A stretch of 64,000 bases of DNA from Perkinsus olseni (lineage: Eukaryota; Perkinsozoa; Perkinsida; Perkinsidae). The stretch spans positions 62,001 through 126,000 of the forward strand of contig JABANP010000006.1 of the NCBI GenBank assembly GCA_013115135.1, written 5' to 3'. The notes under the pieces were generated by a model. The model saw nothing but the letters and a program-made list of their open reading frames with translations, was not told the origin of the DNA and did not search any database. Numbering within the stretch: the stretch's first letter is position 1; each line of letters opens with the position of its first letter. Below are positions 1 through 64,000 of this stretch, piece after piece. The position numbers were made by a program, and so were the translations under genes.

Positions 1-727
1 AGAAAGATACAGAGCAGTCAGAGCAGTGGCGACCTTATCTAACGGGGCGAGAGAGCAGAGGAGATGCATGCAACAAAGTGACGCAAAATACTTGATCATT
101 AATCAGCCATCATGCATGCCTTCACCATCATACCAACATAATAGTAAGCTACGCGGAATCACGTCGTGGTTAACTTTCGTTGATGTGTTCGTTACTATGT
201 CCCCTGTGCTAGGCTAGCACGCAATCATGGCTGGAGTCTGCTTCCGACGTCACGTCGGTTGTATCCCTTGCTATCCCGTGATTCTCTCTATAGATGTCCT
301 CATCCTATAGTTACTGTATCATCAATACAGTAACTGCTGGCTTAGAGGCGCTACACATCCTGTATACTCTGGGCTGATATTCTAGTATTACTTTTCTACT
401 CGTTAAACCCGTAGGACCGGTGCAACTGCCTCTCCATTGTTACGACAAGTGGTGCTAAGTTCGTGCGTGCGAGTTGGCCCGATCAGCGAGACATGATTGA
501 TTTCTGCATAGCTGAAAAACAGCCGAAGTTTGAGGTATATACCTCTTTTGCCTTGCATGATGGAAGTTGCGTCGGGTAGAGTCGAGTTGTGTGGCATTCA
601 CGTTGCGGATGTGCATGGATGCGGGACAACGTCGATTGCCAGCTCGGTGGGAATTAGTCAGAGCAGTGAGGGTCTAGCCTGTCCTGGTTCGGCGGGCTCG
701 CTATTGCGCTCAGCTTGTTGTATCCGC
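1..727. other. Gene-free left edge with short palindromes
   Basis: I see no convincing coding region here. It holds two odd palindromes with 7-bp arms and a one-base centre: 206-220 (GTGCTAG, G, CTAGCAC) and 244-258 (CCGACGT, C, ACGTCGG). It also holds a hairpin with 11-bp arms and a 5-base loop at 309-335 and an even 14-bp palindrome at 532-545. Confidence 0.6.
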
Positions 728-1126
728 ATGAAGTTCTCCTCCGTTGTGCCAACCTTAATCACTGTTTCTGTCGCCATCGTTATTCAGAACGATGAATCCG
801 CGGTCAATGATGTGGGAGAGCTCAACGCCAGCCACATTGCGCAGGATTACGCCGTGGGGAACCACTACAAGTTCAGTGATGAATCCGTCGTAAACAGCGC
901 TCAAGCTCATGCCGCCGGTCGCTCGCTATACGCTCTTGACGACTCCGGTTGCGCGGTATGTACCTGGTACATTATTGAAACCAATGGGATGCGGACTTGT
1001 TTGGCTTACGAGAACAAGTGCACAGGCTTCAGTGCCGGTCGAGGTGTCGGTGGCGGCTCCTTTAGGAGGAGCCTGACGGAGGCCGCCTTTGCAGATGCTG
1101 TGATGACCGACGGTGTGGATGATTAA
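728..1126 (+). CDS. Small secreted protein, paralogue of the 2693-2962 gene
   Basis: Predicted protein of 132 residues. I chose the ATG at 728 because the frame then opens with MKFSSVV and a hydrophobic stretch rich in V, I and L, typical of a secretion signal, and because the gene at 2693 starts the same way (MKFPFV, then IVIENDESA against IVIQNDESA here). Four cysteines lie in the second half (CAVC, then two more), so disulphide bonding in a secreted product is possible. The tail is Gly-rich (GRGVGGGS). An odd palindrome with 7-bp arms (958-972) lies inside the coding sequence. The open frame continues upstream to 530, but that part has no signal peptide. I do not recognise the family and infer no function. 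Confidence 0.55.
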   Translation: MKFSSVVPTLITVSVAIVIQNDESAVNDVGELNASHIAQDYAVGNHYKFSDESVVNSAQAHAAGRSLYALDDSGCAVCTWYIIETNGMRTCLAYENKCTGFSAGRGVGGGSFRRSLTEAAFADAVMTDGVDD

Positions 1127-1140
1127 CTTGGCTGTGATGA

Positions 1141-1162
1141 CACCGCCAGGCGGTGACCGCCT
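1141..1162. repeat. Double-centre palindrome module
   Basis: Two overlapping odd palindromes: arms CACCGCC/GGCGGTG around A1148, and arms AGGCGGT/ACCGCCT around G1155. The mirror centres are 7 bp apart. Confidence 0.85.
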
Positions 1163-1408
1163 CCTTGCTGTAAATCACACTATGGTTATCAAAGCCTGTG
1201 ATATCTCTAACTTGGGTGTTGTAACTATATAGTGACCAGGTCAAGGGCCTGCGCACAGGCGCATCATTTTCTTCTTGTCATGTTCTTCAGTGGCACATAA
1301 CCAGTTAGGTAGTCCGTATTCATTCAAATGCAGTGGACAATTCTGTACCTCTCCGTCGTGCGTGCTATCACATAGTCAGCTCAGCTTGACTCTGTTGTGG
1401 CCAGCCAC

Positions 1409-1431
1409 GTGCCCAGTGGGCACTGCCCACT
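1409..1431. repeat. Double-centre palindrome module
   Basis: Arms GTGCCCA/TGGGCAC around G1416 overlap arms AGTGGGCA/TGCCCACT around C1423. The centres are 7 bp apart. Confidence 0.85.
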
Positions 1432-1920
1432 ACGATCGCCAGTCTATACTGTACTGTTTGCTCAACCGAGGAAGCGTTCTCGCGTTACAAACGCGACTGA
1501 CCTAACAGTCGCGAAGCAAGGGCTATATGGATGGTGGATAGTGTGGCTAGAGCTTTCGATTATCGAAAACCGATAGGTTGGTGTCTCTTCGTTGAGGTAA
1601 GCCGCGAAGGACCGGGGCCCGGTCACCGGGCCCACGAGTGAGGCGCGTTCCGCGGCATCGGAACAAGCCTAGGGCGGGCAGCGTGATGAAGCCGTGCGCA
1701 CGCTCCCGACGAAAACACGACAATAATAAAGGGAGCCGATACTGAATTACTGTTGTGAACAAAACTGTCACCATCAGCCCAGAGACGCGATGGCTTCCGC
1801 CACGACAACGTCTTCAGCGATCCAGTATGAAGTATCGCCCCAGGTTGCCCCCACGGCACGGGGACGCACCTGACTGGAAGGTCGGTAGTAGAGGCCGATG
1901 TCCTCGGGGACAATGCTGTA

Positions 1921-1969
1921 GCGTCGGCCCGACGCCGTCGGGGCCATTCTGATTCAGAATTTCTGAATC
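1921..1969. repeat. Two adjacent double-centre palindrome modules
   Basis: Module one (1921-1942) has centres at 1928 and 1935 with 7-bp arms (GCGTCGG/CCGACGC, then CCCGACG/CGTCGGG). Module two (1946-1969) has centres at 1953 and 1960 with arms of 7 and 9 bp (ATTCTGA/TCAGAAT, then GATTCAGAA/TTCTGAATC). Both modules have 7-bp centre spacing although their sequences are unrelated. Confidence 0.85.
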
Positions 1970-2524
1970 GACCCAATATGAGAGACTCTCTGGAGTTGAC
2001 TCGACGCTTGGAGCTGGCACGGAACGGTTGACATTGAGCCCGCTTGAACTTGACGTGTTAGTGCATTCGCTAAGACCTGATAGCCTCCTTCTAAGGCAGG
2101 CGGGCAACATGTCCCCACGGGGACACGTGGCGTGACTCCACTGTGTGGACAGATATACTCGAAGTCGTGATCACGTCGTCGGTTGATACTATAGGTAGTC
2201 GATGGTGACAACTCTGGCAGCACAATCGCAGAGGCAGATACAGATATAAGAAAATACTTGGGCTGCGGCCGACAAGGCTGACAGGAGTGCCATCAATAAT
2301 CCTCAGAAGACTCTGAATGTAACCGATCCCGTGACGCATATGCTACACTAGACTTTGGCGCCAGCTAGACACTGTCTACTTCGCACATGCAAGGCAGCAC
2401 AGCCAACAACTAAAGGTAGTTGATATCGCCCGAACGGGATCGATTTACACACATCAAAATAGCGAACAATCGATCGCAGCTAACAGACTGACCAACAGGG
2501 GCCAAGCAGATCATCCTACCACAA

Positions 2525-2558
2525 CTGGTGTCACCAGGTGACAGTGTCACCGTGACAC
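2525..2558. repeat. Chain of four overlapping odd palindromes
   Basis: Mirror centres lie at 2531, 2536, 2544 and 2551 with arms of 6, 7, 7 and 7 bp, so the same sequence folds back on itself repeatedly. Examples are TGTCACC/GGTGACA and GTGTCAC/GTGACAC. Confidence 0.8.
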
Positions 2559-2692
2559 CACGCCCATTATAGGCGATCTCTTGCTAGCCAGGAAAAATTC
2601 AAGCCACGAACCTGGTTCGTGGTTCGTCAAACCAACGAGATTTTCGTTCGTATTGGTGTGCCGATCTCATTATCGCGCTCAGCTTTACGAAC

Positions 2693-2962
2693 ATGAAGTT
2701 CCCCTTCGTTGCGTCGATCTTGCTCATAGTCTCTGCCGCCATTGTCATTGAGAACGATGAATCCGCCGCGTCCAACGCAGGAAGCAGTTCAACGCCCACA
2801 TTGCGCAGGAATGTCGTGAGGAATGACTTCGAGTCCAGTTCTGACTCCGCCGTCAGTGTTGAAGTTCATGGTGGCGGTCACACAAGCGGCGGTGGCGGCG
2901 GTGGCGGCGGTGGCGGCTTCGACGATGACGACGGCGGCGGTGGTGGCGGTGGCGGCTTTTGA
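2693..2962 (+). CDS. Glycine-rich small secreted protein
   Basis: Predicted protein of 89 residues from the ATG at 2693. Residues 1-20 form a hydrophobic leader (MKFPFVASILLIVSAAIVIE), followed by NDESA as in the gene at 728. The DNA just before both ATGs is also similar (cgctcagctt). The mature part diverges completely: a Ser-rich linker, then two poly-Gly runs separated by FDDDD, encoded by a GGTGGC-type repeat. The leader and the block after it are therefore shared while the tail has been replaced, possibly through expansion of the Gly repeat. The function is unknown. The repeat tract may vary in length between strains. Confidence 0.6.
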   Translation: MKFPFVASILLIVSAAIVIENDESAASNAGSSSTPTLRRNVVRNDFESSSDSAVSVEVHGGGHTSGGGGGGGGGGFDDDDGGGGGGGGF

Positions 2963-3725
2963 AAGAAGACCGACGGAGGGCACACCGTGTACCGAACACG
3001 TGCCGGTGCTGTGATGACTCCTGATGACTGTGATGATGACACCGCCCCCATTGCATTTCTCAGAAATGATTTCTGTAATCGTTGCGGTTCGCCACTCCAT
3101 ATGGTCTACCGCCTCATCGTGGCGTGGGAGTGATACTCATTCGGAGTATGCGCAGCTAGACCGACTATACCGAACTCGACGATCACCCAAAGGGTGGTGA
3201 CTGAGTGGCGGTAAAAATTCCCTCCCCCCCCCTTTGATCAATCTATACCCCCTTCTCGTCTCTACGCTGTCGATTCGCCACCACGATTACCACCAAGGCT
3301 GTGGTACTGCCCGAGTTGTGCATTGGCTACATTGGTGCTCGACGATATTGCCTGATACCTATAGTCGATTATACTGTACTTGCGGATTAGTCGCTGTATT
3401 CCATCGTTACCCTCGCCACTGTTTCCTTTGTTTTAGCGTTTCGACCATGTTTCACCGTGTGTATTGCATAATTTTGGGGTTGAGGGATGATGCTGCCACA
3501 GGTTATTGCCTCTGAAGCTCAGAGTCTGAGTGCACTGGTCGTAGTATGGCCGATAGTATCGCAGCGATACGCCACTAGGCGTGTAATGTCCCAATGGACC
3601 GCTCTATCGCTCTCTACTCTGCCACTCTAGATCTATCCTATCTGAGATCTTGCGGTAGGTTGTGCGGTTGTCTCTCTTAGAGAGTCCCTCGCCTAGAACC
3701 ACTCATAACTGGGTGAGTGGCAACT
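2963..3725. other. Spacer with palindromes, no gene seen
   Basis: It holds a double-centre module at 3054-3075 (centres 3061 and 3068, arms CATTTCT/AGAAATG and CAGAAAT/ATTTCTG) and an odd palindrome at 3556-3570 (GTATCGC, A, GCGATAC). A C-run lies near 3225. The open frame at 3234-3515 is rich in stop-free pyrimidine codons and has no supporting motif. Confidence 0.55.
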
Positions 3726-4066
3726 GGTACAGTGACAACCGGCACAGCCTCGGATTCGTACAGGCTTTATTTGGTACGTCAGACGTACTACGTCTTTCAT
3801 TCGTACAGGAGTATCTCGTACAGTTTCAAGCCGCACAGTGATAAGTCATACAGTGACAGTCCGTACAGTTTCCAGGCTGGAAATTCCAGCGATACAGTTT
3901 CGTTCAGTACAGTATCCACAGATACAGTGAGTGCTGGATACTGTACGACGTGTCACTGTCGGTGAGTCACTGACAGTGACACGTCGTACAGTATCCAGCC
4001 GTACACCGACCATTCGTACAGTATCCAGCGGTACAAGCTTTATTCATACAGTGTTATTCGGTACAG
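3726..4066. repeat. Array of GTACAG-like hexamers
   Basis: About fifteen copies of GTACAG, ATACAG or CACAG, usually followed by T or TTT, lie mostly on the same strand at loose spacings. Clear copies include those near 3727, 3768, 3803, 3817, 3848, 3862, 3907, 3921, 3985, 4016 and 4061. Between them are the double-centre modules 3774-3795 and 3869-3890 and the long palindrome 3933-3999. The spacing is irregular and there are no conserved direct repeats with unique spacers, so this is not a CRISPR array. Confidence 0.7.
3933..3999. repeat. 67-base near-perfect palindrome
   Basis: The arms 3933-3960 and 3972-3999 are perfectly complementary over 28 bp. The central 11 bases continue the symmetry (GTGA, G3966, TCAC) with one mismatched pair, 3961/3971. 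The whole is thus a 33-bp arm pair around a single central base. A second centre at 3973 (GTCACTG, A, CAGTGAC) lies 7 bp from the main one, the same geometry as the small modules. Confidence 0.9.
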
Positions 4067-5116
4067 CTGCCTCCTTACGCAGATCGCGGCAAATTTGTGC
4101 AGGAGTCATTTCGATAGCTATAACTCCTTGAGGGAGATTAGAACCTGTGCCATATACGTGGCATTCCGCCGTCTCAACCAACCCGCCTGAAAAGCCATTC
4201 CCAATCCCGGAGGCAAAAGGTTTCAGTGCGCCCGAGTACAAATTGATGCCCGGGGATACCTCCAGCTCGTGACATCTATCGATAGAGAAGGGCTCACACA
4301 GTGAGTTCGCTCCCTTCACTGGCGACAATGATGCTGTTGACAGTACCACTCGCCACTACGCCAAGAGTGGAGTCAACTCTTTCGGAGAGGGAAGGATGCA
4401 TACTGTTGGCCTTGTTATTGTTTTGATACCCTCTGCGTGATGTGGCGATCTCGACTCGGTCAGGGTGCTCCGATTAACCTCGTGACTCGCGGAGAAATTA
4501 CGTAGCTCATTATTATGAGCTTATCTGCGGTAGTGGAGTGAGTTCCGACCATTGCCCTTTCAGGACGACCTTCAGGCGCCGAAGATTGAGCTGCGGTACT
4601 CAGTAATCCGTCATGAGCGGCTCCTATCGAGCTGCGGTAACTTATCTTCTCTGTACTGTACGCGATTGCTGATGAATGAAGTAATGCATCGACGTTAATG
4701 CGGTATATTCAACAGACGGGCATGAACGGTCGAGGTAGATTTCATGCCACGCGTGACAGGTCAATTCGTCTGCAGCATCAACAGCCGAGCCACTACGTGT
4801 AGCCGTTCCCACCACATTCGTCAATAACATTCGGCAGCGAGGCCATGCCTCGGCTGAACACCCCCGCGCTAGGAACCGCTGATTATTTGTGTATGCCAGG
4901 CTGCCTGATCCAGGCATAGCACACCCGAGCGACACCACTCAGTCTAAGCGTCGCTCTTCGCGGTGCACGAGAAGTGTTAACCTCTGGTTTCGATGTCGTT
5001 ATGCCCAGCGTTGCATCCTGTGCAGTGAGACTCTCACTGTGAGAGCTTGCTCCGATGCATCGTAATACTTCACCGATCGATAGATGAATCATCATCTTAG
5101 ATGATGGTGAAGGCAA
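4044..5116 (-). CDS. Possible multi-exon gene, unrecognised
   Basis: Two minus-strand blocks read like protein. One lies at about 4642-4938 and is Cys-rich (GCSAEAW, RCRMLL, ELTCHAWHEIYLDRSC). The other lies at about 4044-4349 (EPFSIDRCHELEVSPG, ECHVYGTGSNLPQG). The DNA between them has stops in all frames and would have to be intronic. I see no start codon with a leader and no known domain. Odd palindromes at 5023-5045 and 5090-5106 lie at the proposed 5' end, which argues that this end is spacer. It may be a decayed gene. Confidence 0.3.
5023..5045. repeat. Double-centre palindrome module
   Basis: Arms CAGTGAGA/TCTCACTG around C5031 overlap arms CTCTCAC/GTGAGAG around T5038. The centres are 7 bp apart. 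Another odd palindrome with 8-bp arms (CATCATCT/AGATGATG) follows at 5090-5106. Confidence 0.85.
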
Positions 5117-5256
5117 CCGGAGTCACTATTAACGCCAAGCCTAATCGGTCAAAGTCCTTGGAAGAACGCACCCGCTAGGTCTGTAACGACCTCACATGAA
5201 GACAGAAATGAACGAAAGAGCTCGGAGCGGAATGCTTTAATGGTGCCGGGGGAACA

Positions 5257-7580
5257 TCACGAGCTCAAAATTTTTGGTCCGTAGGTGAACTTCAAGTCCC
5301 CACGGACACTCTCCGGATCATTCTTGAATCTGAGACTGTCGAAATGCCTAAGGATAAGGGCTACAATAATTGTAGCTTCGATAATAGCCATCTTCTGGCC
5401 CGGGCATTGCCGAGGGCCTCCGCCGAATGCAAGATGCTGGCGAGCGCGACTTCGGTCTACCGCGGAGCCACCATGATGCAGCCAACGCTCCGGTCTGACA
5501 AATGGTTACATAATGTAACTTACATTTGGTTAAGACAGAGGACGAACGAAGTGGATGGGGATCCGGTTGTGTACTCGAAAGTTGTTCCGCCTTGCGACTC
5601 CTCAACCATCGCTTTGCGTAAGAGCGTGGCAACCGAAGTTCCCGAAGGTATCGTCTTCCCGTTCAGAGAGGTGTCGGTGATGCATTCGTGAAAAAGGATC
5701 ACAGCCGGGGGTTGCAGCTAACAGAACCACCATGCCCTCTCAAGCTGGGTCGGGCAGTCCGACTCGGACTGAAAGCTTACTCTCAGCGCCTCAAGTACAC
5801 AGCACTCAACGAGCGGCAGCTCATCAACATTCTTCATCGTTTCTGGGTCGCGACCGAGCGCATCCACCTCGGCCCTTGCCTTGGCTTGAATACAGGTGTT
5901 GAGACAGAGATAGTAGAGGCACCAAGCGACAGCCATAGCCGAGGTGTCGCTGCCAGCGATGAAGAACCTGCAACAAACTGTTACACCGGGGGGAGTGATG
6001 ACCACTGTAATCTCCGATTATTGGAGATCACTCAGTGATCTCCGAATAATAAACTTGGCAACCTAGCACACGTGAGCATCACATGACAGTTACGTAATGA
6101 TGTTGCCCCGCAAGTCTTCTCGGTCAAGATGTAATAGTTTATCTAACAGGTCCGGGCGTGTAGCCTGTACTCTGGCTTGCCGTTCTGCCTTCCTTCTGCT
6201 GGCGATCTCATCACAAAGCTCATTGAGCCGCTTAACTCCCAGATGTAGCTGAAATAAAAAGCATAGCATTACGGAGCCATCACCAAGCCGACACCTTCTT
6301 AATCAAGGGGTTAAGATTCCATGGAAATCTATCACGAGTCATCCAGGGGAAGTTACTCAACATAAAAGCATGACCCGACCCAACCATTATATCCTTTAAG
6401 GCTCGCTGGACCTCTCGAGAGTTGTGACCCAGAGCAATGCCTGAAATTATCGCATGAACGTGCTCGTTGATCTAGTGGCTATGGCGGTCGAAACACTATT
6501 TCACGACCTGTACATAGGGCCCCTATGATAGGGTTCGTTGAGTAAGGTATTCTGCCGGACTCATTTCGGAAGCTCTTTGAGCACACGCAGTGGACCACTG
6601 CGACCACTGCCAGTGGTCGGAAGCACTACAAATCGTGCGGAACGTCGTTGACAGAAGGGACTAACTCGTGAACTGCCCCGTTACCACCAGGGTTCAAAAA
6701 ATTGTAGTCGTTTCCGAAAGATGTAACGCACAAGATATCGAGGGTGCAAAGCGGGATCCACTCAGTGGGAGACCAAACGATGCGCCCGTCTTGTGAGAGG
6801 GAGTTCAGTTGCCGAACCTAATTACAAAATCATCAAGGAGCAACAGTACAGGAAGCGTACCAGCTTTTTCGCGACTCTTGCGATGTCAGGTACCATGGCA
6901 GCGGAGTTCACGTCGTTAAAAGCCGGGGCGCCCAATCGCCTATTGCGTTTCCACTTTTCACCTTCGGTAGTGAACATGCCGGAAAAGGGCAGGACGTTAA
7001 TTTTATTGAAACGTCTTATGTAGGTGTTTGGACGCTCCGTGAGCACTTGTCTGATCAACTCGGGGTCGGAAACAACTATCACCTCTTTGGTGGTGATTCT
7101 GAAGAGCCAATACTTTCACAGCTCAACGGGAGCGGCCAGCACAGAGGACGGCATTGCTCAACCCTCGGAGTAATGATGTCCAAGTGAAAAATGAAAGAAC
7201 CGAGTTCCGCTGGGCGCCTTACTTGATGCAGTAAACACCACCGTAAGTATCAGCGAACATCTCTAAAGCGCGATGAAAACGTTCTCGTGATCTTGAAAAG
7301 AGGCCCAAGGGGAGGAACTGAAATGTGTCGATGCCAGGAATATGGTCAACGCGGGAGAAGCTCTAGACAATCCCCTATACTATAACTCTTATTCCAAGCT
7401 CACCCGATTTGGCCCGCCGAAGCGGGCGTGGAGGTCAACCTTGGGGCGTTTCCTCAACTTGATAGTCCCCAGGGTGAGTACTAAGGCTAAGCCCGTCGCC
7501 AAAATCAGCGTTCTGCGAGACTGGATGAACCACCGGAACTTGCCAATGAGCTCTTGGACAGAACTCGGCAGATAGGTCAT
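5257..7580 (-). CDS. Cytochrome P450 monooxygenase
   Basis: Haem-thiolate monooxygenase, probably anchored in the endoplasmic reticulum by an N-terminal hydrophobic helix (LILATGLALVLTLGTI, residues about 25-40; start ATG at 7580). In order I see a region around IVVSDPELIRQVLTERP, the helix C motif EGEKWKRNRR, the oxygen-binding I-helix FFIAGSDT near 5960, the K-helix EALR near 5770, PERW near 5490 and the haem-ligand motif FGGGPRQCPG near 5410. Helix L is MAIIEATIIVALIL and the stop is TGA at 5259-5257. Several GT-AG introns split the gene. One of about 71 bases directly follows EALR, and a candidate of only 29 bases precedes PERW. Odd palindromes lie in these introns. The substrate cannot be told from sequence. 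The frame between exons two and three is not fully resolved. All catalytic motifs are present. Confidence 0.85.
5505..5526. repeat. Double-centre palindrome module at a P450 intron
   Basis: Arms GTTACAT/ATGTAAC around A5512 overlap arms AATGTAA/TTACATT around C5519. The first palindrome lies inside the candidate 29-base P450 intron (5523 to 5495 on the minus strand), and the second spans its donor site. Confidence 0.8.
6010..6050. repeat. Long odd palindrome in a P450 intron
   Basis: Arms GGAGATCACT/AGTGATCTCC pair around C6033 (6023-6043). ATTATT and AATAAT extend the stem with one bulged base. A third copy of the arm start (ATCTCC) at 6010-6015 can pair with the same left arm. Confidence 0.85.
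6586..6619. repeat. Overlapping odd palindromes
   Basis: Arms CGCAGTGG/CCACTGCG around A6594 overlap arms CGACCACTG/CAGTGGTCG around C6610. Nearby, 6513-6533 has centres at 6520 and 6527, with 7-bp arms CATAGGG/CCCTATG and a 6-bp second pair. Confidence 0.8.
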
Positions 7581-7604
7581 TAATATTGACTCGCTACTAG
7601 CGAG

Positions 7605-8716
7605 AATGGAATGGTTTATCCTGCATGGTTTACCCTCCCTAAGCTTCAGGGGTCTTTGTCCGCCCGGGATACGCTGCCATGGTCACCAGCTCGTACGGAA
7701 AGTTGTCTACCAACACTGAAATGAAACGGGTTCCTAAGCAGTGCTCAGTAAGCACAGTCATATCCAGCTGCGTTGAACTCTATGATAGATACTGCGCGCG
7801 AGTCCGGGAGCGGGCACCTCGCTGACTCAGCAATCAGTGCTCAACTGCTATTGAGCTCGCGTCATTGACGAAGTTATCGCTGCGTTAACTCACAGTAGCA
7901 ACGCATAGAAGGGTATGAGTACGTCACCGAACTATCGAGCAGTGCTGGCCGCAAGATCAAAGTTCACGCACGCGCCTCAGCCATCCAAACTCGCGATAGC
8001 CCCCGAATGCCGCTTGAGCCCATCGCTCTTGTCTGGCTTGTCTCAGACAAGTTGTCTGTCCCACTCCACTTTGATTTTCAACCTCGCAGGAGGATCCTTA
8101 TTCCGCTAAGCAGCTTATGAAGCACTACTATTCAACACTCGACTTGTGTGGCGCAGCAAACATATTCCAATAGCCAAGACCCACCCTGGAAATCTCATAC
8201 GACGCGAGAAACTGAGGACACCCACAGGATAGAATCCAGAGTTCACCCCACTTGATACTATGCGGAGGTTGAACAAGTCGCTAAGTACCGCGCATTTACT
8301 CGCCCCGGACAGACTACTTTGACCCGTTGCAATCGATCAATCAAAGATTTACTGGTCGCGCGGCGCAACGCACTGGTTATGTGACGCCGTTTTGTTCGCT
8401 TGCGTGCGCCATACTGATCGATTCCCACTTCTTTTTGTGAGTGTGCTTGACTGAGCGTTGGTGACTGAGGAACATCTTTTTCATTTTAAGATGAATTAGC
8501 TTATCCTTCTTCATACATGTCTGATCGATCACTAGGTCCAAACGCGTGGTTACAGGTTATCGCGTTCCTAGGAGCGCTCTCGGGAGCGTGCTCTCAGGTA
8601 CCGGCCGTGGGCGGCGACAGTGCTACGACAAGGCCCGACCAACACCTATTACTGTAAAGGGATAGCGCGGTTTTCAGCAATTCGATACTGCGAAAAGTTC
8701 TGCGTATTCGTGGTCT
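7605..8716. other. Spacer upstream of the P450 gene
   Basis: An odd palindrome (7590-7604, CTCGCTA, C, TAGCGAG) sits about ten bases upstream of the P450 ATG. A double-centre module lies at 8037-8058 (centres 8044 and 8051; arms CTTGTCT/AGACAAG and CAGACAA/TTGTCTG). A plus-strand ATG at 8518 opens a short hydrophobic peptide (WLQVIAFLGALSGACS) that could be a leader exon, but I cannot connect it to anything. Confidence 0.5.
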
Positions 8717-8929
8717 CTATGGATCGCAGCTTTCTCCCCGAGACGCCGGTTCCTTCGGAGTCTTTCTAGGCGGATCGGAGGCGGTCATTGGGATAAGACA
8801 TACAACAGGGGCAGTCTGATGCTGAGAGCTGAAATATCCACCGTAGGAGGTAGTAGAAGTTTCAGATGCTCCTGCGGGCGGATATGAGACTTGCTGGTCG
8901 CGTGGAATTACTGTGTGGACCTGCGCCAT
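8717..8929 (-). CDS. Possible small Ser/Thr/Tyr/Pro-rich protein or first exon
   Basis: A 70-codon frame starts MAQVHTVIPRDQQVSYPP and is rich in S, T, Y, Q and P. It reads like a disordered N-terminus and lies divergent to the plus-strand coiled-coil gene. No domain is visible. It may be a first exon whose continuation I cannot find. Confidence 0.3.
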   Translation of the reverse strand: MAQVHTVIPRDQQVSYPPAGASETSTTSYGGYFSSQHQTAPVVCLIPMTASDPPRKTPKEPASRGESCDP

Positions 8930-9329
8930 CGATGGTCTGAAGCGGATCGTTAGATTCTCAAGAAGTGAGCAGCATTCATTCTGGGCAATCGAGGCTGACT
9001 ACGGTTGGAGATAGGCTAGTGGATAGTAAGTGCAAATGTGGTGCAAAGGAGCAGTTAATACTATGCAAGGTGAGACTGGGAAGGTCGATTGTTCTGCATT
9101 TCCGACCAGTCGTCGCTAGTCCCGCCTCGAACGCCTCGTCGGTGACGACAGGAAGAGGAGGCGGTGCGCCGTCAACAGGGGCAAGCTGGCTGCAGCGGGG
9201 TGGGTCGAGCTATCTGTCATTGAAGGAGTCGCATAACACAGTACAGAATAGTGATCGGTCTTGATGAGTAATTGGTGGCTCTTCAAAGTTGCGGAGGGTC
9301 AAACGCCGTGAACCCATGTTTTCTTAAGT

Positions 9330-11079
9330 AGGCAAGCAGCACTTCGGATTCTATCGGACGACCTGCTGGCAGCAGTAACGGAAGCAGAAGCGGAAGTAAA
9401 GGCTTGTGCAGCCCGCCTCATCCAGGAAGAGCTGGTTGCTGGTAGTACGCAGTCATGATTCTTCCGGAAGAGAATGGGGGTGTTCAGGCCAGTTGAGGGA
9501 GTCAGAAATCGGCATTGTCGGACGAGGATGTGCTCTAGGTGCCCTCCGGGATAAGGTCAAGTGGGATGTCTGACCAACCATCGCGCATGCTTCTTAGCCC
9601 AGGTAGCCTCGTTGCGCGCTATCGAGAAAGCATCTCAGGAAAAATTGCGGAGGCACGTGGATAGGCGCGAAGCGGAGAGAGGAAGCGTGCTAGAGCAACT
9701 GCACTCGCGCCTGGCAGTATGCAACGAGGTAGAGGGGATGTTACGCACGCCCACGCTCTCGAAATGGACAATGAGTGGTCACTGCATGATACTCCCTAAA
9801 AGATGATGATGATCTTCTCATGATTTTCTCCCCATATATGTCTTGTATCCACTGATGAAAACCAGTAACGAGCTCCCGTGCTGTGGTAGTTTTTTGTTTC
9901 GTCTGTCGCAGGCTCTTCGGTTCACAACACTGTTTCGCCTCATAGCTCAGGGCTACTTTGACTGCTATCAAGTCGAGGCTGAGTCTCATGCGCCACCGAG
10001 CGCGAAGTCGTCAGGATTCGTTAGAGGTCGCTCGTTCGGATATGGAGGTCTACAGGAAAGTGCTCGACGAAGTGAGTATTCCTCGGGGGAAGTCAAGTCC
10101 TTCTAGCTACGCCTCACCGATAGGTGTTCAATCGTAACGATCGCGTTGCGCTGTATCCAGAGGCTTAGTCTGAGGAGACTCTCTTGAATAGCAAGCATGT
10201 TAGCCATTGTCGAGTGGCTTGATTGTAGGCTACAATTTATAGCTGGCGCGGTAGGTTCCGGCAATCATGGTCGATCTCGCAAATGGCGAACGGGAAACGT
10301 TGCAGAGAGTAATGGTTGGGTCGTCCTTTGACGAGGGCAAGCGGTGCCTTTGATGACAGCGCGAGGAGTTGGAACGGCGGGCGATGGCACTGTCGGAGGA
10401 AATGAAAGAAATTGATACACAGATAGCTTCTGTGACCAACTCCAGAGCCCAGGAGGTTGGAGGACGCAAGCGATGCCTCGAACGAGAAGGAAAGGTACGG
10501 GAATGCATGAACTTGCGGCATCCCCGAGCATCTCCAGGAGCTAGATCAACTCGCGCAGCGGCTGGACGCCATGCAAGAATATGTCGGCGATTGCCAGCAG
10601 CGAAGGATGAGTGGGAGCTCTCGGCTAGGCAAAGAGGCAGTAGAAGGTTCAGGATGTCGAGTCGTACTGGAACAGGTTGGCGTAGGTAATAGCCACTAAG
10701 AGTCCGGATGAACTTGCTCAAATGGAGCGTGAATGTGACACTAACACAAGACGGCTACAGGTAGGTTGGTCTGGGGGGAGCATGGGGTCGTATCGAGAGG
10801 TTGAGTGCTGTGACGGCTCTGTGTCTCTTGTCATGTATTAGGTCAATGAGGAAGAATTGGAGACGCTGACAAGGAGAGTGGAGAAATTGAAGGGCGAGCT
10901 CATGATCAGGCTGGGATCGAAGGTTTGAGGGTTGTTTGGTCTGCGTAGTTGTTGAGGCTAGTATCACGCGAAGGTTGGTTGACGGTAGTCTCGCGCTCAG
11001 GATCGAACTACTGGAGGTTGGCGGCGGACTGTTCGGCGATAATGAAGAAAGGAACGTCAGGAACGTCATGTTCGGGTAA
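9330..11079 (+). CDS. Multi-exon coiled-coil protein
   Basis: A chain of plus-strand exons all predict charged alpha-helical coiled coil. In order: ILSDDLLAAVTEAEAEVKAC near 9340-9440; ASLRAIEKASQEKLRRHVDR near 9605-9730; SDMEVYRKVLDE, ending in a GTGAGT donor near 10070; EELERRAMALSEEMKEID near 10360-10490; ELDQLAQRLDAMQEYVGD near 10535-10600; ELAQMERECDTNTRRLQ near 10710-10760; and EEELETLTRRVEKLKGEL near 10845-10925. The last exon ends FGDNEERNVRNVMFG with TAA at 11077-11079. The start is unresolved and may lie upstream of 9000. An intron near 10222 contains an odd palindrome. A structural or cytoskeletal role is only a guess. Confidence 0.6.
10222..10236. repeat. Odd palindrome shared with 18670-18684
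   Basis: ATTGTAG, G10229, CTACAAT. The same sequence, extended to ATTGTAGGCTACAATTT, recurs about 8.4 kb away in another intron. Confidence 0.85.
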
Positions 11080-11393
11080 CAGCATGAACTGTTACTACCA
11101 TTTTTGCAGCATGTTCATTTTTGTACGACGCCGAGGAAGGGCAGAAGTACCTCCCGAGTTTCCAATTCGCACTGAGTTGAGTTGGGCTGAGGAATCTTTA
11201 AAGCACCGATCGATGAGTCCTCTAGGTGCTACAAACTTGGCGTGATGGCCAGCGAGTGTGACTCAGCTCCACGCGGACTTTGTGGTCCTCTTAACATTTT
11301 GGTTCTCGGTGTGGGCAGTTCGATTCTAGTAGTAGATGAAGTCGTTGCTGTACAGTTGGATAGTATCGGTTTACTCTTCGTCATCAGTCCGTA

Positions 11394-12266
11394 ATGTCAG
11401 CCATCTTCGACGACATGTTCGATGTTAAGAACATCGACGATGAGAAGTTCGACCGAGGTAATCCGGCGTGGGTTGCAACATTTCTACTGATGCTTCACTT
11501 CAGTATCTCGGATCAAGGCGCAGTCGCACACCTACAATGCTGAAATTGAGGTTGATATCAACACTGAGATCTATCCAATCGGCGGCAGCGACACGGTAAT
11601 GCGGCCGCGGAGCTTTGTCATATCCTATGCGGTGCGATACCGGGTGGTTGCTTGCGACGGATCCGCCCGACTGATAGGCGGTGTCACGCGTTCACGAAGC
11701 CGACCCTGCCCGATTGTTCGATTCTGACAGCTCGACCGCAGTTATCGGATTATCGGATTATTCTGATTATCGGACCGGCTGATGTCTTCAGTTGCGAATC
11801 GCTATTGCTTCGGCCGCCGACGCCAATGAGGGCTACCAGGGAGAGGCTGCCCAACCTGCTATTATTGATGATTACGAGTACGCTATGTACGGGAAGGTAA
11901 TGCAGAGAAAGTTCACCGACTCCTGTAGAGATGAGTATTTTCAGGTTTACAAGAAGATGAACAAGACTGTCGGCACAGAGACCGTTGCCTCTCGCACTAT
12001 CATGTGAGTTTGACTTTGTCCAGTGGGTAGTGGATCAACTCTTGATTAACTGTGCCTTCACGTTAGACTTTCTTAGATTTGCTGTACTGCTCCTTGCTGG
12101 GTCGCCGGCGGACGTGGTTTTGACGAGGTCATGCGCATGGTTTATCGTTGTCAGTTACGTCTCATTCGGTGGACTCTTGATGAAATTGGAGGCACAGAGG
12201 AGCGATGTGGACGAGGCTATCCGTCTTGATGACCGCCTCTACCTCCTCATCAGGAAAGTTTACTAA
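11394..12266 (+). CDS. RPB8: RNA polymerase subunit RPB8 (shared by Pol I, II and III)
   Basis: Small OB-fold subunit common to the three nuclear RNA polymerases. The ATG at 11394 gives MSAIFDDMFDVKNID, close to the family start. Later exons give AEIEVDINTEIYPIGGSDT, LRIAIASAADANEGY, the diagnostic DDYEYAMYGK near 11870, and VSFGGLLMKLEAQ with LDDRLYLLIRKVY at the C-terminus, stop TAA 12264-12266. Five exons are joined by short GT-AG introns; the third intron contains a CGGATTAT-type short tandem repeat near 11745-11775. The length, about 140-150 residues, fits the family. Each exon joins in frame, so the gene looks intact. Confidence 0.92.
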
Positions 12267-12697
12267 GCGGCAGCTACTATTACTCCCAAATGAGTATGTT
12301 AACGTTCCTCCAGGCTTGGATGTGTTGTGCTCCATCCAGTTAAAGGCCACTGCTAGGCATCCTTATGAATGCATTCATCTCACCTTGCCTACCCTCCCAT
12401 CGATGGAGCTCACCCAGAATATCGGCTGAGTTCCAATCTTACTCTTGCTGCGGCACATACCCCCGAATGTGAATGGACATTCGCCGAACTGGCAATAAAG
12501 TCATTGCCAATGGCTGACGACCAGATGCGTGCATAAAGTTCGGCACAGATTCGCTCATACGTTGACGCGAGGCCACAGGCGTAATTGCGCCCTCTCAACT
12601 CGCTGCTCTTCAGAAGACTGTCATGACGCCCAATTTCTCGCAGTGCAGGAACCCGAGTGGCTCGGCGAACCACTCGTTATCTTGGCCAGGTCATAGT

Positions 12698-13221
12698 ATG
12701 CCGTTTTTGCGGTATGATCTGATACATCAATATCATGACTACCATCACCATTCCGAGCACCACAACGCGCAGCATTCGCATCGAGGCCACGGGTTGCTTG
12801 GTGGGTATTTCCGTGATCAGGCGAGATACCATCTGGGAGAGGCTAGAGAGATGTCCCGTGCGGCAGTTGATGAGATGAAAAACGTCCAGTTGCCGAACTT
12901 GTTGGTGAGACCGGCTCCTTTACTTTTGATGCCTCGTGATATCGTGTACCAATGCGCGCAGGCTCGTTCAGTTCGAACCGATTAGGACCTCCGCTGCGGA
13001 ATTGTTCGATCCACAGACTCGTTCCCTCCGCTCAGCGCGCGTACAAAGCACTCTCATTCATGGACGACGCGCACAGGCCGGAGTACTACTGGCCCTACCC
13101 CCGATCTGAGCCGCTCCAATTCGCTGGCAAGGAACTGACGCTGAGCGTGCCTTTGGACAAGTACAATAAGATTCAGGTTAGCCCCCGGGTGAACGCTATC
13201 CCCTACGCTGATTCGAGGTGA
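12698..13221 (+). CDS. Unrecognised protein with His-rich N-terminus
   Basis: The ATG at 12698 opens MPFLRYDLIHQYHDYHHHSE, followed by more His, then an amphipathic stretch FRDQARYHLGEAREMSRAAV ending at a GTGAGA donor near 12904. The second exon (from about 12977) reads FEPIRTSAAELFDPQTRSL, then MDDAHRPEYYWPYPRSEPLQ and LTLSVPLDKYNKIQ in the frame one base later. The change falls in GCGCGCG near 13036, so it is either a splice site (an AG lies just before) or a one-base indel. I do not recognise the family. The compact aromatic and proline motif HRPEYYWPYPRSEP is a useful search key. The C-terminus may instead continue past 13221. Confidence 0.45.
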
Positions 13222-13525
13222 TGATTGCCTTTCTGGAAGTCTCGCGTTTGGTCACTCGGAAGTCCAAGTTGCAGTATCTTCTCATCTCTTCGAGGCGCAG
13301 TCATATCGCGGCCGCCATGGGTTCCCGCTGATGAGGGGTTTCTTGAAATATTGCTTGGTGTCACTCGATTCTCCAGTCCTCGTCCGTCAGGAGATGATTC
13401 GGGAACACCCGATTGATATGCTTTCGGTCAATTGCGACCTTGTCGGCATACTAGAAACCATTTGTCGAGCTGGACGGCGAGCACATGATTGTCCGCATGG
13501 TTCGAATTGCAATTCGTTCTGCTAG
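13222..13525 (+). CDS. Possible further exons of the preceding gene
   Basis: Two protein-like stretches follow directly: IAFLEVSRLVTRKSKLQYLL (13225-13330, ending AAAMGSR) and LVSLDSPVLVRQEMIREHP with NCDLVGILETICRAG (13355-13470). The frames differ, so introns are needed. I cannot say whether this belongs to the His-rich gene or to a separate one. Confidence 0.25.
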
Positions 13526-13752
13526 GTCTAGTGTGTTGTGCTGGAGTTTGGAACCAATCGAGCTGAGCAATCGACTGGTTGTGGGCTGCGCTCGCAAGTT
13601 CCGAGTCGCAACCCGCCTCCACTCGTTCACTGTACAACTGGACGATCTCAGCCGAAGGTACAGAAGGACTTATCCACAGCAGAATGCACAATGCCTTTGG
13701 ATATTCCTTTCACTCCTCTGTAACAAAGGCTTTGTTCGAAGAGGCACTGCGC

Positions 13753-13776
13753 CAAGAGCGGCTCTTGAAGAGCCGC
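13753..13776. repeat. Double-centre palindrome module
   Basis: Arms CAAGAGC/GCTCTTG around G13760 overlap arms GCGGCTCTT/AAGAGCCGC around G13767. The centres are 7 bp apart, as in the 1-8 kb cluster. Confidence 0.85.
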
Positions 13777-14014
13777 CTGTCTGGTGCTAGCACAGGAGGG
13801 TTTACAGAGCTTGGAACGCGAAGGGAATGGACGACGTGTAGAGCCCGTCGCCCTCTCATTCCGTGACGGAGTTTTCGCCATTCTCGCTCATTTCGATACT
13901 CGAACGATTGTAGAAGAACCCAATAGCCAGCTCTAATGAGACTGTAACTCAATTTTTCGGAAGTTGATTGAAACGTTCAAACCAAGGAAGTCAGCAGGAA
14001 TGATGCACGCTGAG

Positions 14015-14752
14015 TCATCTGGGCTGCTTAGCCTCCTCAAGGTCGTAGAGGTTCTCAACGTAGTTCTTCTTATCTCGACGGTGGATCACATGTTCAGTGA
14101 GGGAAAGTTGTATCTCAGAGAACCGCGTCAAAACTTTGCGAACAGCCGGCTGCCGTGATTGGTCGGTCGAAACGGCATCGAGGGCGAAAGCGATAGCCTC
14201 AGCGGTTGACAGCAATCCCGCGTTTGCAAGGGGCTCTTTTCGAATCACGAAAGCCCCTTCCTTCTCGGGCTTCAACACCCACTTGTGCTTGAGGGCAACG
14301 AGGGGTGGTGACGACTTGTACATCTCCTTCGCATACTTCCACGTCGCATCGAGGAAAATAAGGTGTCGTATCTTAACTTCACCACCGTGTTGCGTATAAA
14401 CCGTCTCGGCATCATCGGCAGGATAAATTAGCGCGCATTCTTCAGGGCTCTTGAGTACCACTTGAAGGGGAGAATCGCTTCCCAAAGTCTCGGCCAGAAC
14501 GCGACGACCAACAACAACTTTAACTCCAGCGAGGCACTTGGTAGCAACCAAATCGACAGTACGGTTTTTCCGCTTCCGCTCGCTAGGGTGCATGAGGACA
14601 ATGACAGAATCAATTCCCGCTGGCAACGGTAGAGGTTCCGTTGGGAAGGAGGAGCAAATGCAGACCGACTCTGGCCGATCGCAGCCGGAGCATATCACTC
14701 GACGCTTTTTAGGAGGGGCCTCCGACATGTCTTTGAGCAAAATATTATCCAA
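14015..14752 (-). CDS. DTW-domain protein, predicted tRNA aminocarboxypropyltransferase
   Basis: Single-exon protein of 245 residues. The DTW family (bacterial TapT, eukaryotic DTWD1/DTWD2) adds the 3-amino-3-carboxypropyl group from S-adenosylmethionine to uridine in tRNA. Visible features are an N-terminal cysteine cluster (CSGCDRPESVCIC, residues about 21-33), HPSERKRKNRT near residue 55, the signature LDATW near residue 133 (DATW where most members have D-T/G-W), and REPLANAGLLSTAEAIA near residue 170. These are the family's conserved blocks in the right order. The C-terminal tail is rich in K, E and N. It stands alone on the minus strand between plus-strand genes. It is unusual here in lacking introns. 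Confidence 0.85.
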   Translation of the reverse strand: MDNILLKDMSEAPPKKRRVICSGCDRPESVCICSSFPTEPLPLPAGIDSVIVLMHPSERKRKNRTVDLVATKCLAGVKVVVGRRVLAETLGSDSPLQVVLKSPEECALIYPADDAETVYTQHGGEVKIRHLIFLDATWKYAKEMYKSSPPLVALKHKWVLKPEKEGAFVIRKEPLANAGLLSTAEAIAFALDAVSTDQSRQPAVRKVLTRFSEIQLSLTEHVIHRRDKKNYVENLYDLEEAKQPR

Positions 14753-15184
14753 CCCTGAAATCGCCGCAGTGACATACGATCTTCTTAGATGGGTCCTCTA
14801 GTTCAAGACTTTAACTTCAAGTACGAACGTTCGGGCTACACATAACGCAGTTTCACAACACTGATACCTCCTCGTACATCCTGCCTTGGCCGAAGCCGAG
14901 CCGAAGTCAACCAGAGCTGAGCTGCTACTTGCCAAGACCCTGTGAGACTAGGTACCATGCGGCAGGTGCAACATAGGCAGATGTGCTCTTGAATTCCTCC
15001 GCTATCCGTTTAGTGAACGGTCTACAGATTCCCGTACCCTGCGCGCTCTCGAATTACTATCCTACGGGATCTGCGAGAATGGGAATCTGATTAGAGGGCT
15101 GGAGAGCCGAGTACGAGCGTTGGCGGTGTTAAACCCAACTCGTTTTCGCAAGATATCATCCAATAGTATTTTTCAACCGCAAGA

Positions 15185-15375
15185 GCGCCTTCGGAATCTC
15201 GGCCTGGTCAGGCGCGCAGCCGCCGTGAAAAAGGTCTCGGGTTCGATCCCAAGGAATGCTATTTTTTGTCTCGAAATTGACAGAAAGTTCAAGACTTTGT
15301 TTATAAGGGCGGGTCAAGATCGAACCCTCTGCTCCGCGGTCTCGGATAGTTCTCTTGCCTATGCGCCGCAATCGG
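15185..15375. pseudogene. Two tRNA-like relics in opposite orientations
   Basis: On the plus strand, 15195-15255 has a D-arm-like GGCCTGGTCAGG and a B-box-like GGGTTCGATCCC, but the acceptor and T stems do not pair properly. On the minus strand, about 15305-15325 has another B-box-like GAGGGTTCGATC. Neither gives a complete cloverleaf. The reading as decayed tRNA genes or tRNA-derived elements is tentative. Confidence 0.25.
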
Positions 15376-16076
15376 ATGATTTTGGTGATACTATAATTTG
15401 CGACGGACTTCCGATTCGCTCGCTGGTATATCCGAATGAGAGCTTATCGAGACCTCGAAGAGGTCACCCTATCCACTAGGGTGGTCCTCCGGGGTCAATC
15501 AGCTCCTATCGGAGAAGAACATGTTCATTTCCGTGCTCCCCCTAGGTAATTCGTCGTAACTAGGACTTCCGTGTGCGCTTCCGTATATGGGATGAGCTCT
15601 CGTACATGGTATTGTACTGGTCGACGTTTGAGGCGTCATTGATTGTAGTTGTCAACTACTTTCCATGGAGGATTCACGACTAATCTCGCTACATGACCAT
15701 CTATCCGAAGGGATGAGCAGACGAGGTCGTCGAGGCGGTCTAGGCAGAGTGAAGGGCACTCCTGGTAGGTCCTCCGTGCTTTCCACATACCAAAAGACAT
15801 GTGGAGTACTCAGGCACTACTGCGGTGTTGCGGACTAAGCGGTTTGAGGATCAGCACATGCCTGACAACCGTCTCTATCGAGGGTAGTCATGGGGGTTGG
15901 CTGAATTGGGTGTCCTGGCCGCCTTCTATTGTGTGCCCTATGGCCACAGCGGGGATTTTCTAAAATCTCGAGTTTCACGACCCTCTGACTCTCCTTTCCT
16001 AGCCGGGTCAAGGAAACCTGCTTGAAACATTGTAATCGGCCATGAACTTGCGCCGCCCAAGTTTATATTCGGGGTA
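15376..16076. other. Spacer without a clear gene
   Basis: I found no protein-like frame. It holds an odd palindrome at 15645-15659 (GTAGTTG, T, CAACTAC) and a hairpin with 7-bp arms at about 15782-15805. Confidence 0.4.
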
Positions 16077-16250
16077 GAATATTACGGTGCTTTTCGCTCC
16101 AGATTTGTCCGAGGAGGTGTCCTTGGCAAGAGGAGATTAGACAGGATCATCGAAGATGTCCTCGACAAGCAGGAGGGGAAGAAGATGCCATGGAAGGCAC
16201 TACGAAGGGAGTGTGTCAAGCAATGGAGGATAGAGAATATGGCTGATGAG
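16077..16250 (+). CDS. Isolated exon, possible LYAR-type C-terminal motif
   Basis: About 58 codons end at a GTAAGG donor at 16251. The core LGKRRLDRIIEDVLDKQEGK followed by MPWKALRRECVKQW resembles the basic helix-turn-helix block at the C-terminus of LYAR-like nucleolar proteins. I cannot find the N-terminal zinc finger nearby, nor a following exon. It is either one exon of a gene I cannot assemble or a fragment. Confidence 0.3.
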
Positions 16251-17110
16251 GTAAGGCTTCCAACGGCGAGACCAGGCCGGGAGGAAGAGGTGGTTCGCTT
16301 TCATCTCCCGAATTCGGTTCAACGGACCCTAGTACCGCATTGCAGCGTAGGTAGCGTGAGAGATGCCAGTACATACTGCATTGTGTGTTTGCCGCATTGC
16401 TTGGGACGAACCTCAGTTCCGGGTTCGCTTCTTATAGTAGCAATAGTTCAGTACCGATGTACATTATGTGAGCATGGTCCTAGCACGGGATGAAAGTTTT
16501 TATTCAGCTGCTCGGCGTCTAGTCCTGCTGCTAGCAGCAGGGGACCTGCCGCAGGTAGCTGCACTTCATCATTAGAACTTCGATTTGTTCGCACTTGCCA
16601 TTACCGTGCGCCGCCATCTGATTGTGATAGTGAGTTGACAGTTCGTAGTGGCCAGTTCGTTGGTTGAATCGGGAGAGGGGGGCCGTTCGCGAGTACTATC
16701 AATGATTGTTCTTCAGCGTACTGATCAACACGTCGGTGATCTCGTACTGACTACGATCCCTGCAACGTACCTATCCAAGAAGAGCAACTTGGTCAGCAAG
16801 AAGTAACCTGATGTTCGCTGGATCCTCTCGTGTTTCATCGAAACAACACGAACGTTTACTAGACCTTACTCCACGTCTGTAGATTTGAGTTAAGTCATCT
16901 TGAGCAATGGGGCACCACTGACGGGTATGGGGATGTATTTCTCCAATGGAGCGGAACGTTCTTGCGTAGCAATTAGTAGGGTTGTCTTGTGCGACAGGTC
17001 CTCTCGTGAGGCCTAAATTCAGTGGCGTACGGGTATCACTTCTCATTCTAGGGGCCTTAAGATGGCTGAAGGAACTCTCTTGGCCCAATAGGGTTCCATA
17101 CTATTACTGG

Positions 17111-19297
17111 ATGTCGCGATCATCGCTGTCAGCCCGGTTGGAGGACATCTTGCGAGAAAGTGAAAGCGCGGTTGCATTGCTAGATCGTCTTGTGCAAACT
17201 GGGAACTCTAAGATGAGCTCAGGCACGGGTTATTCGGGCGGCGCAAGTGTCATGGTTCTGTTTTAGAGTATCGCGCGAGACCGGACCCTTGGAACGGAAG
17301 AGACTGAGGTGACTTAGCTGGGAATGTTCCGATCCATAAAGATACGTATCAGTCATCCATGCCGGAGCAGAGCTGCCGCAGAGAGATGGAGGAAGCGGCA
17401 TGTGATATACGTATACTCACGAGGAGCCTCAACGCGTTAGCTGGAAGTAGGAACGGGCTTATCGCATGGGGCAGTGGCACCAGCGGCTCAGTTCGATGCT
17501 CGTCCTGGCAAGAAGATACGTCTCTCACGGCAGCGGTGGATGGCTTGGAGAAGGCAGTCATGACCTTGACTGTGCAGAAGAGAGGAGGAAACCGGGGTGA
17601 GGCTTCGAGGTCAGAAGGCACCGTACGTGAGTCTTTCGAATAATGTCAAGATAAGAATGTCTCTTGTCTCTATCGGCGAATCATGCGACGACCCCCGGAT
17701 GCTAGGTTTACTGAAGTCTCTCATGCGTTATTCGTTATTTGTTTTCGGCTTTCTGCGGAGTTGCTATGAACGAATAGGTTCAAGTTTGATCGGCATTGGC
17801 CGGGAGTGTTCTGAGCGATTCGGGCGAGGTCGCCCTGGCCGCTGCTATGTCAGGCGGTGGCGTGTCGCGTAGCGTCGGTGGCGCTCCTAGCCGCAGTAGA
17901 GAGCGCGTTCCAAGCTATATGGATCAAATGAGGGCATCGCTCCGTCGGTTGAAGACCGAAAACCAACATCTCAAACTGGAGGTTCATCGACTAACCCCGA
18001 AAGCCGCAGCTAAATTCAGGTAGAAAGTGTTTTCTCATTTCATCATGAGCTTTATGATAGGCCTCTTAGCCGAGGGCGACCGTTCCCCGGCACTAGCAGA
18101 GAGCAGTCCTGTGGTCCGGTGAGAGCGTCGGCTTCTGCGACTGGCAAGGAGAAGCGGCGCCTGGAGAAGTACGAGCAGCTACTAGACGATCTGCAAGACG
18201 AGCTTCGAGACCTCATGAAAAGCCGGAGTGGGCGGAATCGGGAGGGCAGCGCATGAATTGCCGGGGGCGTACGATGCGGGTCTCGCCGCTGCTGCCTACC
18301 CGGTCCTGGTAGAAGCATGGGTGAGAGAGCTACAGCATTGATGTGTCATAGTGCAATGGTTGAGTTATTAACAGTGTTGGTACTACGACTGCACATGGGT
18401 CGGGATGGGAAGACCGGCCGCACGGCTCTCTCAGGATGGGATAACGGGATGAGGTTTTGCCGTTGGCTAGTTGCGTCCGATATAGCTTGCGAATTCAAAT
18501 GCCCTCTCGTAGTACTAGTCGCCACCAAGGTGAAGATTCGCATTTGATCACTGAGATATCGGAGCTCCGGCGAGAGTTGGTGAGTAGACAGGCATTCGGT
18601 GATGGTAGCGTGAGAAGGGGTGGAGACTTCGAGGAAATAAATGACTCTTCACAGAGAGGTTTCGGAGAAATTGTAGGCTACAATTTGTAGGCATAGGAAC
18701 AAAGTTATAGGGCTGTGCCGAGAATTGAACTCGGGACCTCTCGCACCCTAAGCGAGAATCATACCACTAGACCACACAGCCAGTTAGTTGCTAGTAGTTT
18801 CTCGTCATGTACTACCCTTCAGAGTCGCTGAATCAGCATAGACCGGTCGGCTTCTGCACAGGTCGTGACGCAGGAGCAGTTGGCAGAGCTGCGCTCTCGC
18901 AATGCCGCACTCGAGAAAGAACTTCGACTGGCTCATCATCAATTGCGAAAAGAAGGAAGACAAGAGAGCTATGCCCGCGCAGCTACGGTAGTCTTGCTCT
19001 TGTTGACGTCTACATATGCGCCGGAGCCGTGCGTCCGAGCGACAGGAGACTGTTCTGACTTGATTCTAGCGGGCCAAAGATGTTGCATTAAACATCCCGT
19101 TGCGTTAGGCGAATTCCCTATCTCCGGCCAAGCCTTCCGCCTCTCGCCGAAGTTGCCCCGGAGGCTCATTGGCTTTGGCAGTGCGGGAACGAGAAGGGAG
19201 AATCAGGGCGGGCGCTGCTGATAAGATCGTGTGGAAGCGGGTAGACGGGCGGATGGTTCCTGTCTTGAAGGACGAGGGCTTGGAGCCGGTACAGTGA
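17111..19297 (+). CDS. Multi-exon coiled-coil protein hosting a tRNA gene
   Basis: The ATG at 17111 gives MSRSSLSARLEDILRESES. Later exons continue coiled coil: EEAACDIRILTRSLNALAG (about 17385), SYMDQMRASLRRLKTENQH (about 17915-18020, ending at a GTAGAA donor), EKRRLEKYEQLLDDLQDELR (about 18150-18250), ITEISELRREL (about 18545) and EQLAELRSRNAALEKELRLA (about 18870-18960). The last stretch reads KIVWKRVDGRMVPVLKDEG and ends with TGA at 19295-19297. The intron between about 18582 and 18860 contains a tRNA-Pro gene on the opposite strand and an odd palindrome at 18668-18686. I do not recognise the family. The final exon may instead join the next gene, as the 19300-19420 region also reads as coiled coil. 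Confidence 0.55.
18668..18690. repeat. Double-centre palindrome sharing its core with 10222-10236
   Basis: Arms AAATTGTAG/CTACAATTT around G18677, then arms CTACAA/TTGTAG around T18684, with centres 7 bp apart. The core ATTGTAGGCTACAATTT is identical to the copy near 10222. Confidence 0.85.
18711..18781 (-). tRNA. tRNA-Pro(AGG): tRNA-Pro (anticodon AGG)
   Basis: Read on the minus strand, the acceptor arm GGCTGTG pairs with CACAGCC. The anticodon stem CTCGC/GCGAG encloses the loop TTAGGGT (anticodon AGG), and the T arm is CCGAG TTCAATT CTCGG. A-box (TGGTCTAGTGGTA) and B-box (GAGTTCAATTC) promoter elements are present and no intron is visible. It lies antisense inside an intron of the 17111-19297 gene. 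Confidence 0.93.
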
Positions 19298-19542
19298 TTT
19301 AGTTGGAGCGTCGAGGTTGGAAGCTAGGCTCTACAGGGACCTCTACCGCCTCGAGAAGACGAAGCGGCCGACAGTGCAACGCAGGGAGGAACGGGAAGGC
19401 TCGAGACGATGCCCTTGGGCTCGGAGCAACCTCGGGAGACCGACGCCCCTCCGAAAGAACTGCCGCTCCTGGCGGTAAAAGCTGGGTCCCTGTCACAGGT
19501 GAGGTCCGGGAAACGCAGACGTCAGTGAGATGAGGAGTTCCA

Positions 19543-22500
19543 TTGGGTGACCCCTCTCAGGTCGAACTCGATGAGTTTCTGTCTGCCCGATTTAAAGATA
19601 TGTCCCACGGATCGGGTGATGTATGCGGTCAATACTCCGCCTTCAGTAACGGCATTATCTCCGACTATCTTCGTTACGCTGTTGAGAGCGGGGACAGGAG
19701 CTCTGTGGCTGCCGTTTTACATTCTCTGCGCCATATTACAGCCGAAAGGAGCTCCTCTGACGGACAGTTCGTGGCGCATATTCAAAAGGGCTTGGGGCGG
19801 GGGAACAAGCGGAAGCATAAATCGGTAGGAAGGAATTTCAAGGACAACCTTCTCTCGTCTTTATCTCAATTATTCCATCAGATTTCATGGGCCCTCAACC
19901 TGTTTTGCGTGCACCTGGATATCTGCCGCATCCAGTTTTTGTCGAAGAGCCGCGATGATCCGTCGTTGGCGGAAGCTTGTGACGAGGAGTGGAGTGCCGC
20001 GGCAGAATTATACAATAGCGTCGCTGTACACGTGGAAGATCTTCATCAAGCGGTGGTGCTAGGGAGGGGCGACGATGGGAAGACGGTAGGATAAGGTGGG
20101 ATAAAATTCCGATGCGGGGACTCGAACCCCGGTCGCGTGGGTGAGAGCCACGAATCCTAACCAGCTAGACTACATCGGATGTGTATCTTTTGTGGTTCCC
20201 AAATGGCGTACGTAGACAATTGCCATTCCTTCACATCATTTTTGCGCATCACCTGCGTCGTCGACTCGTTCATCGGATGAACTCCACCCGAACGCGGGTC
20301 TCCAAGGACTTTTGCGAGCAGTTCCGAGTCCTAGGCTCGCGAACTCTTCCCGATAGGTACAAGATGATCCCGAGTGGCAAGACATCAGCCCGGACATACC
20401 CCCAACGCCATGCGAATTTCTCGAGCGTTTCGTGCTTCCCCACTGCCTCTGGCAAATCCCATTCGTCGAACTCCAGCGCAGATGTCTAGAGCATCTCGAC
20501 TTCGACGTTGATGACGAGATCATGGACAGACTCTGGTCTCGAGTGGGTAGCCTTCCCGACAGACAGGTGAGCGCATGAGAGGCACCGGTGGACTTGTCGC
20601 AGGCGATTTAATTCTAGCTCGAGGATCGACGAGATATAGCCCGAAATCGAGCCGAGAATAGCATAGTCGAAGAAGAAAAGGCTGAGGGACTGGAGGAAGC
20701 AGAGGCAGAGTTCGCCGATACCAATCCACCGAGAAAGTCCCGGAAGTCGATCGAGGAGGCCGTGCAGGAGGAGGTGGGACCGTTGGAGATACCTGTTGCG
20801 AAGTGTGTCGCAGTGGCGCTCAAGGAATGCTCACAGGAGATTCGTATCCTGCCACGCCGACGTACAGGCCCTCGGTATACACGGACCATTTATTTCGGTC
20901 CATATGTCGTCCTATCATCGCAGACTTCTGTATCACTCCTACCAGATCACCCGTCGGAGGAAGTCTGCGATGGAAGGAGAAGCTGCGGGGCGGAAGCCAG
21001 GTTTGGTGCAAAACCCTCCCGTCGAGCGAGGCAGACGGATGGAACGGTGAGCCACTATGGCGTTCGACCAGTAGAGCTACTTGCAGAGCCTCTCACGGGG
21101 AAATACGCAACAGGAATCGTTGCTTCTCCCGACAATGGAATGACCATACCTGGATCGATAGCCCTCTGTGGAGAGGACAGTGCCTCCCGTTGCACTCTCC
21201 AAGAATAAAATTCGTCTATCGTGATGCTGCAGCATCGTGATTCGTTTTCATCAGCCGTAGATAGGCGTCATCATTTTTGGTAAACGTGTTGAATTCTCGG
21301 ATTTGCCGGGCTCAATCAGTTAGGCCTCTAATCGTCCTGGCTCTCTGTAAGATACAACCGTAAACCCAAAGCACCAAATATTGAAGTACGCCAGCACGTC
21401 CCAGGAGGAAGCTTCTACGATGAATGTAACGCGGTGGGAACCCCTCAAAGCCCAACCGGAATATTCATGTTACGGTGTTTTAGATGAGCACTTCGGCAAT
21501 AGCCTTCTTGGTCACGGAGACGAGTCCCTTTCGCCGCTTGCTGGACGTATTCGGCTCAGCGCTGAGGCTTTCGACCCTCCTGGAAGTAGGCCACTGTCTC
21601 GAACATCCTCCAGTCGAGCTCATGCCAGTTGAATTTGGATCTTCCCTGATCTCTCCGGCCCAATGGCGATGCTGCGCTCTTGCCTTCCATACAAGCTGAC
21701 GTTCCCAAGAAGGCCTCGCCAGTCAGACGACCGAGGGTTTTGGTCCCGGCCACACCTCTGACGATTGAGCGCCGACGAGGAGAAATGGCGGAGAGTCAAG
21801 GATGGCACGGTGCTGGTGCCTTCGGCAGAGTGAGGGGGATTTCTGAGTGCCCCTCAAGTAGAGATTGTTCATCCCCAGCGCCTGGCGCTATCCAATTTAC
21901 CGTCTGTCAAGCTGCACAGAATCCTCTTCTAGTGTCAAAATATGGCCGCAAAAATAAATCGCTAATCTTGGGTTTTGCCTGATTCTTATAGGTTACTCCT
22001 ACCGAACATAACAGGCGGCTGTTCACTCCCGCTCGCTCTGCGGTAAGTAACCTGAATCGTTGTCGGAATGCGGGAGAGGCGTTTTCATTTCAGTCTGGTT
22101 CCCGTAGTCTCTTCTCGCCAGGGGAAGTGCCACAGTTGCCAGCACTCCCGTTGGAGGCCACAATGGCCTCGTTTGACATGACCACCCCGTCACCCACTAC
22201 TCGGGGCCGACGGTCGATGCTCCACAGCCGTTCCGTGTGCAAGCGTAGCGCTAGGAAACTACAAGAGCCTGAACCGATGAACTTGGCGGCTAAGGTAATG
22301 TGACTATGATTCACGCGTATCACGCGGAGATGAAAAACCGGAAAATCTCCCTTCGGCCAGGCAGTCTTCGCTCTCTGCTGTTCCTCATCGCAGCGCCATT
22401 AGTTTATTTCCGAGACGTCCCCCCACTCTTGCGATCTCCTCGAAATCCATTACGCAGCGTTGTCAGTATTGCTTTGCTCCGAGTAAACTATACGCGGGTT

Positions 22501-22841
22501 AGTATCTTCTTCTAGGTTCTGCAGAGCCCTCTAGCCACAGTACAGGAGGAGTACCATGCTGAGGCGGTAGTAACTATCATTACGTACCTATCGATCATCA
22601 GTCGTGGTCCTGGCAGGAAACAGCCCCGGCGACCTCCCCCGAGGATTTGGTCGCGAGCGGCGCTCCCTCACTCGCTCCTTCTCCCGGCTCCGGCCCCGCT
22701 TTTGAAGTGATCCAGTCGCCAAGACGTCAGCGACGCAAGCGACGGAGCGAGGCTGTGGTGGATAACTCCGTGAATTGCTCGGTCGAGAGTAACGGGGCCC
22801 TTCCCACGGCTTCGAAACGAAGAAAGCGGGTACCTGCTTGA
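19543..22841 (+). CDS. Large unrecognised protein, Ser/Pro-rich with basic C-terminus
   Basis: Chain of plus-strand exons. Blocks include ELDEFLSARFKDM (19560), EACDEEWSAAAELYNSVAV (19975), DDPEWQDISPDIPPTPCEF followed by LERFVLPHCLWQIPFVELQ (20364-20570, ending at a GTGAGC donor), a Glu-rich helix VEEEKAEGLEEAEAEFAD (20618-20800), then low-complexity exons with S/T-P sites (RRLFTPARSA, SRSLFSPGEVPQLP, DMTTPSPTTRGRR). The last exon (22619-22841) ends ASKRRKRVPA and contains RRQRRKRR, so nuclear localisation is likely. An antisense tRNA-Glu lies in the intron at 20085-20190. The start is unresolved; a coiled-coil stretch at 19308-19400 (RLEARLYRDLYRLEKTKR) may be its first exon. Function unknown; the S/T-P sites suggest phosphorylation, as inference. 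Confidence 0.5.
20108..20179 (-). tRNA. tRNA-Glu(CTC): tRNA-Glu (anticodon CTC)
   Basis: On the minus strand, TCCGATG pairs with CATCGGA. The anticodon stem CGTGG/CCACG encloses CTCTCAC (anticodon CTC), and the T arm is CGGGG TTCGAGT CCCCG. The A-box (TAGTCTAGCTGGTTA) and B-box (GGTTCGAGTCC) are canonical. It lies antisense in an intron of the plus-strand gene ending at 22841. Confidence 0.95.
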
Positions 22842-23125
22842 TGACCCGTGACCGAGGGTAGTTTTTCCGCTGAATATTCATCTGGCGGAGTTGTGGCCGT
22901 TTTTTAATCCTTGACAATGTAGCTGTAGCATGCTGAGCTTTCCAATTGCCAGTACAATTTATGCCATGGACCGATTCTCTAGCTATGTCGAGTTGGGATC
23001 CTTCGGCCGGGAAAGGTCTTACGTGCTTCGCAGGCCGCCTTGTTGGTTCTAGTGATGTGGGTGGGTCAAATGGTAAAGACTGCGCTACTGCCCAGCTTAT
23101 CGTGTTGAGGTCGCTTTTCTCGTAC

Positions 23126-26100
23126 ATGGCCTGGCGTTCCTCGTCGACGTCGAACACCGGGCTCATTGAGAATCTTCAAAGGAATGGAGTAATTGCATCG
23201 AAGGCGGTCTTCCAGGCCATGGTCCGTCTGGGAGAGTGACTTCTTCATCATGGTCCCGGTCCGTCTGGCAATAGCTAGGTCTCTGGATCTTTGTCGCTGT
23301 TTCACTTTTATTCAATCATATGAATGTGCGTGCCGGGAGTTCTGAAATTTATTCCCCCAGATCGTATCAGAGACATCGCGAACGCCGCATGCGGAGGAGG
23401 TTCAGTCGTGCTTTCATCCATGTCATTATTGTTGCCATTGTCTGCGCCTCTCATTCCGGGAACGTGCCGTGACCTTCAAGTTCAAGATCCGGTTCTGGGA
23501 GCTTCTACGATAGTTGCAACATGGTGGACACTTTTGCATTCTTACCGAATATTCATTTCATGATCGTACCAGATCAGCACTTCGTTGGAAGTACATTCCC
23601 AATCCGATGTATCTCTTTCGCTGCATGTTTGTTATTTCACAGATATCAGTTGACCGAGGTAACTATGTTCTTGAAAGAGCTAGGGCGTACGAAGATTCGC
23701 CGCAGTATATCGGCCACAGTGCAACTATAAGTGCTCCCCACATGCATGCCCATGCGTTGGAACTATTAGAACCGTTCATAGTCGGAGGAGCTAAGAAGTA
23801 GGAATCCGTCCATTCTGATGCGGAATGACTGAAACGTAGCCACATCGTGGCGTATTCTGGCGTATCTTTCTCACGCCAACTCAACAGCTCGTTGCCAGTG
23901 CCCAACTTATTTATCATTGAAATGCCCTACTAAACGTATCCTTCTTACTATTAGAAGCCTTATCGCAGTAGCCTGGGCGTCCCATTCAATAAGAGAGTCA
24001 TCAGATCCTACAGTGATTCTCCTTACATAATCTATTCCCACAGACATATCATAATTATCGCACCGACCTGTTCGTCTGTATTGTTGATCGTTCTTTCGTA
24101 TCACATGAGAGCAGGCATACGATCCAGCATCGATTGAATTAGCTTAGCGTATCTTATCATCGTGTACTCGCCTATCCTCCTGTCTGTATTGCAATAAATG
24201 GAGGACTGTCGTTTCGATTTTTGCCGCTTGGATCTCTCCTGTCTTAAGACCGATGCCTCTCGTTTAGGATTCTCGATGTTGGCAGCGGTAGCGGCTACTT
24301 GGCTGTGTGTATGGCCCGGTTGGCTGGCGCGACAAGCAAGGTCGTGGGCATCGAGTGAGTAACGCAAGCTTGAGGGGTGATAATGTCAATCAATTCGCTG
24401 ATGTTTTGATCTGATTTGTTTACTTCGTGCACTGCAATGGTGATCATGCGTAGGCAGGAAATCGCGCTGTGTACTTCGCATGATTTTTATTGATCGTCAT
24501 CTTCCCGGAAGATGTTAAGGCACGATTCTTCCGACTCATTAAAACCCTAGCCGAAGAAAGTGACCTTCTTCACGGGAAGATGTCTTCGGACCTGAACGCG
24601 CTTCACTCGTGTGACAGCAGGATCTTCGGACTCGGATAATTGCAACTTCCGATCGTTTGATCGTGCAACCCGAAACTCGGAGGTGCGTGAACTTAATCTG
24701 CGGCGCTTGAACGCCTTAACCGATTGGCTCGACGCGTAGTGCCACGGACTGGAAGTCTACTCAGTGTAGATGGCTGGGAGGTTTGGTAGATGATCTTGAG
24801 AGAACGGGAGTGTTCAAGCAGCCGAAGGTCTGCGAGGAGACCGCGAACGGTTCAGAGTCTCGTAGTCAGGAGAATGCTGCGAGACACGCATGTAGAATTG
24901 TGCAACATGATCCTTGCTTCGGGGATAAATTGTCGTAGAGGTGTAGCTTCGTAGTTGCAACCATGGTCGAGGCTGAAAGTCGAGGTGCAACATGGGAGGT
25001 GGGCTCGGCGAGCTCTGATACTCCGTACTAGACTACGATGGCCGGTGATCGGAGGCTGAAATACCGGAAACTCTGGTGGATTGTTACATACTTCCTGGTG
25101 GCCTTAGAAGAGGTGTTCTGATCGACGGGGTGGACTAACAAGCAAACGGGACGCGGAAGTCGATCTTTGGTATCGCACGCTACGCAGAGGCGGAATATGG
25201 AGATTATGCTCCAGTTGACGAGGAGCGGCCTTTGCGGACCGAACTGGGATGGGACATTGGTCTTGGAAACAGACGCCAGCGAGACTGGCTTCGGCGGTGT
25301 CCTCATCCAGACGGAGGTCACCTCTGACAGACTGTCACTAACAGTGACCTGTCGGACGTTATTCTTCGGCAATAAGAAGCTGCCGGCAGAGAGTTATGGT
25401 CCACTATGGATCAGTTCTATCGCCGGGGTGAACTTCCTGGAATGCGTGCGCTTCCTTGTGCTCCTAGGCTAGGCGCTACCTTTGTCGTATTTCACGTCAG
25501 TCGAGCTGCCCTCTTGCTCGGCAACCTCCAGAGTTTATCTATTTTGCTCAGTCTAGGGTAGACTGTCTACCCAAGGGCATGTTGGTTTGCAGTCTGCGCG
25601 GATATCACAAGTCTACGTCTATATCTACGTCGTTGACTGTTGGAGGTGGCTCTTCGTTCAATTGGGCGAGCATATCATTGTCTTCATGTTTGCGAGGATC
25701 CCGTCTTTAGCGGTGGCGGATCCACAGCCGCATTGAATTATCAAACTTCGACAACGGCATACACTGCTCGCACGAATTGATATGTTTGGAGCCGTTGGAA
25801 TGAACCTCACTTCATTGGTGTTGCTCAGTTATATAGCACCCTTGGTGGAGTTCTCTATCGCAAATGTCGAGAAGCAGGATGGCGATCTGTTAGCGTCCAA
25901 TCGCCTTGAACTTGTGGAGGGGGACGGGTAGGTCGAAGCTTCAGCCTGGCCTTAGTACTGTGAAGTCGTCGTGCACATCAAATCGCGCGCAAAATCCTCT
26001 GGTATTGTTGTAGTACAACGATACAACGGGTACATGTACAACGGTAGTAGTACACTATTCATACGTGGACCCGACTCATGGAGCACTTATAGGATTTTTG

Positions 26101-26553
26101 ATATCACGCCTGCGATCGGTCAGGCAGTTATCTTACCGTGTGAACTAGACTCTGTTATATCCTATTGCTGAACCGTTCAGAAAAGCCTTCATCTCCACGG
26201 CTACGCGGAGCCGGTCCGTGTGAGCTCCTCTATAGGTGGTCCGGTTATGAAGCTGAGGCACCGTACGACGCGATCCACGTTGGCGCAGCAGCGGAGAGTG
26301 TCCCGAAAGCTCTGGTAGATCAGCTCAAGCGAGGCGGAAGGATGGTGATCCCTGTCGGCGCGTACGGTGGTTCGCAAGTAATTCGGATCCTAGGTCCTCT
26401 CGTCAGCTCCCGCGTCCTTTTGGTCAGATATTTTACCAAATCGACAAGGACGAGACCGGCGCGGTGACGAAGCACCCGCTGATGGGAGTTCAGTACGTAC
26501 CATTGGTAAAGCCGAGAGATATGGCTAGCAGCGATGATAGTGACGAACTGTAG
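23126..26553 (+). CDS. PCMT: Protein-L-isoaspartate O-methyltransferase
   Basis: Repairs isoaspartyl residues in aged proteins with S-adenosylmethionine, in the cytosol. The ATG at 23126 gives [20 protein letters not shown], matching the family N-terminus. Exon two (about 23648-23799) has [20 protein letters not shown], the substrate-binding block. The 24270-24358 exon has the SAM motif [12 protein letters not shown]. The 25837-25929 exon reads [20 protein letters not shown]. Later exons give [20 protein letters not shown] and [11 protein letters not shown] (26243-26381), and finally [11 protein letters not shown] with TAG at 26551-26553. All family blocks are present in order. The 1.5-kb intron 24359-25836 is far longer than its neighbours and holds a retroelement remnant and palindromes. 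The acidic tail (SSDDSDEL) is an addition. The reading-frame join across the long intron is not resolved. Confidence 0.88.
24498..24514. repeat. Odd palindrome in the long PCMT intron
   Basis: Arms CATCTTCC/GGAAGATG around C24506. The arm sequence GGAAGATG recurs as a single copy at about 24575. Confidence 0.8.
25167..25475 (+). mobile_element. Ty3/gypsy-type pol remnant (RNase H region)
   Basis: About 60 codons carry the start of a retrotransposon RNase H domain: [20 protein letters not shown] (active-site Asp in TDAS), then [16 protein letters not shown] in place of the usual kL..aE..Y pattern. Between the two lies a palindromic run (TGACAG, A, CTGTCA at 25325-25337). No reverse transcriptase core, integrase, gag or LTR is visible nearby, so this is a fragment inside a PCMT intron, in the same orientation as the host gene. 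Confidence 0.6.
25549..25572. repeat. Overlapping palindromes in the PCMT intron
   Basis: CAGTCTA and TAGACTG pair around a GGG loop (centre 25557). The overlapping arms GGGTAGAC/GTCTACCC pair around T25564. The centre spacing is 7 bp. Confidence 0.8.
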
Positions 26554-26984
26554 ATTGTCGCCAAAAACATTTATTACCAGTTCTTGTGATACGTCATTTC
26601 ATCAAGTAAGAGAACACTGCTTGAATTTACTCTCCAGCTGTTCCGTTCACAAGCGGCTGTTGCTGTTGGGGGGGCATAGTATGGCTCGATATGTTTAACA
26701 ACGGCATGTGAAGCGTCACATGCTTGGCTGAAACACTGAACGGAAGGAATCCTTGTATTCTCTACAACGTCTATCCTTCTCTTGCACGAAAACCGTCGGG
26801 CGGTCCGGCGCCGGTTCGAAAAGGTTCCGTAGCGAGTTTAACAAGACCTACTAGTGACTGCGAGGGAAGAGAGGTTGGTGATATGTGGGTAGAGTCGATA
26901 GGTGCGCTTTTTTCATCTTCGACGGACCTCGGTGGCTGCGGACCGGGGCGTGCAATGAAGAAACAGGTGGTTTAATACCCTACC

Positions 26985-28824
26985 ATGTCCAACCCGACGC
27001 TGCGCCCCCCAGGACAATCGCCTCCGGCCCCGTCCCCAATGAGGGTGTCGTCTGTTACGCAGGGCAGCACCGAGCATTGGCGGGTAGGAGGACTCTCTGG
27101 ATGTCTTTCTACCATGGCACATCTCCCAGGTCGTTGAAACCATTTTTAGCAAATTTACGGATGCGCAGATCTCAGCTGTCTTGTTGCCCCTACTTAAAAG
27201 CAGGCCGGAGGCACTCCGACAAAGGGTGAGTCGGTGTGCAGCCCAGAATGCCCCTACTCAAGGTAGGGGCCTACTCAACACTCAAAAGAGTAGAATCGCT
27301 GGTGCTAGAGTCAACCAACTACAGCGTGCTGCGCGTCCAGTTCACAGCCGTCTTGAATGGTCGTTAGCCATACGCACTTTCCCAAAATCGCGTCCGTGGC
27401 CTGCCGGAATCGATAGCTGTGCAGGTTCTCGTGGCTGCGCTATCCCTCGCTCACAGCGAATTAGGCGAATCTATCAATTCCACAGCGTCAACACCGGGGT
27501 CTCCTGTGGGGTGTCCTTCGAGTCCGTCTACGAGCAGCAGTGCCGGCGGTGGCGGCGGCATAGCGCTCCCGCGGAGCTTGCTCCACCCCCTCACTGGCCG
27601 CGAGTTGCACGGTAGGAAGCGGTGTTCCGAATCGGTGTAAATACTCGGTGTATCGGGAACGCTGGAGGGCATTCGCGATTTGACTGGGTTCCTCCGTGGA
27701 TCAGTTGGCGCGCTTTTACTCTACGAGGCAGAGAGTACAATGACTCGTCGCCCACATCATCGAGAAGCTTATAAACTGAAATTGGGGGACTTGAACGATT
27801 TATTAAAAGAGGTTCTCTGTCTTTTCGCGCGTAGGATTCATGTCTTTCCACATGTTTTTCAGCTGGACTCAATAGGTTGAGGAATGCTGGCTATGTCGTC
27901 CGACGCAATCACTGATGGAATTCGATAGCGTGGCCATCTCAGGATCGGCGGAAGCGTCGGATGAGAGCAGTGTTAAGAGCTACGCTCATAGCACCATACG
28001 GCTTCTTGGGAGAGACTCAGTCGGCTTCGCATCCGTAGAGCAGGTGAATCGCGCCGGGATTGCTGCCGCCTGAACTCGCAAAAGTGAGTCTGCGTGATAT
28101 TCAGGAGGAGCAGCCGGCGATAGCACACCAGTTCCGTATCGTGAATGATAGCGGTGAGCAGTTCACAGTGAACGTGGCACCCAACTCAACGCCTTCATGC
28201 GACTGCCCCGCATTCGTCGCCGCACCCGACTTTTGCTGCGAGTGAGTGTCGGCTCCTTACCTCACTCTGCCTTGTTATGAAGCCGCGTTCAAACCCAGGC
28301 ACTTGCTTTTCGTTTACGTACAAGTGCTCAAGTTACCCGCAGCGAGACAGGCAGTTGCCGAAGCCCTGAAGAAGCCCAGCATCTTCGAAGACATCGAGCG
28401 AGAGCAGAATGTCTCAGGGCTGCACCAGTGCCAAATCTGCTTCAAACTTGAGGGTCGCGGGCCTTTTGTGATGACCTGTGGCGGTTGCGGCGGAAGAATG
28501 TGCGTCCCCGGGTGATCCGAATCATCCCTATGTTACGTTTTCATGGACGGGCTCGTGGAACTGAACTGTCGGACGATGCTTGATAGCAGCCGAACTACCC
28601 GAGACGCCGAATGAGCTCGAGCAGCACATCTTTCACTGTCAATCTGCGTACACTGGCTACCAACTCGGTAGCCAGTGTAGTACCAAGCCTCCGGACTTCA
28701 TGCTCCTGACGTTGTGGATATCAGATATCATAAGAAGTGTCACAATGTGTGGCTCGCTCATTACAGGCAGCTGGCGGAGAGTTCTGGAACTGCGGGCCAG
28801 TTCGCGACCCTACCAGGGACGTAA
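26985..28824 (+). CDS. SWIM zinc-finger plus RING-like protein, probable E3 ubiquitin ligase
   Basis: The ATG at 26985 gives a Pro/Ser-rich start (MSNPTLRPPGQSPPAPSP). The next exon has a helical block, VVETIFSKFTDAQISAVLLP (about 27130-27230), then a Ser/Gly-rich linker (27420-27610). A SWIM zinc finger spans an intron: CDCPAF at 28198-28215 and CCEH completed across the splice at 28242/28299, followed by LLFVYVQVLKLP. A RING-like segment follows (HQCQICFKL, VMTCGGCGGRMC, then YHKKCHNVWLAHYRQLAESS in the 28725-28824 exon). The SWIM-then-RING order is that of ZSWIM2-type ubiquitin ligases; the ligase role is inference from that. The end at TAA 28822-28824 could instead be a splice site (GTAAGT). 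An intron holds a 13-bp hairpin at 28649. Confidence 0.6.
28649..28679. repeat. Perfect 13-bp hairpin
   Basis: The arm TACACTGGCTACC (28649-28661) pairs perfectly with GGTAGCCAGTGTA (28667-28679) across the loop AACTC. It lies in a probable intron of the SWIM/RING gene. A shorter palindrome (GATATC, A, GATATC) follows near 28718. Confidence 0.85.
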
Positions 28825-29461
28825 GTTTGCGTGACGGTTGCTCGGCTCCGTGTTGTCGAGGTCTCGAACCCCGGATCGTTCTCAGGGTACCGGCTCTCTG
28901 CTCTCGCTGTGCCCCACCGATAATTAGACTCGTGGAGACGAATGGCACGGTCCTCAAGATAGTGACCGCCTCATACAGTCTCCCTTGAAGGTGAACACTT
29001 GAATGGAATGCCTACTTAGTGTCAACATGCGCGACATGGATGATGCTTGATCTTCGGCATCGATAGTGAATATGACATGACGTAATGGCAGATTTCCCCA
29101 CTGCGGAACGGTTCTGTAAACGTCCCTCTCAGGTAGATAGGAGCTGGTGGCTCTCTGCGGAATATGTCCACTTGCGCGTTTCGAAGTCTCACATTTGGGC
29201 CTGTTGCGTTAGTTCCATAGTCAGGATCGTAGCAATTGTTCAAGTGACGATACGTTGAGCGATCCCACTCTTCACGACGCCTCATTGACGACCTTTATCG
29301 GGCCGAGAACATCCGAATGCGTTTCAGACGGTGGAGAAGCGGTAGCAATGGACTCAGAGTAAGCTTAGTCGCAACACACATACCGAGCCATGGCATGAGT
29401 ACGAGCGGGGTGGGCTGGCCGACGCCTGTTATCGGGATTCGACTTCACCTTTTCGGATGAA

Positions 29462-29902
29462 GTTCTCTTGTGTTCAGTTTTGCTACGTTGAGGATTGCGG
29501 CTCTCTGCCAAATGCGAATCGATGCTCATAAGAAACTCAAACTAAGCAATACTGAAATGGCGACTAAGATATCAGCGATAACCATTGGACATGCTAGCCA
29601 CTCTATGAGTTCCTGCAGTTCTTCCAGTTGCGCGGCTGTTAGCTCTCCGTGGACGTGGGATAAGCCTGCTGCTCAGCAGAGGAGCCAATGGAGCTGTCGT
29701 GGGCTTCCTCTCTTCAGTCGGGGACCTGTCACCGGGTCGTGAAGACTATCCAGTTCATTTCCTCGCAAGCTCGCACGCAACGCAGGCCACAGTAATGAAG
29801 CAGGCACCCGGAACGCCGAGCGTGATAAACAAAACGCTCGAACGTTACAGCAGCCTATTTCCGATCAAGAAACCGGGACCTCGCGAGTCCACGGCCGCGT
29901 GA
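29462..29902 (+). CDS. Unrecognised small gene, exons only partly resolved
   Basis: A helical stretch MRIDAHKKLKLSNTEMATKI (about 29512-29570) and a later exon GAVVGFLSSVGDLSPG followed by SVINKTLERYSSLFPIKKPG (about 29690-29902, stop at 29902) read like protein. The link between them and the start are unclear. No family was recognised. It is convergent with the minus-strand zinc-finger gene. Confidence 0.3.
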
Positions 29903-30055
29903 AAACCAGTGGTGACGTGACCTACGTCGAAGTATTGCTTGCCCTGCTGAGACGTCCCAACAGAGGAACGAAATTCGCTGGGAGACAAGCGGCTAGCGGA
30001 TGCACTCCGACGGGCGGTGCCTGAGACTCGTGATGGTAGGCCGGTTGCCGTTGGA

Positions 30056-31908
30056 CTACAGACCGACCGCTGAAAGGCCAACCGAATAGAAGACGCAGAA
30101 GACTGTTCTGCGAGCGAATGTGGCGCAAAAGGAGACCGCCGAGACCGCCGTATCTTGGCTATTGTTTGGGAATCTTCCGACTGAAGTGAGCGTAACTCCT
30201 ACAGCTCTTTGATCAGCTCCGCCGAACAAGATGCTCTCAACATCAATCCCGAATCTACTATCTGGCTTGATATCCTCGGCGCCATACTCTTCCTCTGGGA
30301 GACGACCCCAGGGGTATGAGTCGAGCTCGCCAGGATTGTGAGACCCTTGCTCGGATTTGCTCGGAATGGGATTTCTACTAGCGTACCTGGGACGAAACAT
30401 TACAACGACGGAGCCCGGGTCTTCCGAGCCGCTGAGAATATGGGGATAGATGGTCGCGGAATCCGAGTGACTGTGGGCTGCTCTCACACTTCGAGGGTTG
30501 CGCTGTCCAACAATTCAGCACACTTTCCGGGTAGCTCTTCGGCAAGCGACGGCTCCGCGAGACGCTGAGGCGAGACGGTTCTGCTGGCATTACAGACGTC
30601 ACGACTTCGGTACCCGGACTTCTCGGAACTCTACCAGCTCCTTGGGCCTCGGAAGGCCTGTTTCGATCGGATGTGACAACGATTCGAGGGCAGTAGCTGA
30701 CGTGTGGCACTTCTGTTCCCTTTTTTGCAGGAGTGCACCGCGTATAATTGACACTCTAAGAATCGCTTAATTACCTTGTTCGCCAATACACGGGTAAGTG
30801 ATCGATAGTCAGTGCGAGTCTCAGTTTAGAACAGCGAAGGGCCTCACTTACCATAGGAATCTTCGCTGAGGATCTCGCATGAGACGGATCTTCGGTGGCT
30901 CCTGTAGTTCCGGCTCCCGCTTTTGGCCGCCTGTTGCGTAAGCTCGCATGAAGTCCACCTGGCAAAAGCACGCTAGTCTAGTGACCGCGTTGCGAGCTTT
31001 TGACACCGCGCGAACCGATGCAACTTACCTCCGTCACAGCCAGGCATGGGTGTCGGGTGATGCGACCTAGCGGCTCCGGCAGTAACATTTCCCTTGGCCG
31101 GAGAACGCGCTGCAGGCGACTTCACCCCTGATAATGCATTGATTGAGGTCTGTCCCATCCCATTCACTTTTTCCAGCTCGGAGAGTTGGAGAGGCGCGAT
31201 GTGAGCCTGAAGCGTTAGTCTTCGTCCCCTCCGGCGCCTCCAGCGTAACAGCTTTCAGTTCACTCCTGCGTGACGTCTCCGATGATGCGCGGCAACTTCG
31301 ACTGTGTTTCGAAAGAGTGTCCTGAGAGGCCGAGCTTCGTTGCAGCGGTGGTTCCCAGATGCACCATGAAGTTGAACTTCCGCCCGCATATTTCACACTG
31401 GGGTCGAGTTCTCCGTGCCGCTGCCCCCAGCTTTGAGTACTCCGCAACCTCACGCGGAGGATGTAACTAACGCGCGGTATTGGGCGAAGGCATCATGTGA
31501 GCACTCAGTAGAGAGCCATCACCTTGATCAGTTTCAAGTAGGATGCCCCGTCGGTTCCGCGGAGGTAATGAGTGGTTTTATCGAACTTCGGGACTGAAGG
31601 AATTTAGTTAACAACCACTGTCCCAACGAAGCCACTATTCTCCGTCGGCAGACACTTGTGGTGGTCACGCCACGGAGGATTCACACATGCACAATCGGGA
31701 GAGTCAAGCCATGCTTAGACGCTCACCTTTCATCCGTCCGCAAGATTTGGCATGCTTCCCAAGGGAGGACGGACTGAGAGTTGAGCGGGGGTGAACTGGA
31801 CTCGAATACTGGTTCCCACCGGAGTTAGCGTGAGCTGAATGCCGCCTATTAAGCTTACCCGAAAGATTTCCCGCATGTTTGGCACTCCTCCGAGACCGCA
31901 TGGTCCAT
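30056..31908 (-). CDS. ZC2HC-type zinc-finger protein
   Basis: The ATG at 31908 gives MDHAVSEECQTCGKSFG. After an intron this joins PSSLGKHAKSC, completing a C2HC finger (CxxC...H...C). A second finger appears at about 31290-31400: CEICGRKFNFM, an intron, then DTLSKHSRSC. Both fingers are split by an intron at nearly the same place. Further exons read VPKFDKTTHYLRG (about 31570), NGMGQTSINALSGVKSP (about 31150) and WGRLPEEEYGAEDIKPD (about 30290). The last part to 30056 is uncertain. Such fingers usually occur in ZC2HC1-like proteins of unknown biochemical role, several linked to cilia or flagella. The frame between the second finger and its tail is ambiguous. Confidence 0.55.
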
Positions 31909-32266
31909 AGCAAAACAATGGATCCAGAGAACGCTACTTCTTACATCCGATGTAACGCCAAGCAAATGTTCGGGATCACTTTTATTCACTGAATGCGCGT
32001 CCTTTTATTGAATCTCGATGCCGATCATTCTCAGCCAACCGTTGCTTTTTGGAAGTCCCCACAGTCCGAGTATGGAACCAAACAAACGCGACATTCACTT
32101 CAGGGAAACTTCAATGTCATCAGTGCGCGATACGATGATGACCCGATGAGGGTCGCCAAATCATGAGTAGATCAAAAATGGAAACATTCTACAAACATCA
32201 CTGCCAATCTCTACACCAGCAAAAGATTCGTTTCTACGTAGTCAACAGCGTATGATGAAGGCAATG

Positions 32267-33368
32267 CTACGACCAGACACATTGATATGTTTTCAGCTGG
32301 ACGCCTTCTCTCCTACCTCGCGTCAGATAGGCCAAGTGGATGAGTCCATCCGGGCGGACCGCGACGTCGTAGAGACCCCGTACTGGGAATGCTATGAGCT
32401 CGCCGCAATTATACCAATTGCCGGCTCTAAGCTGGAATAGCTGAAGGCAGCAGGAGCCCTCGGGGTGACTGGAGTCCACGACTAAGATGGTCTCAGGATC
32501 GACCACCCTTATGTCTCGGGTGTAGTTGCGCCCACGTGGGATAGAACTCACGACCTCACGATGAACAGTCGGATCAGTGAGCTCCTCCAGGCTCAACGTG
32601 ACACGTACGACTTCGTCCGCGTAAACAAAAGCGGCAGTATAGTGCTCTTTCTTGCCAGGAACGCGGCTTACGATGAAATCTCGAAGTCGACTGCCATAGA
32701 ATCTACCACCATACGCCCAGAGCAGTCTTGTCTCACTGGCGCTGTTTTTGTCTCCCAAATCGACACATCCGGAGGGCTATGGTGCGTTCGGTATTAACAT
32801 AGGCGAGGAACACTAGACCGTCAAGGCAGCGGAATTTGCTGCTCAACGCGTACTCGTCGTAGGTGCCAACATCAATTTCTCGACAGAACTCGGGGTCCTC
32901 GGGGTTGTACACGAAGATCCTGTGATACTCGCAATCAAAGGCATACAGTCTATCGTTGGTATCGTCGTATTCATAACAGACTCTGTAGCCGTTTCGGATA
33001 GGCTCGAGCGAGGTTGCTTTAGAATCATCGACACAGCGGGCCCTGGCCACCCTTCTTGTAGACTCGTCGACGACCCACAAAGAGTGTTTCCTCCTGAATA
33101 CCAGCGAGGGGAGCTGCTCGGCTCTCAGAGGTGTACAATCACGTTCGATCAAGCATGGCTTCCGCGAGCCAAAATACCGAGCTACGTCGCACTGCAGCTC
33201 AGGTAGCATGTCATGACAGTCTCTTGAGGCCCATAGCTGGTCTAGGGCGGCCAAATCAAGAGCATGAGCATGATGGCGGTCCATTGGAACGAACAAAGAT
33301 CGGTAGAACAGAAGGATATCGTACGAGTTGCCGAGTGTGATGCGGTAAGCTCTCCAGTTTCTTTCCAC
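32267..33368 (-). CDS. Unrecognised repeat-rich protein with an internal frame change
   Basis: Two long frames abut. The first covers 33368 to 32733 (ERNWRAYRITLGNSYDILLF, LWVVDESTRRVARARC, DRLYAFDCEYHRIFVYNPED). The second, one base further on, covers 32758 to 32267 (DIRVVDPETILVVDSSHPEG, YDVAVRPDGLIHLAYL). The alternating beta-strand pattern, with repeated hydrophobic-Asp turns every 40-50 residues, suggests a beta-propeller. The frame changes at CGA TTT G GGA (about 32756) or at the A-run 32745-32749. The protein reads naturally across either point if one base is skipped. No obvious intron fits. The upstream start is uncertain because an AG splice or a GTG start would be needed. No named family was recognised. 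Confidence 0.5.
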
Positions 33369-33444
33369 CCAGGAGCGCCTGTATTAATAATTGAATACTA
33401 AACGCTATTGTATGAACAGAAAAACAGGAACCATTTGCGCGGAA

Positions 33445-34559
33445 TCACTCAATAACGAGTTCTCTCTTGGCGTACTCGGGGAACTTCTCACGATTATTGT
33501 AGAAGATATCGTGGATCGCCGACACGTACCTATGAAATCGGTGATGCTCGTTCGACCAGCGCTGAGGGATGGCAACAGGGCGTAGTGGGCGAGGAAGCGC
33601 ACGATGGCAATGGAGAAGACGTCGACTGGATATCATCTTACTTAGCGTGCATAGTATTCACGGTGTCATCATCTCCCCAGGCGATAGGCTTGCCAACGAC
33701 GACCACGAAATCCTTCAAGTGATTGGGACGTAACGATTTAGGGATTGGCATGCCCATACCGAGGTTGTGCTGCAACCACTTCCGGAAGGGAAGCATGAAG
33801 TCGCTCGTCTCTGAAGCACCAACACAACTGCATCCGAACCGTGCCTACCATCCGTGCTTACCATATGCTATCTGCTCTCCGAAGCAATAGCACGGCACGA
33901 TCGGTATCTTTACCAGCATCCCTAGCTAGATAGATAAACCCCCTTCTTGATTTGCATATAATGGTATCATGAGTAGGGGAGTACGGCAGCAACTGTTCCT
34001 TCGTACCACCGAGAACTAAAGTTAGACTGTACCCCTGTTTCAGCGCTTTCATGCAGGTCGGGCGACCGGCGTCAATAACACCAAGTGCAAGCCAGAGCTC
34101 TCTCATTAGGGGGCATTTATAGCAGGCCGAAGCACTTAGACCACAGGTAGCATGAGGGCAGTTGAAAAATAGATAGGGGTGACAGAAGGACATCACACCA
34201 TGGGGGTGTATCGAGTATATGACTTGCGTGCACTGTTTCAGCGCACTTTCGTCCTCGTAAACAAGCGCGACATTATCGGCGAAGCTTTTAAGTGTCTTGG
34301 TGTAGGAGGCGCGGCAATGTTCGAATACCTTCGAGTTGTAACTGAAACGCATGATCAGTTCGATATCGCAAGGGAGCATTCAAAAACTTACTGGCATCTA
34401 GGCTCGTATTGTGAGGAATCTAGAAAGTACACGGAGTAAGCGAGGAGAAGACCTGATACAAACTGCCAAAACCCCAGACCCTTGAAAGAGAGTTGGGCAC
34501 AGGAACAATATCAAAGCGAGAGCGTCTTGTTGAGAACGGATCTTGAACGGAAATGCCAT
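33445..34559 (-). CDS. DGAT2: Diacylglycerol O-acyltransferase type 2, copy 1, with +1 frame change
   Basis: Makes triacylglycerol from diacylglycerol and acyl-CoA at the endoplasmic reticulum and lipid droplets. The ATG at 34559 opens a hydrophobic N-terminus (ALALILFLCPTLFQGSGVLA). The central exon has YSIHPHGVMSF with the catalytic HPHG, then LVLGGTKEQLLPY and KSRRGFIYLARDAGK. At GGT AAA G ATA (about 33908) the frame shifts by one. With one base skipped it continues as IPIVPCYCFGEQIAYG, exactly as copy 2 does without a shift. C-terminal exons give LPFRKWLQHNLGMG, HLKDFVVVVGKPIAWG and KFPEYAKRELVIE, with TGA at 33447-33445. It is a tandem duplicate of the next gene. It is either a fresh pseudogene, a sequencing error or a slippage site. 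Confidence 0.8.
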
Positions 34560-34689
34560 CTTGAAAAGAAGAAACCTGCAAGGAACCGATCTCGTTCTAG
34601 TTGCACGTAGACGAACACAAGTCTGTCTCAACTAGCTCGGCTAGTCTGAACGCGAAAGGAACTGAACAGTGTGTCTGGTACTAGCGTTA

Positions 34690-35847
34690 TCACTCAATGA
34701 CTAGCTCGCGCTTCTCGTACTCGGGGTACTTGCTCTTATTATCGTAGAACAAATCATGGATAGCTGAGATGTATCTAAGGTTCAAACAAGTGCAGGTGGG
34801 CTAGAGGAGAGCAGAGTCGTACTTAGCGTGCATGGTCGCTACTGTGTCCTCCTCCTCCCACTCGATGGGCTTGCCGACCACCAGGGCAAAATCCTTCAAG
34901 TGCTTGGGACGCCAGGACTTGGGGAGAGGTAGGCCCATGCCCAAGTTGTGCTGAAGCCACTGGCGGAAAGGAAGCATGAAGTTGCTTGTTTCTGAAATGG
35001 CGACGAACTTCTACTCTAGCTACATCCGCAGGAGCGTTCAATAGGAATCGTTCGATTCTGCGAGAGGTGGCCGCTGCTCCTGCCGCCAATACAGCAATGT
35101 AGGAGCGAATGATTAAGCCACTACCAAGTGAGGCACTCACCGTAAGCTATCTGCTCTCCAAAGCAATAGCACGGGATAATGGGTATCTTCCCAGCGTCCC
35201 TCGCTAAATAGATGAACCCTCTCCTCGACTTGCATACGATGGTATCATGAGTGGGAGAGTACGGTATCAACTGTTCCTTCGTGCCACCAAGGACAATCGA
35301 TAGACTGTAGCCCTCTTTGAGTGCCTTCATACACGTGCGACGACCAGCGTCAATGATCCCCATCCAGAGATACATCTCCCTCATTATGGGGAACTTGAAG
35401 CAGATTGATGCGCCCAGGCCGCAGGTTTTCTGCGGGGCGTTCATGAAGAGCATGGGCGGGCAATATGACATCACCCCGTGCGGCTGGATGGAATAAATGA
35501 CTTGAGGCTGTTTCTCGACAGCTTCGAAGTCCTCGTAGGTAAGCGAGACCTTCTGGAAGTATCCGCTAAGCATGCGAGCATCAGCATTGCGGATCCAATT
35601 GTAAATGCGTGGATGGTACCTGGAAGTGCTAACATGTTCTTTCTATCTTGCAAAGATGCACACAGGATACGCGAGAGACTCACCTTCGGCCGGGCTCGTA
35701 CTGCGCGGAATCAAAGAAATAAACAGAGTAGGCCAGAAGAAGGCCCAGAAGGATCTGCCAGATTCCGAATCCACGGACCACCAAGGGTAAAACAGACAAG
35801 GCCAGGGCGAGGAGGGGTTGGGAATATACAACAACTCTTGATTCCAT
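34690..35847 (-). CDS. DGAT2: Diacylglycerol O-acyltransferase type 2, copy 2
   Basis: Tandem paralogue of the downstream copy. The ATG at 35847 gives MESRVVVYSQPLLALALSVL, with two hydrophobic stretches (the second is GIWQILLGLLLAYSVYFF) expected to form the membrane hairpin. The catalytic exon reads YSIQPHGVMSY: the first His of HPHG is Gln while the second, essential His is kept. Plant enzymes also tolerate change at the first position (EPHS). It continues VLGGTKEQLIPYSPTHDT, RRGFIYLARDAGKIPIIPCY and CFGEQIAYG with no frame break. The end is KYPEYEKRELVIE with TGA at 34692-34690. It shares intron positions with copy 1 and is probably functional. Confidence 0.87.
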
Positions 35848-36225
35848 TTGTAGAAACAACAACTCCTGAGATAAGCGCATGCTTGCCCAACGTTTGTGTA
35901 GCTGTCCCGTCCTGCTGTGGTTAGGTATGATGACACACGATGGGACAGCAAGCGTGTTTTTGGAATATGCGCGGCCAGGCGACCCGCGACTACCCAATGA
36001 CCAACTTTGCGATACTACCGAACAAACTAATAGTCGGTTTGCAGAGGAAGAAAGGACTCACATGAGAGCTGAGCTCGCAGCCAAAGGATTACGGAATTAT
36101 TAGTCCGACCCAAGGACATCTCATTCAGAGGACGGATGAGAAAGTAGAGTGCGCTCAACTCAGCACGAGTAGCACATGAAAACGCATTGGCAGTGAATGA
36201 CGTGATGGTATTCCGAGGTGGGCCC

Positions 36226-36470
36226 TCAGTGCTGAGGTGCCATGAACTTGAGATAACTAGAGTAGGCACCGTCGGCAGGGGTGAGCACATGCACTGTGCA
36301 ATTGTAATCTTGGGCGAACTTAACAAGATATGACCCGCAGACTCCAACATCGGCCACAGCGAGGGCGGCAAAGCCCGAGGAGCTCTGATAGCTGCCGTTC
36401 ACTCGACGACACCCGAAAATCCCAGGGAGGAAACGAATGGCAGAGAGGAGCCGAAGACCTGAGCGACCGA
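36226..36470 (-). CDS. C-terminal exon, unrecognised
   Basis: The frame reads LRLLSAIRFLPGIFGCRRVN, then VADVGVCGSYLVKFAQDYNC and PADGAYSSYLKFMAPQH, ending TGA at 36228-36226. It looks protein-coding, with mixed hydrophobic and charged residues and no low complexity, but I find no match by eye and cannot place its upstream exons. Confidence 0.3.
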
Positions 36471-36510
36471 TTATGAAACGTTAACGAGCAGCAAGATTTT
36501 CAGATCACAG

Positions 36511-36537
36511 GATTAGTTGGATTAGTTCGATTAGTTG
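36511..36537. repeat. Three 9-bp tandem repeats
   Basis: GATTAGTTG, GATTAGTTC and GATTAGTTG lie head to tail between two minus-strand exon groups. Confidence 0.9.
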
Positions 36538-36546
36538 CACAGGAGT

Positions 36547-37047
36547 TCACAATTCCTCGACTCGACTGAGAACTTGAGCGAAAAAAGAGTCAATACTAGA
36601 CATAAGCTCTGAAGTGCTAGAGGGATTCCAAATGATGCCCTCAGGCCTCTTATGAGGGTGGACATCCGCGCCTCTTAGTACAAAAAAATGAGAAGATATC
36701 AGTATTGAGAGGCCGTGTACTTCCCCAGCACTACATACATTCATCATTAGCAAGCCTGTCCGAGTTCAGCAACGCCCCAAGATCCTCAGCTGTACATGAG
36801 CGCTGCATGGATACTAGTTGATTCACTCTGTTTGCTTCTAACACAACCCCTGAAGAACACTTCGTCTTTTCACAGGCTTCAGTTTCATCCTACCCATAAC
36901 AGCCTTGCGCTGCCGGTCGTCCAGCGGTGCCCCGTCCACGTCTTCAATCGTCATATCTCGGAGTGACGGCCGACCCATCAGTTGCGCTGCGGCCACTGCC
37001 AGCTCGTCCTCAGTAGGAGAGTCTTGCCAACGGCTGGAAAGTGACAC
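36547..37047 (-). CDS. Unrecognised gene, last two exons
   Basis: The exon 37037-36845 starts after a TTTCCAG acceptor and reads RWQDSPTEDELAVAAAQLMG, SLRDMTIEDVDGAPLDDRQ and RMKLKPVKRRSVLQG. After an intron, GADVHPHKRPEGIIWNPSST and DSFFAQVLSRVEEL end with a stop at 36547. The charged, helical composition suggests a soluble protein. Upstream exons may be those at 37080-37180 or 38205-39374, but frames could not be joined with confidence. Confidence 0.35.
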
Positions 37048-37225
37048 GGCATGAAGAAAATTATACGAGAACTATCCGATAATCCATCGGAGCCCACTGG
37101 CAATCTGACGGAAGCACATGAACAACGCGGAGTACCAATGCACTTGGTTGAACGTATTCGTCATCAGCAATGAGTGCCCCAGCAACGTGCTAAGCCGGCA
37201 GTGCCATAGCCGGAGGAACGCACGG

Positions 37226-37241
37226 TACGTCGATCGACGTA
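37226..37241. repeat. Even 16-bp palindrome
   Basis: TACGTCGATCGACGTA is perfectly self-complementary with no unpaired centre, unlike most palindromes in this window. Confidence 0.85.
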
Positions 37242-37920
37242 AACAAACTCTCGTCACCCTGGAAGAGAGCCTAACTTACTCTAGCGGAAGCTGCAAAACA
37301 CTCCTGAGATATAAGCGGCGCAATGAGGAGCAGACGGATGGTCGGCTGGGATGGAAATGAGATGAAATCGAATATCCGCATCTGACGAGGAGGCAGATCG
37401 TACAGACGTTAGCGTATTGCTATGACGTTCTCGCGAATCTTAATTTCTCGGTCAACCTAACCGAAACTGTGCATCAAACGAGCGAGCTATTCAGACTCTG
37501 TTTTTGATGTGCATAAATACATTCCGAAATCCATACTGCGAGAGTCAACCAGTCGTCTAGTGGAAGATTGGCGCAAAATATGTAGATCCGTCCCCCATCC
37601 GCACTACATCTCCTGCGTCAGCGTGAATTGCATGCATTTGCCTCGAAAAGGTACAAGTAAGCTGCTCAAGTGCCGAGGACGTGAAGGCATTTGAGCCAAT
37701 AGCTGAGCACCTGATAGGAAACAGAGTCATGTGCGCTTAGCTCACATCTTGCGCCGAAAAGTCGGGAAGTCTCCCAACGCCTACTGCCTCAACTGCTCAG
37801 ATTACGCATGCATCAATTGCAGGGAGAAATTCAAGTGCCAAACAAGGACCAGTCGGTAGCCGGTACGCGATGACGGATGTCGGCACCGACAGCTACCCTA
37901 TAAGTAGCCTGTAAATGCAC

Positions 37921-37951
37921 CTAGTACTAGTTGATTTCTAGTACTAGAAAT
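37921..37951. repeat. Even 18-bp palindrome next to a copy of its core
   Basis: ATTTCTAGTACTAGAAAT (37934-37951) is perfectly self-complementary. Its core CTAGTACTAG is repeated just upstream at 37921-37930. Confidence 0.85.
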
Positions 37952-38187
37952 TCTGCCCTTTCCAGTGCTACTTTTGATCGGCTCGTCTGCAAGCTAATAA
38001 CATATCCATCTGGCTAACGGTACAAAAGCTCTGAGGGAACAGTCGCTGCAGAAGGGCCGCCATGGCCACCTCCAGAGCCGCAGAGCTGTTCATCGACTGA
38101 TTTGGAGGTATAGTACCTGGGCACGGAGCGGATGGATCACTATTAGACAACGAGTAACGCGCCGCACTAGAATGAACAAGCCAGTAG

Positions 38188-38206
38188 GAATTCTACTGTA
38201 GAATTC
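38188..38206. repeat. Odd palindrome with 9-bp arms
   Basis: GAATTCTAC/GTAGAATTC around T38197. It overlaps a CAGTAG/CTACTG pair centred at 38190, so again the centre spacing is 7 bp. Confidence 0.85.
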
Positions 38207-39374
38207 ACGGCATGAACATGACAGCCGAACGTTCCGCTGCTGCCAACGATCGACCAATGGTCACTCGCCAAGCTAGCACTGATGGGACGATTGGCGACAG
38301 GAGTACGTCGTGCAGCGATAAAGCTGCCTTTAGCGGCCCTGTGTGAATATTACCATGCACAACAGCAGTGAAGCCCGAGATATCGATCCCACTCAACTGT
38401 CTCAACTCCTGAATGAGACTCCGTATGATCTGGCACCTACAGTAGGACAAACACGAGCTGCAGTATACTCTTATCTATAATGACCACCAATGCTCTGAGC
38501 GGCTGACGGGCTCAGACCGAGCCCGGTCGGCCCCTTGACGAACGTTTCTCCGGGCCAGTGTCCTCGAGTAAAAATCCCGCACTACCAATCGCACTTTCGT
38601 ACTTCCACTGCAGGTTCATCTCCATCCCCCTCGATAGGGGGTAGCTGGAAGGCACATACTGTGCTAGACGATGTAGACACTACTCTGACCTAAAGGCATA
38701 CTGCTCCGTCAAGGAGGCAATACTATTCAGACGCATGCTGTGAGAATCGTATATTGTGAGAATCAACACTACAAAAGGAGCTGAATTGTTATGAGCAGAC
38801 TCCTCCACCTCGAGACGACAACCTGCAGTCCCTTCTATAGCACCTCGGAGCTCTCCTGTCGAGCTCGCCCGACAATCACGGTGTATCGGTCCACAGCAAC
38901 GCTCACCGATATGTTCTCATGGACAGCGCTGGTACCTAACGTCGACAGAGCCATGACGCCATAAAACTGCAGCGTAGGGGCTCTGAATGCTCAATTCGTA
39001 CTCTTAATTTCGAAGATAATTTCTTCAAGAAATAGCACGAGAACTGATCGACTTGCACTGAGAAAGATACCCGAACCCCGTGTTTATGTTAATGACTCTG
39101 GGAGTCAGACTAACAAGCGTTCACTCCTTGCGGATGCATCATTCTCTCAACATTTTTGAAGTCTGACCACTCATCGCCCGCTCAAAGGCTGATTGCAGGG
39201 CAGTTCGCGAATGAAAACGAACTTACCGAGAAGCGGTATGGCAGCTGGAGAGACACTGAACGCATCGGGTCGCTGGAGGAACTCTTGTTCATATCTCTTG
39301 GAAGCTTCACTCAAAAGGTCCCCCACAGCCACAGGCCCTTGAACACTTGGTTGCACCCCGGATGGAGCCGACAT
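38205..39374 (-). CDS. Unrecognised multi-exon gene, partly resolved
   Basis: The ATG at 39374 gives MSAPSGVQPSVQGPVAVGDL, then LLSEASKRYEQEFLQRPDAF and AAIPLLGK, ending at a GTAAGT donor near 39223. Later blocks on the same strand read FYGVMALSTLGTSAVHENIS (about 38900-38965), MRLNSIASLTEQYAF (about 38735) and IIRSLIQELRQLSGIDISGF with AALSLHDVLLSPIVPSVLAW (38450-38205). Introns between them are plausible, but frames and order are not proved. The gene may continue to 37968 (SAALEVAMAALLQRLF). No family was recognised. Confidence 0.35.
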
Positions 39375-39689
39375 GAGTGTACTGATCGGAAAAGGCCGAA
39401 GCATTTATCTCGACCCACCAGGGATGAGCCAGCACTGTGATCTGTGTCGTGAGCCGGCTCGTGATTCCCGAATCGTGTGGACACCGCTTTGGAGTGTCTC
39501 ACCAGAGCCAGGAGAGCGATCGGTCAATCACAATGCATGGCTCCGTGCGAGACCGAGTAGTATGTGTCAAGAACTGGAACACAACAGCACCTTAAAGCCA
39601 TACTGCACTAGGAAGCTACAGAGAGCATGGTGTTAGCAGGAAAGTTTGAATCCGCTGATTCCCATCATCGAACCCTTTCTCGCTTGCAT

Positions 39690-40188
39690 CAAAGGCTGCA
39701 CCGAAGCTGAGCGAAACGGTTGCTGCTGTTAGTCGAAGCGGGAAATATTCGTATCCCGAATGACAGAGTTTGAAATTGCGTTCTTTTGACAAGCTTCATC
39801 GATTGCATGTCTTCCTTGTAGGTGGATCGAGCGAATCCCCATTTACCGTTCACGATTTCAGTTTCAGCGACGCTGTGGTACCTGGAGTGAGCGTAGTGGA
39901 CGACGTACATTGACAGAATGCAGCACCGTGACCCCTGAATACGGAGAGCAACCCCGAAGAAGGCGAAGTTCGCCCAATCTCTCCCTGAAGGCACTTTCCG
40001 ACAGGGTCACTGAGCAATCGGCCACTATTTCGAGTGCCCGCCAGCAGAAGGCGGCATTCAACTGAGCATTTTCTATACGGCATAGATCTCAACAAGTGCT
40101 GCGGCTGTATACCTATATGACGTGGAGGAAAAGCAAGATCGATAAGATTTTCAAGTCGAACAAGTTGAGCGTACGTACGTCGTGCCAT
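39690..40188 (-). CDS. Unrecognised gene divergent from NOP4/RBM28
   Basis: The ATG at 40188 gives MARRTYAQLVRLENLIDLAF. After an intron, LNAAFCWRALEIVADCSVTL and AFRERLGELRLLRG follow (about 40065-39955), then VAETEIVNGKWGFARSTYKE with MQSMKLVKRTQFQTLSFGI (about 39880-39760). The 3' end is uncertain. About 150 bp separates its ATG from that of the plus-strand gene, so the two may share a bidirectional promoter. Confidence 0.4.
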
Positions 40189-40335
40189 ACCACTCCTTCG
40201 GGAAATCACGGGGCCAGCCGGCGCGTCGCTCTCGCTTTCCGGGAATTCCCGTGAAGTGACGAACCATATTCCAGTAGTCAACGTCGCATTAGTCTAAGCG
40301 TTCTCCCGTTGACCAGCTAGGCTTTTCTAATAGCG

Positions 40336-43300
40336 ATGGCCGAGGGATCAGCTGCTTCAGCAATGCAGCACACTAAGGAGGGCCGCGTTATCGTCCGGAA
40401 CCTCTCCTACAGGGCAATGAAGCCTGACCTGCAAAAGTAACAGAGAGTCTTGTTCCCGTGAGAAAACCCATGTTCGAGCTTCAGGGCCATGGCGCGGTTC
40501 GGCAAGATCGAAGAAGTGGTCCTCGGTGAGAAGCCACACAACAAACCGAACTGGCCTTTCCCACACGGGTATTAGAGGGCATCAGCGTCAGATGGCAGTA
40601 TATAGAATGCCACAGGGCCTTCTCCCAGTGAAATGATTGTTCGAAAGCTCGTGAATCCTCACGGAGGAGGCCTCTTCGTCCCGAGGGTTCGATAAATTGT
40701 TTTTTCAGTGGATTCGCCTTCGTTCAATACTCGACGCGAAAAGATGCAGACAAGGCTGTTGCTGCCAGTGGCTCTACACAGGGTCTGAAGGTTAGGGGAA
40801 GACAGGTAGTAGACTCGGCGGCTAGAGAATGGATGAATGTAAGGGTTATGCAGCAGAGGGCAAGAAATCATAGACTGGGGAGCCGATTATAGCAACTGTC
40901 ATATTGCTGCCTAGCTTGCGATGCGCAGCAGATTGACTTTCGGTGAAAGCATATCTTCTCAGGTGGCTGTGGACCTCAGTGTAGACACTCGAACGTATGC
41001 TAAGAAGAAACGCGAAAGACGACAAAAGGAGGTAGAGGAAGCGAAGAAGGAAGAGAAGAATGAAAAGGAGGACGAAGAAGAGATAAAGGAGGAGCCACAG
41101 GAGGTAATAATTTTCGGCCGGATGAACGGATGATGATCGTTGGCTGTCTGCAGCATGACGATGATGATAATGACGACGATGAAGACTCCGAACAGTCTGA
41201 AGGCGAGGAGGACGAAGAAGAGTCGCCGAAGTCCAGGCCGAAGCGGAAGTGCGGTTTTGATTTGGACGAAGGCCGGACATTATTCGTAATACAGATAGGG
41301 ACGCTTCGCAAGCACCCTAGTAGCTGGCGCAAATTCACTGAAGGAGAGGGTTGCCATGGCTGATGTCCCGAAAATGGGCCAGTGCGCCATGAGTATCTTA
41401 GCGCGCCATGATCAATATCATAAAATCAGCAATTCTATGACACTGGGCCTGCTCGATGGCTCGAGCGCGTATTTAGCCTGCCTGAATAGCTTTGTCCGAC
41501 CTTGCCGACCCCCAATGGTGAGCAGGTCTTCAGCCTCGATTGTTCAGATCCGCAACCTTCCTTTCACGTGTACAATACCCGATGTCGTCACAGCGCTAAC
41601 GGAACAGCTGAATGCGGAGGGTGATACAGTCAAAGACCCTGTCGCTTTCGTCAAGTTTGTTGGCGGCGGTGAGCATCCCTCGAGCGGCAAGGCATTCGTT
41701 AAAATGCGTAACAGCTCTGAACTCAACCCGAATTTCTGAAAGGTTTCTGCTCAGGCTCCAGCGAGGTCGCCGACAGACTGTTGGACATCGAGGAGCAAGC
41801 AAATAGGGTAGTGATGAACGGGAACGTGGGAAGGGTCATTGGCACGATTAGCCGTCGCGACCACAGTCTTCCTCGTGATTCATTTTGAGATCATTCTAAT
41901 CGCGCGAGACTTTCTCCCGATAAAACATGTATCTTTATGATGTGAATGCATAAACCGGAGTCTATAGTCCGTAGATGTATTTCCAATCTGGTCCGTGGTC
42001 GCGCTAGCACGTGCCGTCTCCTGCCATGACTATGTAACTTGCCACCGAGCGACGCAAAAGGCAGTCCTTATCGTCTTAGAATGGCCAGGTGTTGACTGTG
42101 GCTCTCCACCGGCAAATGCATGCGCATGCTTCATGTTTGCGTACGGCGTGATCATAGACCGACTAGTGGCTACGGAGCGCAGGAGACCAAAACTGATCCA
42201 GGTTCTTGGTCTGGCCGCGAAGGAGGCGAAATCCATGAGCAGTGCCGCAGCAACCGCCAATCTAGAGGGTATCGGTATACACGTTGGAGGAAGGAGAGTA
42301 GTGGTCAACAGGGCTATCAAACCTGATGAGGTGATGGGGGAATCTTTGGTTGGACATGGCTTGATACATCGGTTTGGGGTTGAAACGAAGTCTTAGGGCG
42401 TCTCGCTGTTCGACTGCGAGAGATAGCATATTTTTTCTCGAGGTCGCCGCTGCTGCTGAGAAGAAATCGCAGGCGGACAGTAAGAAGAACTTGCATTTAC
42501 TCAAGGAGGGATATATAGACCCTGGTATGCTCTTTCGGGTACACCAAGGAGTTCTCCGCTTCATTCTCGTGCGATTCATTCAGAATCCCAAGAGTTCTTG
42601 CAGCTGAGTGCTTCTGAAAAGCGACTTCGAGAGGCTTCTTGGAAGGAGCGAAAGTGAGCGAAGCCCGCCCGCAAGTCCGTCCGCAAGTCCGTCCGAGATG
42701 GTTTAACTCAGATATAAGATGTACAATAATACCAACTTCATCATCAACCCCTTGCGGCTGTCTATTCGTAACCTGGCCGTTCACACGACCAAACAGTCAC
42801 TCAAACACGCCATTGACGAGGCCCTCAAGGAGGCTAATGTCAAGGCGAGTACTAGGCATTCCGTGAAGGTAGTGAACGGCGGGCGATGAACTCCACCCAT
42901 GCTCTGTTGGGCTTCTCATGCGGAGAACTATTGCCTGGGTGTTGCTGATGCATCCATGGTGTCGTCCTACGGGGCGATTGAAATAATCCTGCGCCACGTT
43001 CGAAGTGCAAACTGGCGCGCTCTTGATGATGGATTTTATCAGGTGACTGTGTTGGTCGATGAAGAGAGGCGAGTGCCGATACCTGGTGGCGAGGAGGGAG
43101 CTACCACCAAGCGATGCAAAGGATTCGCCTTCGCAGACTTTAGGAACAACCAGGTTGCTTTGAAGTGCCTAAGAATGATGAATAACAACAACAAGTAGTA
43201 CTCGAGGTGGCTGCCGGCGAGTTGCGGTCAATGCTGGATCTGGCGTGATCTCACAGTCGCACGCCCGGACTGAAAATCAGAGTGCATTGAGATTGAAGGC

Positions 43301-44478
43301 AATTGAAGAGCCCTGGATAGCTTACACTGGCATAAGCCTCGGTTCTCAACCCTGGAGTTATAGCTGGGTTCTTGCCGTCCACCGGATTCTTTATACGGTC
43401 GTAGAATTGGTGGAAATCAGCCGTCGAGCAATTTCCCATCTTCTGAGCTGGAAGGGCATTGAGCCGCAGGTACTTGGACTCGGACCGTCGTGCTATTGTG
43501 GAGTTCGCCATCGAGGACAAGCGGGCCTTGAAACAACTGGAGCATTCCAAGAAGAAGCAGATTGAGAAGAAAAAGGAAATGGTCAGGCGGGTGTGCCAGA
43601 TGACCTCCATCGCGACGCTAGTGCAACTGCTCGAAACTCTGAATCGGGATCGTGTGTATTGATTCAGGAGGTCCAGAAAGATATCGAGAAGTCTCACAAG
43701 GGAGGGAGAGGTGCGCGGCAACGAGCCGCTAGGCGCAAGAGGGCTGAGGAAATGGTAGCAGCCGATGAGGGCAGTGACGCAGCTGCTGATAAGGTCATAG
43801 GGGTGTTACCTGCCGCGAACTTGCGCGAAATCTCAGCTTCTATCAAAGTGGGCGAAGTGGGTCTTGAAGGGTTTTGCGACTCGAGAGGCTCAACGTCCTT
43901 CCGACGCAGTTTGTTCAGGCTGAGGCTCCCAAGGTCGCCACTGAGGCCAACGAGGCCGCGACGGGTAGCGGATCACCTCGCAAGAAGTTGGGCCCTGCCG
44001 CTAGACGCCGAGCTCGTCGTAAGGAGCAAAAGGAAGAGAAGAGGAAGGCGAAGGTGAGGGGTCGGGTGGGACGGGTCGGGTGACGCTTGATGCCAAAGCT
44101 GCGCCAGGCTGACTCTTTTTCCGAGCAATGTTATTGTAATCGGCCAAGAACGGAATTCTCGCTTTGGCACATTAGAAGTGTCAACATCGATTTCTAACCT
44201 TTTTCGGTGGATTTAAGTGACTTTGTGCTCAGGCCCCCTCTTCCGACCTGGCCGACGATCGGCATGAGCTAGAGAGGCTCGCTCAAGCAGTGGCTAAGTC
44301 CCGGCAGGAGAAGCCCGATGGTAACATAATTCCAATGCTGCTTTCTAGACTACCAGGTTTTCCAGATACTGAATTTCCGTCGAGAGTTCGTCGACGCTCC
44401 GGCAAGAAGCGAGAGGCCGATAAGCTGTTGGAGACTGAGGAACGGTATCTCTCGAAGGTCCGTCGGATGCAAGAGTAA
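40336..44478 (+). CDS. NOP4: NOP4/RBM28-like multi-RRM ribosome biogenesis factor
   Basis: Nucleolar protein with several RNA-recognition motifs, needed for 60S subunit assembly in yeast (Nop4) and animals (RBM28). The ATG at 40336 is followed by RRM1 (RVIVRNLSYR, FGKIEEVVL, FVQYSTRKDADKAVAA). Next come a Lys/Glu-rich linker (KKKRERRQKEVEEAKKEE) and an Asp/Glu tract near 41160-41220, then a motif GRTLF near 41275. An RRM (VQIRNLPFTCTIPDVV) spans 41545-41735. The family signature KKNLHLLKEGYIDPG lies near 42485. The last RRM has RLSIRNLAVHTTKQ near 42760 and CKGFAFADFRNN near 43118, followed by AIVEFAIEDKRALKQLE (43490). The tail is strongly basic (ARRRARRKEQKEEKRKAK), ending VRRMQE with TAA at 44476-44478. 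More than ten introns are present. Some RRM edges and frames are uncertain. Confidence 0.82.
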
Positions 44479-46442
44479 TAGCAACCCTACCAACGTCATT
44501 GTTCACTAACGTTTCTCCAGTCGTGTGGGCGTTGTCTTGTGATAAAAACTCAATTCAGCCGCGTACGTAGAACATCAGGGTTTAGTGCATGTATCATAGT
44601 TAACCCAAGGAAGCTTGAGTGTATTATGAGCTCGGACAGCATGACAGCCATTCCCATATTCAGTATTAGAAGTGATCCAACGGTCGAGGTATCTGAAACG
44701 GAGGTTTACTCAATTCTCACTCAAACGGGAAATCTAGTTTTAGTGACAACACACGAAAGCGAGGAAGTGTGACATATCGTTGAGAAAACTCTACTGGACG
44801 CCAAGGGAACTGACCCAGGTATGGTCTCCATTTGATCCTTCCAACGATGCTCCGTAGTACGCTGATACGAGTTGGATCGGCGAAAGTGACGGGCCAGTTG
44901 TGTGGTAGCCTGAGTGACTTGTAGTGCGAACTAGCGACGACAGGATCCACGGACCCTCGGCGTCCTCTTCCTCCCACGGCGTGCGTCCTCACTAACATGT
45001 AATGATCTATCTTCCATCCGCTCGCCACGGCGCACCCTGCGACCCTCGGCGACTGATCCAACGAGAGTCGACTGGTGCTGATGCGGCCGCAAGGAGGCCA
45101 ATACCTGAACAGAGTGCTCTTCACAGCGGGATGCCTGAGCAGTCCATACTGGCAACTTTCGGCAGATCAATGCGGAAGCTCCTAGTAGATGTTCACTATA
45201 CGTATTCAGTCATAGAACGGGGAGTGGATTCCGGGGTACACAAGGGTCGGAAATCGTGGTTGCAAGATGCATAATGAAACTGTGCGTGTCACGATGATGC
45301 CATCATTACGGTATCACGATGAGTAAGGTGGCATCAGCTGCTCGAGCAGCGCTGCTAGAGAAAAACTGGCAGCACGCCAAAAACTACACGTCCATTGCTC
45401 GAAAATGTGACGGTCGTGACGGTCGTACATCCTTTCCGAAGCACGGCTCCGTCAGACCTGGAGTATGGTCAGATTCTCGTTCGAACCTGAGACCACTGAT
45501 GCAACCTCAACGACAGCCCACGGAGTCCTATCTATCGATACTCATACTCGAAGACGAGCAGCGTGCGAGAGAGACGCTAAGTTCTGGCAGAGGCACCAGG
45601 GCCGCAGCAACTGACCTGAGAGCCTCCACAGGGTTAAATCGTCTTCTGCCTCCGCGCCCTCCCAGAACGCCTCCGACGAGCTGAGGACAACTCCGGTAGT
45701 GCATGCGGGAGCAATAAGGCTCGATATTTGGATTGGACGTTTGGTATCTGTGACTTGGCGAGTGAGCTATGTTGCGATAGTAGCGTAACCCACCCTCTCT
45801 CACAACCGACTGTCCTGTATACAGCAGTTGTTGTCGGGATACTGTAGCAGTTCATTGGAGTTTGACAAAGCTGACATAATCGGTCCCGCTACAAAACATC
45901 AGCGCAGTGTATCGGAGGAGGCGTGCTAAGCAGAGTGAGCCCATCCCTCATCAACGTGCATCATAAATTATAGTCGCCCCATACTATTAGCGGCCAAACT
46001 GTTATGGGGCCGGAAAGTCGTCCATCTCATACCTTCTCGATGAAACTGGAGAGGCGATTCGCAACGGCGTTAGGAAAACTCAGTTCCAAGAACTAGACAA
46101 GTGAAATGATGAGCTACTGGACTAGACCGACCAACTCTCCGAGTCCATCCCATACATAGCCTTGATGACGAAGTACTTCCGGCTACACCAGTGAAAACTA
46201 GCCACCGGGAGATCGAGATCGCGTCGAGGCGATCTCTAGCTCACCTGCCGTCTGAGACGGCCCGTCTCCCACCAGAGATTGCTCAGCACGTTCGGACTGA
46301 CCGAGTCACGCGCGCTCAGGTTCAGCAAGGCCAAGATAACCGCAAAATTAATAACGCCAGCATATCGAGAGGGTATCAAGAAAAAGGTAGTCCGCATATG
46401 GATGCTTTAGTTATAGGTGAATTCAACGTATACATCATCTCC
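44479..46442. other. Mostly unresolved 2-kb stretch
   Basis: Long open frames exist on both strands (for example minus 45124-44717 and plus 45319-45684) but none shows a domain or clear splice pattern. The minus frame WPVTFADPTRISVLRSIVGR is the most protein-like. A double-centre palindrome module lies at 46247-46268 (centres 46254 and 46261; arms GCCGTCT/AGACGGC and GAGACGG/CCGTCTC), and an 8-bp-arm hairpin at 46215-46236. Confidence 0.4.
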
Positions 46443-47624
46443 TCAAGAGAAGAAGTCGTCAACACTCGGAGGTGGAGGGGCCTGTAGAAACTCATGTCCG
46501 AAACTCACTAACCGAACCTATATCTTTCGCCATAGTCGAGACTCACATTATCCTCCTGACCTCCATCGGCAGCAGCGTTATCCATCGGGTTGAGCCGCCA
46601 GCCATACAGCGCCGGAAGGACCTGTGATGCCGTGTGCCGAAATAGGGCGATAACTGGAAGTCATACAGATTCGATGAGCACTTGCATCGCCTTCAACTCT
46701 CCCGGAGTAGCGTCCAGCTCGATTGTCTGGGCGGCTTTCTGAGAGGATTCAACGAGTCATTAGGCGCTTCACAGAGTCGTGACTGATGTTCAGTCAAAAG
46801 CGAAGGTGCCGAGAAGGTTATACAGTGAGCTATGCAAAAGTTTCCGATATTCAAAAACTCTTGAAAACTAGAGAAAACTTGATAAGGGATGCGTCAGTCG
46901 TAGTTGCCAAGCGTTGCTGGCGACCTCACCGAGCTTTTCGCCCCACTGGTGAGAGAAGGATAACCATCAGGAGGGGGACTTCGGTCGGAAAATAGAGAAA
47001 GAATACCAAACTACCTACGATTACCTCTGGAGCCATGCGGTCTACAAGAGCAGTGGCGGTTAATGCGAGTGTACCATGAGCGTTAAGAATTTGAATCAAG
47101 CGACCGCGATACTTGCTGGGCGGCGATATGTCTAAATTCTCCCGAAAAGAAGGATCCGAAAAACCAAAAAGAGCCCTACAGAAATCACAACACCCGAGTA
47201 AAAATTCGGCGTAAGACGGAGCATCGGGCTGATCCGGTAGGACGATGAGGGACCTCTAACGCCACGGCGGTGTCGCCCACCCATTCCCATTTACTACCGT
47301 AGCTGCAATGCGAACCGCCTGCCTCTCATCTGCCTCTCCTTCAGAAGGTTTGGTGACCGGTGAGAACGTTAGAGATTGAGCGCCTCCTTTGGAGAACGCG
47401 CTAGGCTCTACAAGGTCGGAGGTGGCTTCAAGCGAGCTGCAAGATACCCTTACTTATAGTACCGCCAGCCGACGGTGAGAGCGTGAGGATCTCGGCGGCT
47501 TTGGCAGCGTTGAGAGTGATGGCGAGCATCGATTGCTTGTCGTAGGCTGGCAGAACAAGCTTGAATATAGACTTTCTTCCTGGGGCTTACTTTTGCCACT
47601 TTGACCCTCGGCTGACTTGTTCAT
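46443..47624 (-). CDS. Unrecognised multi-exon gene
   Basis: A possible start is the ATG at 47624 (MNKSAEGQSGK). Exon blocks read FKLVLPAYDKQSMLAITLNA and AKAAEILTLSPSAGGT (about 47560-47460), then DAPSYAEFLLGCCDFCRALF and KYRGRLIQILNAHGTLALTA (about 47225-47040), AAQTIELDATPGELKAMQVL (about 46740-46665) and VLPALYGWRLNPMDNAAADG (about 46622-46540). The last exon is VRLVSFGHEFLQAPPPPSVD, ending DDFFS with TGA at 46445-46443. Splice sites fit in frame for the last three exons. The helical pattern resembles HEAT-like repeats, which is only an impression. No family was recognised. Confidence 0.45.
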
Positions 47625-48686
47625 AAACAGCCAGGAAAGCTTTCCCTCAGTCTTAACTTTAAGTTCGCCATTTATTTTCTGAATTACGGCCTGAAGTTAG
47701 CGAATACATGCAGTACTTACACCCCCATCACTCTATAACAGGGACTAGTAAACCGTGGAATTTTAAGAATTGATATGACACAATCTGTTTTAGCACTCTC
47801 ATCCCAGCTTGCCTAATTTATCAAACGACATATTATTCGCTCCATTGACGACATTGTGATGCACTAGTCAGGAGCGCAAGGACCACTCTTGCACGATTAT
47901 GGTTGACAAAGACAGAAGTGGGAAGAAGTCTCCAATTCGCCGTTTTCCCGACTTACTGGGGTTGGTTTGATCATGACCATAGCTTTGTCAGTGAATATGG
48001 AGAAGGGCGCAGGCTGGACAACACCGTACGCGGATATCTCACTCAAATGCTGGAGGCAGCCGCGCAACATGTTTACAACGTCCTGGATTCAACAAGACGA
48101 TGGAATTTTACTGGGCGAGCGAGAGACGGAAGCGACATACGGGGCGCGCGAGAAATGAATTGCTCATTTTGAGAAAATGAGGTATCGCACGATGACAAAA
48201 GCGGGGCCAGTGAGAGATTCCGGATTGAGGCGTTGGTGACAGGCCGCTGTTAGTGATTGCACCAAATGTCTTCTGCCTTGAATGGCGATGAGCCAATCGC
48301 GAGGAAAGTCCTGGGTAGGCACCAGCGGACTCGCCGTCTGTCATGCCTTCAGGACTTACTTATCAGATAGTCATAATTCTGTGGTAATCGACATAGTGAA
48401 TGAAGCGGATGAGCAGAAAGAGTCGGGAAAACCTGGAGTTGTTCGGCACAGCGCAGAAGTCTTGACTGTTCAATTTCGCTTCTCAGGCTGCCATCACGCC
48501 TGTATCTAAGAGAAGGCATCGGCCAGCCTCGAGTTAGCCAGCTCATCGCAGTGTGCTGTCACTCTTCGCACTTCAGGGATGTCTCGCTCAGAGTCTCGTT
48601 TATGGTGGCAAAATCACATGAGCGAGAATTCTTACGTGGGTGAGTGAACCTCTGCCAACTCGGGAGCGCTCGGCGTCCGTTGTACG

Positions 48687-48990
48687 CCATTTCCAGACCT
48701 ACTTAGTAAAACCCCAGACCAATTTAATTAAGCCCAGACCAAATTAGTTAAACCCCAAAGCAATCTAATTTCATGAAAGACTCATTTAGTAGAGCTCAAC
48801 TAAGTCGCGTCACATCTCACAGTGCGACAGAAGATACTCTGGCGTCGCTCTACCGCCTCATCGGCTACTCATGGCCGGAGTCCCCAGGCCTGCACGAGGG
48901 ACGATTCCGGATGCGTCTCACGTGCTGACTAAATTGCTCTGGGGTTTTACTAATTTGCTCTGGGGTTTTACTAAGTAGGTCTGGAAATGG
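48687..48990. mobile_element. MITE-like element with 32-bp terminal inverted repeats
   Basis: The 304-bp segment starts CCATTTCCAGACCTACTTAG and ends with the exact reverse complement; the inverted repeats match over 32 bp (48687-48718 and 48959-48990). Inside each end is a tandem of about 20-bp units (left: CCCAGACCAATTTAATTAAG and variants; right: two copies of TTGCTCTGGGGTTTTACTAA). There is no coding capacity. A target-site duplication is not clear; TGTA occurs near both ends but offset by two bases on the left. It sits just upstream of the first clear exon of the CLC gene. Confidence 0.8.
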
Positions 48991-49030
48991 TGTAGTCGGC
49001 AGTATCGAATCGAGACGCATGGATGATCAG

Positions 49031-51618
49031 GCCTCGTGCTCCTTGGAAGCGTCGGTGTCGCCTGCCTCGTCACCTTAGCGATATACGTCCTTGATCGCTC
49101 TGTCAAGTGAGTCGTTCATCAGGCCGTCTCAGCGGATCTCTCTTCGCTTTTGCAGCTATGGAGGATGCCTCATGGGTATCAATCACTGCCCACTGGACAG
49201 CCCTGCCCTGGATGACCCGAGTCCGTGGATCTCCTCCGCAATCTTGTTGGCTGCTGCTTTCGGCACGGGCGCATTTCTAGGAGTAAGAACAAGGATTCAA
49301 CTCGAATGGTATCTTTGCGCATCTTTAGTTTGCACCGGCTAAAATTCGAGACGCAGTCCAAGGGGGCGGTCTCATAAACACTCGTGTGTCTATCACCAAC
49401 GGTCATGCGATACCAGCTAGCGTCATCCCTCTGAGAATAGTCCTCGCGACCGTCGTAGTTGCTGGAGGTGAGTTGGATTGCTCTGGACGAATCGCTGTGG
49501 ATGAATCCTTCCGCATGGAGCGGCGCAGTATCACTCGGCTCTTCGAGGCGCATTTCCTCGAGCGGTTTTCCCACTTGCTTTTGGCAGGCTTCCCCATGGG
49601 TTTGGAGGGTCCGGCTGTTCACATCGCCGCGGCCACGGCATCAGCTGCGTTGGTCATTTGGTAGGACCTAGGTGCCCGTTGAGAACCGCTTAGGCCCCTG
49701 AAAGGGGGCCATAATCATCATATTCGTAGCTTGAGGCATAGGCCTAGCACCCTGATATGCTTGGACCCTCGTACCTCCAACAAAGGAGCGAATATTCAAC
49801 TTTTTCGACAACCCGATGCCAGTCTGTCTGGATGGGGCATGCGCCATTCCATACACCGCGAGTGTTGACCTCCCTCCAGCCCGTTCTTGAAGAAGGAGAT
49901 TGCGCGCAACAGAGACCTCCAATCGGCGGTACAAGTCATAGCCGCTGCCACGGGTGTTGCGGCAGCATTCGATACTCCGATCGCGGGTGGGATATCCTCG
50001 TCTGCGTCATTCACCCGAGTAGAACGCTTTTAGGTGTAACCTTCGCGTTGGAAGAGCTTCTAGAGCTCACCAGTAGGAGAGTCATGACTCAGATATGTCT
50101 GGCTAGTGTTGTCAGTAACCCATCACTATCGTGGTTGTCGTCCTACTTCTCGTGTGGCAGCTGTTTTGGTGTTGCACCTTAGGTACGCTGTTAGCGCGCA
50201 TGTTACTGCACCGATTCGAGCCCTTTCGAATCGATCATATTCTTAACCTTGATATTCATGGCCAGAGAGAAGAAGTCTATTTTGTCATCTACGCCGCCAT
50301 CGTCGGAATTTTCACTTTTCTTGGAGGATTGCTCTTTACCTTTGCAACCTTACGGATGTGAGCCGAGGATTGTCGGGCTGATGATCGTTTTTACAAGTCC
50401 CCATCTTTCGTCGAGTGCACATGAGAGTGTACTTCTCCCGCTTTGATGTGCAGGAACAAGGTCTTTTTCGAGTTGGACAAGCGCCTGCGAGTTCTTCTCG
50501 GCTTGAGACCACGGAAAAACACGGAGGCTGTTTCGTGGGCGACTATGGATTTTGGCGATGATTCAGTGAGTGGCTGATCCATTTCTTTGATACTCTGCTT
50601 GGGCCCTCAGCTCGGTGATGATCACTCTCCGTACCTCCTTATTGTACCTTATGCTCTTTTCGGTGTCGTCGGAGCGCTACTATCCTGCGTAAGATCCCTG
50701 TTTTTGACAAAAACAGTCGCGTAGTAGTTGACTTATACCGTCACGGACTACCACATGGAGGTCTACGGTCTTGGCACGCATGGTCTGGAGGAGCAACTCA
50801 AGGACCCGATAGACTCTCATGGACTTGGCGAACCAGTGAGTCCTATCAACCAGTGGAATTTTGGGGATGTTTCGCTCCGCTCCACTCAGATCATGATGTT
50901 TGTGTATCGTATATTGATGGCGAGCATGGCGACATCTGGTGGGCGTACCAGCTGGTCTGCTCACACCCGCCCTGGTGACGGGCGGCTACCTAGGCTCGGC
51001 GGTTGGTTCGGTAGCGACTTCCATCGCCGAAGCCACTAACATGTACAGTCCTGCCACTATCACCACCACCGCTTCCAACTTATGATTTTCGTTCATCGCT
51101 GTCCCGAGTATTGCCGCCTGGTCAGGTCACCCTCATTCGCTCAATACCTCCATCGAACAGGAGTCCTCTTCGGCATGACCGGAATGTTCTCCTCCTGGTT
51201 TCGCACCCCCATCACGGCCGTTGTCATCGCCTATGAGCTTACTGGTGTCTACTCGCTCGTCCTTCCGATCATGTTGTGCAACTACCTTTCGAGCGCTTTG
51301 ACCGGGCTAGTCTATAGAATGGACGTCACTGAGCACATGATGGAAAGAGCCGGTGTTCGTGCTGAGGGGGCCCACTTCGAGCTCACCGACGTGAGGCACC
51401 TGTTCAAGTCACGCTTGGAGGCTATTGAGTACGACTATCATGCTGAACACCCGAGCTTGCGCATGACTGACCATGATGGGAGTAGACGGTTGGACGGGTC
51501 GTCGAGGATGCTCGATTGGACCTCAAGAGGGCCGAGTCTGTCCCGTACCATGATGAAGATAATCACGCCCAATATTGATGTAAAGTGGATGCGGTTGTGG
51601 GCATGCGTGCTGGGTTAG
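49031..51618 (+). CDS. CLC family chloride channel or transporter
   Basis: Multi-pass membrane protein moving chloride, or exchanging chloride for protons. The first clear exon is a transmembrane helix, GLVLLGSVGVACLVTLAIYV. Then come GHAIPASVIPLRIVLATVVV and the selectivity and gating motif GFPMGLEGPAVHIAAATASA (about 49590-49660): the gating Glu is present, but the position before it is Leu instead of the usual Lys or Arg. IAAATGVAAAFDTPIAG and VTFALEELLELTSRRVM (about 49950-50100) are the next conserved block. VGVPAGLLTPALVTGGYLG (about 50940-51000) and GMTGMFSSWFRTPITAVVIA (about 51170-51230) complete the core. The stop is TAG at 51616-51618. No paired CBS domains follow, unlike most eukaryotic CLCs. 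Upstream exons (for example the ATG at 47899) are possible. A CTGTTTTTG/CAAAAACAG palindrome lies in an intron at 50698-50716. Confidence 0.82.
50698..50716. repeat. Odd palindrome inside a CLC intron
   Basis: Arms CTGTTTTTG/CAAAAACAG around A50707 fall between a GTAAGA donor at about 50690 and a GCGTAG acceptor at about 50724. The palindrome fills over half of this intron of roughly 35 bases. Confidence 0.8.
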
Positions 51619-52282
51619 TGTCGCAGCGAAGAATTTTAACCTCTCGCCCGCCCCCACAATTTGGCGCATCTGAAACGCTTCTCCTGCCGCCGGGACTTCA
51701 CGAAAGTACTTGCACATTGTCCCAGATCCCCGGGCATAGTGGAGGAGTTTCTCCTGCACTCTCCGAAACGAGGCCACGAGGATCATGTGAGCGACGCCGT
51801 CTAATCGTGTCACGCAGTGATCGTCATTCAGACTTCTCGTATCAGCGGCAGAAGTGTCCGGTGGGTGGACTTGACGGCAGCTGGTGAGTTGACGATGTCT
51901 CTCCGGTGCTCAGCTCATTCGCTGTTCAGGTGGAACTGAAGATGCACTGGATAACGATCAGTAGCATCCTTGAACCCTGCATCTCCGACCTGCTTCCTCC
52001 CCAGGCGCTCGCCCCGTCTCAGTGGCACGGGCGTGGAGAACCACGTGCTCACTTCCACTGTGATATTAAGAGACTCTGAGCGAGACGAGTAGGCCAGCTT
52101 CGCGCGGAGGATTTTTCTAGCTGTTCATCTTCTAATGTAGATCCACGGGCGATTGATGATTACGATGCATGTAACTGAAGTATCCCAATCAGAAGTGTCT
52201 CTACTGCAGTCAGGCTTGTCTGTTGGGAAATGGGTGTACATACCATACCTATTCGCTACCCAAGTTCTCTGTTCTTCTTAAC
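51619..52282. other. Spacer between the CLC and PurC-PurE genes
   Basis: I see no protein-like frame with support on either strand. In particular, no CBS-domain exon for the CLC gene is recognisable here. Confidence 0.4.
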
Positions 52283-54701
52283 ATGGCTTCCGCAGCGACC
52301 AACAAGGACCACTATAAGGCTCGTATAGAGAAGAACTTGGATAATACCCTTGCCGAGTGCTTTATCCCCGAGCTTGGCATGCCGAAGAAGGGGAAGGTTC
52401 GCGAGATCTATTTTACTGATGCCAACGTTGTTATGGTTACTAACGATAGGTGACGTCTGAGATCCCGCTTGGTTGTCTCATTCTCTCTCGATCTCAGAGT
52501 CTCCGCATTCGACTATGTCTTGCCTAACATGATACCCTTCAAAGGGTCAAGTTTTGAATACGATCTCGCAGTGGGCTATGAACTCAACCAAAGACATTGT
52601 ATGCGAGATGGTCGCTTCTGGCGGATGAAGTCCACTTTCCACAGGTGCCTAACGCTATGGTCGGCGATCACTTGGTAGATCCCGCTGTTGTGGTGCAGAA
52701 GAAGATGAAGAATGTTGGAGTTGAATGCATTGTTAGGGGATATCTTTGGGGTGAGTTCCGCAGACTTGACGTTTGTTCTTACTGTTTTTTCTTATTTCTC
52801 ATATCAGGAAGCATGGCCGCTGCTTATGAGAAAGGTGATCGTACCTTCTGTGGTCTGAAGCTAGAGGAGGGCTTACTAAGGTTAGTCGAAGGTCAAGATT
52901 TGGTACTGTGGAAGCGCGTGGCAGGTATCAAAGTTCCCTACCCCAATTTTCACTCCCACTACTAAGGCCGATGTCGGCCACGACGAGAATATGACAATGG
53001 ACGAAGTGAGTTAAGCATGCCTGAGTAGGTTGTGAGGAGTGTTCAGGTGATCCGTTTCTGTGGCGCGGACGTTGCCCAGAAAATCAAGGAACTGTCACTG
53101 AAGTGAGTCGCTATCTGCTGCTGTGGTGAATCTTGAGTACCTCGGCTTGTTATCTTCAGATTATACGAAAGAGGGGCTGAGCTTATGCGTCAGAGAGGCC
53201 TGATTCTTCTCGACACCAAGTATGAGTTCGGGATCGATGAGAGCGGAATGTTGCACGTGATTGATGAGGTAAGAACAGCCCTGTCCTGTTCCCACAAGGT
53301 TGATCCGGGCCGTGTGATATTTGTTGCTATCGCAGGTCAACACGCCGGACTCGTCTCGCATGTGTGATGTGAAGGAGTGGGAGGAGAAATTCCCGCAAAT
53401 TCAGAAGATCATGCATGATGGGAAGTGAGTGTTTGGGGCGGCGAGAGGGACACTATTGATTCCATCGGGTAGGCTTGACTCTGCTAGAAGTGGTCAGAGC
53501 GATGCTTCCTGGGCTAGATGGTACGTGTTTTCGACGAGTGCTTCGCCTCCGCTTTATAATATCTCGAGAGGGATATCTTATTACTGCCCGCGACCGGATA
53601 GTAACCAGGGCTGCTGTTCGTCAGTTACCGCAACGTCTCCGAGCTGCTGAAGGATCATCCCCATCTGAAACCTGCTGAGTTTTCGAAGCAGTATGTTCGG
53701 GACGCACTCCTCGATATGGGTTTTAAGCCCGACCAAGACAAGTCCGTGCCAAAGCTTTCCAAGGAGCACGTCGTCGAGTGTGCTTATCGGTGAGATCAGG
53801 GGCGCTGAGCCGCTCTTTCTATACGGTGATCGCGCATCTCCTCTTACTAGGTACATTGCTGTGTGTGAGCGAGTAACTGGCCAATCGTTTGAATGGCCTT
53901 CGGAGACTGTCAAGCTGACACCTGAAGAGCGAGTCTGCAGCAACTTGAAACACCATGGATTTGTGCGTATTGCAATCTTCGTGCGCCTCCTATCCTCTTC
54001 CTCTGTCCCAGATTAAAGGTTGCTGTGCTGCTGTTTTCGCTGGAAGTGATTCGGACATGCCCCACATCGAGAAATGTCAGAAAGAGCTAGCCAAGTGAGA
54101 TATTTCACTACCACTATCCGAGGTGGTAAATCCATTATAGGTACGGCATACCTTCGCATTATAGAATCTGCTCCGCACATAAGCAGCCAACCAGACTGGA
54201 GGCCGCTCTGCAGATGTAGCAGATGCTACTGAATGAAGTTTGCTGGTATCTCGTCAGCTCAGGTATAACAAGTCGATCGAACCAATGGCTATAATTGCCT
54301 CTGCTGGTGGTACAGACGCATTGAGTGGGACGGCTTCTTTCCTATCGGTCTGGCCTGTGGTGTCGTGTCCCCCTGACCCCCACAACCCGTCTTGCATTGG
54401 TAACCCTCCACTTTCCAGCAATGTGTAAGTGCTCACTCTGTGGGTACCGTTTCGAACTGGAAACTCAATGTGACGATCATATATCCATCGTCCTCTCCAG
54501 CGTATTAGGCGGTGTTATTGAGCGCTCATGATACACGTCTTCTTTTTATTTAGTTACGTTCAACGTCCTGGCAACGCTGCACGATTCATTGCGCAGATGT
54601 TCGGGTCATGCTGCAATGTGAAGTCCGTTCGGAAGGCTTTAGTAGATGAAGCCGAGGGAAAAGTTAAGAAGCTTGTCGCCGCCGATAAGTGGAGTTCATG
54701 A
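52283..54701 (+). CDS. Fused SAICAR synthetase (PurC) and AIR carboxylase (PurE)
   Basis: Two steps of de novo purine synthesis in one cytosolic protein. The ATG at 52283 gives MASAATNKDHYKARIEKNLD. PurC motifs follow: KGKVREIYFTDANVVMVTND, RVSAFDYVLPNMIPFKG, VPNAMVGDHLVDPAVVVQKK, CIVRGYLWG, FPTPIFTPTTKADVGHDENM, LILLDTKYEFGIDESGML and VNTPDSSRM. After a linker, the PurE part has VAAVFAGSDSDMPHIEKCQK, IPSHYRICSAHKQP, ASAGGTDALSGTASF and PGNAARFIAQMFG, ending LVAADKWSS with TGA at 54699-54701. At TTC AAA G GGT CAA (52538-52547) the frame shifts by one; skipping one base restores the conserved PFKGQVLN. The animal enzyme has the same domain order. More than ten short introns. Confidence 0.87.
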
Positions 54702-54871
54702 GACTTTTTCGGTAAAATCCAGATTTTTTAATCCTGTTTAAACTCTCCCATGAGGAAATATGAAGAACAGAATTTTCCGGCTTGAAATGAGAGCGTGGGT
54801 TATTAATTCATAAGGGCATATGGCGAAACATGGTGATCGCTTTCTGGGCCTCATAGTTTGTTACTTCCATC

Positions 54872-55261
54872 ATGCTCGAAGCTTTGTCTTCTCTGTGTGT
54901 TTGTCCTGGTCAGATGGGAGTGGTCGAAGGACGCATCAGGCACCCCAAGGGAGTGTTCAACGTCACGAAGGCTTCCGTCACCGTTTCTGGATACCTTACC
55001 TTTAGAGAGAATGAGTTGTTATTCGATATGGACCTTCAGGTCATTATATGCTCTCTCAAAGTTGATAATATTGCTTATGAAATGTATGGCGATAATCTAG
55101 TCGTGATCATGGAGAACAAGGCACTTGAAGCCGCGGTTGCGAGATGCCCCATCTTTGACAGGAAAAGAGACTTCATGGCTTTAGATTTCGTGCGAGAACC
55201 AAGTGGGAATAAGCTCATTCACTGGGGTTCGCTGAGGACCACTTTCTGGCAAAGGACTTAG
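54872..55261 (+). CDS. Small secreted protein, GRIRHPKG family, copy 1
   Basis: About 120 residues. From VEGRIRHPKGVFNV onward it aligns by eye with the gene at 57048-57461: shared blocks are GRIRHPKG, the FDMDLQVIICSLKVDNIAYE/FDIHVVIYECHIDVNGVGYE region, AYEMYGDN/GYEMLGSD and AAVARCP/DAIAACP. The N-terminus is unclear. In this frame MLEALSSLCVCPGQMG is a weak leader, while another frame gives the stronger hydrophobic stretch SKLCLLCVFVLV. An intron or frame error in the leader is therefore likely. It ends at 55261 (TTFWQRT). The immunoglobulin-like alternation of beta strands is only an impression. Function unknown. Confidence 0.5.
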   Translation: MLEALSSLCVCPGQMGVVEGRIRHPKGVFNVTKASVTVSGYLTFRENELLFDMDLQVIICSLKVDNIAYEMYGDNLVVIMENKALEAAVARCPIFDRKRDFMALDFVREPSGNKLIHWGSLRTTFWQRT

Positions 55262-55520
55262 TGCCACGTTGAGTCAGCTTACGAGGGGCAAATGCAGACT
55301 AAATTCAGTAATCACGATCTTTCAACTCCTAGTGGGGATTTGGGGCTCTGTTATTACGTGTGGCGCTGCGATTTGTGTCTATTCGATTTTCGTATGCGCC
55401 CATTTTTGTCATGATACAACCTGCAAGTATCATTTGGTCAACTTTGTTGCTATTGCTGTATTCGTCATAGATGTGTTGTTAGAGTATATAGGTTCGCGTT
55501 AAAGTGGCAGTATCTACATT

Positions 55521-55556
55521 CCGATTGGCAGATTCACTAAAGTATCTGCCAATCGG
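55521..55556. repeat. Perfect 13-bp hairpin
   Basis: CCGATTGGCAGAT pairs with ATCTGCCAATCGG across a 10-base loop. It lies about 260 bp downstream of the preceding stop codon. Confidence 0.9.
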
Positions 55557-55731
55557 CCAAGCTTCTCGCTGCGGAGGGGCATATCCTGACCATCACACTG
55601 CGATTCAATTCGGAGGGTATTCATGAGTGTTATCGATCCCTCGTATTTTTCATCGGTTGCTGTCGGCTACCGAGGACTTCATTACGACACCGGTGAGACC
55701 GAGGGGCAGGGTGAGGGAACTGGGCACTCCT

Positions 55732-55765
55732 GGTCAGTAAGTCCCACCGGTCAGTAAGTCCCACC
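55732..55765. repeat. Two 17-bp tandem copies
   Basis: GGTCAGTAAGTCCCACC is present twice head to tail with no mismatch. Confidence 0.92.
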
Positions 55766-55887
55766 AGCATGCTCTTTGGCAGGATGACGGTATTACATTC
55801 TTCGAAGTCGCCCGTGAGGAGATCGAGAGAATGGTTCCGCGTTTGATCACCTAGCTAAAGCGAGTACTTTCTTGGCGTATGCACGTT

Positions 55888-56114
55888 CTCGGCCGCTTTC
55901 CGGCCAGGCGATAGACCAACGGTTGGGAGGCAGTTGGCTGTTTATAAGGTCGGGATACTTAGCGCAGGAGGCCAGCCCTTTTGTGGTTTGGCTGGCCCGA
56001 CCAAGAACCCTACAAACTCCAATAGTGCCCTCATGGTGGCTTCGAGTCGCCTGGCCGTATGGCGGCCGCGAGCGAGAGAGATGCCTCATTCTCTTAGACA
56101 CTGAGAGAATGAGG
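55888..56114. repeat. Nested imperfect inverted repeats
   Basis: The outer arms at 55888-55911 and 56046-56072 are imperfect complements (CTCGGCCGC and GGCCAGGCGA shared). Inside, GGCCAGCC (55970-55977) pairs with GGCTGGCC (55990-55997), and GGTCGGG (55948-55954) pairs with CCCGACC (55996-56002). A separate perfect 11-bp stem, CCTCATTCTCT/AGAGAATGAGG, spans 56084-56114. It could be a decayed foldback element. Confidence 0.6.
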
Positions 56115-57047
56115 GGTCATTTACGCTATACACATACGACTAAGCATAGCTCATGCCCTAAAAGCTTATGCCTCGTAAGCCTTCTCACCAATCCGGACGG
56201 TGGCATGATGCTCAATCACATTAACCGGGCCTGACTGAGGCCGCCCAGCATCGTTCAGATTGAGCCTATCATGCTGTAGCGGTTGAGGTTGAAGATGGAT
56301 GAACGATGGTCAGAACACCCTCGCCGACTGTGTTACCGTGACACTGAAGTCTTAGCTGTCCCTGTCGTGTCTACTTTCGACCGTGACGTAGTTGTCTTTG
56401 CTGTCCCCTGTTGTCCCCTTCGTGTCTCCTTCACAGCCTTCTCCGGTATTGGGATCTCCTCCGATAGTTCTTCGTCTTTTCTTTCTCCCGTTTGTCCGTT
56501 GACTGGCTGACGCTATGAGCGCGCGCTAAGAACGCGTGCGCAAGGCCTTTTTGCCCGCGATCCCGGCGGGAACTTCCCGCTCATAGGGATCAGCTGCGTT
56601 TCGAAGAGTCGTCTTCCGAAGTATGGTCATAGTAAATTTATTTCTTGAAGGTCTCTGAAGCTCTGTGAATTGTAGAAGTGGTTTTTCTGTGAGACCTCAA
56701 ATGGCATCCTCGAGTCGTGTTCACGGGACGGAGTCACCCAATGAACCCCACAGTAGCAACCTGCTCAATACATCGTCGCTCTTCAGTTCATACGCACTCA
56801 CTGTTATGTTTTCTCTTAGAATGTTGTTGCGACTCGTAACTAACGAAGTTGCTCTCTCGTTGAGGACTATTATAGGATTTCTTTTTTGGCGTACTGATAG
56901 TCTGCTGAAGTTGATTGGTGGCGTGTTTTGAGACTTCGCGTACTCGAGGATTGTGCATGCCCATGACTGAACCGATTTGACGTCGAAAACTCCAGTTTGT
57001 AAGCATTTCGAGCATCGAGCAGTCATCCTCAGTTCGTTTCGTTTATC
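56115..57047. other. Spacer between the two GRIRHPKG genes
   Basis: There is no supported gene. A pyrimidine-rich stretch with repeated TGTCCC lies near 56350-56430. Open frames on both strands at 56665-57026 are AT-rich and lack motifs. Confidence 0.4.
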
Positions 57048-57461
57048 ATGCCGAGCTTTCTAACCATCCTTTCAGCCGCTGTCGTCCTGATAGGCGTTGC
57101 CGACGGACGTATTAGGCATCCTAAAGGGCTCTTCATACCCGACCCAAGGCAGCCGGCCCCGTACATGGATGGATCTTTTCGCTTTGAAGACGATGAGCTC
57201 CGATTCGACATTCACGTCGTCATCTATGAGTGTCACATCGATGTTAATGGCGTTGGATATGAAATGCTGGGTTCTGATGCTGTTATCATCAAGATATCGC
57301 AGCCTCTCGCTGACGCTATTGCCGCTTGCCCTCAACTTCAACGAGACGACTTTCATGAACTTGAGTTCAAACCATCCAGCGATCCGGGCCAGGATAAGAT
57401 CATTTACAGTTATAGGGGCTTTTGGGCGGCCCCATTCATCCAGAGTGCTTGCTTAGTGTAG
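57048..57461 (+). CDS. Small secreted protein, GRIRHPKG family, copy 2
   Basis: Predicted protein of 137 residues in one exon. The ATG at 57048 opens a clear signal peptide, MPSFLTILSAAVVLIGVADG, directly followed by RIRHPKGLF. It contains a Pro-rich insertion (IPDPRQPAPYMDG) absent from copy 1, then FDIHVVIYECHIDVNGVGYE, DAVIIKISQPLADAIAACP and a C-terminal FWAAPFIQSACLV. Three cysteines are present, one of them matching copy 1 in the ACP/RCP block. A tandem paralogous pair with divergent sequence suggests a lineage-specific secreted family. No function is inferred. Confidence 0.62.
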   Translation: MPSFLTILSAAVVLIGVADGRIRHPKGLFIPDPRQPAPYMDGSFRFEDDELRFDIHVVIYECHIDVNGVGYEMLGSDAVIIKISQPLADAIAACPQLQRDDFHELEFKPSSDPGQDKIIYSYRGFWAAPFIQSACLV

Positions 57462-57743
57462 CATTGCAATGGAGCTGCTTGCCTCGACGAAAACCACATT
57501 TCCCTCACCTCTCTCTTACGGAGATGAGGCAGATCGCATACCACCATGCGGCATGGTCCATGCCTTACGCGGGTGGGCTCACCCTCAACTTCTATCGGCT
57601 TGAGCTACAGTAGGAGTTTATTCAGGATGAATTATTTTTCTCGATGTGGTATTATCTACGATAGTGGGCAGTGGTACGAGACTCGCCCGTCTCCCTCTTT
57701 ATTTTGCGTCAGCTATTACGCTTGCGCGCAGTGGTGGGCACGC

Positions 57744-57891
57744 GTGCCTGGTCGCGCCAAGCCGTCGCTATTCTTTCTTTCGCACACCCAATGTTTGAGT
57801 CGTAAAAGGCTCCGTTAGTGCCTGGTCGCGCCAAGCCGTCGCTATTCTTTCTTTCGCACACCCAATGTATGAGTCGTGAAAGTCTCCGTTA
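57744..57891. repeat. 74-bp tandem duplication
   Basis: Two copies (57744-57817 and 57818-57891) both begin GTGCCTGGTCGCGCCAAGCC and differ at only a few bases in the second half (TTTGAGTCGTAAAAGG against TATGAGTCGTGAAAGT), indicating a recent duplication. Confidence 0.92.
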
Positions 57892-59271
57892 CTATCAAGC
57901 CTATGCCTAAGTAGTTGATTACTGATTTGGAGACCCCATGTCTTCCTCCGGAGGGTCGCGTTCATGGGGCGAGGCAGGTCAAACTCTTACACACGACACG
58001 CGACCAGTGTTAAGGCGGTTTCACACTGAGGGGGCTATCACTCTGAAGTTGAATTAAGACCAGGTGCCAAAAGGATGACCCTCAAGTAGCTGAGTTGCGA
58101 TTTGGCTCCTTGACCTCGCATATGATAGCTTGACTACGCAGCATATTATATGCTTGTCTTCCAAGTTAGTGAACCAAGTGGCGCCAGGGTTTTACAATGT
58201 AGCTCTCGGCAAAGCAAATTCGGCCTCCACCCGGCGCTCAGTAACAGCATACCCAACATCGGAGTAGTCGACCAGGCTTATCTCAGTTTCCGAACGGAGT
58301 CTCCGTTGCGGCTGAAAAGCAGCGGCTTATGAGTGTAATAAACGGACTAACTATCAGCCTGCTACTTGACTCGCTGACAGCGAGTCGTAATGAAATGGTG
58401 CAGTCGTCGAGTCAGGCAGATGGTGATGAAATCGTTCGCGTTTTTGGGCCTCCGATTCCGGCAGTAGCGGCTTTTTGAAGATACACTATTCCGGCCCGAC
58501 GTGAGCTGGTCGGTTGGTTTGATCGATAATCGATTACAGTTTCAGGAAAGCGTTGAATTTAGCGTGAACATCCATCTTCACAGGTCAACGGGACGTAATT
58601 TCATCGGTCGAATGCCGATGTTACCCACAACTTCCCAACTGATGCCTCGGGTGTAGTGATTTCAAATTCCGGTCAGGTGTGATTAACCAAGGATGGGTTT
58701 CCAGTTCTCAACCCCTACCGCTAAGTTCGAGAAATCCACTTCGCTCCGAATAATGGACTCAATACCGCGAAAAACTATTCCTATTCTTTCCCTGGATGGT
58801 CTGTTTGATCCTTGGTCAATCCCACGATCGATGATCCTCGTTCAGTGTGTGTGAGGGTGGTTAAAGTCCAACGCCGACAGTACGGCTTAGTTACACTAGC
58901 ACCGGTGTAACATCCAGTAACGATCTTTCAGTACCATTCGAATGTACCGTGCGTTCAGTAATGAGTACTCGAAGTCGTTGAAGACAACCAGCATCATCGG
59001 CTGTGTTCGCACGCAAAAGCAAAATGTGGACTCCTAAATGTGTTGTGGGCCCACACATGCTATGCCGGTGTCCCGTACTTCGCTGCATGATCTCGGATGG
59101 CAAACCTGCCTTTTTCGAAAAAATGGTAAACAGAGTTATCCGCGGAAAACAGTGCACTGGGCCTCGCTGTTTCTCGCTTCATGTCGTCCACGGCTCTGGT
59201 GTTGGTCAACGTCAATAGGTCAATGACTCATTGACTTCAGCACAAGCTATAAACTAAAAAGCACGAAACAA
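57892..59271. other. Spacer without a supported gene
   Basis: It holds odd palindromes at 58368-58386 (GACTCGCTG/CAGCGAGTC around A58377) and 59219-59235 (GTCAATGA/TCATTGAC around C59227). A distant imperfect inverted repeat pairs about 58681-58696 (GATTAACCAAGGATGG) with about 58807-58822 (GATCCTTGGTCAATCC). The last palindrome lies about 40 bp beyond the RAD50 stop codon. Confidence 0.45.
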
Positions 59272-62200
59272 TTATTGTAAATCTATAACAGGACACTGTC
59301 TGATAAAACTGAATCCGTCATTATCCTTGGCGACACGATAGTAGTAATCACAGGGATGAGTTGGCCCCGTCACGAGCTTCCGAACGAACTCTTCGTCATG
59401 GGTGATGAGAAGCAGTTGGAAAGTTGGAGCTATTCCGCCGGGCCTCGATAAGATCAGCGAGCGCATCAGCCTGAAAGACATTCGACACTGCCGCCATTTC
59501 GAAATTTCCACCACCCACCAGCCCCTCGATGTTGGTAGAGTCCAAGTTAGTCGTTGGCTCGTCGAGCGCTAAGATACCACAGTTGCAGCAGAAACTCTCC
59601 GCCAGTGCCAAGCGAATTATCAAAGATGCAAGCACTCGCTGCCCAGCGGAGCATCGCCCTCTCATGTCCACTTCAACTCCCTGACAGGTCATCACCTGAA
59701 GATAGCGATTTTTCATACACGTTGTGCCCAGTGAGCACCTTACAACTCTATAATTATAGCTTCGGAGCCTGGTGGCACTGGTGACACTTGCGGCGCCATC
59801 CTCAGTGTCAGAGCGAATAGCTATGTAATCAATATCTCGGCCTCGATAAACCTCGGGAAATTTCCAATCATTGGAGTTGATGCACCTCGTAGTTTCACGC
59901 CTACCTGCTGCCATAGCTCTCGGATGACTCTGTTTATCTCCATCATCTTGGAGACATGATATCTGACAACGCGTTAACATCCACATGAGAATATGCGCGG
60001 ATAGAGAACGTGGCCTCGGTTGGATGTCGTAGAAAAGGACAGAACATCCACAGGTAGATTTGAGGAGAGTAAACCAAGCGTGAAATTTTCTTGACTGGAA
60101 GCAACAGATAATCCACGTGATACTGGTAGAGTGAACTGCGTCCGCACTCGTCAAGGCAGTTGCCGTGGACGTACCGCATCAGAGCTTTGTCCAGCGCAGA
60201 ATGATAGCGCGACAGATCGTGAGTCGCCATAGCAGACACCTCATGTTGGATGAGGGCGGAGCGGTGACGGTCGTCGATGTTTTTGTAGAGGGAACCTGAT
60301 CTCAAGAACTGCGCTCCCTTACAGTGAAGACCACCCCTACTGTCTAGCTGATGAGAAACGGCTTGCTGCTGCTCAACCAGTTGCGATACTTTCCCCTCAA
60401 GCCTGGATTTCTGTTCTCGCAGTTCCTAGAAATTTGGGAACTGGCCTGTTTTTCTCGACAACCAACCCACTCACCACGACCACAGACCGCAACTCTTCGA
60501 CTTGTCGCGCCTTCCCTGCGTGATCGGCTACACCCAGTTCTTGCTGGAGCGCCTCTACGTCCTTCCCGAAAGTCGATAGCTCCCGCTGCAGCGACTTGAG
60601 CTGAATCAACCCTCAGCATTCGGTGACGGTGGAGCGGCCCAACCAGTCCACCTTAATATTTTGCACAAGCTCTTCCCGGCATCTCTCCTTTTCTCGGAGC
60701 TCCTCTTCGCATTGGCCCCTCTTTAGTGCGAAGTGTCTCTACCGTATCTATGGCGCTTCGCTCCGCCGACTCTGCCTCTGCGAATTTGCGTTGAATCTCC
60801 GACGAATTCTGAGGTTGGTGGTTATCAAGCCGAAGAAGAGCTCAAAACTCGGAGCCAGGACGGGAGACTCACCCGCGCCTTCTCTTTCAAGGCCGAGATT
60901 GAGTTGACAAGCTGCCTCGAACTCTCCATCTGCTGCTGCACCTACAGGGCTACCTTATTGCGGGCCCGAACCTTCAACCCTCTCCTCACTTCTCGAACCC
61001 GCTGCTCTTTGCCTTCAACCACCTCCCGAGAAGCGTTCCGGACTTCACCGCGCTTGCGACGGCACGAGTCCAGTTCCTCGTTGAGCGAAGCCTAAGCTCA
61101 CTAGGATTCAGTTCTGTAATGTCGAGAAACACTCACCAGTCTTGCTCGGCAATCCCCCGCTTGCTCATCAAGTTTTCGGATTTCCTCTGTAGCTCGCGCT
61201 CCCTCCTCTTCCGCCTCTCGTACACGGGTTAGACGATCGCGGAGAGAAGCCAGCTTTCCCTGAGCCAGGACAACGAGTGCGCGAGCTCTACCCTCAGCGC
61301 GGCTATGCACATAAGCATCTTGAGCCACCTCTAAGTCTAGGCGAAGGATCACGGGTGGGATGATGATATCAAGAGGGTGCGCCACGGCCGACCCACTTTC
61401 AGCTTCTCGTTCTCCACGAGTGACCTGGCTATTCCCTTCAACTAGCTGGTCCTTCTCGTCCCTTAATCTCTTCTCTTCCTCATCGAGCTGTGCCATTCGC
61501 TGTTGTGCGGCGTCCACTTTGCGTCGCTCGTCTACAAGGTTCGACCCTAGCATCCGAGAAAACACATACACGAACGGAGCGCTGAGCGCTCCACGCTCAC
61601 CCGCGGCGGAAAGTCCTTGCAGCTTCGACCTTGCCCCCTGCAGCGCTCTCTCTGCTGCGTCCAGTTGATTGGCCGTTGATGCAAGTCGGGCTGCTGCGGA
61701 TTGTAGTGACGAAAGAGATGTCAACTAAGCGGCACAGAGGATGAGTTTTCCGGACGAGAGGCTTCTTCTGCCTGACGAAGGCATTGTCCCAACCCAGACG
61801 GCGTGAGGGTCAGGACACGGAGGCAGGAGAGATACTTTCTCTTGTCATAAGCAAAAGCACCAGCAGCAATCATACACGAGTATATTTTAAATTTTTTTTC
61901 GAATATTCGAGGATCCTACACAATCGCCAAAACATACCTCCTTCTCTGCAGCTGACAGTCGACCTGACGACCTATCCGTGTCCATCTCAATCTGCATGAG
62001 ACTCGACTCTGCCTCGCGTAACTGACCAAATTGTCTCTATCGCAGTAGTGGACAGTGGTAATACTCACTCGTTCTTTGATACCCGGAATGGCTTCCGACT
62101 GTAATTTCTCCAGCGCGGCCCAATCGGGAAGGAGGGCTTGCGCGGCTGAAGTTGAGAAGCAATCATGCAGGACTATACATTAACACAACTTAGAGCGCCA

Positions 62201-64000
62201 AGAACAAGCTAGTAATCCGATTCGAGAATTAACTCCACTGGAGGGCGCCCAGCTCGATCTGATTCGCTCGCGGCGCCTCTCCCGGAGCATTCCGATGCGT
62301 AGCGCGAAAGAATCCTGCGAATACTCACCTTCAACCTCCTTCTTGGCCTCCTCTATCATGCGAGATCGAGTCGCCAACATATCTGGTACTCGCTCCACAA
62401 ACTTCTCCACTGTGGCGTTGAGGTCGTCAACGACAGTCTGTGACGACAAGTCCCTCTTACACAACTGGCACTTATGTCTCTTCAACGAACGTGCTTGGAT
62501 GGATTTGTACCTGCCCGCCGACGGCGTTTCACTGTCCTGGCTCGGAGGTGTCTTACAGTTCTGAGCCGGCCTCTACCAAGTGGTACTCCTTCTGGTTCTC
62601 CTCCAAGGCACTCTGTGCAGACTTATAGAATTCTCGAACGTTACCGAATTCTCGACACCGATCTGAATTCAACGACCATCCACATCGAGTCTATCCGCTG
62701 CAAGATTCAGATAGGAGAAACGCCATGGATCCTCCGTCACAGTAACAGCACTATGGTCCAGCAGGTCCGGCATCTTCGCTCACCTTGATAAAAACCCAGC
62801 TGACCCTCCGAATCCTCTAGCTGCTTCCTCTCGAGTTCTACTTTAGCCGACGCCGCTGCCTTCCGCGACATCAGCTGAGATGAGTTCGCTTCAAATTACC
62901 GAGCGTGATGCGTTGAACTCACCTCTCTCTGCCTGGCCCCGGCAGAATCCTTTTGGGACCGAGCAGCATCGATGGAACGCTGCAGAGTTTGTTCAGCGTT
63001 GGCAGGACTGAGACATGATAAGAGACCTTCCGCCCAGCTGCTCGCTGAGCACTCCCTAACGCTCTGCTATGATACTTGGCGAGTGCGGGCTATGTGATAA
63101 AGGATCGAGACAGCCACGGCGAAACGCAACTTCTTACTTGGTTGAGTCCAGGCCAGGGTTTTCCGCTATGATCTTCTGCATCGCTGACCGGAGGCTTTCC
63201 ACATTACGGCTGAGAACCTGATTACCGTTCTTTCTAAGATTCATCACAGAGGTCCGAAGAGATAATTTGAGCGTAAGTGCCATCACCATCACAGTTACCG
63301 CTTACTTCTGCCTCTGCTGCTGCTCCGCTGTCTTTGTTCAGCCTCTGAACGGCTTCCAGTGCCCGAGCCAACTATCACGGAAGAACCCAGACTCTTCAAA
63401 CTCATAAACTTCAATACGGCCACGGAAGAATTATAAGACTGCTAGATCGCACGACGGCCACGAACGAGCGAAAAACCCTTACACTCACGTGCGGCCTACT
63501 TCACGCTGATTATCGCTCTTCTCCTTCAACAATTGCCCGATGGTTTGCTCAATCTCTTCAAGACGATTCAAATCCGTTGAGCTCTCGTTCGCGGCACTGA
63601 GTTGACGCTCCACATCAGCGATCTCTCTTTCGGTTTCTGAAGACGGATCAGCATGCCTCCCTCTCCACTCTTCTGATTCCTTCTGACTAGTCAACTATTT
63701 GGTCCCACTAGCCGGCCATTCAAAGGACTCGGCTCTGCTTGACCCGGTGGGCCTACCTCTAGCGTCTGAGGCCATTTGGCTAGCGTTATCCCTTGTCCGC
63801 GCGAGATTGGACTTCTTGAACTCAAGGCTGTGTAGCAGTTGTCGCTGTTCTTGACAGAGCGATTCACTCCGTACTGAGGAGAAAGGTCACTGTCGGCCAC
63901 AGAAGATGGAGATCGAAATGGGGTGCTCACTAGGTTATGACTAGTCTCGATAACTTCGAAGGAACACTGCACGTCACTACCGGGACACGAGGAAAGGAGT
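59272..64000 (-). CDS. RAD50: RAD50 double-strand-break repair ATPase, partial at the window edge
   Basis: SMC-like ATPase of the MRE11-RAD50 complex, which holds and processes broken DNA ends in the nucleus. The C-terminal ATPase half is clear: signature [20 protein letters not shown] near 59650, Walker B and D-loop [19 protein letters not shown] near 59560, [13 protein letters not shown] near 59395, ending [11 protein letters not shown] at 59272. The zinc hook KCQLCKRDL lies near 62459-62475, flanked by coiled-coil exons (for example [20 protein letters not shown] near 63510). The N-terminal Walker A part lies beyond 64000. At AAC TTT C CAA CTG (59419) the frame shifts by one; skipping a base restores the conserved NFQLL. 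Many short introns; several coiled-coil exon limits were not resolved. Confidence 0.88.

What the first reader, a model, noticed from the sequence alone, without database searches (positions are those of the whole stretch)
1141..46268. Double-centre modules: two mirror centres exactly 7 bp apart, about 22 bp in total
At least sixteen of the palindromes are overlapping pairs with centres 7 bp apart: 1148/1155, 1416/1423, 1928/1935, 1953/1960, 2544/2551, 3061/3068, 3781/3788, 3876/3883, 3966/3973, 5031/5038, 5512/5519, 6520/6527, 8044/8051, 13760/13767, 18677/18684 and 46254/46261. Two more have a short loop in one partner (25557/25564, 38190/38197). Each is an arm, its inverted copy, then the arm again, with a 14-bp translational repeat. 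Nine are exactly 22 bp with 7-bp arms throughout. Such fixed geometry with free sequence points to a dedicated mechanism or to a protein that measures 7-bp steps.
Basis: seen in the sequence. Interest (0 to 1): 0.92.

Follow-up and report, generated by a model that had tools for sequence, protein, structure and literature searches.

The report
Stereotyped hAT transposon excision scars
The small double palindromes scattered through this shellfish-parasite genome look like scars left when hAT jumping genes cut themselves out, and they stand out because the scar takes one and the same form, an exact 14-base insertion, which may reveal an unusually deterministic repair route.

Summary
All 18 listed modules are in the window at 13 or 14 of 14 pairings; 7 more were missed. 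In 264 kb of the genome, odd inverted repeats peak sharply at 7-bp arms and centre pairs at distance 7 (53 pairs; 0-3 at other distances to 40). The exact rule is V[1-7]+RC(V)+V[2-8], V being an arbitrary 8-mer. Paralogous empty sites carry V once: 35 of 35 cleanly flanked fourteen-base indels in the paralogs held are modules, and an outgroup polarises 4 of 5 recent ones as insertions. The organism is very probably Perkinsus olseni.

Best explanation: footprints of hAT transposon excision. V is the 8-bp target-site duplication; hairpins on both flanks, opened, give palindromes centred on the complement of the base next to the element. V shows the hAT target preference (nTnnnnAn, first base rarely T). 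hAT elements with long open transposase frames and 8-bp duplications reside in the genome. New is the all-or-none form: 53 complete footprints against 6 sites with any partial form of 3-7 P nucleotides. I infer that the two opened hairpin tails anneal through the duplicated V. No site with the element in one copy and the module in another was found.

The parts
1141..1162 (.). module 14/14, V=CACCGCCT
   Evidence: empty site with V in paralog L033
1409..1430 (.). module 14/14, V=GTGCCCAC
   Evidence: empty (V with changes) in L032 and L033
   Evidence: empty with exact V in L032; L033 ambiguous
1921..1942 (.). module 14/14, V=GCGTCGGG
   Evidence: shared by L032, empty in L033
1946..1967 (.). 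module 14/14, V=ATTCTGAA
   Evidence: empty with exact V in L032 and L033
2537..2558 (.). module 14/14 inside a triple-centre cluster (2536/2544/2551)
   Evidence: shared by L032 and L033
3054..3075 (.). module 14/14
3774..3795 (.). module 14/14, V=GTACGTCT, inside a multicopy repeat
   Evidence: empty with exact V in L047
3869..3890 (.). module 14/14, V=TTTCCAGC
   Evidence: empty (V with changes) in L044-L047
3959..3980 (.). module 13/14, inside a longer inverted repeat
5024..5045 (.). module 14/14
5505..5526 (.). module 14/14
   Evidence: present in L034, empty in L035
6513..6534 (.). module 13/14
   Evidence: absent in L034-L036
8037..8058 (.). module 14/14
13753..13774 (.). module 14/14
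18670..18691 (.). module 13/14
46247..46268 (.). module 14/14

Best explanation
Each module is the scar of a hAT DNA transposon that inserted at an 8-bp target V (making V-element-V) and later excised. The transposase nicks each flank 1 nt outside the element (recalled for Hermes) and seals it into a hairpin, so each flank strand reads V[1-7] then RC(V), pivoting on one base, the complement of the base next to the element. When both hairpins are opened far enough, their single-stranded tails (RC(V) on one side, V on the other) are complementary because V was duplicated; they anneal, and filling and ligation give exactly V[1-7]+RC(V)+V[2-8], a net +14 bp over the empty site. Shown: the geometry, the single-V empty site, insertion polarity in a few cases, target preference, resident hAT elements with 8-bp duplications. 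Inferred: that an element sat at each site, and the tail-annealing step that makes the scar all-or-none.
For: Paralogs: 35 of 35 fourteen-base indels with clean flanks are modules at 11/14 or better (lengths 12 and 13: 0; 15: 1); they collapse to 29 distinct modules, of which 15 have an empty paralog with V exactly, 10 differ from V by 1-2 bases and 4 by 3-4. With L033 as outgroup, 4 of 5 window/L032 differences are insertions, 1 ambiguous. V in 76 modules at >=13/14 has T at position 2 or A at 7 in 63 of 152 positions (p=2.6e-6) and T at 1 or A at 8 in only 11 of 152 (p=7e-8); I picked these positions after seeing the table, but they survive correction for all position-base pairs. This is the hAT preference nTnnnnAn; of the 16 Hermes targets in Table 8 of PMC2803484 none begins with T, and of the 15 with a readable last base none ends with A (passage). 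[quoted passage not shown] hAT dimerisation domains at 21 places; one element, in C941 and C816, with different 8-bp duplications (TAGGGCTT; CCTGATTC), terminal 100 bp 99-100% alike; another in C268 (GCGGTCGG) whose paralog C288 has the site once. The C941 transposase has DUF4371 and the hAT domain; D190, D251, C282/H285 and W347 are invariant and E611 nearly so in 13 aligned proteins. All-or-none: 53 complete sites against 4, 1, 0, 0 and 1 sites with 3, 4, 5, 6 and 7 P nucleotides.
Against: No locus was found with the element in one copy and the module in another: the paralogous sites compared for four element copies (C268, C941, C684, C204) were plain empty sites. hAT scars studied elsewhere are heterogeneous (PMC5873905 passages: 28 kinds in 128 clones, longest P insertion 3 nt in C. 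albicans; arms up to 20 nt in yeast), whereas here one complete form dominates, which needs the added annealing step. My search for partial forms asked for perfect V on both sides, so scars with deletions would be missed, and forms with 0-2 P nucleotides cannot be told from chance hexamer repeats. Three resident duplications (GCGGTCGG, TAGGGCTT, CCTGATTC) do not fit nTnnnnAn, so the family that wrote most modules is not identified. The density is high for few resident copies: 5 modules against 32 to 41 substitutions in 2.7 kb for the closest pair.
Confidence: 0.8

Rival explanations
1. A hAT-type nuclease, perhaps domesticated (Kat1-like), cuts V directly on the two sister chromatids without any transposon, hairpins the ends, and the hairpin tails are joined; no insertion-excision cycle is needed.
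For: Same chemistry and same V preference; many more modules (76 at >=13/14 in 264 kb) than hAT domain places (21 in the genome); no site with element and module found. Kat1 shows that a domesticated hAT transposase can make hairpin-capped breaks (PMC4763223 passages).
Against: Two copies of V are needed, which a target-site duplication supplies for free; Kat1 itself depends on terminal inverted repeats; hAT elements that look recently moved are resident.
Confidence: 0.1
2. Short replication template switch (copy forward, switch to the other strand for 8 nt, switch back), as in polymerase-theta or fork-switch mutation clusters.
For: The product V[1-7]+RC(V)+V[2-8] is formally a four-point template switch (alignments; the comparison is mine); 6-bp repeats remain at the joints.
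Against: Lengths would vary; here 14 bp is fixed (35 events; 0 at 12-13, 1 at 15) and V has a target consensus. No reason for an 8-nt unit.
Confidence: 0.06
3. Functional binding sites of a protein that reads two 15-bp odd palindromes 7 bp apart.
For: Fixed geometry.
Against: All 76 V sequences differ; modules are insertions that differ between paralogs and decay gradually (53, 23, 29, 52 at scores 14 to 11).
Confidence: 0.02
4. Assembly or read artefact (for example polymerase hairpin artefacts).
For: Raw reads were not available.
Against: Modules are shared, some with mutations, by separate paralogs 4-22% diverged, have a target consensus, and are missing from long open frames.
Confidence: 0.02

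Closest known systems
hAT (Ac/Ds, Hermes, TcBuster) excision footprints with P nucleotides
   Same: 8-bp duplication, hairpins on the flank, odd palindromes centred on the complement of the base next to the element, nTnnnnAn targets (passages)
   Different: Elsewhere the scars are varied and often short; here one complete two-sided form (+14 bp) dominates, at thousands of places by extrapolation
TSD-guided repair after mPing (PIF/Harbinger) excision
   Same: The duplicated target gives complementary ends that guide repair (PMC4561436 passages)
   Different: mPing has 3-bp staggered ends and mostly precise restoration; here hairpin tails would anneal and 14 bp are added
Kat1 of Kluyveromyces lactis (domesticated hAT transposase)
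   Same: hAT enzyme, hairpin-capped breaks, CxxH motif (PMC4763223 passages)
   Different: Kat1 acts in mating-type switching at inverted-repeat ends; here dispersed arbitrary targets
Double-hairpin elements and palindromic repeats of organelle genomes
   Same: Short double hairpins spread through a genome (search listing only; features recalled)
   Different: Those are repeats of one sequence family in organelle DNA (recalled); here every V differs and the contigs carry nuclear genes
Amoebophrya introner elements
   Same: A parasitic dinoflagellate, with palindromic motifs and direct repeats (PMC7789003 passages)
   Different: 8-20 nt inverted repeats at the two ends of an intron with 3-5 nt direct repeats; not a 22-bp unit

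Membership tests
hAT excision footprint | 8-bp target duplicated | tested here: met
   The 22-bp formula implies an 8-bp V; of 29 distinct modules the empty paralog carries V exactly in 15, with 1-2 changes in 10, 3-4 in 4; resident hATs have 8-bp duplications
hAT excision footprint | Inverted repeats centred on the complement of the base next to the element | tested here: met
   53 perfect modules with both centres in place, 0 in two Markov copies; rule from PMC5873905 (passages)
hAT excision footprint | nTnnnnAn target preference | tested here: met
   63 of 152, p=2.6e-6; first-base T or last-base A 11 of 152, p=7e-8; a tendency, not strict; not every hAT family has it (TcBuster nnnTAnnn)
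hAT excision footprint | hAT transposase present in the genome | tested here: met
   21 PF05699 places; D, D, E, CxxH and W positions conserved
hAT excision footprint | Element seen at the same site in a relative | tested here: inconclusive
   Four resident copies compared with paralogs: all plain empty sites, no module; no second strain available
hAT excision footprint | Heterogeneous scars, often with 0-3 P nucleotides | tested here: not met
   53 complete sites against 4, 1, 0, 0, 1 sites with 3 to 7 P nucleotides; 0-2 not distinguishable from chance. A minor variable class exists as isolated palindromes, 57 against 21 even controls. This is why I call it a variant
Double-hairpin elements | Shared sequence between copies (recalled) | tested here: not met
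   76 different V among 76 modules

The most novel reading that the evidence does not exclude
In this parasite hAT excision is resolved by a deterministic pathway: both flank hairpins are opened at or beyond the far border of the 8-bp duplication (by a host nuclease or by the transposase itself) and the tails pair over the duplicated target, so nearly every excision writes the same +14 bp palindromic word and makes hAT excision one of the main sources of insertions in gene-poor DNA.
Probability: 0.5. Interest if true: 0.8.

Novelty: new variant of a known kind. Interest (0 to 1): 0.72.

Why it matters
How hairpin-capped breaks are opened and joined matters for hAT transposition and for V(D)J recombination alike. 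A genome with, by extrapolation, thousands of scars of identical geometry records the outcome of that step at scale, and suggests that two opened hairpins can be joined through a duplicated target instead of by ragged end joining. It also gives a readable history of past transposon activity where no element remains, and shows a process that in one locus added 5 insertions for 32 to 41 substitutions.

Tried and rejected
A general palindrome excess: with arms of 7 or more only the odd spacers 1, 3 and 5 stand out. Rfam and tRNA searches of the window: only two tRNAs. Iterated snap-back synthesis: it predicts a ladder with a second step at 14, but distance 14 has 2 pairs against 53 at 7. Partial footprints: every combination of 0-8 P nucleotides on the two sides with perfect V; distinct sites are 55, 20, 4, 1, 0, 0, 1 and 53 for 1 to 8 nucleotides. 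The form with none has 306 against 80 in Markov copies, which I put down to tandem hexamers, and 0+2 has 12 against 3.7, so a small class of short scars is not excluded; scars with deletions were not sought. Paralog indels of 5-11, 15, 17, 26, 30, 35 and 42 bases were read in listing and show no hAT pattern that I could see, apart from the 15-base one, which is a module aligned differently. Slipped deletion of 14 bp between the two 6-bp repeats would also restore V, so polarity was checked with an outgroup, for ten modules of which five are informative for the closest pair. Which copy of the 6-mer carries the mismatch in decayed modules was counted (46 outer, 9 middle), but the score threshold biases it. 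The hAT target signature in the isolated palindromes is weak: second base T 21 of 57 (p=0.03), first base T 8 of 57 (p=0.09), seventh base A 13 of 57 (p=1). A search for an element-occupied site opposite a module failed. Large insertions (60-6000 bases) in held paralog pairs: only the C941 element. Papers: searches (15 papers; 1; 3; 6) listed none on Perkinsus whose title or abstract start describes this; one search likewise for genome-wide hAT footprints, where I saw 15 of 71 in the listing. Of the papers named in this report I read passages only, none whole.
Full report
Where the window comes from. The window is positions 62001-126000 of contig C556 of a 61.48 Mb, 968-contig genome. The Perkinsus/dinoflagellate spliced-leader exon (recalled) is found at 183 places with up to 2 mismatches, and at 0 for the pattern read backwards. 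A homolog search with a resident transposase returned a Perkinsus olseni protein (FOZ60_016047) on a contig of 15,660 bases, the length of contig C816 here. So the assembly is very probably P. olseni, a mollusc parasite and alveolate.

The observation. I scored every 22-mer for the 14 pairings that two odd centres 7 bp apart require. In 264 kb (the window, eight neighbouring 10-kb stretches of C556 and twelve 10-kb stretches of four other contigs, chosen by me among long contigs, not at random) there are 53 perfect and 23 at 13/14; two order-2 Markov copies have none. Odd-centre arms number 75 at length 6 but 135 at length 7, then 31 and 22, whereas even palindromes fall away (44, 14, 2, 5). 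So 7 is a built-in length. Centre pairs: 53 at distance 7, 2 at 14, at most 3 at any other distance up to 40.

The rule. Reading the unit as xU y U' x' U y' (U of 6 bases, primes for complements) shows that it equals V[1-7] + RC(V) + V[2-8] with V = xUy', an 8-mer. The rule predicts that the ancestor carried V once and that 14 bp were added.

Test on paralogs. A genome search with window 1-9000 found diverged copies of this region (40 of 207 candidates scored). Alignments to 16 fetched pieces and L017 show clean 14-bp gaps at many modules, with V in the gapped copy, for example CACCGCCT at 1141, GCGTCGGG at 1921 and ATTCTGAA at 1946; other modules were in no alignment or only in poor ones. In all pairwise alignments of the sequence held at that point (182 alignments; those under 150 columns or over 99.9% identical were dropped; gaps had to have 15 gap-free columns with at least 11 matches on each side) there are 189 insertion events. 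Lengths 12 and 13 do not occur, 15 occurs once, and 14 occurs 35 times; all 35 are modules at 11/14 or better. Other lengths of 5 or more occur up to 18 times (6 bases), several of them one site seen in many repeat copies. The 35 are 29 distinct modules: the empty copy has V exactly in 15, with one or two changes in 10 and three or four in 4. With the 85% copy L033 as outgroup, four of the five modules that differ between the window and its closest copy L032 are insertions in one of the two; the fifth is ambiguous. That pair differs by 5 modules and 32 mismatches in a BLAST alignment or 41 substitutions in 2,701 columns of a MAFFT alignment. The other five pairs that I counted have 6 modules per 297 mismatches, 5 per 273, 1 per 18, 1 per 104 and 0 per 80, so the rate is uneven.

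Why hAT. Three features of the module are those of hAT chemistry. First, hAT elements duplicate 8 bp (PMC4763223 passages). Second, hAT transposases cut the non-transferred strand first and make a hairpin on the flank (PMC6900584 passages); that the nick lies 1 nt outside the element is recalled. [quoted passage not shown] with V on both sides these are precisely the two centres y and x' of the module, 7 bp apart because 8 - 1 = 7. Third, V has T at position 2 or A at 7 in 63 of 152 positions (p = 2.6e-6) and avoids T at 1 and A at 8 (11 of 152, p = 7e-8). Hermes prefers nTnnnnAn (PMC10368747 passages). In Table 8 of PMC2803484 none of 16 recovered targets begins with T and none of the 15 with a readable last base ends with A (my reading of the table; the starting vector's own site, CAGCCTGA, is not a recovered target).

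Resident elements. The hAT dimerisation domain occurs at 21 places. The C941 element (2,675 bp, ends CAGTGGCGG.. and CAGGAGCGG..) has the duplication TAGGGCTT; a copy in C816 lies between copies of CCTGATTC, its terminal 100 bases 99 and 100% alike. Six copies of the C941 host sequence lack the element: C456 and C323 hold TAGGGCTT once, C737, C263, C161 and C88 hold it once with changes. The C268 element has GCGGTCGG, present once in paralog C288; the same stretch of C268 also carries two 14-bp modules that C288 lacks. A third family (C457, duplication GTCTGATG) has further partial copies. The C941 protein has DUF4371 and the hAT domain. In an alignment of 13 proteins (this one, the C268 frame, and 11 of the 103 hits, chosen by me) D190, D251, C282/H285 and W347 are invariant and E611 nearly so. 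That these are the DDE, CxxH and W residues discussed for Hermes and Kat1 is inferred; the stretch around E611 is the one that matches Hermes, weakly (E = 0.89).

How it most likely works. Shown: the geometry, single-V ancestors, insertion, target preference, resident elements. Inferred: insertion of an element at V, excision with a hairpin on each flank, opening of both hairpins, and joining. The joining step has to explain why scars are all-or-none. With perfect V on both sides, 53 sites have the complete 8 P nucleotides, while 3, 4, 5, 6 and 7 are found at 4, 1, 0, 0 and 1 sites; the one with 7 looks like a module that lost a base. Ac/Ds in C. albicans gave 28 forms in 128 clones, and yeast gave palindromes up to 20 nt. 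If both hairpins are opened so that together more than 8 nt of tail is exposed, the tails are complementary through the duplicated V, and annealing, trimming and filling give the complete module whatever the exact nick sites. This is analogous to the help that target duplications give to mPing repair (PMC4561436 passages). A minor class of isolated odd palindromes with variable arms (57 against 21 even palindromes of the same size; arms 7 to 18) may be one-sided openings joined another way; their target signature is weak.

Numbers. Outside C556 I examined 120 kb in twelve stretches on four contigs: 25 modules at >=13/14, 15 of them in one stretch and none in five. Extrapolated to 61.48 Mb this is about 12,800, or 5,600 without that stretch; both rest on a small, non-random sample. 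Modules avoid long open frames: 0 in 28.4 kb of frames of 250 aa or more, 11 in 41.2 kb of 150-250 aa, 16 in 81.3 kb of 100-150 aa, 49 in 113 kb without a frame of 100 aa. A handful of elements excising at ordinary hAT rates over the time of a few per cent divergence would suffice; this is an estimate with assumed rates and no call behind it.

Against the reading. No site was seen with an element in one copy and a module in the other; the four element sites compared all faced plain empty sites, and for two of them (C684, C204) only one end of the element was in hand. Short residence of elements would explain this, but it is the missing link. Three resident duplications (GCGGTCGG, TAGGGCTT, CCTGATTC) do not follow nTnnnnAn, so the family that wrote most modules is not identified; flanks of the C457 family (for example GTCTGATG, ATCACCGC, CTGTCCCC) have T second, but CATCGTTC and TCCCATTC do not fit, and for most of those copies the two ends of one element were not both in hand.

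Verdict. A real, strong and widespread feature, explained with good confidence as hAT excision scars; the chemistry is known, the uniform complete scar and its abundance are not something I found described in the listings of the searches made (the library lacks most subscription papers).

Noticed in passing
264-kb sample; e.g. window 251, 5368, L017:9708: Isolated odd palindromes without a partner, 57 against 21 even controls, arms 7 to 18 with no sharp peak; perhaps one-sided hairpin openings.
   Followed up: partly
L065:163-190 (C206): The left end of a C457-family hAT copy abuts GGGGACACTGTCCCC, itself two thirds of a module; an element may have inserted into an older scar.
   Followed up: partly
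window 3093-3592 and 3711-4299: Two multicopy repeat families of about 500-590 bp, listed copies 71-88% alike (capped list); the second is built of TACAG-type short motifs.
   Followed up: no
G000 C268:207896-235713, C41, C270: Tandem arrays of the spliced-leader exon; single copies also sit beside frames that look to me like retroelement integrase/pol (L008, L009, L011; not tested).
   Followed up: no
G000 C290:190504-196479: Alternating alpha- and beta-tubulin genes in a tandem cluster, with long antisense open frames.
   Followed up: no
window 57744-57891: Abutting 74-bp tandem duplication, 95% alike.
   Followed up: no
window 3933-3999: A long inverted repeat surrounds the 13/14 module at 3959, possibly a second-generation event.
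   Followed up: no
L028 (C268:20001-30000) and window 1-8058 with L017: Modules are strongly clustered (15 in L028, 10 in L017, 0 in 5 of 20 ten-kb stretches); a hAT element lies 6 kb from L028. Local hopping or relaxed selection could both explain it.
   Followed up: partly
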